In this document: one piece after another, positions 1-64,000 of the stretch
How the letters are laid out: every line of letters begins with the position of its first letter
Position numbering within the stretch: position 1 is the stretch's first letter
NCBI GenBank assembly: GCA_903813345.2
Contig: CAIIXF020000003.1
Coordinates: 25,929,248 to 25,993,247 of the forward strand
From: Owenia fusiformis
Taxonomy: Eukaryota > Annelida > Polychaeta > Sabellida > Oweniidae
Direction of reading: 5' to 3'
Length of the DNA: 64,000 nucleotides
Notes under the pieces: generated by a model
What the model was told of the DNA's origin: nothing
Databases searched by the model: none
Seen by the model: the letters and a program-made list of their open reading frames with translations, nothing else
Position numbers and translations under genes: made by a program

Positions 1-1310
1 AACTCAGCTACATGTGAGTGAGAAAGACCATATAGGGGAACAATAGATATATAAAACTGACACAGTTTGCATAGTTGAATAACTGGTTTCAATAAAAGGT
101 GAAAAGTGAACATGGTATTAAAAGAGTAAAACTGCAAACAACCTACTTAGGGACCTGTTATATTGAGATGAATAGGGATTGATTAATATGAACAGTAATA
201 ATATAAAATGTGAAAATGACCATGTTACATATACAAAAAATAACCCCATTGTTACAAAATCACAAAAAGTGAAATATCTATTCTTGTATTGCATTTTCGT
301 TCACTGGACATATTTTAATTTGCATTGCTATTAGATACATTTTAAGGGTGATATGAAAATTGAACCACAAAAACAGATGTACTTTAAGTTAAAGGGAACT
401 TTCTACCATACCCGCCATGCTATCTGACCCGAACGAGCACCTTCTGGTGAGATTGGTAACTACCTGCTCGCATCTGCGTTATTACGCAGAGACATAAACG
501 TATACACAAGGAAACGATAGGAGATAACCTATTTTATCTCTGTATACATTTTAACTTTAATACATCGTTGAATCGAATTTGTCCAAAGGTCTTGAAACGT
601 AAAATACCTAAATATTTATCTTTGACCTTGGGATGACCTTGTACAAGAAACATTAATGTTGACCTCGGTTCATCTAATCATAATTCGCCAAGGGCCATAG
701 TATCATCAAACACCAAATACCTAGACATTGATCGTTTACTTGGATTTAAATAAGGAGTATGATTTTAAAATTGGCTAGGTCGTGGTTAAGCAACAATAGT
801 ATGTTCGAAATACCGCTGCGTAATGCCTGGATCACATTTGCTGCGAGTATTTTGTTCAAAATTGAATACATTTCTGAACACAATACTCAATCGGCCGGGC
901 GCCGTAGTGAAAATCGGAGCAAATGTGACCAAGACATAAAACAATTGAATAATACTGTATCAGTTTCACATTTACTGGCAGCGGTCAAAAGCATTTACAA
1001 AAAAACCACCAGAGTTGGCAATCATATAAAATGAAACCAATCCCGCTGTGATTCATAGAAATAACTAATTTACTGCATTGAGTTCAATGTTATAACCATG
1101 TCGATTTACATGAGTGTCCGATTCATTGTACCAAATTTAAACCTTGATTGTTCTCCAGAAAGCAATAAGCTGACATATATCATATTTTACATTTTAATAC
1201 AACTGAAAAGATAATAAATGTTTTAATATAAAGTTGACGTAGTTATAAATGTTTTCAGCGTAAAATCAAAGCACAACCATATAATTAAAAACATTACGCT
1301 GGGATTCCAA
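1..1310. other. No gene seen (AT-rich intergenic DNA)
   Basis: I see no recognisable coding exon, RNA gene or structured repeat here. The longest open stretch (759-1034, +) encodes a peptide without a recognisable motif and has no convincing splice sites or composition, so I treat it as chance. Confidence 0.5.
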
Positions 1311-1656
1311 CTGGATACAACTGACGAGTTGTATTTAGGTGGCCTAAAGTGCTGCTTATTTTTTCGTGAAGCCACTCAGTAAAATTACGATTTCTCTGCA
1401 CCCTGATGTTCAATCAACATCATTCGAGTATCTATATGTTCCTGACACGTTCGGGCATGGGTTATGACAACGTCTACCCAATGTTTGCACGAGAAATTGA
1501 CGTAATTCATGACTGAAATCGGGAAGACAAAAATATGTGATATTCTTTCAGAATTGTTTATAATAACTATTTACAAAAACGTTCCCGAGACACAATCCAT
1601 TTAGGTAGGGTTTGTTTTAAAGTCGAAAAGCCCCAATAAGACAATACAAACCCAGA

Positions 1657-2034
1657 TTAAGGTTCAACTGGAAAGTAACATTTTGGTAAAAAATTGCTAG
1701 TATGAAGGCATATGTGTATTTCCTTGCTTTTTTCAGGAAAGTATCATTACACTATCTTCTTTTAGAATATCTGGAAATAGGTCAATGGTAGCTCCTGTGT
1801 TGTCTGGAAACTTTGAAAGAAAATTTGGAAAAATAGAAAGTGTGAAATATCAGAACTTCCTGGAGTTCCCATTGAACGCCTACCAGATATTTTAAAAGAA
1901 GACAATGTAATGATACTTTCCTGAAAAAAGCAAGGAAATTGACACATGGCTTCATACTTTATTTTGTACCAGAAAATAACATGTGCAGGTATAGCAATTT
2001 TTTACCAAAATGTTACTTTCCAGCTGTACCTTAA
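1657..2034. mobile_element. TTAA-flanked MITE, copy 1
   Basis: The left end reads TTAAGGTTCAACTGGAAAG and the right end is its near reverse complement, closing in CAGCTGTACCTTAA. The terminal arms continue inward through about 100 bases each (GTAACATTTTGGTAAAAAATT outside, TTGCTTTTTTCAGGAAAGTA inside). The flanking TTAA is the target-site duplication typical of piggyBac-type elements. A second copy of the same family lies in intron 3 of the receptor gene at 39951-40362. There is no transposase, so it is non-autonomous. Confidence 0.75.
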
Positions 2035-2552
2035 ACCCAGAAGAATGCAGATTTCATGTAATGATTTACGTTCATGTAAACAAGGAAAGTACATATAATC
2101 CCCATATAAAACACTGGCCTACGTGACATGTAAACACAGGTTCAAATTGAAATATAGAAAATTTTCAACATAGCATTTGCTTCTGTGTTCTGTATGCCCC
2201 TCTACCTGCTTAATAAGGCAATGTATCTTCAAATAAAACCTTAGCCAAGTAGATAAGGGTCTCTGGAACACTTTTGTGAATAGTTTTCACAAGCAATTTT
2301 ATTCCCGGACGCCCAAACGTGTCAGGAACACATATATATTTGAATGATCTTGATTGGACATCAGGTTGCAGAGAAATCGTATTTTTACTGAGTGGATTAT
2401 TGAATTTCATAGATCTAGAGGCCCTTCAGGAGTGGAAAACCTTAAATTATCAGAGATTAATGTTTCCAAACTGTTTTGAAACAAACTAACGTCTTGTTTT
2501 CAACCTACACCTTGCTCCTTTCTGTCGTATTTAATAAAACAAAAATAGTATA

Positions 2553-2620
2553 TCACGGAGGGATACGAACCACTCACCTGGGACTTGGTTATTCACTAGC
2601 GCCATAGGCGTTCTACTATT
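2553..2620 (-). repeat. Possible tRNA-derived sequence (SINE head or tRNA relic)
   Basis: On the minus strand a TGGCGCTAGTG stretch resembles a polymerase III A box, and about 35 nt later GAGTGGTTCGTATCCCTC resembles a T arm with a B box. The B box has one mismatch to GWTCRANNC and no acceptor stem closes. It is more likely a tRNA-derived repeat than a working tRNA gene. Confidence 0.3.
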
Positions 2621-2719
2621 CTGGATACAACTGACGAGTCGTATTTAAGTGGAGACAAAAGTGAGGATCATTTTGAATTGACGCTCGGTATAAATATATA
2701 ATACTTTTGTTCTTTCATA

Positions 2720-3272
2720 TCGGTAGCTCGTTGGCCTCATGGTTAGCGTGCCTGGCTTCCATAGTCTAGGTTAGTTGATCGAGACCCGTTCATGTCGAAC
2801 TTTTTGATTTGCTTGTTGTCAAGATATAATAAGTAGGGCAAAATCCAGAAAAAGTAGATCAAAAATACTCCAATGGAGTATAAAATTGTCACCAGGATTC
2901 CGGAATGAGACGAATGTTAACTCGTGAAATCTCGGTAGATAAAGTAGGTCAGAAAATCCGGATTAATCCGAACAAGGTTCGGGAATTTCCGTCATAAGAA
3001 GTAGGTCAAAAATACTCCAATGGAGTATAAAATTGTCACCAGGATTCCGAAATACGACGAATCGAATCGGCAAACTTCGGTACAATAATGAAGTGCATAA
3101 AAATCGTGAAACAGGTGTCAGGGGCTTCCCCTCATCTTTCCATAAATGGTTCTAAAAGCCTTATATGGATCTATCACGTGACATTCAAAATGACGTTCCT
3201 ATATGGTTCTATGGGCCTTATATGGATCTTTCGAACACGTGACCAAATCAAAATCAAAATCAAAATTTTACC
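2720..3272 (+). mobile_element. tRNA-derived SINE
   Basis: The head carries an A-box-like TGGCCTCATGG (2732) followed by TTAGCGTG, and 45 nt later GATCGAGACC (2777), which fits the B-box consensus GWTCRANNCC. This spacing is normal for an internal polymerase III promoter. The body contains a repeated AAAATACTCCAATGGAGTAT segment (about 2867 and 3011) and ends in an A-rich tail of repeated CAAAAT near 3245-3272. I infer a SINE; the exact 3' end is uncertain. Confidence 0.6.
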
Positions 3273-3742
3273 TTGACCATTGGATGGGATTTCATAGAAA
3301 ATATCAAAGAAAACATATTCTCGTGATCCTTAAATCACTTAAATTCGATCATTTTATCTTCACCCCTTGATGGAATTTTATGAAAGAAGTTATGAAAACA
3401 CATCATCATGTAAGGGTTTTCACCTAAATTAGCTCGTTTTATCTTGACCCTTCAATTGAATTTCATTGAAAAATGTTTCATGAAAAATATCATCATGTTA
3501 TGATTTGTATTTAAATAAGACCGTTACATTTAAAAACTTGCTGGATAATATTTCATAAAAAATGCACTTTAAAAATATTTCAGGATTTGCCTTAATTTAT
3601 CAATGTAATGTAAGTATTAGATTGACTCTCAAATAGGGTTCTATCTTAACTTTTTTATTGAAATTAATACTAGGCAGGACTCACTCTCTAAATAGCTAAT
3701 AAAAATTCAACCCTTGGATGTGAAAATATGACAAGTCCAGAA

Positions 3743-4099
3743 TCAAATGATTTGTCCAGAACCTCTTAAGATCCTGTTTACTAGGGATCTATAAACAGAT
3801 GAGCATAAGGGATTGTTTTTTTTACCTAAGAGTAGTCCCAAAAAGTCTCCCGAGACAAAGATCAGACCTGGTGGAAAAAATATAACCCAAGTCTTGCCCA
3901 AGTCAGGGCCCCCAACCAGAGTTGTCTGGTTGTCAAAGAGCACAATCGCTCCACAATTTGATTTATCTAGACTGTTATTCTGCTTGTGAACCTGGTCAGT
4001 AGCAATGGCTATAAAGCTCCATTTTGATTCGGTAACAGTGAAGAGGTCTTTCGTGAAGGCTTCGTAGACTTCTGGATGTATTTGCTGGAGTTGTAGCAT
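3743..4099 (-). pseudogene. Decayed fragment of a transposon-type gene with DQxHxQNN motif
   Basis: The 118-residue minus-strand reading contains HPEVYEAFTKDLF, then ATDQVHKQNNSL and GAIVLFDN. From memory, an invertebrate family of transposon-associated proteins has a similar block (a DQAHEQNN-like motif followed by a glycine-rich GGAVGL-like segment and a motif ending in MVAGPE). Here the glycine segment is altered, although VGGPD follows. The fragment has no start context or flanking exons and is far shorter than those proteins. I read it as a relic; the family assignment rests on motif memory only. Confidence 0.4.
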
Positions 4100-4675
4100 A
4101 TCCCTTTAAATGTGAACTGGTACTCAGCTAGCATATTGACGTGGTCAAAAACGAAAAACCAGGGGATAAGCTTGCTAATTGACTGGGATAAAGAGGGAAA
4201 TTACCCTCTCTGATAGCCAACACTTAGTTTAGGCACAGTATTTCAATTAGAAAAAGCGGAAACCAAAACTTGAAGACCGGTACATTCTGTTGGTCAGCAC
4301 ACCATTCATCAAACTGTTTAATCACCTGGACAGCTATACATGTAGCATAGCCTCTCTTCATTTAGAGACTGCAGGCTGTGACTTAGGTGGCCCTTCAGAT
4401 TCTGGTTCAACCCATGAAAGAGGTTTGATAGCCTAAATGTTCAGCATATGAAAAGTGGGCGTTTTTAACAATGCACAATCTATTAAATTGAATGATAATT
4501 ATTCGGCAAATTGACAATATGAGGTGCGCAAAAACTACGGGGCCCATAGCAAACCATGGCTTATTCGTGTGCCATGCATTTAGGCGAATTCTAGAAATGA
4601 AATCAGCCATTTTGATAATAATATCGGCTTGGCGCTTACCATATTTTCGAGGAAAGAACTTTTTCAACCGTGGCT

Positions 4676-4915
4676 GTAATATTATCGACAAGGCCTTTCT
4701 TTTGATGGTTAACATACTTATAGTAAGCCTTGCCTGTGATATTATCGACAAGGCCGTTCTTTTGATGGTTAACACACCAATAGTAAGTCTTGACTGTAAT
4801 AATATCGACAAAGCCGTTCTTTTGATGGTTAACACACCAATAGTAAGCCTTGCCTGTAATATTATCGACAAGGTAGTTCTTTTGACCGTTAAAACATTTA
4901 CAGTTAGCCTTGTTA
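4676..4915. repeat. 60-bp tandem repeat, four copies
   Basis: Four consecutive units start with ATTATCGACAAGG at 4681, 4741 and 4861, and a variant AATATCGACAAAG at 4801. Each contains TTCTTTTGATGGTTAACA. The period is exactly 60, a multiple of three, so both strands carry long repetitive open readings. These are by-products of the repeat. Confidence 0.85.
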
Positions 4916-5171
4916 TTCAATCTTTGTTTTTACGATGTTAAGAATTTGATTTCTATGTGTAAACTAATCTAACATAGAATTACATAATTAGAATAAATGT
5001 GCTATTTTATGTTTTACTGATTAATAAGGAATTGGAAAAGATTGATTTCTTATGTAAGATTTGTTGCATTTTCATTCGTTGATTCACTGAACATCAATAC
5101 AACTTCTGCATTAAAAAATCAGATGTACCAAACCTGCTAATAATATGCCCGTCACACAACAATCAAACACC

Positions 5172-5654
5172 TAGAGGGTGAGTCAAAAAAAGTAAGCCCA
5201 AACAAATCTTAATAGTTCGGTCATCATACTTGGCACAATTAGGCCATGTCCAATGTAATGTCATTTTACCAAGTTCTACCAATATGTATATCTCTCGTGT
5301 TCACTATTTTATGGCCATTTTACAAAACATGCCATAAATTATGGACATCGTGTCTGGAGGCCAACTTGAACGTATTGGGTGTAGTTGTTCACAACACGAG
5401 CATAAACATCTTGTGTTATGGCTCTCACCTTCCTTCTTATCTCTCAGATAAAAATCTGTTGGGATTTATGTCCAGTCAGTGAGGTACATTTCGGCATTTT
5501 GACCATGCTTTGTAAATGGCCATAACATCGTGACTGTTAGAGACCAATCACACTAAGTAGAATGAAAGGACATTAAACAATTGTACCATGTCCATGCTGA
5601 ATGACTGAGTTATTAGCGCTCATTTGTTTGGGTTACCTTTTTGCTCAACCTGTA
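5172..5654. mobile_element. Mariner-like MITE with TA ends
   Basis: The left end reads TAGAGGGTGAGTCAAAAAAA and the right end, in reverse complement, TACAGGTTGAGCAAAAAGG. Both continue into CCCAAACAAAT. The GGGTGAGTCAAAA terminus and TA duplication are typical of Tc1/mariner-derived elements. The interior is symmetric too, with TGGCCATTTTACAAA near 5310 mirrored near 5515. No transposase is present. Confidence 0.65.
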
Positions 5655-5739
5655 GATCAACCATGCAACACAATTGGGTGCATGTGCATCCTGTGACCGA
5701 CTGAATATAAAACCATCAGTAGCACACGTATACAAACAC

Positions 5740-6065
5740 AAACAGAGCAATATGACATTAACCAAAACATATTTTTCAAATCAACAACCTACAATCACAT
5801 ATCATTAGGTACACACAGCCTAGAACACAATCATGGCCAAAAGTTTCAGCCAGGCACAACCTAAATCACCAATCACACAGCACAATAGGACACAACCCAC
5901 TGTCAAATAACAAAACGCAGTTGGACATAACCCAGCACCAAACCAGCAAAATAATACCTGGCACAACCCGAAACAAAACCAACAAATAACCAAACACATC
6001 CCATCGTCAAATTAACACAACGCAACCAGGGACAAGACAACACAAAACGAACACCACAACCTGAT
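5740..6065. repeat. Low-complexity AC-rich tract
   Basis: The tract is made of irregular CACAACC/CAACACAA-like words on the + strand without a strict period. I see nothing coding in it. Confidence 0.45.
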
Positions 6066-6324
6066 ACTACAATGATGAATGTGCCAAAAAATGAAATAAT
6101 ATTAATTATTTTAAGTGCATGATTGATGGTAAAATAAAGACATTTAATTAACAAAATTCATAATCATTCAGAATGATTTAAATAAGTCATCCGATTTGAT
6201 ATTCTCAAAACACAGAATATAGCTAGATATATTTCACAATTTCTAACATTGCATACCGCAGTTTAATACAAACGTATACATGGACAAACTATTTTTACTC
6301 GATTCATCTTGCAACCAACAGAGC

Positions 6325-6960
6325 AGAAAGGACCACGTGCAGTATGGCAAGTGATTTTAGACGGTCATATCTTTCACCATGAGTACTTTCTGGGCATAAA
6401 TACACCGGTTTTTATTAAAACAATATGTTTTCTTTCAAGTGAAGTACCCATGATGATAAAAATATAAAATATTTATTGCATGAAAACATTATCCAACAAG
6501 GGGTCTAAGACATATTCAAAAATAGAATGGTATTGAAAGTCTAGATTTGAAGATATCAATTTTGGATGACCAAAATTATGCTGAAAACAATGGAGTTTTC
6601 CCTATGGGAAAATAACATGGAATATGTGGTTTTTAACTTTAACTCATTTCAATACCCATCCCCTTTTCAGAAATTGTTAGTAAAGTGTAGAGGAGACTTT
6701 CGATATGTTTAAATTGAGAAAAACAAGATCCTCTTTTTAGAAAATAAGCCTAACATTTTTCAAAAAGTGCCAAGGTGGGGCCCTAATCCATAATTTTTCA
6801 GGGAGTTGGATTGATATTTTACTATCATGGGGACTTAACTTGAAAGAAAACATATTGTTTTAATGAAAGCCATTATATTTATGGCCAGAAAGTACTCATG
6901 GTGAAAGATATGACTGTCTAAAATCACTTGCCATGCTGCACGTGGTCTTTTCCAGTTTAG
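6325..6960. mobile_element. Foldback MITE with about 130-bp inverted arms
   Basis: The left arm (about 6325-6455) contains GACCACGTGCAGTATGGCAA, TCTTTCACCATGAGTACTTT and AACAATATGTTTTCTTTCAA. The right arm (about 6825-6957) carries the reverse complements of all three with few changes. The roughly 370-bp loop has no open reading. This is a non-autonomous element or remnant with very long terminal inverted repeats; its superfamily is not clear. Confidence 0.75.
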
Positions 6961-7929
6961 TGATTTCACTTACAAATCTTGAATCACTGAACCTGAGATA
7001 GCACTTGTTACAAAAAGGTTTTCACCACTTTCCTTGTACCTCTATTTTTATACACATCTAACCCTATCCAGAAATTGGTCAAATTCATCGCCATAAACAT
7101 ATTTAGTCATATTTTGGTCCCTTGACCTTTCTTATACCCGATTCTTAAAATCCTGCCAAATACGCCAAATTACCACATTTCTAGGCATATGGTCACCTCA
7201 ATTGATACAATGTAAAGATTTGTGGGATTGATTGACATGTGTAAAATATATGCCAATCAACGTAACTTTGACCTTTCCAATGATATATCACACTTGGTAC
7301 CAAATATCTTGGTTTTGGCTGTAGAGGGGGGGGGACGGGACTTATTTGACACCCTGTATGTACATAAGGTCAAACGTGTGAGTTAACTTGCACATTTTAC
7401 AAAAAACTTTAAATCAACATTTGTGCATTACTATATTATAGGTACAATATGCAGTGTACATAACATAATAAAATGCATTTATTGAAATAAAACTTGGATT
7501 TTGTTAAATGAAAATAATTTGATATCAACATAAGAACATTTGTAAATCAAACGTTCTAAATTCGTATTACATAACATAAAACAAATTTCCCACAATGCAA
7601 CTGAATCAAAATTCTACAATTTAATTACGCAAACAAAGTTACAGGTCATCACACCTAACAATGGTACGTCATCCACCCCTTTTACAAAATTGGCGTAATA
7701 CCCAATACCATCTTCGAATTCCAAGTGGTTATAATTGTAAATTATTTATTTAGAAAGACCCTCACATCAGAAATAATTTCAATGAATTAAATGTGGTCAT
7801 TATTCAAAAAGACGCATAATCCATTTATAAAAATATCAAACAATGTTTATTTTGCATCGATGTACTTTTCAATTTCTGAGCAATTGCCCTTACTCAAAAT
7901 TAAGGATTGAGCCAGACATTTAACTACAT
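6961..7929. other. No gene seen; possible lone mariner-like end
   Basis: I see no gene. Around 7325-7365 the sequence GACTTATTTGACACCCTGTA resembles the terminus of an invertebrate mariner-type element, but I did not find its inverted partner, so it may be a solo end. The rest is AT-rich unique-looking DNA. Confidence 0.35.
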
Positions 7930-9719
7930 AGTGCAGTCAGTTAGCACCCTAATTGCACTTGCTATATATACAGTACGTCACCATTTTTTGACCAAAGTAT
8001 CATTAATACATATATTTTGATATCTACCGAAGTGGTGTTAAAAAGTAGCCCCAGTGGATAATAACAGGGCTCGAAAATGTTGCATGTTTCCATTGAGTTC
8101 AATGTTAATTTATCAATCTTCAAAAGACCCCCTACAGAGGAATTCAAGAACAATAAAGTCAATCTTCCTATTATGTAACCATGACTTAAATGTCTTCAAA
8201 ATAAGAAGGGTAACAAGCTGGATTTTGTCTAGTTCTAAAGATTTTGGTGTTTGAATTTTGGAAAATTCCCATCGACGGCCATTATAAACTACTCTCAATA
8301 TGGCATTATAAAAGTGTCATTTTTTCCAAAATTCCACTATGGAATTTTTTGATATTGCAGATTTCTATAGCCAATATACTGACTTTTGAAAAACCAAACA
8401 GACAAAATTCTAAAACAATTCTTCTTTTTAATATATTTAGCCTTTAAGTTGACCGAAAATCCCCATTAGTTGCCATTGTAAACTGCTATAAACATGGATT
8501 TACGAATAAAGTGTACTTTTCTCCAAAAGTCCACTATGAAATTTTCTGATTTATAGAAATAGGAAATCTACAATATCAGAGATATTCATATTGGATTTTT
8601 GGGACACTTTAGTAAAAGCATATTGATATCAGTTTATAATGGCAGTCAATGAGGATTTTTGTATGTGACTTATGGCTAAATATATAAAGAACAAGACATT
8701 TTTAGGAATGTGCCTGTTTGGTTTTTAAAAAGTAAATATATCAACTATAGAAATCTGCAATATCAGAAAATTCCATAGTGGACTTTTAGAGAAAATGGCA
8801 CTTTATTAGTAAAGCCATGTTGACAGCGGTTTATAATGGCAGCCAATGGGAGTTTTCATGTGCAACTTAATGGCTAGAAATATTAAAAATCAAAAAAATT
8901 TAAAAGTCAATATATTGGCTATAGAAATCTGCAATATCAGAAAATTCCATAGTGAACTTTTGAAGAAAATGACACTTTGGTAAAGCCATATTGATAATAG
9001 TTTATAATGGCGGTCAATGGGGATTTCCCAAAATTCAATCGTCAATATCTTTTGACCTAGATAAAATCCAACTTGTAACCATTCTTATTTTGAAGGCATT
9101 CAAGTTATGGTTACATACTAGTAAGATTCTGCAGGGGTTCTTTTGAAGATTGATGAATTAACATGGGACTCAATGGAGTTTTCGTGAGCAACTTAATAAC
9201 TAGATATATTAAAAATAAGAAATTTTTAGAAATGTGCCTGTTTGGTATTTTGAAAGTCAATATATTAGCTGTAGAAATCTGCAACATCAGAAAATTCCAT
9301 AGTGGACTTTTGGAGAAAATGACCCTTTAGTAAAGCTATAATGAGAGTAGTTTATAATGGCAGTCAATGGGAATTTTCCAAAATTCAAACACCAATATCT
9401 TTTGAACTAGACAAAATCTAGCTTGTAACCCTTCTTATTTTGAAGACATTTGAGTCATGGTTAAATACTTGGAAGATTGACTTAATTGCTCTTGAACTGT
9501 TCTGCAGGGGGTCTTTTGAAGATTGATGAATTAAAATGGGGCTCAATGGAAACATGCAAAATTCTCAAAGCCTGTTATTATCCACTGGGGCAACTTTTTG
9601 ACCCCACTTCGGTGGATTTCATATTAAATATATGTAATAATGATACTTTGGTCATAAAATGGTGACGTATATATAGCAAGTGCAATTCAAGGGTTTTATT
9701 GTCATTACTGACCGCACTA
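7930..9719. mobile_element. 1.8-kb foldback element with internally repeated arms
   Basis: The left arm starts near AGTGCAGTCAG and runs through GCACTTGCTATATATAC, GACCAAAGTATCATTA, AGTGGATAATAACAG and TCTTCAAAAGACCCCCT. The right arm holds the reverse complements in mirror order and ends near 9719. The arms are about 350 bp. The interior (about 8290-9400) contains several diverged copies, in both orientations, of a segment with ATCTGCAATATCAGAAAATT and TTTATAATGGCAGTCAATGG. No transposase is present. Confidence 0.75.
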
Positions 9720-10754
9720 ACAATTAAATGTATGAAATTGTCATATTGTAGATGGTTCAGCTTTACATACCTTATTCTTTTGAAACATATACGAATACCA
9801 TTAATCAAAGCATGTTCTTCACCCATTTTTGAAGACGTTCAAATTCAATTGTATTGTGCACAAATAACCCATTGAAGACGTGGTTGGGTATATTCGAATT
9901 CAAAGGAGGTTATTGAAGCAACTTAAATTTTGAAAATCAAGATGTCGGTTGGGTATTAGGTATATAACATGCCTGAAAACGATATAAGAATATCGATGTA
10001 AGGACTGGGAGGTATATCATCAAAGTGAAAAAGGCTAGTTTTGGATAAATCGTGCAATATTAAAGGTTTTATTTATGTCATCTCTAACTTTTGACTTAAT
10101 TGTCTGTTTTCAACGAGAATTGCACGGATCTTGTGTAAATTTATGCTACAAGCGTAGGTTGCCACAATAATTGCTCTTAAGTTAAAAAAGTACAAATGTC
10201 TTTATTTGGTCAAACGTATTACGATTATATCAAAATCAGTCCATCGGAAAGTTAGACCCAATCAAGTGGTACCTGACCTGCGTTGTGAACTTCAATAGGC
10301 GAATCTAGAGAATGTAATGAAAGATGATGTAACTATGAGTAAAAATACTAATCTTTTGTAATAGATTTATTTCTAAACAAACCATCGTCTTTGTAATGCT
10401 TATATTTCTACGATCAAAATGGTATGATTTTTGAAAAATTTGAAGCAATATTACCAAATCCAGCTTGCTGGAAAATCTGAAAACCGAAATCATGATCAAT
10501 GAAACTCATCAAGAAACTGTAAATGAGCGATCTCATTTTATTGAAAACTGGAATGTCAGTTATACATTCATAACATAACTATACTACGTATACAGCAGTT
10601 ACGGTCACTGGTTTCCTTACCTGTTTACTGAATCCATTAACTGTGAAAATTATGTATGGAGTGCCAATGATCCGCCCATAACAGTGGGAGGTCGGGCCTG
10701 TTATTGTATCACACTCTGGTGGTTTTACCTTATCCTCTAGACTGTATAATGTGT
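9720..10754. other. No gene seen
   Basis: No domain-bearing reading, RNA gene or clear repeat was recognised in this AT-rich stretch. Confidence 0.4.
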
Positions 10755-11643
10755 TTAAGGTGCTATGGAAGTTAACAGGAAATGACAAAAAAGGAAGTGA
10801 CACATTTTTTGCATTTTTAGACATTTTTTGAACAAAGATAACAGAGTTCTGTTTTGACCTCCAGTCAATTCAACTAGTTCCAAATACCATTTACAGGTCC
10901 AGGATCACAATGTTCATGGCCAGATTGACCCTAAGTGACATTTTTTGCACATTTTTTGAACAAAGATAATAGAGTTCTGGTTTGATCTCCAGTCAATTTA
11001 ACTATTTCCACATATCATTTACATGACGAGGATCACAATGTGCATGGTCAGAATGACACTAATCATGGTGAAATAACCTTTTTAGCCCTTTGAAAGTGAG
11101 ACTGAAAAAAGGCTAAAAGTAGGAGGTAGCCAAAGGTCACTGAACAGAATCTTTTGAATTTTCAAAAAATGTGCCCAATATAATGTTCTAACTGATACAA
11201 TCTTTGAAATTTTGGAAAATGTCTTAAACAAAAATGGCGGTCATAAAAAGGAAAATAGATCGCTTTTCAAATCAGTTTTTTCATTCTTTTTCTTTTTCTA
11301 TGAATGATATCATATTTTCAAAGATTGTATCATTTAGAGCAATATATTGGGCACATTTTCTGAAAAATCCAAAACATTCTGTTCAGAGACCTTTGGCTAC
11401 CTCCTACTTTTAGCTATTTTTCAGTCACATTTTCATAGGGCTGAAAAGGTTATTTCGTCATGTTTAGGGTCATTCTGACCATGACCATTGTGATCCTGGA
11501 CCTGTAAATGGTATTTGGAACTAGTTGCATTGACTGGAGGTCAAAACAGAACTCTGTTATCTTTGTTCAAAAAATGTCTAAAAATGCAAAAAAATTGTCA
11601 CTTCCTGTTTTGTCATTTCCTGTTAACTTCCATAGCACCTTAA
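10755..11643. mobile_element. TTAA-flanked foldback MITE (TTAAGGTGCTATGG family)
   Basis: The left end reads TTAAGGTGCTATGGAAGTTA and the right end is its exact reverse complement, closing at TTAA 11640-11643. The arms extend far inward: AACAAAGATAACAGAGTTCT, ATTTACAGGTCCAGGATCAC and AGGTAGCCAAAGGTC are all mirrored. The left arm also holds an internal duplication of the AACAAAGATAA-to-ATCACAATG segment. The TTAA duplication suggests mobilisation by a piggyBac-type transposase elsewhere in the genome. Confidence 0.8.
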
Positions 11644-13258
11644 TAGTATAAAGATAGACTGACTGGCTTAATGTTAACGTTTATATTTCAACTGTTTTTA
11701 AATTGAGAATTTCTGTCGATGCCCAAAAAAGAATTTATACCTTTAAAAAAATAAAGATAAACCTTTTATTTCATTAACAAGCTAATTTTTTAAAATCATC
11801 AAAATTTTCCTTTGTACAATTACAATATTGAGAGACCTAAAGACGTTGTGTTTATGTCATTTTGTTCCAATGAGATTCGGATAGATGTTTCATTTCATTC
11901 CGAACATATATGATACCAATAACAAAAGAAGTGTCTGACGTGTTTTCTAAACCGATATAGAAAAAAGTATTTTTGTTTATTTCAAATTGTAATGTTATCA
12001 TCCAGATGTTCATTAAATTGACGATGTGAAAAATTTTCAGAATGTTTTGATGACTGGTTTAACAAAAATGCGTGTTCACCATATCGATGCCACTCCTTTA
12101 ATACTTTTCTTTCATTTCGTATAAAATAACTATAAATAGGCAAGGCTAGTTTAATACCATTTGCTTAGTACAGTATGGGTACTAAAAAACGGATTCTTAA
12201 CACTCACCGGTATTCTAATTTTAAATTAAAAAATGCCAAGAATTGTCTTCGCCCTTAGCTTAGTGTATTTCATTTAATGTTTATGGCCAACTGAAAGAGC
12301 CTCTGGTCAACAGAGCAGAAACATTATTAACAGTTCATTATGGGTTCATAACGAACTTCAATAAGCGAAGTGCACATTTGGTAAAAGACTCAGAGTGACG
12401 TCACAGTGTATGGTGTTAAAACTGTATCAAAATTGGACATCTTATATTTATGTGATATCTCTAACACATAGAATAGCGTTTAGCAGAATACATACACAAT
12501 CCGTGTGATTTCATACACGGTTTGTTCGAGTTTGCACACTTTATGTTTGTAAAATCACACTTGTACATGCGTATTTGTGTATGCATTGTTTAAAAATGAC
12601 ATCGAACAGGGTACACAAATCGAACAAATGCTTATGCGGCTCGCACAAACGTTTTTCCCTCCACAAACCATGATGTGCCGATCACACACCTTGATGTACC
12701 GATCACACACCTTGATGTAACATAAATTGCTTTCTAGAGATGTTCGAGATTTTGTTCTAAATCTCGCGTTACCTTTGCACTGAACAAAATAACACATCAG
12801 CGCGGCAAAAAGATAAAAAGATCTAGTTTGTAGTTTCTCAATAAATGACCACTGTATGTCTCCCTAGCCTAGGGCCTAGGGTATCCTATTATATATTTTT
12901 AATTTAAAATTTACATTTTATAACATTTCAACGGAGGGCGCCATATTGTAGAAACCAGGATGTAAATATCACGTGACTTCAAATCTCGCACCCTATGTGA
13001 AGTGCAACTTGTTTGTGACAGCCTATGCGAGCGGGAACCATCCTATGCGAGTTTGTACTCAATGCGTGTGTAAAATTGACACGTTCGTTCGAAATTTACT
13101 TTGATCCATGTGTAATTCTTTCAGTATTCTATGCAACTTATAACACAATCCGTGTGACATTTCAACATTGCTTTTGGATTTTTGGAAAGTGATTGGAGTT
13201 AGTGCTAACTCTTTGTGTGACACTTGATACAACCAGTGCGTGTGTGAATGAAAAATAG
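11644..13258. other. No gene seen
   Basis: I found no supported exon. Short words such as ACACAATCCGTGTGA recur near 12495 and 13143, and GATGTACCGATCACACACCT is duplicated near 12672-12718, so the area contains minor repeats. The minus-strand reading at 12797-12555 is built on that duplication. Confidence 0.4.
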
Positions 13259-13300
13259 TTATGTAAGAAAATTAACTGTTGGTATAACATGGATTGAAAA

Positions 13301-13400
13301 TGGCATACGATGATGCGAGTTTCGCATATGATGATGCGTATTTCGCATAGTATGATGCGAGTTTCGAATCATATGGTTCGAGTATCGCATCATATAGTTC
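13301..13400. repeat. Short tandem repeat, about 21-bp unit
   Basis: Four to five imperfect units of a GATGATGCGAGTTTCGCATA type lie just downstream (minus sense) of the GPCR exon. The unit is itself partly palindromic. Confidence 0.65.
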
Positions 13401-13525
13401 GATTTTTCCCATACATCATGTAATGTCCAATTTTGATACAAAATAAATTCCATAACAGTGCACTATGGTGTCATAAAGAACTGGACAATGTCATTTTTTA
13501 TAAAGGAGTGATAGTATTTACTTAC

Positions 13526-13759
13526 ATTTTCCCGAAAAACTGAGATGATTGTAAGAAGGTTTCCAAAAACTCCCAATACGGAAAATGTTGCAGCAATGAA
13601 TATGTAAACTGCAAACTTTCCCGGGGAATGTTCTAAATAAGGAGGGTATGTCCATTGGTAGCTCTGATCTGATCCATTCGTTGTGTTAATTCCGTCTGCC
13701 GAATTCACCAGATAGAACTCCATAGGCCTACTCCCTTTCTTGCTAGTTAACGTATACAT
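13526..13759 (-). CDS. First exon of an opsin/rhodopsin-type GPCR (N-terminus and TM1)
   Basis: The minus-strand reading from 13759 gives 78 residues, with a second possible start at MEFYLVNSADG. It has an N-glycosylation site (NTT), a proline-aromatic WTYPPYLEH segment, then a hydrophobic helix from about GKFAVYIF to VFGNLLTIISVF. The GN in the helix fits the conserved GN of class A receptor TM1. The exon stops at a good donor (GTAAGT, minus strand, 13525 downward) directly after FREN. The layout resembles an opsin first exon, but other class A receptors are possible. I found no TM2-TM7 exons between 13525 and 1, so the rest is beyond the window, lost, or unrecognised. Confidence 0.55.
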
Positions 13760-14006
13760 AAATATATTGGGCGAGACTTGGGATATTATTTATGAGCATA
13801 TTCATCATTCTTGGCAACTTCTCAGCAACTTGGTCAGATAGAGGGGTAGCCGAGCGTAGTTGTTTATCGAATCGGCAATACGTGTAATGGAATGTGGTCG
13901 CTTACCTTAGATGACCGAATAACCCGGCCCTGTTGGTGGCCATTGGTTGGCATGGTCGCAGTTGGCCCGTCGTTGGCTGCCGCTAATACCAGGGAGCCAA
14001 CAATCC

Positions 14007-14227
14007 CAGATAGCACAACTCTGATGGGCCAACGTTGGCCCAACAATTACGTATCTGTTGGTCCAACGTTGGCTGAGATGGTTGGCCCACCGTCGCTATG
14101 TCCATTGGCCCAACGTTGGCCCACCGAAGTAAATTGTGTCAATAGTGGGCCAACAATGGGCCAACGTTGGTTCTTTGGTGGCTGCCAATGTTGGACCAAC
14201 GTTGGCCCAACGTTGTTGTGCTATCTG
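14007..14227. mobile_element. Palindrome-rich MITE, CAGATAGCACAA ends (copy 1)
   Basis: It begins CAGATAGCACAACTCTGATG and ends TTGTGCTATCTG. The body is almost entirely variants of GGGCCAACGTTGGCCC, built on the 10-bp palindrome CCAACGTTGG. The same family recurs at 15238-15664. The CAG-start ends recall hAT elements, but I see no clear 8-bp target duplication. Confidence 0.65.
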
Positions 14228-14403
14228 GGTAGCACTAAAGTACTGTTGGACCAACGTTGGGCCACCCACCTATCTGTTCCCTCTGCAAGGCCAACGTTGG
14301 GCCAACATTGCCATTAGCACTAAAGCATTGTCGAGCCAACATTGGACCAACGTTGGGCCAACATAATTTTTGCCAACATTGGACCAACGTTGGGCCAACA
14401 TAA

Positions 14404-14895
14404 TTTTTTGCCACTGTTGGACCAACGTTGGCCCGCTGGACAAAATGACGTTGGGTCAACCGCTCAAGCCGACGTTGGGCCAACAGATGCGTAGTTGTTG
14501 GCCCAACGTTGGCCCACTGGCGGTGTGCTATCTGTGCCAACATTGGACCAACGTTTGGCCAATATAATTTTTTGCCACTGTTGGACCAACGTTGGCCCGC
14601 TGGACAAAATGACGTTGGGTCAACCGCTCAAGCCGACGTTGGGCCAACAGATGCGTAGTTGTTGGCCCAACGTTGGCCCACTGGCGGTGTGCTATCTGTG
14701 CCAACATTGGACCAACGTTGGGCCAATATAATTTTTTGCCACTGTTGGACCAACGTTGGCCCGCTGGACAAAATGACGTTGGGTCAACCGCTCAAGCCGA
14801 CGTTGGGCCAACAGATGCGTAGTTGTTGGCCCAACGTTGGCCCACTGGCGGTGTGCTATCTGGGACCTATCGATAAATCAGTGCAAAATTGCAGT
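14404..14895. repeat. 164-bp tandem repeat of CCAACGTTGG palindromes, three copies
   Basis: The word GCCACTGTTGGACCAACGTT starts at 14410, 14574 and 14738, giving a strict 164-bp period. Each unit contains GACAAAATGACGTTGGGTCA, GCCGACGTTGGGCCAACAG and GGTGTGCTATCTG. The block appears to be an internal amplification within the CAGATAGCACAA MITE family. The segment GGCCCGTCGTTGGCTGCCGC occurs on both sides (about 13963 and 14923), suggesting a larger nested unit. Confidence 0.85.
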
Positions 14896-15237
14896 TGGCA
14901 AATTGTAGTTGGGCCAACGTTGGCCCGTCGTTGGCTGCCGCTAAAACCAGGAAGCCACCTATCGATAAATCATTGCAAATGCTTTGCCTAAAAATAGAAG
15001 AAAAACATACCAGCAGTCATTAAAAAAAATTAAGGTAAATTTTATGTAATATTTTCTTTCAAAATTATCTGATAATGTTGTTTACCTCAAAAAATATGGA
15101 TTTTTGCCTTGTAATACAGTTGAAACCACTTATAAGGCTACCAAATATATTTAGTATGGAAAAACAAGCCACCATATTTTATTGATGTAAAACGGATAAC
15201 ATATGTGAACACATTTTCAGTAGCGGTACTGAATGCC

Positions 15238-15664
15238 CAGATAGCACAAAGACGTCAGGCCAACGTCGCTATTGGTGACCATTGGTTCTCAAGGTTGCAG
15301 TTAGCAAATTGTTCATGTGGCCTGTCGTTGGCTGCCCAGTGAGCCAACAATGGCTGTACAAAAAAGTAAATCGTGTCAACGGTGGGCCAACGTTGGTTCT
15401 TTGGTGGCTGCCAATGTTGGACCAACATTGGCTGACGTGGTTGGCCCACCGTCGCTATGTCCATTGGCCCAACGTTGGCCCACCGAAGGAAAATATGGTT
15501 GGCCCAACAATGGACCAACGTTGGGCAAACCATATTTTCCTTTGGTGGGCCAACGTTGGGCCAATGGACATATAGCGACGGTGGGCCAACCACGTCAGCC
15601 AACGTTGGACCAACAGATACGTAATTGTTGGGCCAACGTTGGCCCATCAGAGTTGTGCTATCTG
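15238..15664. mobile_element. Palindrome-rich MITE, CAGATAGCACAA ends (copy 2)
   Basis: Terminal inverted repeats CAGATAGCACAA (left) and TTGTGCTATCTG (right) bound a body dominated by CCAACGTTGG cores. The two halves are mirror images around about 15500 (GAAAATATGGTTGG versus AACCATATTTTCC). Long open readings appear on both strands and in several frames because of the repeats. They are not genes. Confidence 0.75.
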
Positions 15665-16091
15665 CGGGCGATTGCAAAAATTAAGTTATTTCATCCTTAA
15701 AAGATTTCGACCAAAACAAGAGATACCTTTGTTTTTAAAATCTTTAACATCTTATCAAATATATTTTTCTTTTTTCAAATGGGCACAGTGTCAGGCTTTT
15801 TCTTTTTGATTGTTTCCAGTTTCCAGTCTCATCTAAACCAGAGACATTGTTAATTTGTGCCTGTCAGAATTGGTTTGAAAATAATTATTGCCGATTATAA
15901 ATGATCAAATCGGTAAAGCACTGTCCTGTATTTCCGACCAACTCTCAGTCTATTTAGAAAATATAACGCAATTTATTGATGACGGGACCCTCATAGAATA
16001 TCCATATATAATATTTTAGTAAGGCGTTCGATAGTGCTTCTCACGAGCAACTACTGGTAAAACTACAATCCTCATAAAATAACAGGAAAAT

Positions 16092-16206
16092 TGTCCGAAT
16101 CCCTATGGTCCGAATCCCGATAGTCCGAATCCCAATCGTCCAAATTCCAATGGTCCGAATTCCAATGGTCCGAATCCCATTCGTCCAAAATCTAATGATC
16201 CGAAAA
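16092..16206. repeat. 15-bp minisatellite (GTCCGAATCCCAATG)
   Basis: About seven imperfect units of GTCCGAATCCCAATG run in tandem; the multiple-of-three period leaves both strands open. A separate 26-bp duplication containing AACCCAAATCCATGC follows near 16313-16362. Confidence 0.75.
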
Positions 16207-16362
16207 TTAACAATTGTCGATGTGATATTTTTGAGTGACCACAGGGAAATATCATGATAGAAAGAATAAAACATCTTAACTCAAAGTATCTAAAAGTTGC
16301 AATCAATTCCGTAACCCAAATCCATGCTAAGCAAATAACCCAAATCCATGCTTAGCAAAGAC

Positions 16363-18214
16363 CCGAAGATGTCTGAAAATGTAGGGATAAGTTAATAAAC
16401 TCCTGTAATATAGATAAAACACAGAATTGTTTGTAACCGATATAGTTGTCGTTCCAGGCACTCTGTTTGCAGAATAATGAGTACTTAATTCGATATTAAC
16501 CGTATCAAATCGTTAAATTCAACTTCTAAATATTTGAATGATGTTTTACATCTTAAATAAGTAAGAACCATATGGCTGTATTTGGTCCATTTGATTCAAA
16601 GATACAATAGGTGTACATGCAAATATATCACATTTGTTTCATTGCCATACGTTGCATATCATTGAAATCAACGGTGAAAGTTGAAAATGAAAGAACCGAT
16701 TATACCACGAGTACGATTCTATAAAACCCGATGCTACCGCCTGAGTATTCCGATTATACTGAGTAAAACCCGATGAGGTAGTGAGTAAGTTCTTGGATGA
16801 TCATATAATAACATGACGTTTATCACAAATCTTCCTGTTTATTTATCATATACTCCTGGCGTCGGCATATAATATAATATGATATAATTCTCGCAGCACT
16901 ATACATCAACGTCTGCACTTGTGGAACTGGGGAGGGACCTGCCCCCCTTGGGTGGGCCCAGAACAAATTGAGAAAAGACACCAAAAAGTGGGCCATTTTG
17001 GTCATTACTGGGACACTATAACACAGACTCTGTGTCCCGCGAAGTTCTTTAAAACATTGAATTCATGCTTTCACTCGAATCACCATAATTTTCATTGTTG
17101 ATGATATCATCACTTCTATCTTACTATGCTCATAATTCAATGATTTTGGTACGAAATTTGGTCCTTCGACCTCGTTGCCATGTTTTATTCAAAATCTGAA
17201 TTATTTATACTCAAACTGAACAGGTGTTAAACAAAGTGATTACATGAATACATTTAAATCAATATGGTTCGATACCATTCTAAACGAAATGAGTGTTTAA
17301 TGAGGCCACGAAATATAAAATTTCGTTAAATAGGAATATTATGTAAGTCTCAGGTAATAAGAAGAATTGGATGCTCAAACTTTAGACTAGAATCATATGA
17401 TGATAAAAGCCTCTAGAAAGTGAAAGTACTTATATTTCAACGAGCAGGCAAGAGACCTATATCAAAATACTCCCTTATATATAACAAAAGATCTATGAGA
17501 TTTAACATGGTGAACGAGGTGTCAAAATAATATTCTTCATCCCTTAACTAGTTCAAACTAGTTCTCGATAGTACCAACAATATCCATCATTCGGATTGGT
17601 ATCACCTAATGTCAATGCAATGCAAAGATCCTCGAGACTATTTTTTCAAAATTCAGTCGTGATATACTATCAGTATCTTTTTGGCATGCAGCATTCTCTC
17701 ACAAGTGAATTATATCCTGCTGCTACAGAGGAACATGTTCTTAGTTGTCAGATGTGAGAGAAAGATACTATGTATTAGCTAATGATCATGCCTTCTGCAA
17801 TAACATCATATTGGATCATAAAAGGTGTGAGACAAATTTCTACCAGGAGCATGATTTACAATGTCAGTATTTGTCTGGTTCATTTAATCTGCTTTTCAGT
17901 TTAGTAATAAATTGTGTGGAAACATTGAAACGTGTAAAAACGACCTTGTATACCCCATTGTTCAAAATGGCTGATGACAGCCTGTGGTGATGATACATAT
18001 ATACTGAAAATATGTTTCCATATAACATTGCATGTATCAATGTAAATTTTATAGTGTTATTTGGTAAACTGATTTGTGTTTGCAAAGGTTTTGAATATAT
18101 TAAAATATGCATTTTTGGTATGATATTCTAGCTTTACTTAAAGAGGCAATAAGGACTGTAGAGAGAAAATTTGAAAATTCTTATTTTTTTTGAGCTATCA
18201 GGTCAATATTTGGC
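16363..18214. other. No gene seen
   Basis: I see no supported exon, RNA gene or long inverted repeat. The short open readings near 16823-17101 and 17745-18112 show no motif or splice context. Confidence 0.4.
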
Positions 18215-18576
18215 TTAAGGATGTTCCCTGGTCAGATAGGAAAATATTCAATAGTATTTAACTTTTTCTCAAAAATGGTTTTCTGGTATTCTCACGGGCA
18301 ACAAAGAATATTAAAACTTTAAAAACCATATGTTAGTGTGCTTTTTTCTGAGCAAGAGGCCTCTAAAGTGTCAATATTTGACAAAAGTGGGCGTGGCACT
18401 TTCTCATTGAAACCCATGTTAAAAATCAGGTTTTCACCCCAAAACACACTTTTGAATATTTAACTTTTTCTTAAACTCACAGAAACACTTAGTTATGCTA
18501 TGTACTTCACATTTTGAAAAGAAAAATTAGGGGTTGGTGTTCATCGTTTTCAACTTCGTCCAGGGAACATCCTTAA
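18215..18576. mobile_element. TTAA-flanked MITE (TTAAGGATGTTCCCTGG family)
   Basis: Left end TTAAGGATGTTCCCTGG; right end CCAGGGAACATCCTTAA. The 17-bp termini are perfectly inverted and share the TTAAGG start with the elements at 1657, 10755 and 39951. The interior holds an AAAACACACTTTTGAATATT segment and has no open reading. Confidence 0.75.
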
Positions 18577-18949
18577 TACCTTCTTTGACATACCTATTTT
18601 CATAAAATGTATGTATAAACTATCAATTTCAGCATTAAGAAGTGTAAATTCAATTCAAAGCTTCTATAAAGGGAGTCCCACTTATAGATTTTTAAGATCC
18701 ACCATGTTTCAAGAGGAATATCAGCTGAAATAATGTTCATCCAGAGGGTTTCTTTGTAGATAATGAAAATATATGTTAGTCTTGATGAAATATCCAAACC
18801 TAAATATATTTTGACACTTGTCGATGATCGTTGAATGCCCCCCCTGCACTATTTGTAGCACCTTTAAATGAATATGTGAATACTGATATAACTGAAGGAA
18901 TATGACAGAATGTAGAACGGAATAAAATTGAATTAGAATATGTTGTTTT

Positions 18950-19640
18950 CTTGGTGAAATGCTTATTCGAGTAGTTAACCTAAATATTGTCTCTATTAGT
19001 AATGCAAAACATAGTAAATTGACTATTTATTTCACTATACATATTATGCTAACCACTTGTCTAAAAGCTTTCCAAAATCGATCAAAAATGGTTTATTTTC
19101 ACTTTTTATACTGTAGCCAGGTTGTATTAACCAAAATAAAATTTCTAAAAAAATTTAATGTTTAAATTTTTTCTGCGAAAAACACATTTTTACCCCAAAA
19201 CACACTTTGACACCTATATGAAACCATACCTTTCAATTAGTAAACATGACTTGCCTGCTCGTCAAAAAGAGGTCATTATATTTTCTATGCACTGATTCTA
19301 GTCTACATTCATTTCACTATATGCCAAGCATAAGAGAAATCTCTAAAACCTCCCCAAAATCACCAAATCGATCAAAACTGGTTCATTTTCACTTTTCCAT
19401 AGTCAACCAGACTGTATTTACTGAAATAAAATTTCTATTTTTTTAATTTGAAAAAAAAATTCTGCAAAAAACACAATTTTTACCCAAAAACACATTTTGA
19501 CACCTACATGTATTTCGTCTTGTTAATCGTCAGTATCAATTAAGGAACCCATTTCCTTTCAATTTGTAAACATGACTTGCCTGCTCGTCAAAATATAATT
19601 TTAAGATGTCATTATATTTTCAATCCCCTGATTCTAGTCT
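18950..19640. repeat. Diverged tandem repeat, units of about 300 bp
   Basis: The segment CATGACTTGCCTGCTCGTCA appears at about 19246 and 19570. CGATCAAAA(A/C)TGGTT followed by TTTTCACTTTT appears at about 19078 and 19370. Two to three diverged units carry further shared words (AAAACACA, TTGACACCTA, GATTCTAGTCTAC). They are non-coding. Confidence 0.6.
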
Positions 19641-20109
19641 ACTTTAACACGAGGCAGGGTACATGTATGTACATGTATGTACAGGGTGGTAAAAAAACGG
19701 CAACCCTAGTTTTTCCAAATATCTCTGTCATTCTAGGAAATAACTCCCTGATATTTTACACATTTGTACATCATTCAATTTCCAACCAACAACCCATATT
19801 TCATGACCATCGGACTGATAATCACAATATTACTGCATTTTAGCAACGTGGCCCATAAGGCCACTTTCGAGCTGTCTGAGCTGGTCTGTTATTCAAATGA
19901 ACTCCATTTCCAACTTCACTGGTTAACTCTAACAATTACTTTAAACAAGGTGCCTCAGTTTTCCAATATCGTGCTGTTGGTAAACCTGCACACGTTTTCC
20001 AAACCTGTCAATGACCATTCCTCAGCAAGTATAGCCTGAACGACACATGTGATCTTTATTTTGAGGTCAAATGACTTTCTTGTGTTATTACTCTACACTC
20101 TATCTTTGG
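19641..20109. other. No supported gene; possible mobile-element relic
   Basis: TACAGGGTGGTAAAAAAACG near 19680 looks like a transposon terminus. The following readings on both strands lack a recognisable transposase motif. I cannot assign the stretch. Confidence 0.3.
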
Positions 20110-20380
20110 GGTATCCCCACTGCAGGCCTGTCAACTGTCCCGCAATTTGCGTATTTGTCACGCATTTGCTGAAGAATTTGAAGTCACGCCAGTTATTTTT
20201 GCGTGACAGAAAATGTCACGCAAATACGCATTTTACCTGGTAATTGTCAAGTAAAAATATTTCTGTAGAAAAATTTCTAAAAAAGATCGTCTACACAGCA
20301 AAAATACGAACGCCGGAAAAAAATGTACGCATTTCGTTCGGACTTTTCACGCGAATTACGTATATGTCACGCATTCCGTT
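20110..20380. repeat. Inverted repeat with GCGTATTTGTCACGC arms
   Basis: GCGTATTTGTCACGCATTTG (about 20147) is mirrored by TGTCACGCAAATACGC (about 20214), making a stem with an inner stem as well. Downstream, CACGCGAATTACGTATATGTC (about 20349) is nearly repeated at 31065-31090, so this belongs to a dispersed family. Confidence 0.55.
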
Positions 20381-20434
20381 CGAAATCAATGAAAGTTGAA
20401 TGCCAATAAATAGCTATTTATTACACCTATTTAT

Positions 20435-20651
20435 TAGACTCCAGATTGAAAATCTGGAGTCTATTGTTCTCGTCAGTTTTCTTATTCTTCTTCTTCTTCT
20501 TCTTCTTCTTATTATTATTAGACTCCAGATTGAAAATCTGGAGTCTATTGCTTTTGCCAGTTTTCTTATTATTAGACTCCAGATTGAAAATCTGGAGTCT
20601 ATTGTTTTTGCCTGTTTTCTTATTAGACTCCAGATGAAAATCTGGAGTCTA
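20435..20651. repeat. Four copies of a TAGACTCCAGA...TCTGGAGTCTA hairpin
   Basis: A 28-29-bp palindrome (TAGACTCCAGATT, AAA, then its complement) starts at about 20435, 20519, 20572 and 20624. Each is followed by ATTG and a TTTTGCCAGTTTTCTTATT-like tail. The right half of the palindrome, TCTGGAGTC, recurs just before each of the four terminal hairpins of the array that follows. I read these as repeated 5' ends of that family, with the two TCTGGAGTC/GACTCCAGA words forming subterminal inverted repeats. Confidence 0.6.
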
Positions 20652-22566
20652 TTGCTTTCGTCAGTTTTCTTTATTATTATTATTATTCTTTCAGAATCTT
20701 CCTCCTTCCCAGATTTCTCACCAACTAGAAGAATTTACTTTAAGCTGCTTACATGATTAACTAGGGGCAGTACCTGGGATGATGGGAAATTAGATCAAAT
20801 TTTTATCTAGGTCAAGGGTCAAGAACTAGGTCAAATCCAGTACTTTGTCACTTTTTTCAATTTTCTCGGTCGTCCTTGAATATTTTCAATCCGGGTTTTT
20901 TTCATTGTGTTCCTCATAAAAAAGTAGGGGAAAACAGGTCGATTTAGTTTTTTGATATCTCAAACCGATTTCGAGATATCAGTGTCCGAAAACGAGGTCC
21001 AAAAAAAAAGTTCTCCCAATTAAATGTCCAGGCTACTGGTCTTGTAGGAAATTTTCTCAGGATTCCGAATCTGAAAACCAAATTTCGATCCGACTTCCGG
21101 TTCGGAAGTTATGGCGTTTTGAAAGCTCAAAAATCGCTAAATTTGGTGTCCCATGTTAATTCAATGGAAAAAAAGATTTTTTTGAAGTGTAAAATACGAA
21201 ATATAGACTGAGTTCAGCTAAATATAATGGAAGCTTTTAAAAGAAGGGGACCTCAAAAGCCATCTAGCTTAAAAATTTGGACAAAAAAATGCCAAGGTCA
21301 AAATCTAGGTCAAATTCAAAGTTTTTCCTTATTTTTGCGATTCTGACACTACACTTTAATTATATTCTTCGAAATCGTGTATACATGTAGCCAAGAGTGT
21401 GCTAATAGTGTTAGCCTTTTGCCGTCAGGAAGTATTTTGACCCACTTTTGAGATATGGTGTCCCAAAAGTAGGTCAAAATATAAAGTTCTTCAAATTTAA
21501 CTTATGAGTTATGAATCAGGGGTAGAATTTTGTCAGGAATCTGAATCTGCAAACCATATTTCGATCAGACTTCCGGTTCGGAAGTTATGGCGTGTCCAAA
21601 AAGTAGGTCAAAATAAAAAAAATTCTAAATTTAACGTATGAGTTATGAATTAGGGGTAGAATTTTGTCAGAAATCCGAATCTGCAAACCAAATTTCGATT
21701 CGACATCTTGTTCAGAAGTTATGATGTTTTGAAAGCTCAAAAATCGCTAAATTTGGTGCCCCATGTTAAATCAATGGGACCGAATAATTTTTTGAAGTGT
21801 AAAAATACAAGATATAGAATGAGTACAGCTAAACATAATGAAAGCCCATAGAAGAAGGGGACCTCAAAAGCTACTTTCCTTCAAAATTTGGACACCAAAA
21901 TACCTAGCTCAAAATCTAGGTCAAATTCATAGTTTTTCTTATTTTTGCAATTCGGACACTACACTTCAATGATATTCTCCGAAATTTTGTATACTTGTAG
22001 TAAAGAGTGTGCTAATAATGTTAACATTTTGCCGTCAATAAGTTTTTTGACCCACTTTTGAGATATGGTGTCCGAAATGTAGGTCAAAATAAAAAGTTCT
22101 CCAATTTTAAAGTATGAGTTATGAATTAGGGGTAGAATTTCCTCAGGAATCCGGATCTGAAATTAAAATTGCAATCCGACCCCCGGTTTAGATTCTACGC
22201 CATTTTGAAGTTTGAAATTCGCACTTGCCAGTATTCACAATGCAGATTGATCAAATATACTGCATACTGCATACCCTACTTTACCTCTCTACCTACTCAG
22301 CTACTTATTTGACTACTTACTCAATTACTTAATTAGTTATTACTTCCTTAGCAACTTACTCAGCTACTAACTCAGGTACTTACTCAGCTACTTACTCAGC
22401 TACCTACTCAGCTTTTTACTCAGTTACTTACTCAGCTACTTACTCAACTACTACTAAGGTACTTACTCAGCTAATTACTCAGTTACTTACTCAGCTCTTT
22501 ACTGATCTATCTAGGTCAAATAAATCTGGAGTCTTAAATTGAACTTGTTCAATTTCACAAATCTAG
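20624..22566 (+). mobile_element. Helitron/Helentron-like non-autonomous element A
   Basis: It starts with the TAGACTCCAGA palindrome and ends with TCTGGAGTC, the hairpin AAATTGAAC-TT-GTTCAATTT (22536-22555), then seven bases and CTAG (22563-22566) before TT. The body is a run of related blocks of roughly 476 and 131 bp, marked by GGAATCCGAATCTGCAAACC, GACTTCCGGTTCGGAAGTTA and GAGATATGGTGTCCG words. Hairpin plus CTRR end and a central tandem array are hallmarks of non-autonomous Helitrons. No Rep/helicase coding is present. Confidence 0.55.
22290..22510. repeat. Microsatellite-like (CTTACTCAGCTA)n tract
   Basis: Irregular 10-12-bp units of CTACTTACTCAG run through about 220 bp near the 3' end of element A. 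Comparable GACTCAGCTT words lie at the same relative place in elements B, C and D, so the tract is a family feature expanded here. Confidence 0.7.
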
Positions 22567-24285
22567 TTATTATTATTATTCTTTTTTCTTCCTCCTCACC
22601 AAATTTCTCGTCAACTATAACAGTTTACTTAATCCAACTTACATGGTTAACTAAAGACTGTACCCGGCTTTCTCGGAAATTAGGTCAAATTTTTATCTAG
22701 GTCAAAGGTCAAGAACTAGGTCAAATCTTACATTTTCAACATTCTTCATCATATCTTCGTCAATATTCTTCGTAACTCCTTCATCTTTTTTTCATCGTGT
22801 AGCTTAGAAAAAGGCGAATCAAAGATATGACATCAGAATTTTGATTACTCTTACGGATTTTGAGATATGGCGTCCGAAATGTAGGTCACGCCTAAACATG
22901 CTCCAAATCGAATGTGTGAGCTATGAAAAAGATGTAGAATTGTCTCAGGAATCCAAATCTGCAAACCAAATTTGGATCGGACTTCCGGTTCGGAAGTTAT
23001 GGCGTTTTGAAAGCTCAAAAATCGCTAAATTTGGTGCCTATGTTAAGTCAATGGGAAAAAAGACTTTTTCGAAGTGTAAAATACAGGATATAGACTGAGT
23101 ACAGCTTATCATAATGAATGCTTATAAAAGAAGGGGACCTCAAAAGCTACATAGCTTCAAATTTGGACACCAAAATGCCTTGGTCAAAATCTAGGTCAAA
23201 TTCATAGTTTTTCCTTATTTTTACGATTCTGACACTACACTTTAATAATTTAGTTCAAAATTTTGTATACAGGTTGCAAAGAATGTGCTAATAGTGTTAG
23301 CCTTTTGCCGTCAGAAAGTATTTTGACCCACTTTTGAGATATGGTGTCCGAAAAGTAGGTCAAAATAAAAAGTTCTCCAAATTCAACGTATGAGTGATGA
23401 ATTAAGGGTAGAATTTTCTCAGGAATCCGAATCTGCAAACCAAATTTCGATCCGACTTCCGGTTCGGAAGTAATGGCGTGTCCAAAAAGTAGGTCAAAAT
23501 AAAAAAATTCCAAATTTGACGTATGAGTTATGAATTAGGGGTAGAATTTTGTCAGCAATCCGAATCTGCAAACCAGATTTCGATCCGACTACCGGTTCGA
23601 AAGTTATGGCGTTTTGAAAGCTCAAAAATCGCTAAATTTGGTGCCCCATGTTATGTCAATGAGAAAAAGGATTTTTTGAAGTGTAAAATACCAGATATAG
23701 ACTGAGTACAGCTTAATATTCTGAAAGCCTATAAAAGGAGGGGACCTCGAAGGCTATCTAACTTTAAAATTTGGACGCAAAAATGCCTAGGTCAAAATCT
23801 AGGTCAAATTCATAGTTTTTCCTTATTTTTGCGATTCTGACATTACACTTTGATGATTTGCTTCCAAATTTTGTAGACAGGTAGCAAAGAGTGTGCTTAT
23901 AGTGTTAGCCTTTTGCCGTCAGAAAGTATTTTGCCCCACTTTTGAGATATGGTGTCCGAAATGTAGGTCAAAATAAAAAGTTCTCCCAATTTAATGTATG
24001 AGTTATGAATTAAGGGTAGGTTTTTCTCAGGAATCCGAATCTTTAAAGCAAATTTCAATCCAACTTCTGGTTACATAGTTATTGCAGTTTGAAGTCTCGA
24101 AAAGTCGATATGATGATTTCCCCATGTTAAGCCAATGGAGTCGAAGATAACATTCTTAAGAGTTGTCTAAATGTCTATATTCTAGCTGACTCAGCTTATT
24201 CTGAATGACTCAGCTTACAAGATTCTGGATGACTCAGCTTGAAATCTGGAGTCTTAAATTGAACTTGTTCAATTTACATGTCTAG
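22567..24285 (+). mobile_element. Helitron/Helentron-like non-autonomous element B
   Basis: It starts at the base after the CTAG of element A with TTATTATTATT and a pyrimidine-rich leader, then AAATTAGGTCAAATTTTTAT. It ends with TCTGGAGTC, hairpin AAATTGAAC-TT-GTTCAATTT (24256-24275), six bases, and CTAG (24282-24285). The internal block marker (GGAATCCGAATCTGCAAACC-like) falls at about 22950, 23425, 23554 and 24034. Confidence 0.55.
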
Positions 24286-26935
24286 TTATTATTCTCTCTT
24301 GTCACGTTTTCTCAGTAACTAGAAGACTTGGAGTAAATCTACTTACATGGTCAGTTAGGGTATGTGACCTAGTTTCTGGGAAATTAGGTCAAATTTTTAT
24401 CTAGGTCAAAGGTCAAAATCTAGGTCAAATTATCATTTTGTCAATTATCTTTGTCATTTTTCGATATTTTTTCAAAATTTTTTTTTCAACGTGTAGCCGA
24501 GAAAAAGACGATTCGACTGTGAGTAATCAATTTTTTGATTACTTTTACCGATTTTGAGATATTGCGTCCGGAAAGTAGGTCAAACGAAAAAGTTCTCCGA
24601 ATTCAACGTATGAGTTATGAAATAAGTGTAAAATTTCCTCAGGAATCCAAATCTGCAAACCAAATTTCAATCTGACTTCCGGTTCGGAAGCTATAGCGTT
24701 TTGAAATTGCTAAATTTGGTGCCCATGTAAAGCCAATGGGAAAAAAGACTTTTTCGAAGTGTAAAATACAAGATATAGACTGAGCACAGCTTAACATAAT
24801 GAATGTCCATAAAAGAAGGGGACCTCAAAAGCTACCTAGCTTCAAAATTTGGACACCAAAATGCCTAGGTCAAAATCTAGGTCAAATTCATAGTTTTTCC
24901 TTATTTTTGCGATTCTGGCACTACACTTTTAGGATTTGCTTCAAAATTTTGTATACAGGTAGCAAAGAGTGTGCTAATAGTGTTAGCCTTTTGCCGTCAG
25001 AAAGTATTTTGACCCACTTTTGAGATATGGTGTCCGTAAAGTAGGTCAAAATAAAAATTTCTCATAATTTAACTTATGAGTTATGAATTAAGGGTAGAAT
25101 TTTCTCAGGAATCCGAATCTGCAAACCAAATTTCAATCCGACTTTTCGTTGGGAAGTTATGGCGTTTTGAAAGCTCAAAAATCGCTAATTTTGGTGCCCC
25201 ATGTTATGTCAATGAGAAAAAAGATTTTTTTGAAGTGTAAAATACCAGATAAAGACTGAGTACAGCTTAAGATTCTGAAAGTCTATAAAAGAAGTGGACC
25301 TCGAAGGCTATCTAGCTTTAAAATTTGGACACCAAAATCCCTAGGTCAAAATCTAGGTCAAATACATAGTTTTTCCTTATTTTTGCGATTCTGGCACTAC
25401 ACTTTTAGGATTTGCTTCAAAATTTTGTATACAGGTAGCAAAGAGTGGGCTAATAGTGTTATCCTTTTGCCGTCAGAGAGTATTTTGACCCACTTTTGAG
25501 ATATGGTGTCCGAAATGTAGGTCAAAATAAAAAATTCTCCAAATTTTACATATGAGTTATGAATTAAAAGTAGAATTTTCTCAGGAATCCGAATCTGCAA
25601 ACCAAATTTCGATCAGACTACCGGTTCCAAAGTTATGGCGTGTCCGAAAAGTAGGTCAAAATAAAAATTCGCCAAATTTAACGTATGAGTTATGAATAAG
25701 GGGTAGAATTTTGTCAGGAATCCAAATCTTTAAATCAAATTTCGATTCGACTTCCGGTTTGAAAGTTATGGCGTTTTGAAATTTCGAGAAAAATCGATCT
25801 GATGTTATCCTGATAGAAAGTCAAGGAAAAAAGATTTTTTTGAAGTGTAAAATACGAGATATAGATTGAGTACAGCTTAAGATAATGAATTCCTATAAAA
25901 GAAGGGGACCTCAAAAGCTACCTAGTTTCAATATTTGGACACCAAAATGCCTAGGTCAAAATCTAGGTCAAATTCATAGTTTTTCCTTATTTTTGCGATT
26001 CTGGCACTACACTTTTAGGATTTGCTTCAAAATTTTGTATACAGGTAGCAAAGAGTGTGCTAATAGTGTTAGCCTTTTGCCGTCAGGAAGTATTTTGACC
26101 CACTTTTGAGATATGGTGTCCGTAAAGTAGGTCTAAATAAAAATTTCTCATAATTTAACTTATGAGTTATGAATTAAGGGTAGAATTTTCTCAGGAATCC
26201 GAATCTGCAAACCAAATTTCAATCCGACTTTTCGTTGGGAAGTTATGGCGTTTTGAAAGCTCAAAAATCGCTAATTTTGGTGCCCCATGTTATGTCAATG
26301 AGAAAAAAGATTTTTTTGAAGTGTATAATACCAGATAAAGACCGAGTACAGCTTAAGATTCTGAAAGTCTATAAAAGAAGGGGACCTCGAAGGCTATCTA
26401 TCTTTAAAATTTGGACACCAAAATCCCTAGGTCAAAATCTAGGTCAAATACATAGTTTTTCCTTATTTTTGCGATTCTGGCACTACACTTTTAGGATTTG
26501 CTTCAAAATTTTGTATACAGGTAGCAAAGAGTGGGCTAATAGTGTTAGCCTTTTGCCGTCAGAGAGTATTTTGACCCACTTTTGAGATATGGTGTCCGAA
26601 AAGTAGGTAAAATTAAAAATTCTCCAAATTTTACATATGAGTTATGAATTAAGAGTAGAATTTTCTCAGGAATCCGAATCTGCAAACCAGTTTTCGATCA
26701 AACTTCTGGTTAGATAGTTATAGCGGTTTGAAGTCTCGAAAAGTCGATATGATGATATCCCCATGTCATGCATATGGAGTCGAAGATAACATTCTTAAGA
26801 GTTGTCTAAATGTCTATATTCTAGCTGACTCAGCTTATAGTGAATGACTCAGCTTACAAGTAATTGGATGACTCAGCTTAAAACAAGTCTTAAATCTGGA
26901 GTCTTAAATTGAACTTGTTCAATTTACATGTCTAG
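24286..26935 (+). mobile_element. Helitron/Helentron-like non-autonomous element C
   Basis: It follows element B without a spacer and ends with the same hairpin (26906-26925) and CTAG (26932-26935). It is the longest unit: the block marker recurs at about 24643, 25109, 25589, 25720, 26196 and 26674, that is, four 466-480-bp steps and one 131-bp step. Unequal exchange among blocks would explain the extra length. The several conserved short open readings (such as those at 24799 and 25885) are the same repeat block read in the same frame. Confidence 0.55.
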
Positions 26936-28802
26936 TTATTATTCTAAACCAGTTTACTCAATAACCATAAGGTCTTCAGTAAAGTCAATCATTTGGTCAA
27001 TTTAGGTTCAGTATCTAGTTCCTCGGAAATTGGGTCAAATTTTTATCTAGGTCAAAGGTCAAGAACTAGGTCAAATCCAGTACTTTGTCACTTTTTTCGA
27101 TTTTCTCGGTCGTCCTTCAATATTTTCGATCCGGGTTTTTTTTCAATGTGTTCCTCATAAAAAAGTAGGAAACCTAGGGTCGATTTAGTTTTTTGATATC
27201 TCAAACCGATTTCGAGATATCAGTGTCCGAAAACGAGGTCCAAAAAAAAGTTCTTCGAATCAAATATCCAGGATATTAGTCTTATGGGAAATTTTCTCAG
27301 GATTCCGAATCTGAAAACCAAATTTGAATCAGACTTCCGGTTAGGAAGTTATGGCGTTTTGAAAGCTCAAAAATCGCTAGATTTGGTGCGCATGTTAAGT
27401 CAATGGGAAAAAAGATTTTTTTGAAGTGAAAAATACGAAATATAGACTGAGTTCAGCTAAATATAATGAAAGCTTTTAAAAGAATGGGACCTCAAAATCC
27501 ATCTAGCTTTAAAATTTGGACATCAAAATGCCTAGGTCAGAATCTAGGTCAAATTCAAAGTTTTTCCTTATTTTTGCGATTCTGACACTACAGATTAATT
27601 ATATTCTTCGAAATTTTGTATACATGTAGCCAAGAGTGTGCTAATAGTGTTAGCCTTTTGCCGTCAGAAAGTATTTTGCCCCACTTTTGAGATATGGTGT
27701 CCGAAAAGTAGGTCAAAATAAAAAATTCTCTAAATTAGACATTTGAGTTATGAATTAAGTATAGAATTTTATCGGGAATCCGAATCTGCAAACCAAATTT
27801 CAATCCGACTTCTGGTTCGGAAGTTATGACATTTTAAAAGCTCAAAAATCGCTAAATTTGGTCCCCCATGTTATGTCAATGGGAAAAAATATTTTTTTGA
27901 AGTGTAAAATACAAGATATAGACTAATTACAGCTTAAAATAATGAAAGCCTATGAAAGAAGGGAACCTCGAAGGCTACCTAATTTCAAAATTTGGACACC
28001 AAAATCCCTAGGTCAAAATCTAGGTCAAATTCATAGTTTATCCTTATTTTTGCGACTCTGACACTACACTTTAATTATATTCCTCGAAATTGTGTATACA
28101 TGTAGCCAAGAGTGTGCTAATAGCGTAAGCCTTTTGCCGTCAGAAAGTATTTTGACCCACTTTTGAGATATGGTGTCCGAAAAGTAGGTCAAAATAAAAA
28201 GTTCTCCAAATTTGACGTTTGAGTTATGAATTAAGAATAGAATTTTCCCAGAAAACCAAATCTGCTAACTAAATTTCGATTCGACTTCCGGTTCCGAAGT
28301 TATGGCGTGTCCGAAAAGTAGGTCAAAATAAAAATTCGCCAAATTTAACGTATGAGTTATGAATTAGGGGAAGAATTTTGTCAGGAATCCGAATCTGCAA
28401 ATCAAATTTCGATCCGACTTCCGGTTCGGAATTTATGGCGTTTTGAAATTTCAAGAAAAATCGATCTGATGGTATCCTGATAGAAAGTCAAGAGTAGAGA
28501 AGAAAATATTGAAAAATGCATCCATCCTTCCTTTCTGATCCTATCCTTCCCTTCCTATCTACCCTTGCTTCGTATCCTCTCCTTCCTATCCTTCCTATTC
28601 TATTCTATCCTTCTTTCCTATTCTATCCTATCGTTCCTTCCTATTCTATCGTATCCTTCCTTCCCTTTTCATCCATCCATCCATCCATCTTTTTCTGGAT
28701 GACTTAGCTTATTTGGATGACTCGGCTTATTCTGGATGACTCGGCTAAAAAAAGTCTAGATCTGGAGTCTGAAATTGAACTCGTTCAATTTCCAAAATCT
28801 AG
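26936..28802 (+). mobile_element. Helitron/Helentron-like non-autonomous element D
   Basis: It follows element C directly. The hairpin has one loop change and a longer stem (GAAATTGAAC-TC-GTTCAATTTC, 28771-28792), then CTAG at 28799-28802. The leader resembles element A more than B or C (GATTTTCTCGGTCGTCCTT in both), and the block marker falls at about 27302, 27778, 28254 and 28386. D is therefore a separate insertion, not a simple duplicate of C. Confidence 0.55.
28510..28692. repeat. Pyrimidine-rich (CCTTCCTATC)n tract
   Basis: A nearly pure C/T run with TTCCTATTCTATCC words lies inside element D and ends in (CATC)n. It is a simple repeat, not a gene. Confidence 0.8.
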
Positions 28803-29480
28803 TTATTCTAACAACTATGTTATAATGCTCTTTAGATAATTGGGTAACTTTTTGTCATCCTTGCTACCCTAGGGGATAAAAATTAGCTAATTGTTAAGAT
28901 TGGACTTAAAAAAAATGTGGCAGTGAGTATTAGCAAAATATTAACTTTCCCGCTCTTTTTAAACCAAAAGAAAAATGGCTGACAAAGAATGTTCAACTGT
29001 AAGAGATTTGGGTAATTTTATGATTTTATAATAATAGTATGAAAATGACCAATCAAATATAGATTCAGAAGTTACTGACATACTTGAACATTCTGCATGT
29101 CTACTTTGTGAGAGGTAAAATGTAAGTATTGCTGTTTTATTCCAGTTTAGATGGGCAAATCTTCTTTTCTTTCTGAATTTATAAAGGCTAAATTTTAATT
29201 CTATTCATACAGTCAAAGTGGTCAAGCATAAATGTGTTGTGTATGACTAATTGTACCATGCAGTAAAAATATAAGGTATTTTATAAAGATTATGAAGATA
29301 AATACTGCTGGAGGCCTAGAGGGTCCTTCAATAACTGTGAGCCTTCTTGCCTTCAGGACAATTCTGATCGATGGGTTAAATTACCAGTGATGTCCCATAA
29401 TAATTGCTTATATCATCTTACATACCCAGGGCCAACCTAAAATGAACAATTTGCTTGAGATTTCCAAAAATTGTGGTACT
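28803..29480. other. No gene seen
   Basis: This is AT-rich DNA after the array. I see no exon, RNA or repeat I can support. Confidence 0.4.
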
Positions 29481-30751
29481 CCCAATTGAAAAAAGCCTAT
29501 GGAAAATCATCTCCAATTATCACCTAACTTACTATTGATAGTTAGTTGAAAGTTAGGTGTAAAAATTCACATGCAAATGAGCTAATTATCAACTTAATTA
29601 ACGCTTAATTTGCAACTTAATTAACGATTAACTACCATCAATATGCAAATGAGCTATTTACGTAAATTAGTTGAAAGTTAGTTGTAAGTTTGATGTAAGT
29701 TAATCTCTAATTATCACCTAACTTACTATTGATAATTAGTTGAAAGTTAGGTTTAAGTCAGATTTGTGACATCTCAAAAATGACTCGCTTCTTTTTTGCT
29801 TCTCTTCACTCGGAGATTTTTGCTTCATTTTGAACTATTTTGTGACGGAATATTCATCTTAATTAGGATCTTTCAGAACAGACAACATTGAACTTGAACT
29901 ATTGAAATTTCACAGCAACAGGAGTCCCCCTCTTTTTAAAGCTATTCTATTTTGCAAATTTTTAAGATTCATGAAAAGCATGTGAAAACATCATTATTGC
30001 CATCAACAACTAAAATCAGAACACAAACATTAGACTATAATGTTACATAATAAGGACGTAACAGATATAATCAAAAAGATGTTTTGAAATGTCTTTGATC
30101 TAACAATCATTATTTAGTAGAGCACATTTGGATTACTTGTGAAATATAAGTAACCCATGTTAGTACCTAAATTGCATTCTAGGATTAATATTATATGATC
30201 TGATTCAATAAGATTTTTAAATTCATAAACATTTCAGACAGAAGTGTGAATAAGATTTAACATACATTGTATTCATGTTCTACATACCCTTATAATAATG
30301 TTGACCAAATTTCATGGTAGTATACGCACCATTCACGTTGTAATTCTCAATTTTATGAGAGAAATATCTCTCACATGTTTTCTTTTTCCACCATCTTGAA
30401 ATTAAATTTAGGGGGTTTGTATTTCTAAATCATGGGCCTAATTTACGACTAATTATCATTATAATCATCCTATATGTTAACTATCAACCAATAATCTACT
30501 TCAGAACAAAACGTTTTAATTTACCACTTACTATCACCCTCAAACATTTCATATCTTAATTATCAACTAAAAATCATAAATCAGCATTATTGTAAGTTAA
30601 TTTACGTTGAACTTGCTACTGATAATTAGGCCATAATTATCATTGATTTAATTAACGCTTAACTTTAATTCCAATTGCCAGCAGAATTGTTGATAATTAG
30701 TTGTAAATTAGTTGGTAATAAGTTGGTAATTAGTTTTATTTTTCAATTGGG
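29481..30751. mobile_element. Foldback MITE with CCCAATTGAAAAA ends
   Basis: The left terminus CCCAATTGAAAAAAGCC is mirrored by TTTTTCAATTGGG at the right end. Subterminal regions on both sides are filled with AACTTAATTAACGCTTAA, GATAATTAGTTG and TTATCACCTAACTTAC words and their complements. A central part (about 29800-30430) is unlike the ends. There is no transposase motif. The target-site duplication is unclear. Confidence 0.65.
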
Positions 30752-30754
30752 CTT

Positions 30755-31025
30755 TTACGGGAGATTTTTACAAAATCTGGAAGTTTTTTAAAAAATTGTT
30801 AGTTTTCGCCGTAGATTTTAAAAAATCGGGAGATTTTGAGGTGAAATAACTGGAGTTTTTACGGTAGATTTGAAATAAACCGGTACTTTTTTTTATAAAA
30901 GCGGATTATCTCCAGTTTTTTTTCTAATAAACGCAATAGTTTTTGCGGTAAATTCTGCAAAAAGTGGTACTTTTGTGGGAGATTTTTGACAAAATCTGTA
31001 TAGTTTTTGCAAGAGAATTTGCCAT
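30755..31025. repeat. Degenerate repeat of about 40 bp (GTTTTTGCGGTAGATTT)
   Basis: Irregular units combine a GTTTTTGCGGTAGATTTT-like word with AAAATCTGGTAC. The unit is ancient and variable, and the minus-strand reading at 31068-30859 is a by-product. Confidence 0.5.
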
Positions 31026-31187
31026 GAATTAATTTATACGCTTTGCATGGCCAGATTTGAATATTCACGCGAATTACATATACGTCACATATTTACTTCG
31101 AATTTGTGTGTCCCTACCCATTTTGTAGACCATAATGCATCTTGGGTAAGAGTAATGCAACAAATAGGTTTTAAATAGCTAATAATT

Positions 31188-31523
31188 AGGTAATACTCTG
31201 TTAATTCTTAGCTAACGAATACCTAAAAAATTTATCATGCAAATTAGAGAATATTACCACAATAAATATGTACAATATTTAGGTAATATTCTGTTAACAT
31301 ATAGCTTATTATTGGAAGATAATAAATACATGATTATTAGATTTCTAATTTTACCTTATTGTTACAATGTAATTTTCATTTGATAATCAGTCAATATTCT
31401 ACATGAGCGTTGAATGTTAACAATACCTTATTATTAACACCTATTTATTAACGTAATTCTCTCTAATTTGCATGATAAATTTTTTAGGTATTTGTTAGCT
31501 AAGAATTAATAGAGTATTACCTA
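31188..31523. mobile_element. Foldback MITE with about 70-bp arms
   Basis: The left arm AGGTAATACTCTGTTAATTC...AAAAAATTTATCATGCAAATT is mirrored by AATTTGCATGATAAATTTTTT...AATAGAGTATTACCT at the right. The loop is AT-rich and non-coding. Confidence 0.7.
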
Positions 31524-33489
31524 TTTATTGTCAATATTTTCCCATTGACTTTTTTCACTTGGGGGGCCATATCTAGGCTATGGGGTGCCCATTTATTGTC
31601 TGTTGTACTGCTGATAATCATGGTCATTATTTGAAGTGGTCCCAAAGCCATTATCTGTGCATCATTTGGTGTTTGGGGTATGGTTCTGTCTTGTTGGAAC
31701 CACTGCTGTTGCCTTTCAACTTCCCTTTGCTGTTGCCTTTCAACTTCCCTTTCAACTTCCTAACGCTGCTCCACCTAACTCAACCATTGGAAACATATAT
31801 TGACTCTGTGTCACCACCAATGAACCAATTTGTATGAAACTCATACAGTGTCAAGCAAATCTCGTGTTAAAGTTTGAGCATCCAACTCCTCTTATTATAA
31901 AATCTAGAGCCAACGGTAAGAAACTTTTTGATCGACCCTTGTACAATCAGAAATGAAGCCCGTAGACTTAACAGTAAAGAATGCAAAGTGTAAAATGCTA
32001 CCAAAAAATATCGCGAAACGAGGAGTCTCGATTTTCGTTATTAGGGGAAGTCGTCCTATCATCGCACGGGTACTCAGGGAAACTACTGACGATTTCAAAT
32101 ATGATAATTTAAACTCACTTTGCAGTCAATATGGTACAACGAAAATGGGACTTCTGCGCATGTTAAAATTTTTCGTCAAAACTCAACTTTTGTTCAAGTT
32201 GATACGATTGTCTTTCGAACTAGAGACTTACCTCATTCGAAAGATCATAAAAGACTTTATCTATACTGAAAATCTTAGATCCAAACATAGTAGAATACGC
32301 CGTCAGTCCGCATTTGATTTTTTGAAGTGAGTTTCGTAGATCGTCAGATTTCTCCGACTGATATCGGGTTACCTCAAACTGGTTCGTTTATAAATACGAA
32401 TTTGTTTACCGTTGTAAGGCGCATGCGCAAAATTGATTTATAAACCTTATTGGTTGATGGTTTTTCTCCTGCGCATGCGTGAAGTCTGATGAACACTTAT
32501 GACGAAGACCGGAGCAAACATTACTAGCTCTTGAACGAAATTCCAAGATTCAGGTCATTTCGCCGTGTTTGCTAAGCGTGTATACGTCAATGACAAGCTG
32601 TTTTGAGTAGATCGGGTACCTGTTTTAGACACAACATTGATTTAGCTTGACATTGATGTGCACATTGGCACTTTTGAGCATGTTAATACAAGTTTTTACA
32701 CTCTTAGCACGAGACGGGTTTTCGAAAAATCTGTTATCTGATTCACTCGATTATCGTATGGATATGTATTTCTGCTGACATTTCAACACCACATCACATA
32801 GAATTACGATGCAGAATGATAATAAAACACAAAACAACTACTAAATTCCACTTGTTATTTCACAGGAGGTAAAAATGCAAACTGCCTAGATTCTTTGTAA
32901 GGGTCGTCAGACATCGGATTGGCCGCCATATTTGAAATGAAAATATCACTAAATAAAGGTCTGCGCATGCCTCAACATTTCGACTGTTTGAGAATATGAG
33001 ACGAAAGATCAACCTTTCTTGTCAAGTTTAGCTGTGTTTTCACTTTTCTTTTCTCCGAACGCTCACACTTTGAGACCCCTTAGACTTATATGTGTGGTCG
33101 TCCTATCATCGCACGCCTCGTCCTAATTATCGCACGAATCGTCTTTATTGTCTCACGGTTGTGTTTCGATTGCTATTTGAGGCTATTTCGTACATTTCAT
33201 TGTTTGAAATGAAGATTTAACGATAAAAATTGGGTGTATTCATCTTATTATCTATATTGTATATGTTTCCATGGGGTCTTTGAAGCTCCCAAGTACGAGG
33301 GCCGATTTATATTAGTCTGTTAGTAGACAAATTACTTACCAAAATATATTGTTTTAACATTTGTCAAGAGACATCACGTGTAATAACAATGTTATTATAA
33401 AGTCTATGTGAAACCCGACTTAGTCTGTTTAATCTGATGGATTGATAACTGTGAGTTAACAAAATGACTGTATATTCATTGTGATAATC
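31524..33489. other. No supported gene; NRF1-type sites and a 20-bp direct repeat
   Basis: The 125-residue + strand reading at 31953-32330 is basic but has no known motif or splice context. The word GTCGTCCTATCATCGCACG occurs near 32048 and 33096 in the same orientation, and a relative (CGTCCTAATTATCGCACG) follows the second copy. An unrecognised mobile element may cover part of this span. Confidence 0.35.
32419..32480. promoter_or_regulatory. Two NRF1-type palindromes flanking a CCAAT box
   Basis: GCGCATGCGC (32419-32428) and TGCGCATGCGT (32470-32480) match the palindromic NRF1 consensus, and an inverted CCAAT box (ATTGG, 32449-32453) lies between them. A third, weaker TGCGCATGC site is near 32962. 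Paired NRF1 and CCAAT elements are typical of TATA-less housekeeping promoters. I see no exon either side that such a promoter would drive, so function is only inferred. Confidence 0.3.
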
Positions 33490-34268
33490 TATGAGGGTAC
33501 ATCTCCCACTGAGAAGGTAATTAATATAAAACAAGGTTCATCTCCCAGAAGGTAACATATCCATTGTGAAATTATCATAAACCAAGGTTCATCTCCCAGC
33601 AGGTAACGCATTCATTGTGACATTATTATAAACCAAGGTTCATCTCCCAGAAGGTTACATATCCATTGTGAAATTATTATAAATCGAGGTTCATCTCCCA
33701 GAAGGTAACGCATCCATTGTGAAATTATTATAAATCAAGGTTCATCTCCCAGCAGGTAACGCATCCATTGTGACATTATCATAAACCAAGGTTCATCTCC
33801 CAGAAGGTTACATATCCATTGTGAAATTATTATAAATCGAGGTTCATCTCCCAGAAGGTAACGCATCCATTGTGAAATTATTATAAATCAAGGTTCATCT
33901 CCCAGCAGGTAACACATTCATTGTGACATTATTATAAACCAAGGTTCGTCTCCCAGAAGGTTACATATCCATTGTGAAATTATTATAAATCAAGGTTCAT
34001 CTCCCAGCAGGTAACGCATCCATTGTGACATTATCATAAACCAAGGTTCATCTCCCAGAAGGTTACATATCCATTGTGAAATTATTATAAATCGAGGTTC
34101 ATCTCCCAGAAGGTAACGCATCCATTGTGAAATTATTATAAATCAAGGTTCATCTCCCAGCAGGTAACGCATCCATTGTGACATTATTTTAAACCAAGGT
34201 TCATCTCCCAGAAGGTTACATATCCATTGTGAAATTATTATAAATCGAGGTTCATCTCCCAGAAGGTA
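33490..34268. repeat. 51-bp minisatellite with 153-bp higher-order period
   Basis: About 15 units with the word TTCATCTCCCAG recur every 51 bp (TCTCCC at 33541, 33592, 33643, 33694 and on to 34255). Three unit types alternate: GCAGGTAACGCATCC with GACATTAT and AAACC; GAAGGTTACATATCC with AAATCGA; and GAAGGTAACGCATCC with AAATCAA. They make a 153-bp higher-order repeat that drops one unit near 34000. The array ends about 15 bp before the transposase stop codon on the other strand. Confidence 0.9.
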
Positions 34269-34282
34269 TTACCAAGTGTATT

Positions 34283-36632
34283 CTATTTGCAGCATCTGGG
34301 ACAGTAAAAGTCTCTTGCTTCCAAATGTGATGTGTCAATGGTTGGTGGGATACAGTGGACATGTATCCATTGCCCACATTTGGAGCACTCAACCCAGTCC
34401 ATAACTTCCAAATCATCCTCTTCACTTCCATTACACATAATGCATGACACATCACATTTGTCTTTTGGTGTAGGTGTATTTGGTGATGTTTTTGATTTTT
34501 TGATTTTTTTTAGTTCTTTCTCGCGGAGTTTTTGAAGTTTGACAGCTTGTTGATCCCTTTTCTTGGCCCTCACACTCTCATCTGTCAATACGAAATATTT
34601 TCCCACAAATTTTTGTTTAAAATTAGAGTCTATTGTAGGGTAAGAAAGAACATCAGTAGCTGTAGATGAACCGGCCTGAGATGAAGAAAATGGAGAAGGA
34701 GAATTTGTTTCTCTGCGTGATTCGATACACAGCTGCTCCCACGTGTAGTAGAGAGCATCACTCTCTGAGGTGCATTTGTACCCCTTTGATAACCTCTTTT
34801 TAAAAAGGGATATCATAGATGGAGCCATCGTGCCCTCCATCACATTAATGGCTTCTGATGCAGGGCATGGCTTGACGACAGAAACACCTACTGGAAGTGA
34901 AGCTGATTCTTCCTCTGTTTCCCCTAGATCAAGTGAAGAGCAATCCATTAGTGATACAAATGGATCATTGTCATCATTGGAGGAAGAAGAAGAGGATGTG
35001 ACTTTTGGTACAGTGGATTGAATTTCATGTTGGTCCTCAAGTGCCACGTTACAGAGTGTAGATGGGTCGAAAGCACTGTCTGGAACCTGACTGGGATCCA
35101 GTGGGTAGATCCCAGTCTTTATGAAACCATTTCTTGCGTTGCTTTCAGTCATAGAGTTATGCCACGCTTTTGCAAACAGCTGGCAAAAGTTTGCTGGGCT
35201 AATAACTATACCCGGGTGCTCTCGGACATAGTCGGCACATATCTCGTTCCAGCTGCTCTTAAGGGACTTGAAGCACGTCTTGTCCAGTGGCTGCAGGTAT
35301 TGAGTGGTGTGAGGTGGAAGAACAAGAATTGTTATGCCTTCATTGGCAGCCATGTCAGCGATTTCTAATGAAAGATGGCTGACATGGCCATCGAGAATAA
35401 GAAGCTGTGGTCGTTGAGGACCGCAAAATTTCAGAAAAACTTCCGTAAACCAAAGTTCACCAACCAAACTATTAGTCCAACCAGATTCGGTCACCGAAAA
35501 TCTGGTATCTGGTGGTGCCATGCTTAAGTCCATCGAGTTTAAAGCCCTTGATGTAACTCCCTGGTGTATTACGTGTGGTGGGAGCACACGCCCGGACGCA
35601 TTGGTGCACGCTATCACAGTTTCCTGAAAGACAAAAAGCACAAGTAGAAAATTGGAATTATCATTTGGCCTAGGAACATGAGATGTGTAGTTTGAACAAA
35701 TTTGGTGCTAGAGTTTTTCTCTATTATGCCCAAATGCAAAAAATAAGCATTAACATTTCCTTGAATACCAAGCATGTACTTGCTTGTTAAAATAACTTGT
35801 CTGAATAGATATGGTTATATGGCTTAGTTAGTTATGTAATGAATCAAATATACTTACAAGTGTCAATAAAGATAGATTTTCGAGAAATATTAACCATTAA
35901 CAGTAGTAAATTTACAACTCTGCAACTGCAACATACAGTTCTTATCTATTAACTGGAACAAAAACATATCAACGTGATAAACATCTTAGTACACTATTGG
36001 GTGATTGTTAAGACCTGCTGCTTGTTGCCACTCGTACGACCACCAACTTGTCTCTGCCCAGTCCTTGCGACAACATTACCAGGAACATGCTCATATGAGA
36101 GTCCTGTCTCATCAACATTCCAGATACTTTCTGGGGTTTTATCAAGTCCGAGTTCTTTAATTTTGCTTTCCAGTCCAGCAAAATAATCAAGAACAGCTGG
36201 TTTGTTCATGGCATTATGTCGAGATGCTTTTAGGAAATAAAGGTAACTATTTAAAGGGGCAATTGGGTCGGGTTGGCCTATCAGGCATGAATATCGAATG
36301 CAAATGACTATTTTTTAAGTTCCTTTATAATAAGTTTTTCCTGGTCATATTTTTAGAATCTTTAATATCAGTACAAAACATCAAAATTAACATTTTACTG
36401 AAGCTTTTTGATTAATGAACAAATTCAACATGAGCCACAGCAAGGTATACACTTTCCTTACTGAGTAATAAAATAATACAACACAGATGAAAGAACGATT
36501 TTCCTTACATGCTGTTGCCTCAGCTTTCCTGAGTGCCATATCAGGATGCCTCTTCTTCATTCCGCGCCACCACTTATCTGTCAAATGGGGCCCCTGGATT
36601 CTGAGCTGCTTTTTTACTGCCTCTGCTTTGGC
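34283..36632 (-). CDS. Pogo/Tigger/Jerky-type DDE transposase gene with C-terminal PHD finger (N-terminus missing)
   Basis: Three minus-strand exons join in phase. Exon a (about 36632-36509, donor GTAAGG) encodes the end of the CENP-B-type DNA-binding region: GPHLTDKWWRGMKKRHPD, then LRKAEATA. Exon b (36226-36015) carries MNKPAVLDYF and WNVDETGL, the first catalytic Asp, then TSGNKQQ. Its donor (GTCTTA) is weak. Exon c (35623-34283, acceptor TTTGTCTTTCAG) runs from ETVIACTNASG through LLILDGHVSH (second Asp) and QYLQPLD (third Asp), then an acidic, Ser-rich linker, and ends in a Cys4-His-Cys3 PHD finger (CIMC, CSKCGQWIHVHC, CPRC) before TAG. The open frame and intact triad suggest a recent or domesticated copy. 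The N-terminal HTH is not found; 36664-36751 holds a hairpin instead. A domesticated gene and a 5'-truncated transposon are both possible. Confidence 0.75.
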
Positions 36633-36671
36633 ATATCAACGTGATGTATTATTATGCATGATGTACAGAGG

Positions 36672-36751
36672 ACTTATCCTGTTCCTGTCCTGGTACGTGA
36701 TAATAAACGACGGTATTATCCCGTGCCAGGACTGTCCTGGCAAGGGATAAG
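36672..36751. repeat. Imperfect 80-bp palindrome (ACTTATCC ends)
   Basis: ACTTATCCTGTTCCTGTCCTGG on the left is mirrored by CCAGGACTGTCCTGGCAAGG and GGATAAGT on the right, around a GATAATAAACGACGGTATTATC centre. It could fold into a long hairpin or be a tiny MITE. It lies where the first exons of the transposase gene should be. Confidence 0.6.
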
Positions 36752-37057
36752 TATCAGTTCATGAGCCGAAAGCCCTGACCGAAAGTGGAACTGAAAACAG
36801 TAAACAATGTCACATGACCATCACGTGATCTGAACAAGTGGTTGTTTTGGAAAGAGGAAATTCGATAAAATCGGTGGTGCCTAATAACTACGGATATCCT
36901 TGTCATATAAGATGCTACACAATTCATGAGTGGACAGATTCAACATAAATATACAAGGAACACACTGACTCTAGTAAAAGTATTTACTGATCGTCAAACG
37001 GAGAGGAAATTCTAAGTTAAAACGGAGATTTTCTTTGAAAGTTTCTTTTTCGCCAAC
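36752..37057 (+). promoter_or_regulatory. Putative promoter and 5' UTR of the receptor gene
   Basis: This 300-bp gap separates the divergent transposase gene from the receptor start codon. It contains an E-box type CACGTG (near 36824) and no open reading. The transcription start cannot be fixed from sequence. The start codon has a good context (GCCAACATGG). Confidence 0.3.
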
Positions 37058-40000
37058 ATGGCTGGCAAATTGTTCATTTGCATTCTGTGCACGACGATGG
37101 TGAAACTTATGCTTTGTGAAAGTAAGTATGAACTTCGTTCTTTTTTAGCCTTCTTCCAATGAAGAGTATTTAAAGTTTCCGATCTCAGCATGGATTCCAC
37201 CCCCGGGTGTTCACTGTATACACAATTTTGAGGGGGTTTTCCGAAGGCTGAACCCTCAGATAGATCAATTCAATACTGTATATTCCCTAGGTACATTCAT
37301 GCACCCTCTGGGTCTCTGAGGATCGTGTTGGGTCCATACGACAATCCAACGCATTAGAGGCGGTGTTCATCGTCTATATATTCCCATACCAAACTGTCAA
37401 ATTTCAATTTGTTCCCATACCAACCAAATAACGCCTAAAAGCCATACCAAATGTCCAAATATAAGATCAATGCCATACTAAATGTCTGGGTTTGTAGGAA
37501 AAAATGGGTACCGGGTAGTAAATCCTCCATGCTGGGTTCAAACTTAATTGGTACCTGGTCGAAAAAACCGGGTACCCAAAAAAACGAAAAATACGAATAT
37601 ATAACATAATAAGATCATTAGAAAACGTGTAAGATTTGTTTTGAATTCACAAAAATGTATGTAACTTCTTTCAAAATTGAGCTAGCAGCTTCAAATAAAA
37701 AGCATTTTAAGGCTCTTTTCTTCCTCTATCATTTTCATCATGGTCATATTTTCATTGGTTATGGGGGGGGGGGGGGTGCGGTCGCACCATCGAACCCCCT
37801 CCTGGCTACGCCTATGACATTGCAAGACGATTTGAAAAACATGACAATCAATCTTACTCTATTTTCAATAGTTAGTATGTTGGTACGTGAATTGTTTTGA
37901 TCATGATTTAAATCTGTAAATAGCTATCATTACTTTAGCAGAGAAGTTCGTCCACTGAAGTGTAAATTGTTACGTCTTACACTGTCATAGGCGTAGCAAA
38001 GAGGGGGTGAGATGGTGCAATCGTACCCCCCCCATAACCAGTAAATATCAGTAAATAATACTCTATAATTTTCTGTGATTCATGATCTGATTTTTCATAC
38101 ATGCAGATCTACATTATATAAATGTAATTCAGAGTTGGATAAAGTGGCCTAGTAATCCATCATTACATGTAGATTCTAGAGAAATGTTGTTCATAAGTGA
38201 AAACATCTTATAACTGCATGGATAAGCCAGTCTGTGCAGATAAAGTCCTGAAATTATTTTTTAAACATGTAATTTGTGGTCACTTGATCCACAATTCACG
38301 CATGAGCAGCCATCTAGAAATTACCGTCTTGTTTGAACAAATTTTTCTGTGGTTCGATTGATCTTTTGTGGTACACTCTATGTAGATAGTGTTTGCAGAA
38401 AATACTCCGTGGGGATATGTGAATGCAATGCAGATTTAACACTCATTTCAATTTGTGATCTTTTGTATAATTTACTTGAATACTTTCGTCTTGAAAAATA
38501 AGAAATCTTATAACACACCCCACACATCTACTTTCCAGTATTCAATAAACACATGGGAGTGAACAGATTATCCTTCATTTACTTTCAGATGTGTTATTCA
38601 CCTCTAATGGCACCAATATCCTATACAAGAAACTGAGTACAACGGATGAGTTTGCTATTGCAGATGTTGGGGTGAGTTATTGTAGTAATACTCCTATCTC
38701 TGTTATGAAGTGATTTCTTTCTTAATTTGACACTATACTTTTGACTCGCATTCATCAACATTTTTAGACCAATAAAATATTCACCGTTGGTCCCATTTCA
38801 ACATGTACTTACTTTTATAACCCCCTTGTTTATTTTATTTGTGTTTATTCTTCAGCCTGCACCAATAATGTCATGTGTATACATATGAATTATAATTTAA
38901 ATGCCTTGTTTTCTGCATTCATATTTTCTCAATGAAGGGTTGGAGTTAGAAAGAAACAAAGGGAAAATTAGCATCTTATCCATTTTTTGCCTCATCACTT
39001 AATGCATTTGTCCAAGATAATTTTGGTATTCAGAAAACACCAAATTAAAATGTTTATATGCTATTTGATTTCAGATGTAAAATACAAAAATGTAATTCTT
39101 GTATTGTTGTGATTTTAGGAAACTGAGAGAGTTGTAGGCCTTGTAATAGACTCAATTAATGGCAAAATTTTCTGGTCAGATGTTGGTGTAAACTCCAATG
39201 GAATCTACAGTGCTGATATTACAGAAACTGGCATTATAAAGTCTTCCAAACAGAAAATAATCAACTGTGAGTACTGTAGGCTGCACTCACACTTAAGTCA
39301 AAAGATGAGCCCATTAGTAAGAGGAGACTTAATGATTACTTTTGTAAGGGTACAACCAGTATGGGTACTCAAATGAGGATGATTATAATTTCGAAACATC
39401 TTAAGTTTCATCTCTTAAGAGCTTTGGGTCATATTAAATTACAGAAGCTGACTGTTGGCAATGTGCAATTTTATTATTTTCATTGTAGACAGGAATCTCA
39501 TGACATCTGAGTCACATTTCAACTTCCTGGTTTGTCCTCTATTGGCATGTAATTATCCATTCCTCCTATAGACTTTTCAATTCCAATTTGTAATTGAGAT
39601 ATTAGAATTGTGGAGTTATCATGATCTGAAATAAGTGATATTTTAATTTGCATGTGTGTGAAGGTTAACTCCCATGAGACAAAAATGACCCTGGACTGCT
39701 GTGTTTGTATTAAAAAAGCATATAAGAGGCACCATTGGTCAGTTAGTGTCACAATTATCATGAAATATTAAGAAATAAACATGAATACATCAATGTTTTT
39801 GCATCTGATTGACAAGGTTCCAGATGTTCCTACTCTAGACCCATTGTGGAAAGCGACTATGCGTTTTTGTAAATGGAGTGACTTTTTAAAAAGTAATGTC
39901 TGAATGAGTGAAAACATATTCTACTCATTTTTCCAAAATTGAAACTGCTGTTAAGGTACAGCTGGAAAGTAATATTTTGGTAAAAAATTGCTATACCAGC

Positions 40001-43000
40001 ACATGTTATTTTCTGGTACAAAATAAAGTATGAAGACATGTGTCAATTACCTTGCTTTTTTCAGGAAAGTATCATTACATTGTCTTCTTTAAGAATATCT
40101 AGTAGGAGTTCAATGGGAACTCCACGAAATTCTGATATTTCACACTATCTATTTTTCAAAATCTTCTTTCAAAGTTTCCAGACAACACAGGAGCTACTAT
40201 TGACCTGTTTCCAGGTTTACTAAAAGTAGACAGTGTAATGATACTTTCCTGAAAAAAGCAAGGAAATACACACATGCCTTCATACTTAATTGTGTACCAG
40301 AAAATAACATGTGCAGGTATAGCAATTTTTTACCAAAATGTTACTTTCCAGCTGAACCTTAACTATACACAAACTTAGTTTGTACATGTAGAGTATTCAT
40401 CCTTTTTTTAAATGCAACATAATTCAGCACAACATAATAGAGTTGAAGTCTAACATGATGAATAGTCAGTCACACAAAGAAATATAGCTTACAAATCTTG
40501 TTTACTTGAAGTTCAACATGAATGAGAATCCAATGAAAAAACAACATTTTTTAAGTGTTCATAATTATATACCGTATCAACTATGCCATGTATGACCTGT
40601 ATAGCTCTTTGTATATAATAGCATCTCAAGAAGGTGACATTGAGTGTCCTTTTAGGAAAACCACAAATACTGTATACCACTGAATTGTATGAACACAATG
40701 AGGAAGACACCAAGGGCAACATCAACACCCTTAAAAACTGATAAATGATTTTGAAAACTGCACTACATGAAGTGGATTTTTCCTGAAGGTGTCCCAAATA
40801 GGTTCACTTAAAAAGCATTGAACTTAGAAAAATAAAAGGGCAAAATAGTTTACATTTGGATACCTTCAAGGTCTCATTCAGAGCAAAAGCAAAAATGGGG
40901 GGGGATGGGGGAGGAGGAGGAGGTTGCTGTACCATTAGCGAATGATAATTATTGTGATGTCATTGCATTGCAATGGTGTAGTCAGGATTCTGAATAGAGG
41001 CTGACGGTAATTCCGGTTGTTTGGTTTCGGTACGGAATTGAGCATTTACCGGTATTGAAATTATTAACCGGTTAACCGACGATAATCCCCGGGGAAATAA
41101 AAGACACGTCGTTTTTTAAATTATTTCGTTTAATTGCCACTTTCACGATGCGTACATTTACATAGACATTTAGATGTCCATGTTTGGCAGTGCAGGTGTA
41201 ATTTCCATGTTTGGCAGCTCAGGTGTGATGTCCATGTTTGGCAGTTCGCGGTGTAGTAGCTTCATGCTCAGGCTCAGATTTGGTTGTAGTTATGTTTGGC
41301 AGTTCCGGTGTAGTTGTAGTGTCAACGTCAGATCCAGAAACTGAATTATGTTTGTATTCTAATGTTTCCAGTTTGTATATTACCTACCCCACTACAAAGT
41401 GTCCCGAAAGTATGCCCCCCCCTAGGCAGACATACACCAATGTTCCCATAGTATGTGTCATATATCATTTTAAAGCTCATCCAAAGTTACATTGATTTGC
41501 CAAGTATCATCGTTCAACTTACGAATGGGAAAAAGTTACAGGCATTTCAAAACTTAGTGTTTGGCCAAAATTAAAATCAGTATCCTGGAAACACCGCTAA
41601 CCTGAATGTGACCAAAAAATGGGTGCTTTCTTTAAAGAGAGGATGGATATTGAGTTGTAAAAAGAGGTTGGTAAGGGCAGATACTCCAAGGAAACTCTTC
41701 TAAAATGCCTTAAAAAGGTTTTATGAATATTATTAAATGCCATATTCCTATTTGCAGTGTATTTAAGGTCATATCTGGAAAGAATTGCTGCTGTTAACAC
41801 GGCCAAGGGAGACGCAACGACTATTAATTTTCTGTAAAACTAAACTTTAATTTTGGTAAAACACTACATTTTGAAATGTGTGTAACTTTTTCCCGTTTGT
41901 GAGTTGAACCATGATACTTGGCAAATCAATGTAACTTTGGATGAGCTTTAAAATGATTATATGACACATACTATGGGGACATTGGTGTATGTCTGCCTAG
42001 GGGGGGGGCAATACTTTCGGGACACCCTGTATACTGCAGGTCGCTTGCTATTGATACAGTTGAGAAATGGTTTGAAATGTGTAATACATTTAATTTAAAA
42101 CTAAAAATACATCTTGATTCGTAAGATAGTTACATACTATTTCGTGAAGTTCATCAGTATGGGTTCAAATCGGTCTTGCACCATGTATGCATATAGAATT
42201 GAGAAGCTACGGAGAGAATTAGGAACAAAGTGGGAGTGGCAGCGCATTGGCATTTTATCTTACATGTTTTTACCGGTATTTCGGTAACGGTACGGTTATT
42301 AGCGTGACGGTTACCGGTACTGGTCTTCAGTACCGTTGCGACCTCTAATTCTGAAATATGATAGAAAGTGAGAATTTGAAAGAATAAAATCATACATCTT
42401 ACTATTTCAAGACTTTATTTTCACTTTTTTATTTGAAAAACTTAATGAGGGAATACAGTGTATTTTTCATGAAATTTGGATGAGGCAAAATAGCAGCCTT
42501 TGTGCCATGCCCTGTCAAGTAACAATGTTTATCTTCTAAATTCCAGTTGCATTTGAGGTAAATGGCATTGCCATTGATGGGTTATCACGTCATATTTACT
42601 GGACTGATGTACAAACAGGAAGCGTGAATGTTGCCAACTACGATGGGTCCTCACATAGGATGCTTATTCGAAAAAATCTTGTTAAACCTCGCTCAATATG
42701 GGTCAATTCAGAGGAAGGGTGAGTATTGATATCTTAATTTTTTAAACATGCAATGTCAATGCGGAAGAGTCAAGACACTTCAGTGGAGTTTTTGCATAAA
42801 GTACAATATTTTGTATTTACATTGTGTTTTTTTTAAATTTAGAGTTCAGTCTTCAGTAAATTTTATGATAGTGGACTCTGACCTATAAAAATGTTCAATA
42901 AACATAATATTAAAAAACATATTTACATGCCACCATGTAAAAAATATATAACCTAAAACTCATAGTTTATTTTTTTTAATATAGATGGCTCTACTGGGAT

Positions 43001-43647
43001 GACCAGGGTACAGGAAAGGTTGAAAGGTCAAGGTTAGATGGCTCTGGTAGGTCAGATATCATGTCTACTGGACTGAGATGGCCCAATGAGATCACCCAGA
43101 AAGATGGGTAAACATTTAAATTTTATATTATTTTGCAATTTTATATTTAATGACATCTTTGATTACTATGGAAGTCTTAACAATATCAACATATTTTAGT
43201 ACATGTATTATACAAGTATGAACATCTATGATACAAGTGAAACGATACCAGTGGAAAGGTATTTTTTTTCATTGGTATGAAGACTTATACTCAAGAGGTT
43301 TATAATTCAAACAAGTTACTTTAGTTTTTATGTGATTTGATAAAATTCTTTTCATTTTGAATACAGCAATGTCTACTGGGTAGAGGCATGGAACAAAACT
43401 CTTGAATACTGGGATGGTGACATTGTTGAGACACTACCTCTAGAGGAGCATACAGGAATCGGCAACCCCATCTTTGGACTCGCCTCCATTGAAAATCATG
43501 ATTTTCTATATGCCTCAGTTTGGAATGTTGGCAAAATACTTCAAATTGATGTTACAAATCGGAAAATTGAGACAATAACTGAAGGACTGGGAAGTGAGGC
43601 AATGTTTGGTGTCGCCATCTATGTAGCAGGGTCAAGTGCATATTCAG
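37058..43647 (+). CDS. Receptor exons 1-6: signal peptide and first YWTD propeller
   Basis: Exon 1 encodes a signal peptide (MAGKLFICILCTTMVKLMLC). Residues about 22-290 form six blades read from NILYKKL, KIFWSDV, HIYWTDV, WLYWDDQ, NVYWVEA and FLYASVW. LRWPNEIT is the usual inter-blade motif (LxWPNGLT in family members). The six-blade count matches an LDL-receptor class B propeller. Exons 4 and 5 both start at blade boundaries. Introns are large (1.5 kb after exon 1, 3.3 kb after exon 3) and carry transposons. Confidence 0.88.
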
Positions 43648-46600
43648 GTAAGGAAAAATATGTGTGATATATTTATCATCCCAGATATAGAGCCATGTGT
43701 TCTTTTTTTACATTTCTCATGAGATTTTAACCATCAAATCATATATCCAAATGTGTTCTCACAGAAGTAAAACATTCAAAATTTTTTTTATAGCTATGCT
43801 TATTATCATCACTTGAAAAAAATTGGTTCTCCGTTACACTTCATTATGTTATACCACAAGAAGTGACGACACATTGCTAACGCCTCCAACTTTTTTATGG
43901 CCGGTGTTCGGTATTCTGTTGTTGGTGTTTGGCATCTGTAACAGCATTCAGTGGTTGGTGTCTGTGACAAATGGCATGTGGTGACATTTCGCAGGTTAAT
44001 GCTGTATTTTTTTGGATTGTTATATTATTCATGAATAATTCCAGCTAGTGACCCATGTGCCAATAACCCCTGTTCAGACCTGTGTCTACCAGTTGGAACC
44101 AGTTATAGATGCTCCTGTCCATCATTTGGTGGAAAGGTCCTAACAGGAAATACTTGCTCAGGTAAATAGTGTTGTATAAATCACTCAACTTTATCAAATT
44201 GTGATGGAAAAATAAGTGTCAATTTAAGTCTTATCATACTCAGTTTAAAAGATGTTTACTATTGTCGGTCAGTCGACAGAGGAGATATTTGTCTTTATTT
44301 GTTCTGTTGTCATGGAAAGAATGAATTTCCTAGTGAAAGTTTTTTACCAAATGAAGACACTTTGTTGAATGGATCATGTTTGCTTTTCCCACAATACTCT
44401 AAATAGTACATGATTGTATAGTTCTTATATACAGTATAAGCATGAATTGTTGCAGTTCCGGAACAGATTGTTTTGTATGCGAGTGCAGATGATGGGGAAG
44501 TGGGTGTGATGTCATCAGGCCAGGGAGCCAATCAGGAACGCAGCACAATTGCCCTTAGTGTGCGTCCAGTCGCTGTAGGCTATGACCCAGTTGATCAGGT
44601 AGTTAAGAAATTATAAAAACTGTAATCGAAGGATGTTGTCTTCATTGAAAATATGTATTACCCCTCTAAATACATGTATATATTCATTTAATTATTGTAC
44701 TTGAGTTGATTTTAAAACCCAGGGTTCCAGCATCATCCACATTGTTCCTTCCTCACTGAGTGGATCATGTCTGGAGCCCTGTGTTTGGAGATTGCTACAT
44801 GGTATAGTGTGGAGTGATCTAACACTAACTGCAGTAAACAGAGCAATCACTTACTGAAAATAGATCTATATTTAATACAGCTGAGACTAGCTGAGAATAT
44901 ATGTATATTTAATGCAATAAATGTTTCAAGATGGTATATTGGAGTGATGTCACACTGAGGGCAATATACAGGGCATCACTGACTGGTAACGGATTAGATA
45001 TGGAGGTGTTTCTCAACACAAGTCACTCACTGGGTGTGGTTGATGGTAAGTCTGTTTTATTCACTCTTGAAAATGAAGATACAAGTTATTACCCCCCTCA
45101 ACACTTCTCAGGACAGTCATAAAGGCTTTCTGGCAGAGATATATCATCTATTTAAGGAGCCCTGATAAACCCCTTCGTTTACGCTTTTTGCGGAACAACA
45201 AATTCCATTAATTCAATTAATGTTGTTACAATCAATAGTTCTACAATATTTTAAATTGAACACATATATAAACAATTAACACATTTAACATATTTTAATT
45301 TTATTTTAGGTTTATACATGGACTATATGAACAGACGTCTCTACTTTTCAAACATGGGAACTGTAGGAGTTGACGATGTTGCATACAGCTGGCATAAAGT
45401 AGAAATGATTTCACTGGATGGAACAAATCGTCGTGAAATTGTTACTGACTCTCAGAACCCCCGCGATGTTACTGTGGATTTTGAAGGTGGATATTTGTAC
45501 TACACGACGTGGGGATCAGATGCAAAGGTTGTGCGAACTTCTCTTGATGGCCAGGATACAACTGTGCTCAAAACTGGGCTTGATAACCCAAATGCTGTTG
45601 TAATGGCTAGAGATGACATTTATGTCATAGATTCCCATGCTAAGACAAGAGAAGGGGGTCAAACAGGGATAAATGGTGCTTTATACAAGATGAACAAAAA
45701 TGGAGAGAATTGGGTTAAAGTATTGGATGACCTACAGGTATTGCTCAATTTATGGAATTAGTTAGTCTTTACACCATTATACTTTGTGATGTGTTATAGC
45801 ATACTTATTTTGTTGTTTAGTGCCATGAATGATAATTCAGAACTACAGTTAAATGCAGCATTATTAGGAAAATTACTTTAAGCTGTTTCATTAACTCACC
45901 ATCTCCTGATCAATAAACACTATTTACTATTTGAAGAATTTTTCGTTCTGTTTGGGTAAAAGCTATCCTAAGATGATAATTTATTTTGTGTTTATTTAAG
46001 ACACCGTTTGGATTGGCATCTAGTGGAGACAAGTTTTACATCAGCGACTGGGGCAAAGAACAGATTCTCAGTTATTCGATAGATGGCGCCACAACTACCA
46101 ATGTTATTCTTGATGATATTGCTACACCCACTGCCCTTCATAGTTCTCAAAAAATGGTTACACTGCCAGGTAAATATGCATATCTCACACCAGTTTCACT
46201 TCAATGTAAACATGTTTCATGCCACTGTATTACAGCAAACTAAAAACAATTTAAATTTCTTCTCATTAGTATCACAACCAGGCAAAGCAAACATTCTTGT
46301 TTCACAGCACATGTTCATTTTCAGATGATTTAAAAGCAAACATTCATATCTCACACCATGGTTTCAAACCCTGAGAACAGTCAAATTATTACAGTACAGT
46401 AAAACCTGTCTAAGTGAACACCTATCCCAAGTGGACACCCTTCCTTCTCACATACTCCACTGACCTCTTTATGAATTTCCCTCTCTCTAGTGAACACCTA
46501 CCGACAGTGAACATTCTAGGCAAAAACTATTGATTGTACACAGGTTATTCTATACTGTAAATGCATTATGCAATTCATGGTCTTTCTTTAATACATATTG

Positions 46601-49600
46601 TGTCATTTTTAAACAATCAAGAAATGTTCCAGAAGTTGTACACAATTATTCGTAATCATTCATAATCACCTTGACCTAATTTCACTAGTAATGAAATAGC
46701 CCAGCATCTTTTTTCCAGGGGAGAGTGGAGTTTGCTCAACAGCAAGTAATACCTGTCAAGAGATCTGTACCACAGAACCAGGGGGCAGTGAAGTGTCATG
46801 CTCATGTAGCTCCTATGATTATCTCCACCTTAAGGCTGGAACACAATGTTCAGGTAGGCCTATTACATAGACTTGGCACACAGGTCTGGTCTATTAAAGC
46901 TGCAGTATTGCTAAATAAACATTAAATGGAAATGTTAAATAAGCAGTCAGCCTTAAATTAATAATAAGTAGGTATATTCTCTATGTTTTGTGAAAGTTTC
47001 AAGGAAAAATATTGAAAAATAAAAAAAATGAAAATGTTTTTGCATGAACTTATTGAACAACCTGTACAAAACAGTTTCCACATAGGATAGACATGTAAAT
47101 CCTCATATTTCAGAATTTAAAACATACCTTGCTTAATTCATTTTACTTGAAAATCATCTTACTTGAAAATCATTTTATTTGAAAACCATTTTGTGGCTGA
47201 ACCGATAGGCATAATAAAGCTACTGGTTGGTTCTGGGAGTTCAACATGTGTTTTAGTGATATTATTCATTTTCCCTATTTTTAGCCCCAACTAGCTTCAT
47301 TGTGTTTGCGGACTTCAACAGCATTAAGATCATTGGCCTTGACTCTGACAATCCTGAAAGCCATGTTCTTGTGGAGGGTAACAGCTATGTGTCCAATTTT
47401 GTAGCTGTTGCCTTTGATGGAAATAGTAAAGTATACTATGCTGATGTAAATACGTAAGTTATATTCAATGAATTTTCTTAAGAATCATTGTTCTCATTCA
47501 TTTAAAACTAGATTTATTGAAACAAGAGCATTTTCATTTAACAAGATAACACTTTACAATATACCTTTGATAATATAAATATAATGAGCATTGATCCTTT
47601 CTGCATTTTACACATTTTAAAGATTAGTTGTGTTGATTGGGTTAAAATTGCCAAAGACCATTTTTTTAAGTAAACAAATTCTGTGACAGTTAGGTTTGAG
47701 TGTCAAATTCTTCGGTCAAATTCTCCCAATCTTTTTGCAGAAAGACCAATGTTTGATATGTTCATTATCTTGTATGAGTTGTTTTGACATTGTATAATGT
47801 CACTTCCATATAGCTTTGCCTCTTGGAGAATTGTTGAAATATCTTTTAAGAATGAAGTTCTGATGTAAGAATAATTCAAAAACCAAATTGATTATATTGT
47901 TTTCAGATATGAGATTTTCTACACCACACTAGATGGCAGCACTAAACACCAGCTGGTGTTCAAATCTGAAGACAGCATAGATGGCATGGCCTTGTATGGT
48001 GGGCGTCTCTATTACACAAGTTTTAACCGAGGGTTGATTGCGACTATTAAACTAGATGGGGAAGACAAAGATAACATCGAGTTAATCTCATTACTCGATA
48101 GGCCACGGGCTATAGAGGTCAAGGTCATTGAAAGCAAGTATGTTCCATAAAAATGTTTTGGTCATCTAATATATGACCCATTTACTATACATTCTAAAAA
48201 TCTAAAATGATATTTATAAGGAAAAATACCTATTTGCAGATAAAATTCCTTCCAAGAAAGATACTTCATGGAATTCCATAGTGCCATTTCAATTTTACTT
48301 TTTATGTCAAAACATGACACCTTGACATCAATTAAAAATGACCCATTGACATCTAAAAACATGATCCATTGACATTTTACAACATGCTCCCTTTGTTTTT
48401 AAAAACATGATCCCTTCACATCTCTAAACATGCTCCCTTGATATTTTAAAATATAATATTTTGTGAAACATGCTTCCATCATATTTTAAACATAAATCCT
48501 CTTTGCATTTTAAACTTGCCCCCCTTGTATCTCAAAACATGCCGCCTTGGCATTTTAAAACATGTCCACTTCACGTTTTAAAGCATATTCTCTTAGCATT
48601 TTTAAACAACCCCTTTGCATTTTAAGATATGCTCTCTTGAGATTTTTAAACATACCCCCTTTACACTTTACTTCATAATCTTCCAGACCATATTTGTTCT
48701 GGTCTGAGTGGGGTAACAATACAGCTGTACAGAAGATGCAACTCTCATTGGATGGACGTGCACCAGAGTCATCAGAGAATCTCCAGATTTCCCCTCAACT
48801 CACTTGGCCCAATGGACTTGCTGTGACAGAGCGTCGACTCTATATTGCTGATGGCAACCCCATGTTGCGCAAGATTCAAAACTGCTCTTTAACTGGTAAG
48901 TTGATATGAGAAGTTTGTGTTCTGTTTTGAATGTGAAATTAATGTTTAAGCGGAAAATTCAGTTTTGTACCTGTATAAAAGGCTTAAAATCGAGAATAAA
49001 ATAAATATTTTTGAAAAGTTCTGAAATTTATATCGATTGAGAAGACCAACACAAACTTACATTTAACAAAGTTACGGTACAAACATTATTTCAGTACAAG
49101 CTCATTTTTTCACTTTCTGCACCATAGGGGGTACTTCATCTACTCCAAATATGCTAATGGTTCTTCTAATTTGCCATTTTTCTTGATATTTGTGGTATTA
49201 TGGTAATAAAACAGCTTGGATTGCAATATAAATTTGTGGGGGAATTTATGAAGACTTCCAGTTTGCATTTTAAGACTGCCATAATGGTATCACAAAATAA
49301 TCAGTTTAACACGATGTTTTCTGAGTCTATATGGGGATATTAGGAGGCGTATCTAATTGCATTGAGGAGCATTTTGGTTTTATGTAAAATACATGGAGGT
49401 GCTGCACCTCAGAGATTTCAATTTCGGGAGAGCACTGGAGTGGAATGTTAGACCATAGTTTCTGTGAAATGAAATGGAATGTTTGTTTGTTTTCTTATGA
49501 CTTAATTAATGTATAATTTAGGATGGATAAAAAACTCATTTTGATGGAACGAACAATGTATACCATAATATTTTATACTGTCACATTCATTTTTTCATAG

Positions 49601-52600
49601 GCCACAACTGCAATGACTTGGGATATTTCACCAACAAATCTGAGCATCTTTATGACATAGAAATGGTCTCTATGAGCTCTGGGAATGGCAATGACTACAT
49701 GATCTACACAGACTGGAAAGACAAATCATTATCTATGTACAACTTGCAAACTGGTGAGTTGTTTTTAGAGTCAAAATCCTTATTTTTACACACAAAGAAA
49801 TAAGATGCCGTGTAATATAGATTGAACTGGTACAATGTTTTTCACAATTTCCTCACTAATTAATGTCAAATATACATATATGGATAAAATTGATGACGAA
49901 ATGTCTCTTAGTTGTAAATATATCATAGATATGATAATAATATAGAAAAAACTAGCACTCATTTGCAGGCTCAAATGTTTCTCAGATCATATTGTTGATA
50001 TTGCACCCATTGAAGTAAATTTATACTTTGACACACCATAAACTAAAACTAATTATTTTCTTTAGTATTTTTTACCATTGTATGTTATCTTTGTGAACTT
50101 TAAGATGAAAAGATTTTATCTCAGCTCTCTGCTATTACACCTGCACTTTTGATAATAAGAACTGTCTATACATAGTCCTTTCTCTATCAGTACATTGATT
50201 CTATAGATGTATCATGTAACATGTAGCTGAAATGTATTTTTCTAGGTGATATCACTGTTCTGGCTGACAACCTTATGAGGCCCACTCAAGTTGCTGTTCA
50301 TATTACAACACCAACAACCACAGGTAAAACATATTATATATCTCAGGAATTTCATTGTCATCATCAAGAAGTGGTGATATATTTTGATAGCAGCCATTTT
50401 TGTGACTGGTATTTGGCATTGGAATTAGATATTTGGCATTTTTGGCACTTGGTGTTTATTAAGTATGTTACTTCAGATTTGAGGCAACATCTGTAACTTA
50501 TTAGTCTTTGGATTAGCAACTACAGATTTACTAAAACACGATACATGGGATACAACAAAATATGGGATATAATCAAACAGAATATGAGGGGAAACATAGT
50601 GAAGACCATACCTATATATCATCTTTCAGAATGTCCTAGCAACCATGGCTGTGAAGTAGCATGTGTGGTAGACCCCACTGGATATCATTGTAGCTGTGGA
50701 CTAGGAAAGACTCTCAATGCTGATGGCAAAACATGCAAGACAGGTTAGACTCTTTATATTGCATTCCGTCATACAAACTCACATGAGTCCACCCGTATAC
50801 AAACTCACTTGCGGTGAGCTGTGCTTTTTTGTTTCAGTTTCTAAATACTTTCCAAAGAAATGTCTGCTTGCTAATAAAGAACAATATATGTGAGATCCAT
50901 TAATTAAAGTTAATTAGAGTTAAATTATTTTTTTGTTTGATTTTGAATTTAGTGTATGCCAAAGTGGAGAAAGTAGACATGAGTGCATGTTCATCTCCCT
51001 GTGGGGAATATGAGGTTTGTGGTCGTACTGTGGGGTCTGCAAATCTTGAATGCGTCTGTGACAAAGGTCAAGGTCATGCCAGTAATGCAGGTTGTTATGG
51101 TGAGTACACAACTGGGTTGTTGATTCAGATTTTGTGACGTACATGATTGTATGTACGTGTACTTCAGACCTACAAATCTATCTGATATTTATGGAAATGT
51201 ATCATGATAAATGATCTGTTTTGACAGAATTATGTTTTGTCAAAGTACTATAATATTTCATTACATGTATTCAGGGTTTAACAATTTTAAAACATTTATT
51301 CAAAATAATCAAAATTCGAAAATTCTTGTTTCTTTTCAGCATGTGCAGTAGGTTTGTACAAAGATTTTGTCGGCAACCAGCCTTGTAAACCGTGTCCAGA
51401 GGGGACTGGAGGAGAGGATGTAGGGGCAACGTCATGCTCATGTACCTCAGAATACACGTGGTATGAGGGGGCATGTAGAGGTGAGGGACTATGATGATGA
51501 AAAAGGTCATGGTGATCATGTTTTTAAAAGCAAAGTAGAGTGGAAAATAGAGGAATCGGTGGGGGCAATGTCATGCTCATGTACCTCAGAATACACGTGG
51601 TATGAGGGGGCATGTAGAGGTGAGGGACTATGATGATGAGAAAGGTCATGGTGATCATGTTTTTAAAAGCAAAGTAGAGTGGAAAATAGAGGAATCGGTG
51701 GGGGCAATGTCATGCTCATGTACCTCAGAATACACGTGGTATGAGGGGGCATGTAGAGGTGAGGGACTATGTTGATGAGAAAAGTCATGGTGATCATGTT
51801 TTAAAATGCAAAATAGAATGCAAAATAGAGGAATCGATCGAGTATAACAGATTGAAGGTCAATATATTAATTTGTGCTCTGTGTGACAAGCAGTTATGTT
51901 TGGGGGAGGGGGTGATAAATCATTTTGCAATTAATTTTTCTTTAATGATACCAAGTGGTATGAAGCTTCATACAGTAAAGCTTAAAGATTATAATGCTTT
52001 TAATCACTCAATTTAAAATACTTCTAACATCCAGCAAGGTATACAGGTATATAGGTCTCCCATACGAGTTTTTTAGTCTAATAAGTAATCAATTCTCAGT
52101 AGAGTCATTTAACACCATGAAATCGGGTGCTTGCTTTGTAGCATGGGGAATTTTAGCAGTTTCAAGCATTGGACAACAATTATTGTAATCTCTTTATAGT
52201 GGATGCATGCTTGGTTGAAGGGACAGCATATGCTTTAGGGGAAACCTATTCACCTAATAGCTGTACTACTTGTGAATGTAAGGATACAGGACCACAGTGC
52301 ACCTCCCAGACCTGTCAGGAACTACTTTGTGAAGAGAAAGTAGTCCCAGCTAGGGAATGCTGTCCAGTGTGCATTAGCACAACACCTGCCCCTGTTACTA
52401 CCCCTGCAATTGGAGGTACAATTTACCCAATAGCTTGTTAACACAAGTAATCATCTTAATATATATCACATTGTAGCCAAAATTACAAACTGTTTGTAAA
52501 CAATAAAGACAGGTTTAAAATAATGCTTATATTTGCTTAAATAAGTGGATTGTATTTAGTTAACTTTCAATGGTATAGGGTTTACGCAAAAGACCGACCC

Positions 52601-55600
52601 CACCGACCACCGACCGGTCGGTGTTTTCCACTTGTAGCCTCATAACAGGGTTTGAAGAAAATGTGTAAAAGACCGACCATATCATGTAAAAGACCGAACA
52701 TATTTGTAGCCTTAAAATATTAATAATTTGATTTTGAATGTCAATCGTTGGACTAGGCAACAGTTTTTACCGATTTTGTATCTTGCAACGAATGGCAAGC
52801 AAACAAATTAGGCATGACCGTCTCCTCTCGATTAATTGTCCTGCCTTAGGTCCTAACCTATCATTAACCAACCCATCGTTTCCACGGGAATCTATCCTAA
52901 TTTTTTACTGAAATTTAACAATTTCGAAACAAAAATGATTTGTTATCGTCATAGCCTACTGAATACTGAACACGATATAATGTTACATGCGTTCTCTTAT
53001 CGGGATTAAAAGTGACTTACCATTTCAGTACACCATTAGAAAGCTTTTTTTGTCATATCAAATGTAGTTTTTACCAGTTGACGTTTAACAACTGAGAAAT
53101 CAAACATAACGTTACGACGTCAACATCGACGATGTTTGTGTGTTTTTGTTATTGCGTTTCATATGAATGAAGAATGAACTTAATGCAATGTTACGTGCGT
53201 TTTTTTCCAAAGTGACAAACCAGGATGAAATTGGTCTTCTAACAACTGAAACATCACTTAAAAATATGACATTACACACCACGACGATGTAACGTTTTCA
53301 TCGTGATTTGAAATGATAATTATACGTTTTTAAATCACGATGTAGTAAAGATACTATAGTCATTGGATTCCCAGTTTTACTTCTAATTTTGCATTTTTTC
53401 ATCTTTATGTAAAAGACCGTCAGCCGACCACCGACCACATGTACCCAACTATGGAGAGTGACTGGTCGGTGGTCGGTGGTCGGCGGTCGGTGTTTTGTTT
53501 TGAGGCTACCAGTGGAAAACACCGACCGGTCGGTGGTCGGTGGGGTCGGTCTTTTGCGTAAACCCTGATGTTTAATAGCCTTCGATTAAGATGGGTTGAG
53601 TTATATATTACATGTATGCAGAGGGGAAAGATTCAATGCATTTTTAATTTTGCTTTTTTCACACAACTTAATTTTGAGTGAAACTTAAAACACAATGAAA
53701 TATTATTTCACTGCTTTTACATTATGACCAATTAATAGAAAATCTATCCTCAGTGAATTTAAAGTGAGAATCTAGCGAGCAACCTAATAGCCGAACAAAG
53801 ATTGTTTTTATCATAAACATGAATAAAATTTTCAAGAGATATGATATATGAAGATTGTAACGATCGAGTGCATTGGGAGGTCACTCAGTAGTGCATTTTG
53901 ATTGTAATATAGACACCTCATTTAGAACTGATACAGCCTTTAAATTCCAGCTGAATTTTGGAAATGCTCATTCATAAGCACCCATGAAGTTAGATATATT
54001 CACAGAAGCCTCCCTTGAACTATTGGTTGAACTTATATTGGGCTTGGGCTGGACAATATGCCAGGCTGTCTATAAAAAAAGAAAATCTTTTACATGATGT
54101 TTTATTTTGTTTAGCTTTTACAAATTGCAACGAAGATGAGCAAAGTCTACAACTTGAAAAAGGACGTGATACGATCAAGTCATCATACATGTTAGAATAC
54201 CAGCCCCAAAATGCTACCTTGAGCTACGAGCCCATATCTTATCCATATGTGCGTTTTACGGGACAACAGATAGATGTCACTGGTACATTGAAATGGAATG
54301 ATAAGGTTGAACAGTGCACATTTAAAGTTGATGTAGAAGGTAACAAATTGTCTGACCTTTTAAATTACAGTACATGTACTGTACATGGATTGTACAGTAA
54401 AACTTCCTCTGAACATACTCTTTTTTCTCAGCGAAAGTGTTTGATATACATAGTTTTAATGTATGTTGACACACACTACAGCCTATCTGTGTCTAGAAAA
54501 ATTAGAGGTGATGTCTAAATATTAACAGCTGTGGAAGAGAAGTTATTAGAGGGAGAGATAAACAGTTATTTAGGATAAAGTATTGATTTGGCAAACCTTT
54601 TTTGAATATTTTTCTCATTGATAATCAAACAGCGCTCGCTTATCCCTTAACAAGTTACTCAAACTCAGAATTGTAATTGTTGTTTAATGCCATAGTATGT
54701 ATAAAATTCTATCATTAATTTCATAAGGTGCAAAGAAATTGCCAACAGGGTTGTGTGTAATTTTCAAATTTTTGATGGGGTGCAGCTATTGGTTGCTCTG
54801 CTCACTAATAATACTCCTCATGAGGAACATGGAAAACTACAGATTCATATATTTTGTAGATAAAGAACGCCCCACTGTTCAGTGTGAAGACGTATCTGTA
54901 TTCTTGGGAGAGGCTGGGAAGGCTGCAAGTGTGTATTGGATGCCACCAAAGGTAACAATGCTGTCGTTAAACTGTTTACTTTAGAGGAACACATCTGGAT
55001 GATTTATTTGAAAACTTAAAATGCATCTTTTTTGTAAACAAATATTTGGCCTCCAAAAATGTACTGTAACAATTTCATTCACAGGAAGTTCTTTCAAATA
55101 GGATGTTTTCATTGTTTTGTGTATGACTAGCAAATGAAGAATTTTTTTGTTCCTTTTGCCTTTTTGCATCAATAAAGCATTGGAACTCATACTGGTGAGA
55201 AGGATTGTTTAATTGGAATGTTTTAATGATCACCCTTTAGGTGACAGACAATGTGGCAGAAAGCACCGAGTTGCAAGAAGATCTTGTGTGTTCCCCCTAT
55301 TCCTCTGGAGATCCTCTAAAAGAGGGCGCTTATGTTGTTAACTGCAAAGTGCAAGACTCTGCAAAGAATGAAGGGACATGTAGCTTCAGCGTGTCTGTAC
55401 AGAAAAATGGTAAGAATAGTTTTACAGCCTAAAATATAAACTGATTGTACTATCATACTTGGATCTGAATGGTCAGGATAATGAAAACCGGTAAATTTAA
55501 TGAGCACAAACATTATTGAAATCACTACGAAGGAAAATGTTTTCTACATGTTACTCTTACAAGTATTTCATGGCATCTGGTTAACATGGGACTACAATGA

Positions 55601-58600
55601 AACCCAGAGTATTATGAGTAACAGGAAATTACCCTTTCAATAGAGCAAGTTATGTTGTCTTTAGCATTTTCTCTAGTTGACATTTATAGGCCCAAACAGC
55701 CCGCTCACATTATCTTAATGTACAAATTAAGAGTCTTGTTCACATAATTTACATAATTATATAAGAAGAACATTTGAACATTCGTATAGAAAGCCTGTGT
55801 AAATGGAATATCTTTCAAATGGAACACTTTTCTATGCTTCCAAGGGTGTTCCATTTACACATGATTTACGGTACAGTAGGTAGAACCTGTCTAATCTGAA
55901 CACCTCTGGGACTGGCCATGCCAAAATTGTTCAAATTGAATCCAAGGAACTGAAAAGACTGTTCAGACAAGAAAAGTTTTTTTGATAAACAGGTTTTACT
56001 GTATCACATATTGTATATATTACAGTGGGAAAGTGTCCCACTCCTCCAAACATCACTGGTGGGAAGTTTTCCTGTAAGGGAACAGAATGTAGCGTGACAT
56101 GCAACGAGGGACGCCAATTCTCTGGGTCATTTCCACCAGTATACAGTTGCAAGACAGACACCTGGAGTCCAAAATTTCCTAAAAACCTAGCTGCCTTTGC
56201 CTGCAAAAGTAAGTGATTGAAATACCCCCCTCCCTAGCTGCCCCAGATGCAATTTGGACAAATGAAAATAGCATTGAAGTAATAATTTATGGTATGTTCT
56301 CAAGACATGTTTATTTTATGATTCTAATATGTTACATAAAGTGAAGAAAGGAATGCCGTATATCTGCCATAGTTCTTTGACATTTCAGATTTGCTCTGTT
56401 AGTGAAACAGACCTACAAGTAAAGTATCAATCGATGAAAATCAAAAAATTCAACACACGTTCTCTAAATTGACCTATTTTTGTAGAACTCCGTAGCAAGC
56501 CAATTATGATCCAATCCACAATTAAGTTAGACTACTCCGGAGAATGCTCAACTGCAACAAAAGAACGCCTCATAGATGAATCACGAACGTTGCTGAGGAA
56601 TCATGGGGCATGTATGCATTCTGGCAATTCATTTTGCCAGGATGGTGCGTTCACCGCAAAATGCGAAAATTCTGTAAAACGAGAAGCACCTGGAACTGCA
56701 GTCATGTGGGATGTAGTGATAGTAGATAGGTATGACTATGGTAGTATATCATTTCAAAATGTTTCAGTTATTTTTGACTCACATGGTTAAGCCTATGGAA
56801 TTACCTACTCGTTCATCTGTCCATCTTTCTATTACACCATTGGTCCCAGCTCCAATTACCTTTGCCTGTTGACATATTATTGTATATATCTATTACACTT
56901 AAGTGAATCTGCTTTTCAGTCCATTTAATATTCAGATAGTAATTGTGTTATAAGATTGCCTTTTCATCTGTTTATGCAGGACATATGTGTCGTTGTGTAA
57001 AATAGGCACCAATGAAGTTCCCAAATTACCCGAGTATTCATTTTTTTTTTATTCTGCCAGCCTGCCTTACCATACCTAAAGGGAAATTACTGATTGTACT
57101 CTGCCTACCTAATTAACCAGATATCTCATTTTATTCAGCCGCAAAACAAATGATCTCTTTATTTTCAGTATGGATGGTACAGTTAAAGCTGATGACATCA
57201 ACATTGATCTTGATGAAGTTATTGAGGATATACAGGTCAAGACTGTCACATATACTGTAGATGGGGGTGAGGTGACTCTACTTGATATTTCAAAAGAAAC
57301 AGGTTTGTTGGATAGCTTGCACGCCTCAAGCAACTGGCTGATATGGCTTAAGATTATATTTTTTTTTTATTATTATTTATTGCTCTCACTATTTACAACA
57401 GTGGCACATGAGGAGTATCAGTGCGGCAGAATGACATATCATTAAAATACAACATATTACAGCATTAAAAAACATTAAAATATTTGTTAAAATACATTAC
57501 AATACTGATAATAGACTTTTATCTTCATTGTCATTACAGAAAGTGAAAGTGAATAAAATCAATGTTTGAATATCTCTTTATTGATATCAACTAAAAATGT
57601 TTTTGATAGCTTATCAAAAGTAGAACCTAGGTCCTGTCCCCAATATATAGCTACATCATCCCCCAAAATCCAACGTGTTTTCTCAGAAATGGAAAGTTGT
57701 AAAAAACTATTGACAATTGAATCCGGGCATTCTTTATTAAACTTTTCAAAAAACACATTTCGTTGTGTTGTTGTGGATGGGCAAGTAAATAAGCGGTGTT
57801 CAAGTGTATCTTTTTCTGAGAGGCAAGTACTACAGAACCCATCTGACAGTCCCCTCCTTTCAAGATCAGTATTCAAGCCCAGACATTTAGCGCGAGCTCT
57901 GAATTTGATATGCTGGCTGTAAAAATCCATGCCTGTTTTCAGATAATTTTCTAAAAAAGTATGGTTCTTAACAGTCTTGAATAGTGACAATGATGATTTA
58001 TCGCATATTGCCTCATTAAAGCATCTTACCCATTGTTCATTTGAAATATTTAAATAAGATGTGTACCAGTTAGTATCGTCACGGTATATAACATCATCAA
58101 GTCCAACCTCAGTTAGGATTGAGTGGACATTTTCCATAAAAGGCCATGGTGCCTTGTGACCAAGCTTAAACTCATGTAGCAAATAATTGAAAATATCTTT
58201 ATGGAGTCCATTCTTCAAGGAACTTTTTAAATAAATAAAATAATCAATCTGGCGTTTATGTATAATATCACAGATTGGTCTCCACCCAAGGTCACCAAGG
58301 AGGGATTCTCTTGCAGGGTTGCATTTGAGTTGCATTAAGGCCTTAGCCATTTTGTATTGCATAGTGCTAAGATATTTTTCGGTGGTCTTATTCAGTAACA
58401 TTACTCCACAACCATGGAGTATTGCAGGCAAAAACATTCCGTTATACATTGTATTGCCAAAATCAATTCTTTTCATATTACAATGCTTTGTCAGTGTAGA
58501 GCAAATCATATTTTGAATTCTTCTTGACTTGGGTTTTAAAGTGTCTTTAATGTGGTAAGTATCCTTCAAAGAACGGTCAAAATAGATACCCAAATACTTG

Positions 58601-61600
58601 TAGACTTTTACTTCTGTCAATTCATGTTCCCCTAATATCCATTTTTTCTCATAATTGATTCTTTGCCCTATAACCATTACTTTCGATTTTTTCGAATTAA
58701 ATTTAAAACCCGTATCCAACTGCAAAAATGTCAGTTACTTTTAAAAGTTTATTCAATTGCTGCTCAGACTCGCCCATAAGCACTATATCATCGGCGAAAA
58801 ATAAAGATGGAATTTTTTTACCTTTAAAGTCAAAGCCAATGTTTTCCTTTTCAAGTGAGCTTAATAAGTCGGTCATTATAATAGAAAATAATGTTGGGGA
58901 AAGGCAGCAACCTTGTTTTAAACCTGTTTCTGAGTCATACCATGGAGTTGAAAAATTTCCAAAAACCACCTTATTAGATATACCTTCATATGTTTTCCTC
59001 AGGAGTCTCCAAAATTTACCCTGTATCCCTTTTTCCCATAATTTCGTAAATAAAATATCCCGATCAATCACGTCGAAAGCCTTGGAAATATCAATAAAAG
59101 CCAAAAAAGATTTTTTGTTCTTTGCCTTTCTTATGCCACATAGGCCCTTTAAGGCAAATATATGGTTTTCCAATCTCAAGTTGGATCTGAAGGCACCTTG
59201 TGTATCCCCAAAGATATTTCTTTTTTCACAAAATGACCTTAATTTACTTTCCATGATAGAAGTGAAAACTTTATAAACATTAGAATTAACTGTGAGGCCC
59301 CTGAAGTTATCTAAATTCTCAATATCATTATTTTTGTGCAGTGGTTTTAATAGGCCTTCTTTCCATTCTTTAGGAATCAGCTCCAATAGTCTTACCTTGT
59401 TAAAAAGGTCAAATAATGGTTTCATTAGCGCAACTCCACCATTTTTCATAAATTCATTCGGTATCTGATCTGTTCCACAAGATTTCCCATTTTTCAAAGT
59501 TTTAATACATGTGGTTATGTCATCAAATTCAAAAGCGCAAAATAAAAGTGAGTCGGTTGAAAAATTTGACATTGACTTTAACTCATCAATTCTATCCTCA
59601 AGGGAAGGTGTGACATGTTTAGGGTTCTTGTTAACTTTACCAACACTACCCCAGTACTTAATGAGGGCATCTGAAATTTGCTTGGGGTCTGTTAATATTG
59701 TGTCAGTGTCGTCGGGGTTTTTAATCTGTATGGGATACCCGGCATTAGCATTAAACATGGTCAGCGTTGTTGTTGAATTCTGTGCTAATGACAGTTTAAA
59801 TCCTTGTTAACAGAGTAGATCTATGATTGAATATGTCCTTAAAATCTTTGTCATTTTCTATTAATATTCCTCATGGTTACGCTGTTGCTTTAATTTCCAA
59901 ATGTTGATTTTTGTATTTCTTTTATTTCAACTTTAATTAATCCTGCTTTTCATTTTCAGAATCAAGGAAAGCTGCATGTCCCCCTGGTGAAATAGTCAGT
60001 AATCAGAACTGTGGTATGTGATTTCATTTTATTTCAGGCTCGTAAAAATATAAAATCGTAGGATAAAAAAACTAATTGGTATGTCACGCCTTAGTTGTAG
60101 TTCTTAAAAGTTAAATTCAATAGACCCTTTGCCATCCTAACCCATTTTGGTGAACTTAGAGGGGACTAGGTTTATATTGCTTAGATTTATGTTGTTAGAC
60201 ATGTAGCTTGCAGGCAGGAATGGTGTTCTCAAACAAAGTTGAAAGAAGTTATTAAAAATTAGCAATATCTTAATCCGATTTCTACAATGCAACTAAAAAA
60301 TTACATAAAGGGGTAACATATTCCAGAGAAATCTGTCACAACATTGTATCAAACTCACATCTTACATATTCCAGAGAAATCTGTCACAACATTGTATCAA
60401 ACTCACATCTTGCATTTTCCAGAGAGATCTGTGACAACATTGTATCAAACTCACATCTTGCATATTCCAGAGAGATCTGTCACAACATTGTATCAAACTC
60501 ACATCTTGCATATTCCAGAGAGGTCTGTCACAACATTGTATCAAACTCACATCTTGCATATTCCAGAGAGATCTGTCACAACATTGTATCAAACTCACAT
60601 CTTGCATATTCCAGAGATCTGTCCAGCTGGAAGTAAACAAGAAGATGCTGATTGTGTTGTGTGTCCGATTGGTGAATACCAAGGATATGAGGGGTCCACA
60701 TCGTGTGATAAATGTCCTGAGGGCACAACAACAGATCTGACAGGCTCCTTCACATTGCAGCAATGTAGGTTCTTTAAAGGATATAAGCCCAGAGCTTGAT
60801 GATGTGGATGCTTTTAATCTCAAGGCTCTTGTATGAGAAGACAAGACTTAGTCAGTTAGCAAGTGCCTTAATCACTCCAAAGTCATGTGAATTTTGTCAC
60901 ATACATGTATTTCAAAACATTTTGAACAATATGATGAAAGATAATGAAATCCAACTCTTTTGTAAGGCATTTTACAAGATCAGCGTTGTGTATTCAATCC
61001 TGGATTTCATTTACTTTCAAATCATGAATTAGCCCGAATCTTTCATTCAAAACCATGTTCATTCTTGTATTACATTTATAAACTTTATAAAACAGGAACA
61101 TATGATTTATTCAAGAAGTGATTTTGATTTGAAAATTCCATCTCGTTTTGTTAAACTAAGTGTAGAAACCAGTACTGCAAAACGTAATAAAACATATTAT
61201 TCATCATACAATGTAGTCTATTTCTCCTGTCTCCAACATTACATTAATTACATTGTTCCAGGTCGTCCTATTGTTAAAAATCCTGAGAAAACAATGATGA
61301 AGGACACTCCTGTGGGACTTATTGTTGGTGTCGTTGTAGCAGTCATCGTGTTGATCATTGTCATTGTTGTTGTCGTTTGTCTGATGAACAGGCGGAATCG
61401 TAAACCAGCTGGCTACCTTCAAGCAGATGACGGGTATGGTTTAGTTATAGTACATGTATGTAATAATTGCGAGGTCCTGCCATTTTTTAAAAAAATGCAC
61501 ATTTTGTGCCGAAAATCCACTTTCCAGTATTTGTGTGGTACAGAGTCCTCCTCATAGAAATATTAATAAGAACTCAAAACATCTAAATGAGTTATATGGC

Positions 61601-62062
61601 AATGGACTGCATACCAGTCAGGCTCACCGTTACGTACGTACTATTTTATTGTTTAAAAAGTTGTGCCCACTCATCTCTATACCGAGAAAAGGGGTAATTC
61701 ATACACTGTCCGAAGCATTTTCTTTGAATAAATAAGAAAATTCAGATAATTATTGTTTTTTGTACACAATACAAAACCATAGTGTGATATAAGTGTTTCT
61801 TTTATAAATTCCCGTCTTTTACAGGGGTGAATTGCGTGCATACAACAGTCCCATCACTAGGGAGTTCAACAACCCTGCTTACGACCTTGTGGGCGAGAAA
61901 GCAGATGATAATGGCTATGCATCCTTGGATAAACCCTCTGAACACCAATATGCAACCCTATGTGAGGCAAGGAGTGGGGAAGTCAATGATCCCAGTCCAA
62001 GTGACGCATTGACAACCTTTAAACCTAAAGTAACCACTACAATTGACAATAATTATTGTTGA
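37058..62062 (+). CDS. LRP-like type I receptor: three YWTD propellers, EGF, VWC, HYR, sushi, GCC2/GCC3, TM and FxNPxY tail (1,698 aa, 31 exons)
   Basis: This is a cell-surface receptor whose FNNPAY tail motif suggests clathrin endocytosis or PTB-adaptor binding. Its ligand is unknown. Coding exons with consistent phase: 37058-37121, 38589-38671, 39119-39266, 42547-42718, 42985-43107, 43367-43647, 44045-44161, 44456-44598, 44931-45045, 45310-45737, 46001-46169, 46719-46853, 47285-47453, 47907-48137, 48687-48895, 49601-49753, 50246-50323, 50630-50743, 50953-51099, 51340-51480, 52200-52415, 54115-54339, 54860-54951, 55241-55409, 56026-56208, 56486-56729, 57169-57302, 59960-60013, 60615-60764, 61262-61433, 61825-62062. 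The lengths sum to 5,097 nt, exactly 1,699 codons with stop. All introns are GT-AG; donors of exons 21 (GTACAA) and 27 (GTTTGT) are weak. Compared with LRP5/6 it has three propellers rather than four and no class A repeats. Exon joins are inferred from sequence, not transcripts. Confidence 0.88.
37756..38040. mobile_element. Small inverted-repeat element in intron 1
   Basis: TGGTTATGGGGGGG...GGTCGCACCATCGA and TGGCTACGCCTATGAC on the left are mirrored by GTCATAGGCGTAGCAAAG...GATGGTGCAATCG and CCCCCATAACCA on the right. The arms are about 65 bp around a 165-bp AT-rich centre. Superfamily unknown. Confidence 0.7.
39951..40362. mobile_element. TTAA-flanked MITE, copy 2 (intron 3)
   Basis: TTAAGGTACAGCTGGAAAGTA on the left and CTTTCCAGCTGAACCTTAA on the right, with TTAA duplicated. 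The arms and middle match the element at 1657-2034, including TTGCTTTTTTCAGGAAAGTA and its complement. This copy keeps longer arms (GTACCAGAAAATAACATG on both sides), so it is closer to the family's full form. Confidence 0.8.
40995..42347. mobile_element. Non-autonomous hAT-like element with 8-bp target duplication (intron 3)
   Basis: The left end begins TAGAGGCTGACGGTAA and the right end, in reverse complement, TAGAGGTCGCAACGGTAC. Exact 8-bp duplications ATTCTGAA flank it at 40987-40994 and 42348-42355. TAGAGG termini with an 8-bp duplication are hAT hallmarks. The subterminal regions are rich in ACCGGTA words. No hAT transposase reading is visible, and another element is nested inside. Confidence 0.85.
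41393..42031. mobile_element. Mariner-like foldback MITE nested in the hAT-like element
   Basis: The right end, in reverse complement, reads TACAGGGTGTCCCGAAAGTA and the left end TACAAAGTGTCCCGAAAGTA. The arms run about 170 bp (GGCAGACATACACCAATGT, AGTATGTGTCATAT, AGCTCATCCAAAGTTACATT mirrored). The TA duplication and the TACAGGGTGTC start are typical of mariner/Tc1-derived MITEs. It postdates the surrounding element. Confidence 0.8.
44045..46853 (+). CDS. Receptor exons 7-12: EGF, second propeller, EGF
   Basis: Exon 7 (residues 291-329) is a six-cysteine EGF module (DPCANNPCSDLC, CSCPSFGG). Exons 8-11 (330-614) give six blades: VLYASAD, MVYWSDV, RLYFSNM, YLYYTTW, DIYVIDS and KFYISDW. Exon 12 (615-659) is a second EGF module (GVCSTASNTCQEIC, CSCSS). 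EGF exons are phase 1-1, as usual for shuffled modules. Exon 9 has a decayed duplicate in the preceding intron. Confidence 0.87.
44799..44856 (+). pseudogene. Decayed duplicate of receptor exon 9
   Basis: ATGGTATAGTGTGGAGTGAT and the following AACAGAGCAATCACTTACTG align with the start of exon 9 (ATGGTATATTGGAGTGATGT ... ACAGGGCATCACTGACTG) with about 75-80 percent identity and a one-base insertion that shifts the frame. The flanking intron words (TATATTTAATACAGC versus TATATTTAATGCAAT) are also duplicated. It reads as an old tandem exon duplication that lost function. Confidence 0.6.
46395..46559. mobile_element. Tigger-like MITE in intron 11
   Basis: The left end TACAGTAAAACCTGTCTAAG and the right end ACACAGGTTATTCTATACTGTA are inverted. 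The interior repeats GTGAACACCTA and AAGTGGACACC words. The same terminus type occurs at 55872-56003 and 62287-63128. Pogo/Tigger elements duplicate TA, as here. Confidence 0.65.
47285..51099 (+). CDS. Receptor exons 13-19: third propeller and two EGF modules
   Basis: Residues 660-939 give six blades: FIVFADF, KVYYADV with its continuation, RLYYTSF, YLFWSEWGN, RLYIADG and MIYTDWKD. A Thr-rich link (TTPTTT) leads to two six-cysteine EGF modules in exons 18 (940-977, ECPSNHGCEVAC, CSCGLGK) and 19 (978-1026, CSSPCGEYEVC, CVCDKGQ). LTWPNGLAV precedes the fifth blade. No calcium-binding EGF consensus is evident. Confidence 0.87.
48280..48665. repeat. Degenerate minisatellite, about 25-35-bp units (intron 14)
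   Basis: Variants of ACATGATCCCTTGACATTTTAAA repeat irregularly through the 3' part of intron 14, ending about 20 bp before the exon 15 acceptor. The units are diverged and of uneven length. Confidence 0.6.
51340..52415 (+). CDS. Receptor exons 20-21: ephrin-receptor-like Cys module and VWC domain
   Basis: Exon 20 (residues 1027-1073) reads CAVGLYKDFVGNQPCKPCPE, GTGG and GATSCSC, the pattern of the ephrin-receptor-like module. Exon 21 (1074-1145) is a ten-cysteine VWC domain with SCTTCEC and ECCPVC signatures, followed by a Thr/Pro linker (TTPAPVTTPA) likely to be O-glycosylated. VWC domains often bind TGF-beta/BMP ligands; that role is only suggested here. The second half of exon 20 is copied twice downstream in the intron. 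Confidence 0.85.
51421..51837. repeat. 139-bp triplication spanning the exon 20 donor
   Basis: GTCATGCTCATGTACCTCAG starts at 51431, 51570 and 51709, a strict 139-bp period. Each unit carries the last about 60 nt of exon 20, the donor GTGAGG and about 80 nt of intron. The copies have three usable-looking donors but no added acceptor. Because 139 and 278 are not multiples of three, use of a downstream donor would break the frame. The first donor gives the intact protein. Confidence 0.85.
52577..53565. mobile_element. Foldback MITE with GGTCGGT-rich arms (intron 21)
   Basis: AGGGTTTACGCAAAAGACCG on the left is mirrored by CGGTCTTTTGCGTAAACCCT on the right. The arms are about 75-130 bp, built of CCGACCACCGACC words around CCGACCGGTCGG palindromes, then TTTTCCACTTGTAGCCTC and its mirror. 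The loop is AT-rich and non-coding. Confidence 0.75.
54115..57302 (+). CDS. Receptor exons 22-27: HYR region, sushi-like module and Cys-containing region
   Basis: Exon 22 (1146-1220) ends QCTFKVDVE, like the last strand of an HYR domain, with a divergent start. Exons 23-24 (1221-1307) are a full HYR domain (ERPTVQCEDVSV, WMPPKVTDNV, VVNCKVQDSAKNEGTCSFSV). Exon 25 (1308-1368) is sushi-like: six cysteines with a Trp (DTWSP). Exons 26-27 (1369-1494) hold IKLDYSGEC, then Cys residues and an acidic segment (NIDLDEVIEDIQ). This resembles, from memory, a region of SVEP1-like proteins between sushi and GCC modules. Exon 27 uses a weak GTTTGT donor into the LINE-bearing intron. Confidence 0.78.
55872..56003. 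mobile_element. Tigger-like MITE directly upstream of exon 25
   Basis: TACAGTAGGTAGAACCTGTC on the left and AACAGGTTTTACTGTA on the right; TCTGAACACC and TGTTCAGACAAG are also mirrored. It ends about 20 bp before the exon 25 acceptor, so it supplies much of that intron end. A second small palindrome (TGTGTAAATGGAA / TTCCATTTACACA) lies at about 55796-55862. Confidence 0.65.
57559..58725 (-). pseudogene. LINE reverse transcriptase, thumb and C-terminal Cys/His region
   Basis: This 388-residue reading continues the RT after the frameshift: TGFKFNSKKSKVMV, then VKVYKYLGIYFD (the conserved YLG segment). Near the end CSTCLSEKDTLEHRLFTCP makes a Cys2-His-Cys zinc-binding pattern like the zf-RVT region. 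It ends in a stop at 57559. The C-terminal frame is intact, which suggests a fairly young insertion. Confidence 0.75.
58703..59758 (-). pseudogene. LINE reverse transcriptase, N-terminal and catalytic part
   Basis: The 351-residue reading shows the RT blocks in order: NGKSCGTDQIPNEFMK, PKEWKEGLLKPLHK, NFRGLTVNSNVYKV, SFLAFIDISKAFDVID (first catalytic Asp), GLKQGCCLSPTLF and FFADDIVLM (the FADD box with the catalytic pair). It ends in a frameshift soon after the FADD box. The pattern fits a non-LTR retrotransposon RT; the clade is not determined. Confidence 0.82.
59960..62062 (+). CDS. Receptor exons 28-31: GCC2/GCC3 module, transmembrane helix and FxNPxY tail
   Basis: Exon 28 is tiny (54 nt, CPPGEIVSNQNC). 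Exon 29 (1513-1562) completes the GCC2/GCC3 module (CPAGS, CVVCPIGEYQG, CDKCPEGTTTD) and its last Cys codon is split onto exon 30. Exon 30 gives the helix at about residues 1580-1604 (VGLIVGVVVAVIVLIIVIVV) followed by the basic stop-transfer NRRNRK. Exon 31 carries FNNPAY (1634-1639), an FxNPxY signal like that of the LDL receptor, and Tyr-containing YASL and YATL motifs further on. Translation stops at TGA 62060-62062. Confidence 0.88.
60321..60614. repeat. 48-bp in-frame minisatellite copying the exon 29 splice acceptor
   Basis: TTCCAGAG recurs at 60321, 60369, 60417, 60465, 60513, 60561 and 60609; the last is the real acceptor of exon 29. Each unit carries the ATTCCAG acceptor and the first bases of the exon (AGATCTGT). 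The period is 16 codons, and the frame entered after exon 28 stays open through every unit. Use of an upstream copy would insert multiples of 16 residues (VTTLYQTHILHIPE-like) without a frameshift. Confidence 0.9.
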
Positions 62063-62286
62063 TGAATTAAAAATGACCCTGGATATGAGATGGATTTGAC
62101 TTCTTTACATGGACATGATGTTGGGATTTAGTAGTCTTGTTAAATATTATTTGTGGACATTTACTTTTTTAGATAATTATTGGTTAATTTTTTTGATTGT
62201 CATGATGTTAAGCATGGACAATTAGATTTTTGGGGTTATTAATGGTCGATTTGTGAAATGTTATTCGTTGACAATTATTTTTTAGA
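62063..62286 (+). other. Start of the receptor 3' UTR
   Basis: This AT-rich sequence follows the TGA and leads into the 106-bp repeat. I did not see a convincing polyadenylation signal close to the stop, so the transcript end is not assigned. Confidence 0.4.
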
Positions 62287-63480
62287 TACAGTAGAACCTG
62301 CTAAGTGGAACATCTCCGTAAGTGGAACACCTCGGAAGTCCCGTTCTAAAAACCCATTGACTCAATGTTAATTGAACCTCTGTAAGTGGAACACCTCCAA
62401 ACTTGAACAGTGAACACCCCATATTGAAAAATTAACCTGCTAAGTGGAACAGTCAATTTTCCATAAATTTCAAAAGTGATACTTAAGTAAACAAAATTAA
62501 CCTCCAACAGTGATACCTGGGTATGAAAACAGGTAATAACGTGATAATTGGCAAATTAGGATTTAAATGGATTACCATATAGTCAATTGGATTAACCTCC
62601 TGTAGAGATCAACATGTGATGCTACCACTAATTAATTTGATAATTAGCAAATTAGAATTTCATAAGATTATCATTCAGCAAATTGGATTAAGAGATGGAC
62701 ATGTGATGCTCTTGCCTCTTACCTCTTGCTGTGTTTCATACTTAATAAGTAAGCTTAAGAATGTCAGTTAAAAAACAAATGAATTATTAGCATTAGGAAC
62801 AAGTCTTTAAAACTTAATTGCCAAATCTTAGTGTCTGAGACTGGTAGAATGAGGAGGATTGAGAATGTCAGAAAACATTTTTGGCAGAATGAGGAGGATT
62901 AAGAATGTCAGATACCTTTTTTAGTAAAACAAATAGATAATTGAGGCTACATAGCTGCCCTGCAATGATCGGAGAATCTTATTTTCAGTGATACATATCA
63001 ACTCTATATTTAATCTTGTATGTTCGTTAAATCCCCGCGAACCCAAAACCTCCGTAAGTGGAACACCTCCTAAGTGGAACGCTTTTTGGCAGAACGGAGG
63101 GTGTTCCACTTACACAGGTTCTACTGTAATTATTGATTAATTTGATTGATGTTAAACATGGACAATTAGATTATTTGTTGATTATTAATGGTCGATTTGT
63201 TAAATGTTATTCGTTGACAATTATTTTTTAGATAATTATTGATTAATTTGATTGATGTTAAACATGGACAATTAGATTATTTGTTGATTATTAATGGTCG
63301 ATTTGTTAAATGTTATTTGTTGACAATTATTTTTTAGATAATTATTGGTTAATTTGATTGATGTTAAACATGGACAATTAGATTATTTGTTGATTATTAA
63401 TGGTCGATTTGTTAAATGTTATTCATGGACAATTATTTTTGGATAATTATTGGTTAATTTGATGGACAACTACAGGTAGA
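62140..63480. repeat. 106-bp tandem repeat split by a MITE
   Basis: Units containing AAACATGGACAATTAGATT start at 63154, 63260 and 63366 (period 106), and one diverged unit (AAGCATGG) lies before the MITE at 62210. Removing the element at 62287-63128 would restore the period almost exactly, so the repeat is older than the insertion. The rest (63480-64000) is AT-rich with no feature I can support. Confidence 0.8.
62287..63128. mobile_element. Tigger-like MITE in the 3' flank
   Basis: TACAGTAGAACCTGCTAAGTG on the left and CACTTACACAGGTTCTACTGTA on the right with TA duplication. AAGTGGAACACCTCC words recur several times inside near both ends. It belongs to the same terminus class as 46395-46559 and 55872-56003 and lies within the tandem 106-bp repeat. 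Confidence 0.8.
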
Positions 63481-64000
63481 TGTTTTTGATAATTGTTGGT
63501 TACTTTGATTAATGTTATCCATGGACAATGTTTCCAGAATATTCTGATATAAATAATGATATGTTTCAATTATTGATTGTTCTTTGCAGATTTCAGCAAA
63601 TGCCCTCAATGATACATATTTAATGTTTTAACTTCCACTTGAACTAATACAATAATTATCAAATCAATTTTGGATAACATACATGTACTTTCATGATGGA
63701 ATAGTTTATGAAATATGGATATTGTTGTTCTATTGTTATTGATAAAATGATTCAAGGATCACCATGGTGTTTAATTATATAGATTTTGTTGCTAATGGAT
63801 ACCTAATATGGTGATTGAATTAATTGTTTAATGTAATATCATGGATGGATTAGATATTGTTATGGGGTCTTTTTCATGAAATTGTTTTTGATTGTTCAGA
63901 CATTTTGTTTTGTCTTGAGATAGTAAAGAAGTTTCGAAATTTGATACGATGTATCATGTTCATTGCATTGCTTATGTAGTAGTCTTTCTTGATATGTATC

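Follow-up and report, generated by a model that had tools for sequence, protein, structure and literature searches.

The window, a 64,000-nucleotide stretch of the Owenia fusiformis genome, carries on its plus strand (37058-62062) a gene of 31 exons with one stop codon, which encodes a protein of 1,698 residues. All introns (30/30) are of the GT-AG type and every exon join is in phase, and the single open chain claimed in the initial annotation was thus borne out. The model was derived by splice and codon scoring and corrected by hand. Its first and last bases were taken from that annotation and the exon count was known beforehand, so that the agreement is not a blind test; the codon scores for the exon-chain searches were trained on peptides picked by eye. 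Automatic chains computed at three penalties comprised 27 exons (1,508 letters including the stop), 34 exons (1,761 amino acids) and 44 exons (1,906 amino acids). The final chain differs from all three, with exons removed or added by reading the sequence: the automatic chains missed or split real exons and also placed extra exons in repeats (for example 41245-41409), which were dropped, exon 3 joining exon 4 directly in phase. The features of the gene, some of them assigned with the help of a paralog described below, are:

37058..37121, plus strand: exon 1, start codon (taken from the initial annotation) and signal-peptide-like stretch (hydropathy)
38589..43647, plus strand: exons 2-6, YWTD propeller 1 (Pfam PF00058; PDB LRP2, LRP4 and LRP6)
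44045..44161, plus strand: exon 7, EGF module 1 (sequence)
44456..46169, plus strand: exons 8-11, YWTD propeller 2 (Pfam, PDB; introns common to the paralog)
46719..46853, plus strand: exon 12, EGF module 2 (paralog exon of 138 bp with the same phases)
47285..50323, plus strand: exons 13-17, YWTD propeller 3 (Pfam, PDB, paralog alignment)
50630..50743, plus strand: exon 18, EGF module 3 (best Pfam FXa_inhibition stretch, residues 944-975)
50953..51099, plus strand: exon 19, EGF-like module (sequence; paralog counterpart)
51340..51480, plus strand: exon 20, ephrin-receptor-like module 1 (PDB EphA2, E = 1e-4, residues 1010-1063)
51423..51836, plus strand: 139-bp tandem array of 3 copies, in which the 3' end of exon 20 and its donor recur
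52200..52415, plus strand: exon 21, VWC module (Pfam PF00093, E = 5.5e-9)
54115..54339, plus strand: exon 22, HYR-type module 1 (position; the paralog counterpart is HYR by Pfam, E = 2.6e-6)
54860..55409, plus strand: exons 23-24, HYR module 2 (Pfam PF02494, E = 2.2e-9; also a match in the genome profile search)
56026..56208, plus strand: exon 25, sushi module (Pfam PF00084, E = 3.4e-6, exon alone)
56486..60013, plus strand: exons 26-28, unannotated module X, with a LINE in intron 27
60317..60617, plus strand: 48-bp tandem array of 6.3 copies, each with the acceptor of exon 29 (ttccag) and with the frame open
60615..60764, plus strand: exon 29, ephrin-receptor-like module 2 (Pfam PF07699)
61262..61433, plus strand: exon 30, transmembrane helix (hydropathy)
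61825..62062, plus strand: exon 31, cytoplasmic tail (FNNPAY, three YxxPhi motifs) and stop codon

Where exon 29 begins is not certain, since the upstream 48-bp array repeats its acceptor in an open frame, and alternative acceptors in this array might extend the protein by 16-residue blocks ahead of the exon. The LINE in intron 27 (57562-59806, minus strand) encodes a reverse transcriptase (PF00078), with a zf-RVT match below the cut-off in another frame. Just upstream of the gene, at 34286-35707 on the minus strand, lies a DDE_1 transposase frame whose C terminus carries a PHD finger.

In a phmmer search against the PDB, the first 977 residues matched LRP2 (E = 1e-134), LRP4 (E = 7e-122) and LRP6 (E = 2e-61), and also nidogen (E = 5e-20). 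Judged by these scores, the LRP homology of the head is far beyond chance. Pfam detected Ldl_recept_b in three stretches of the N-terminal half and the EGF-type FXa_inhibition in two, the place of the second not being given; the EGF module of exon 7 was assigned from the sequence. The proposed LRP-type head of three YWTD propellers with EGF modules was supported by these matches, and the motif spacing fits a reading of six blades per propeller, with each of the three propellers followed by an EGF module. In endocytic LRPs, ligands are usually bound by class A (LDLa) repeats, and YWTD propellers bind many kinds of ligand. The reported absence of class A repeats from the window protein agrees with all searches made: the repeat (PF00057) is missing from the Pfam results for both protein halves, none lies at the locus of the window gene or its paralog among the best 150 of 451 genome candidates, a depth at which a weak repeat could escape, and a motif scan of both loci, run without a positive control, found none. 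Elsewhere in the genome, at least six other YWTD regions adjoin class A matches (C1:51.00, C6:16.01, C6:20.54, C7:12.79, C7:21.42 and C10:7.54 Mb). Others, such as those at C4:30.70, C7:14.40 and C8:37.11 Mb, have no class A match among the best 150 of 451 candidates, and the absence of these repeats may not be special to the window gene and its paralog.

In the last 721 residues, Pfam reported two stretches of Ephrin_rec_like (the best in exon 29), one VWC and one HYR. The sushi module was not reported when this whole half was the query; exon 25 alone reached 27.8 bits against a cut-off of 20.7. The ephrin-receptor-like, VWC, HYR and sushi modules of the initial annotation thus were recovered by Pfam, and two other items of its list required correction. 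GCC2/GCC3, which we take to be a second name of PF07699 (Ephrin_rec_like), is not a distinct module, so that the gene contains two copies of one module under two names. The HYR-type modules number two instead of one (exon 22; exons 23-24); exon 22 gave no Pfam match, and its assignment rests on its position and its paralog counterpart. Module X (about 145 residues) had no Pfam match at E values up to 10. Structure predictions for single exons gave a strand-helix-strand-strand arrangement of low confidence for exon 26 (mean pLDDT 55) and a mean pLDDT of 48 for exon 22, values that are not high enough to base a fold search on. By hydropathy, the N terminus is signal-like and a single helix lies within residues 1573-1609, where 19-residue windows starting at 1573-1591 exceed 1.6. 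The tail of 91 residues contains FNNPAY at position 1634 and also YDLV, YASL and YATL, and the single helix with FNNPAY noted initially was upheld by hydropathy and tail sequence. A match to Amnionless covers helix and tail only (23.3 bits, cut-off 30.4) and was rejected as homology.

A diverged paralog of the window gene lies 4.2 Mb away, at C3:30.166-30.215 Mb, and has the same module order minus the VWC. It was located by searching the genome with the N-terminal half of the window protein and the YWTD, HYR and Ephrin_rec_like profiles, and it was not among the matches listed for the C-terminal half. At this locus, tblastn matches are collinear between propeller 1 and the last ephrin-receptor-like module, both included, and the window protein and the paralog form a single BLASTP alignment over window residues 158-1610 (27% identity, E = 1e-143), which extends from within propeller 1 as far as the helix. 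Pfam analysis of pieces of the paralog model detected, above the cut-off, Ldl_recept_b in five stretches, HYR in two and Ephrin_rec_like in two; an EGF match remained under the cut-off and the sushi counterpart had no Pfam match. No VWC was detected in the paralog; a Thr/Pro-rich exon takes its place. The paralog model shares the terminal helix with the window protein, but no FxNPxY comparable to the NPxY tail of the latter was seen in its longer modelled tail. Counterparts of window exons 4 and 5 are found at C3:30166247 and C3:30192597, and inspection by eye of the 6 kb that precede the paralog revealed none for exons 1-3.

In building the paralog model, extra weight was given to homology with the window protein, and this can bias boundaries towards agreement; with this model, introns of both genes agree in column and phase in 14/27 cases, and in 17/27 cases within one column and in phase. 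This count took the 27 of 30 introns that are comparable, misses included, and left out introns 1-3. When the paralog introns were placed uniformly at random (20,000 trials), the mean number of agreements was 0.2 for the same column and 0.6 within one column, with maxima of 3 and 5, respectively. A circular-shift control had a maximum of 17 at one column; one-column shifts nearly restore the original arrangement, and the uniform control is thus the fairer one. Matching introns occur on both sides of the junction between the LRP and Polydom parts. Around this junction the phase-1 introns 17-19 and 22 are common to both genes within one column, but introns 20 and 21 are not. The paralog model is partial in its first propeller, is without exons 1-3, represents exon 6 by a short dubious piece and has an error in module X. 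From its 26-kb intron, five pieces (14908-22939 of the 60-kb stretch) were removed as filler before alignment and intron count; its module X exon at 47082-47179 is in the wrong frame and better placed at 46569-46756 of the same stretch, and the counts keep the wrong exon. One frame of the paralog's module X region contains, from C3:30207082 onward, a polybasic run (RRKRKKR) that is a candidate processing site.

A separate SVEP1-like gene is located on the minus strand at C1:21.979-21.999 Mb. Its order is an ephrin-receptor-like module, sushi-type exons, two HYR modules, a sushi-type exon, an unannotated stretch, three ephrin-receptor-like modules and EGF modules, with HYR and ephrin-receptor-like modules assigned by Pfam and the sushi-type exons and the rest by eye; the sushi-type exon after HYR had no Pfam match. 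This arrangement means that the order HYR-HYR-sushi-X-ephrin-receptor-like is common to the SVEP1-like and window genes, and the juxtamembrane set described initially as SVEP1-like thus has its match in the same genome. For the first half of module X, the score of window versus paralog was reached by 4/500 shuffles, which suggests homology for this half and this pair only. For the second half, 78/500 shuffles reached the score of window versus paralog, 32/500 that of paralog versus SVEP1-like gene, and 197/500 that of window versus SVEP1-like gene, which gives no sequence support for homology of module X between the latter two. The module X region of the SVEP1-like gene also contains a polybasic run (RRRR), again a candidate processing site. 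In Nematostella, Polydom-like proteins have a common Sushi-HYR-TKE core with differing added ends, and all members of the family rise at the change from larva to polyp (excerpt of PMC12549020). A core with varied ends fits a mobile cassette.

Like the LDL receptor family (LRP2, LRP4, LRP5/6), the window protein combines three YWTD propellers, an EGF module after each, a single helix and an FxNPxY tail, but class A repeats were not detected in its gene, and VWC and a HYR-HYR-sushi-X-GCC neck precede the membrane. Pro-EGF, nidogen and Drosophila cueball likewise are YWTD proteins without class A repeats. They are not known to have HYR, sushi or ephrin-receptor-like modules; the window protein shares with them a YWTD propeller without LDLa and would differ from them in these modules. 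Its first ephrin-receptor-like module recalls the Eph receptors in matching EphA2, and no ephrin-binding domain, fibronectin type III domain or kinase occurs in the Pfam result for the protein. The Sushi-HYR-ephrin-receptor-like core of SVEP1/Polydom is present as well. Polydom, however, is described as a matrix protein that is secreted and carries vWFA and pentraxin (both core and domains as given in PMC12549020), whereas in the window protein YWTD propellers precede the core and a helix follows it, and neither vWFA nor pentraxin gave a Pfam match in either half. Because neither class A repeats nor vWFA and pentraxin were found in it, the window protein is filed here as a putative new combination of the LDL receptor family and Polydom and as a member of neither. 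No protein with this module order was found in the open-access literature on such domain combinations, to which the search was confined; excerpts of PMC12549020, PMC3534327 and PMC6993872 do not contain it. The architecture thus appears to be new, and every annotated module is known. That one genome contains two diverged genes with this order indicates more than a one-off fusion.

The explanation we favour, and regard as fairly likely, is a gene for a single-pass type I receptor, endocytic or matrix-tethering, that arose by exon shuffling. Shuffling would have joined an LRP-type head of three YWTD propeller-EGF units to a SVEP1/Polydom-type neck. The propeller faces of the head would most likely bind protein ligands, and the neck would serve as a spacer or as a contact to matrix or cells. 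FNNPAY, an internalisation motif of the LDL-receptor type, would recruit a PTB-domain adaptor, upon which the complex would be internalised. Location at the cell surface, ligand binding and uptake are what we infer from this composition. NPxY is the adaptor-docking motif of LDLR, VLDLR, LRP1, LRP1B, LRP2, LRP4, LRP8 and SORLA (excerpt of PMC11772764). FxNPxY-independent internalisation of LDLR in C. elegans (described in a section of PMC7759532) indicates that the motif is not the sole route of uptake. As no FxNPxY was seen in the modelled paralog tail, motif-driven uptake is not a property common to both genes and may be special to the window gene. The window protein probably represents an uptake or adhesion receptor of a new kind, built from known blocks. 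The wider proposal, a receptor family of two old paralogs that captured a Polydom core as a membrane-proximal neck under a three-propeller head, replaced class A repeats by matrix modules and linked matrix contact to NPxY-driven uptake, is evenly balanced between true and false.

It is somewhat unlikely that the protein instead acts in adhesion or engulfment, its HYR-sushi neck binding matrix or corpses and FNNPAY docking an adaptor of the CED-6/GULP type. Engulfment by CED-1 and CED-6 works through NPxY. CED-1 is described as an engulfment receptor that has CED-6/GULP as its adaptor (PMC11228867), and the order of the neck resembles the Polydom core of the Nematostella proteins, as described in the excerpt of PMC12549020; however, no RGD, KGD or LDV motif occurs in the window protein, and a binding role of the neck is putative. 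A signalling co-receptor for Wnt or BMP, with an LRP5/6-like head and a chordin-like VWC in place of an uptake receptor, is unlikely. The match of the head to LRP6 and the VWC module would suit such a role. LRP2 and LRP4 outscore LRP6, though as longer chains with more matched stretches; VWC, the hint at BMP, is missing from the modules detected in the paralog; and the tail has a motif of the endocytic type, whereas no PPPSP, the signalling motif of LRP5/6, was seen in it. The initial suggestion of a BMP-type or Wnt-type ligand hence was not supported. The division into two genes that the initial annotation had named as a possible refutation, in which a secreted LRP-like protein and a neighbouring Polydom-like membrane protein were wrongly joined, is very improbable: head and neck do stem from different families and the join is read from genome sequence, in which intergenic DNA is here indistinguishable from an intron, but the paralog, with the same junction, the phase-1 introns 17-19 and 22 in common and an uninterrupted alignment across it, argues strongly against a merged-gene artefact, as do the one signal-like start in front and the one helix at the end.

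The favoured receptor made by exon shuffling would unite an LRP-type head, a Polydom core and a membrane anchor in one protein. If its surface expression and uptake prove true, it would offer a test case for receptor families that gain ligand-contact parts by phase-1 exon shuffling; the reach of this is limited, as the annotated modules are all known and the ligand is a predicted one.

The genome searches also returned loci of other kinds. Three matches to an erythrocruorin linker domain, all partial and one with an internal stop, lie at C6:27.03-27.05 Mb; the domain is typical of annelids and hints at such a source, while a search for COX1 found no match. Ephrin_rec_like modules form dense clusters at C9:15.885-15.974 and C9:23.944-23.950 Mb, and one of these clusters lies within one open frame that is 1,569 residues long.
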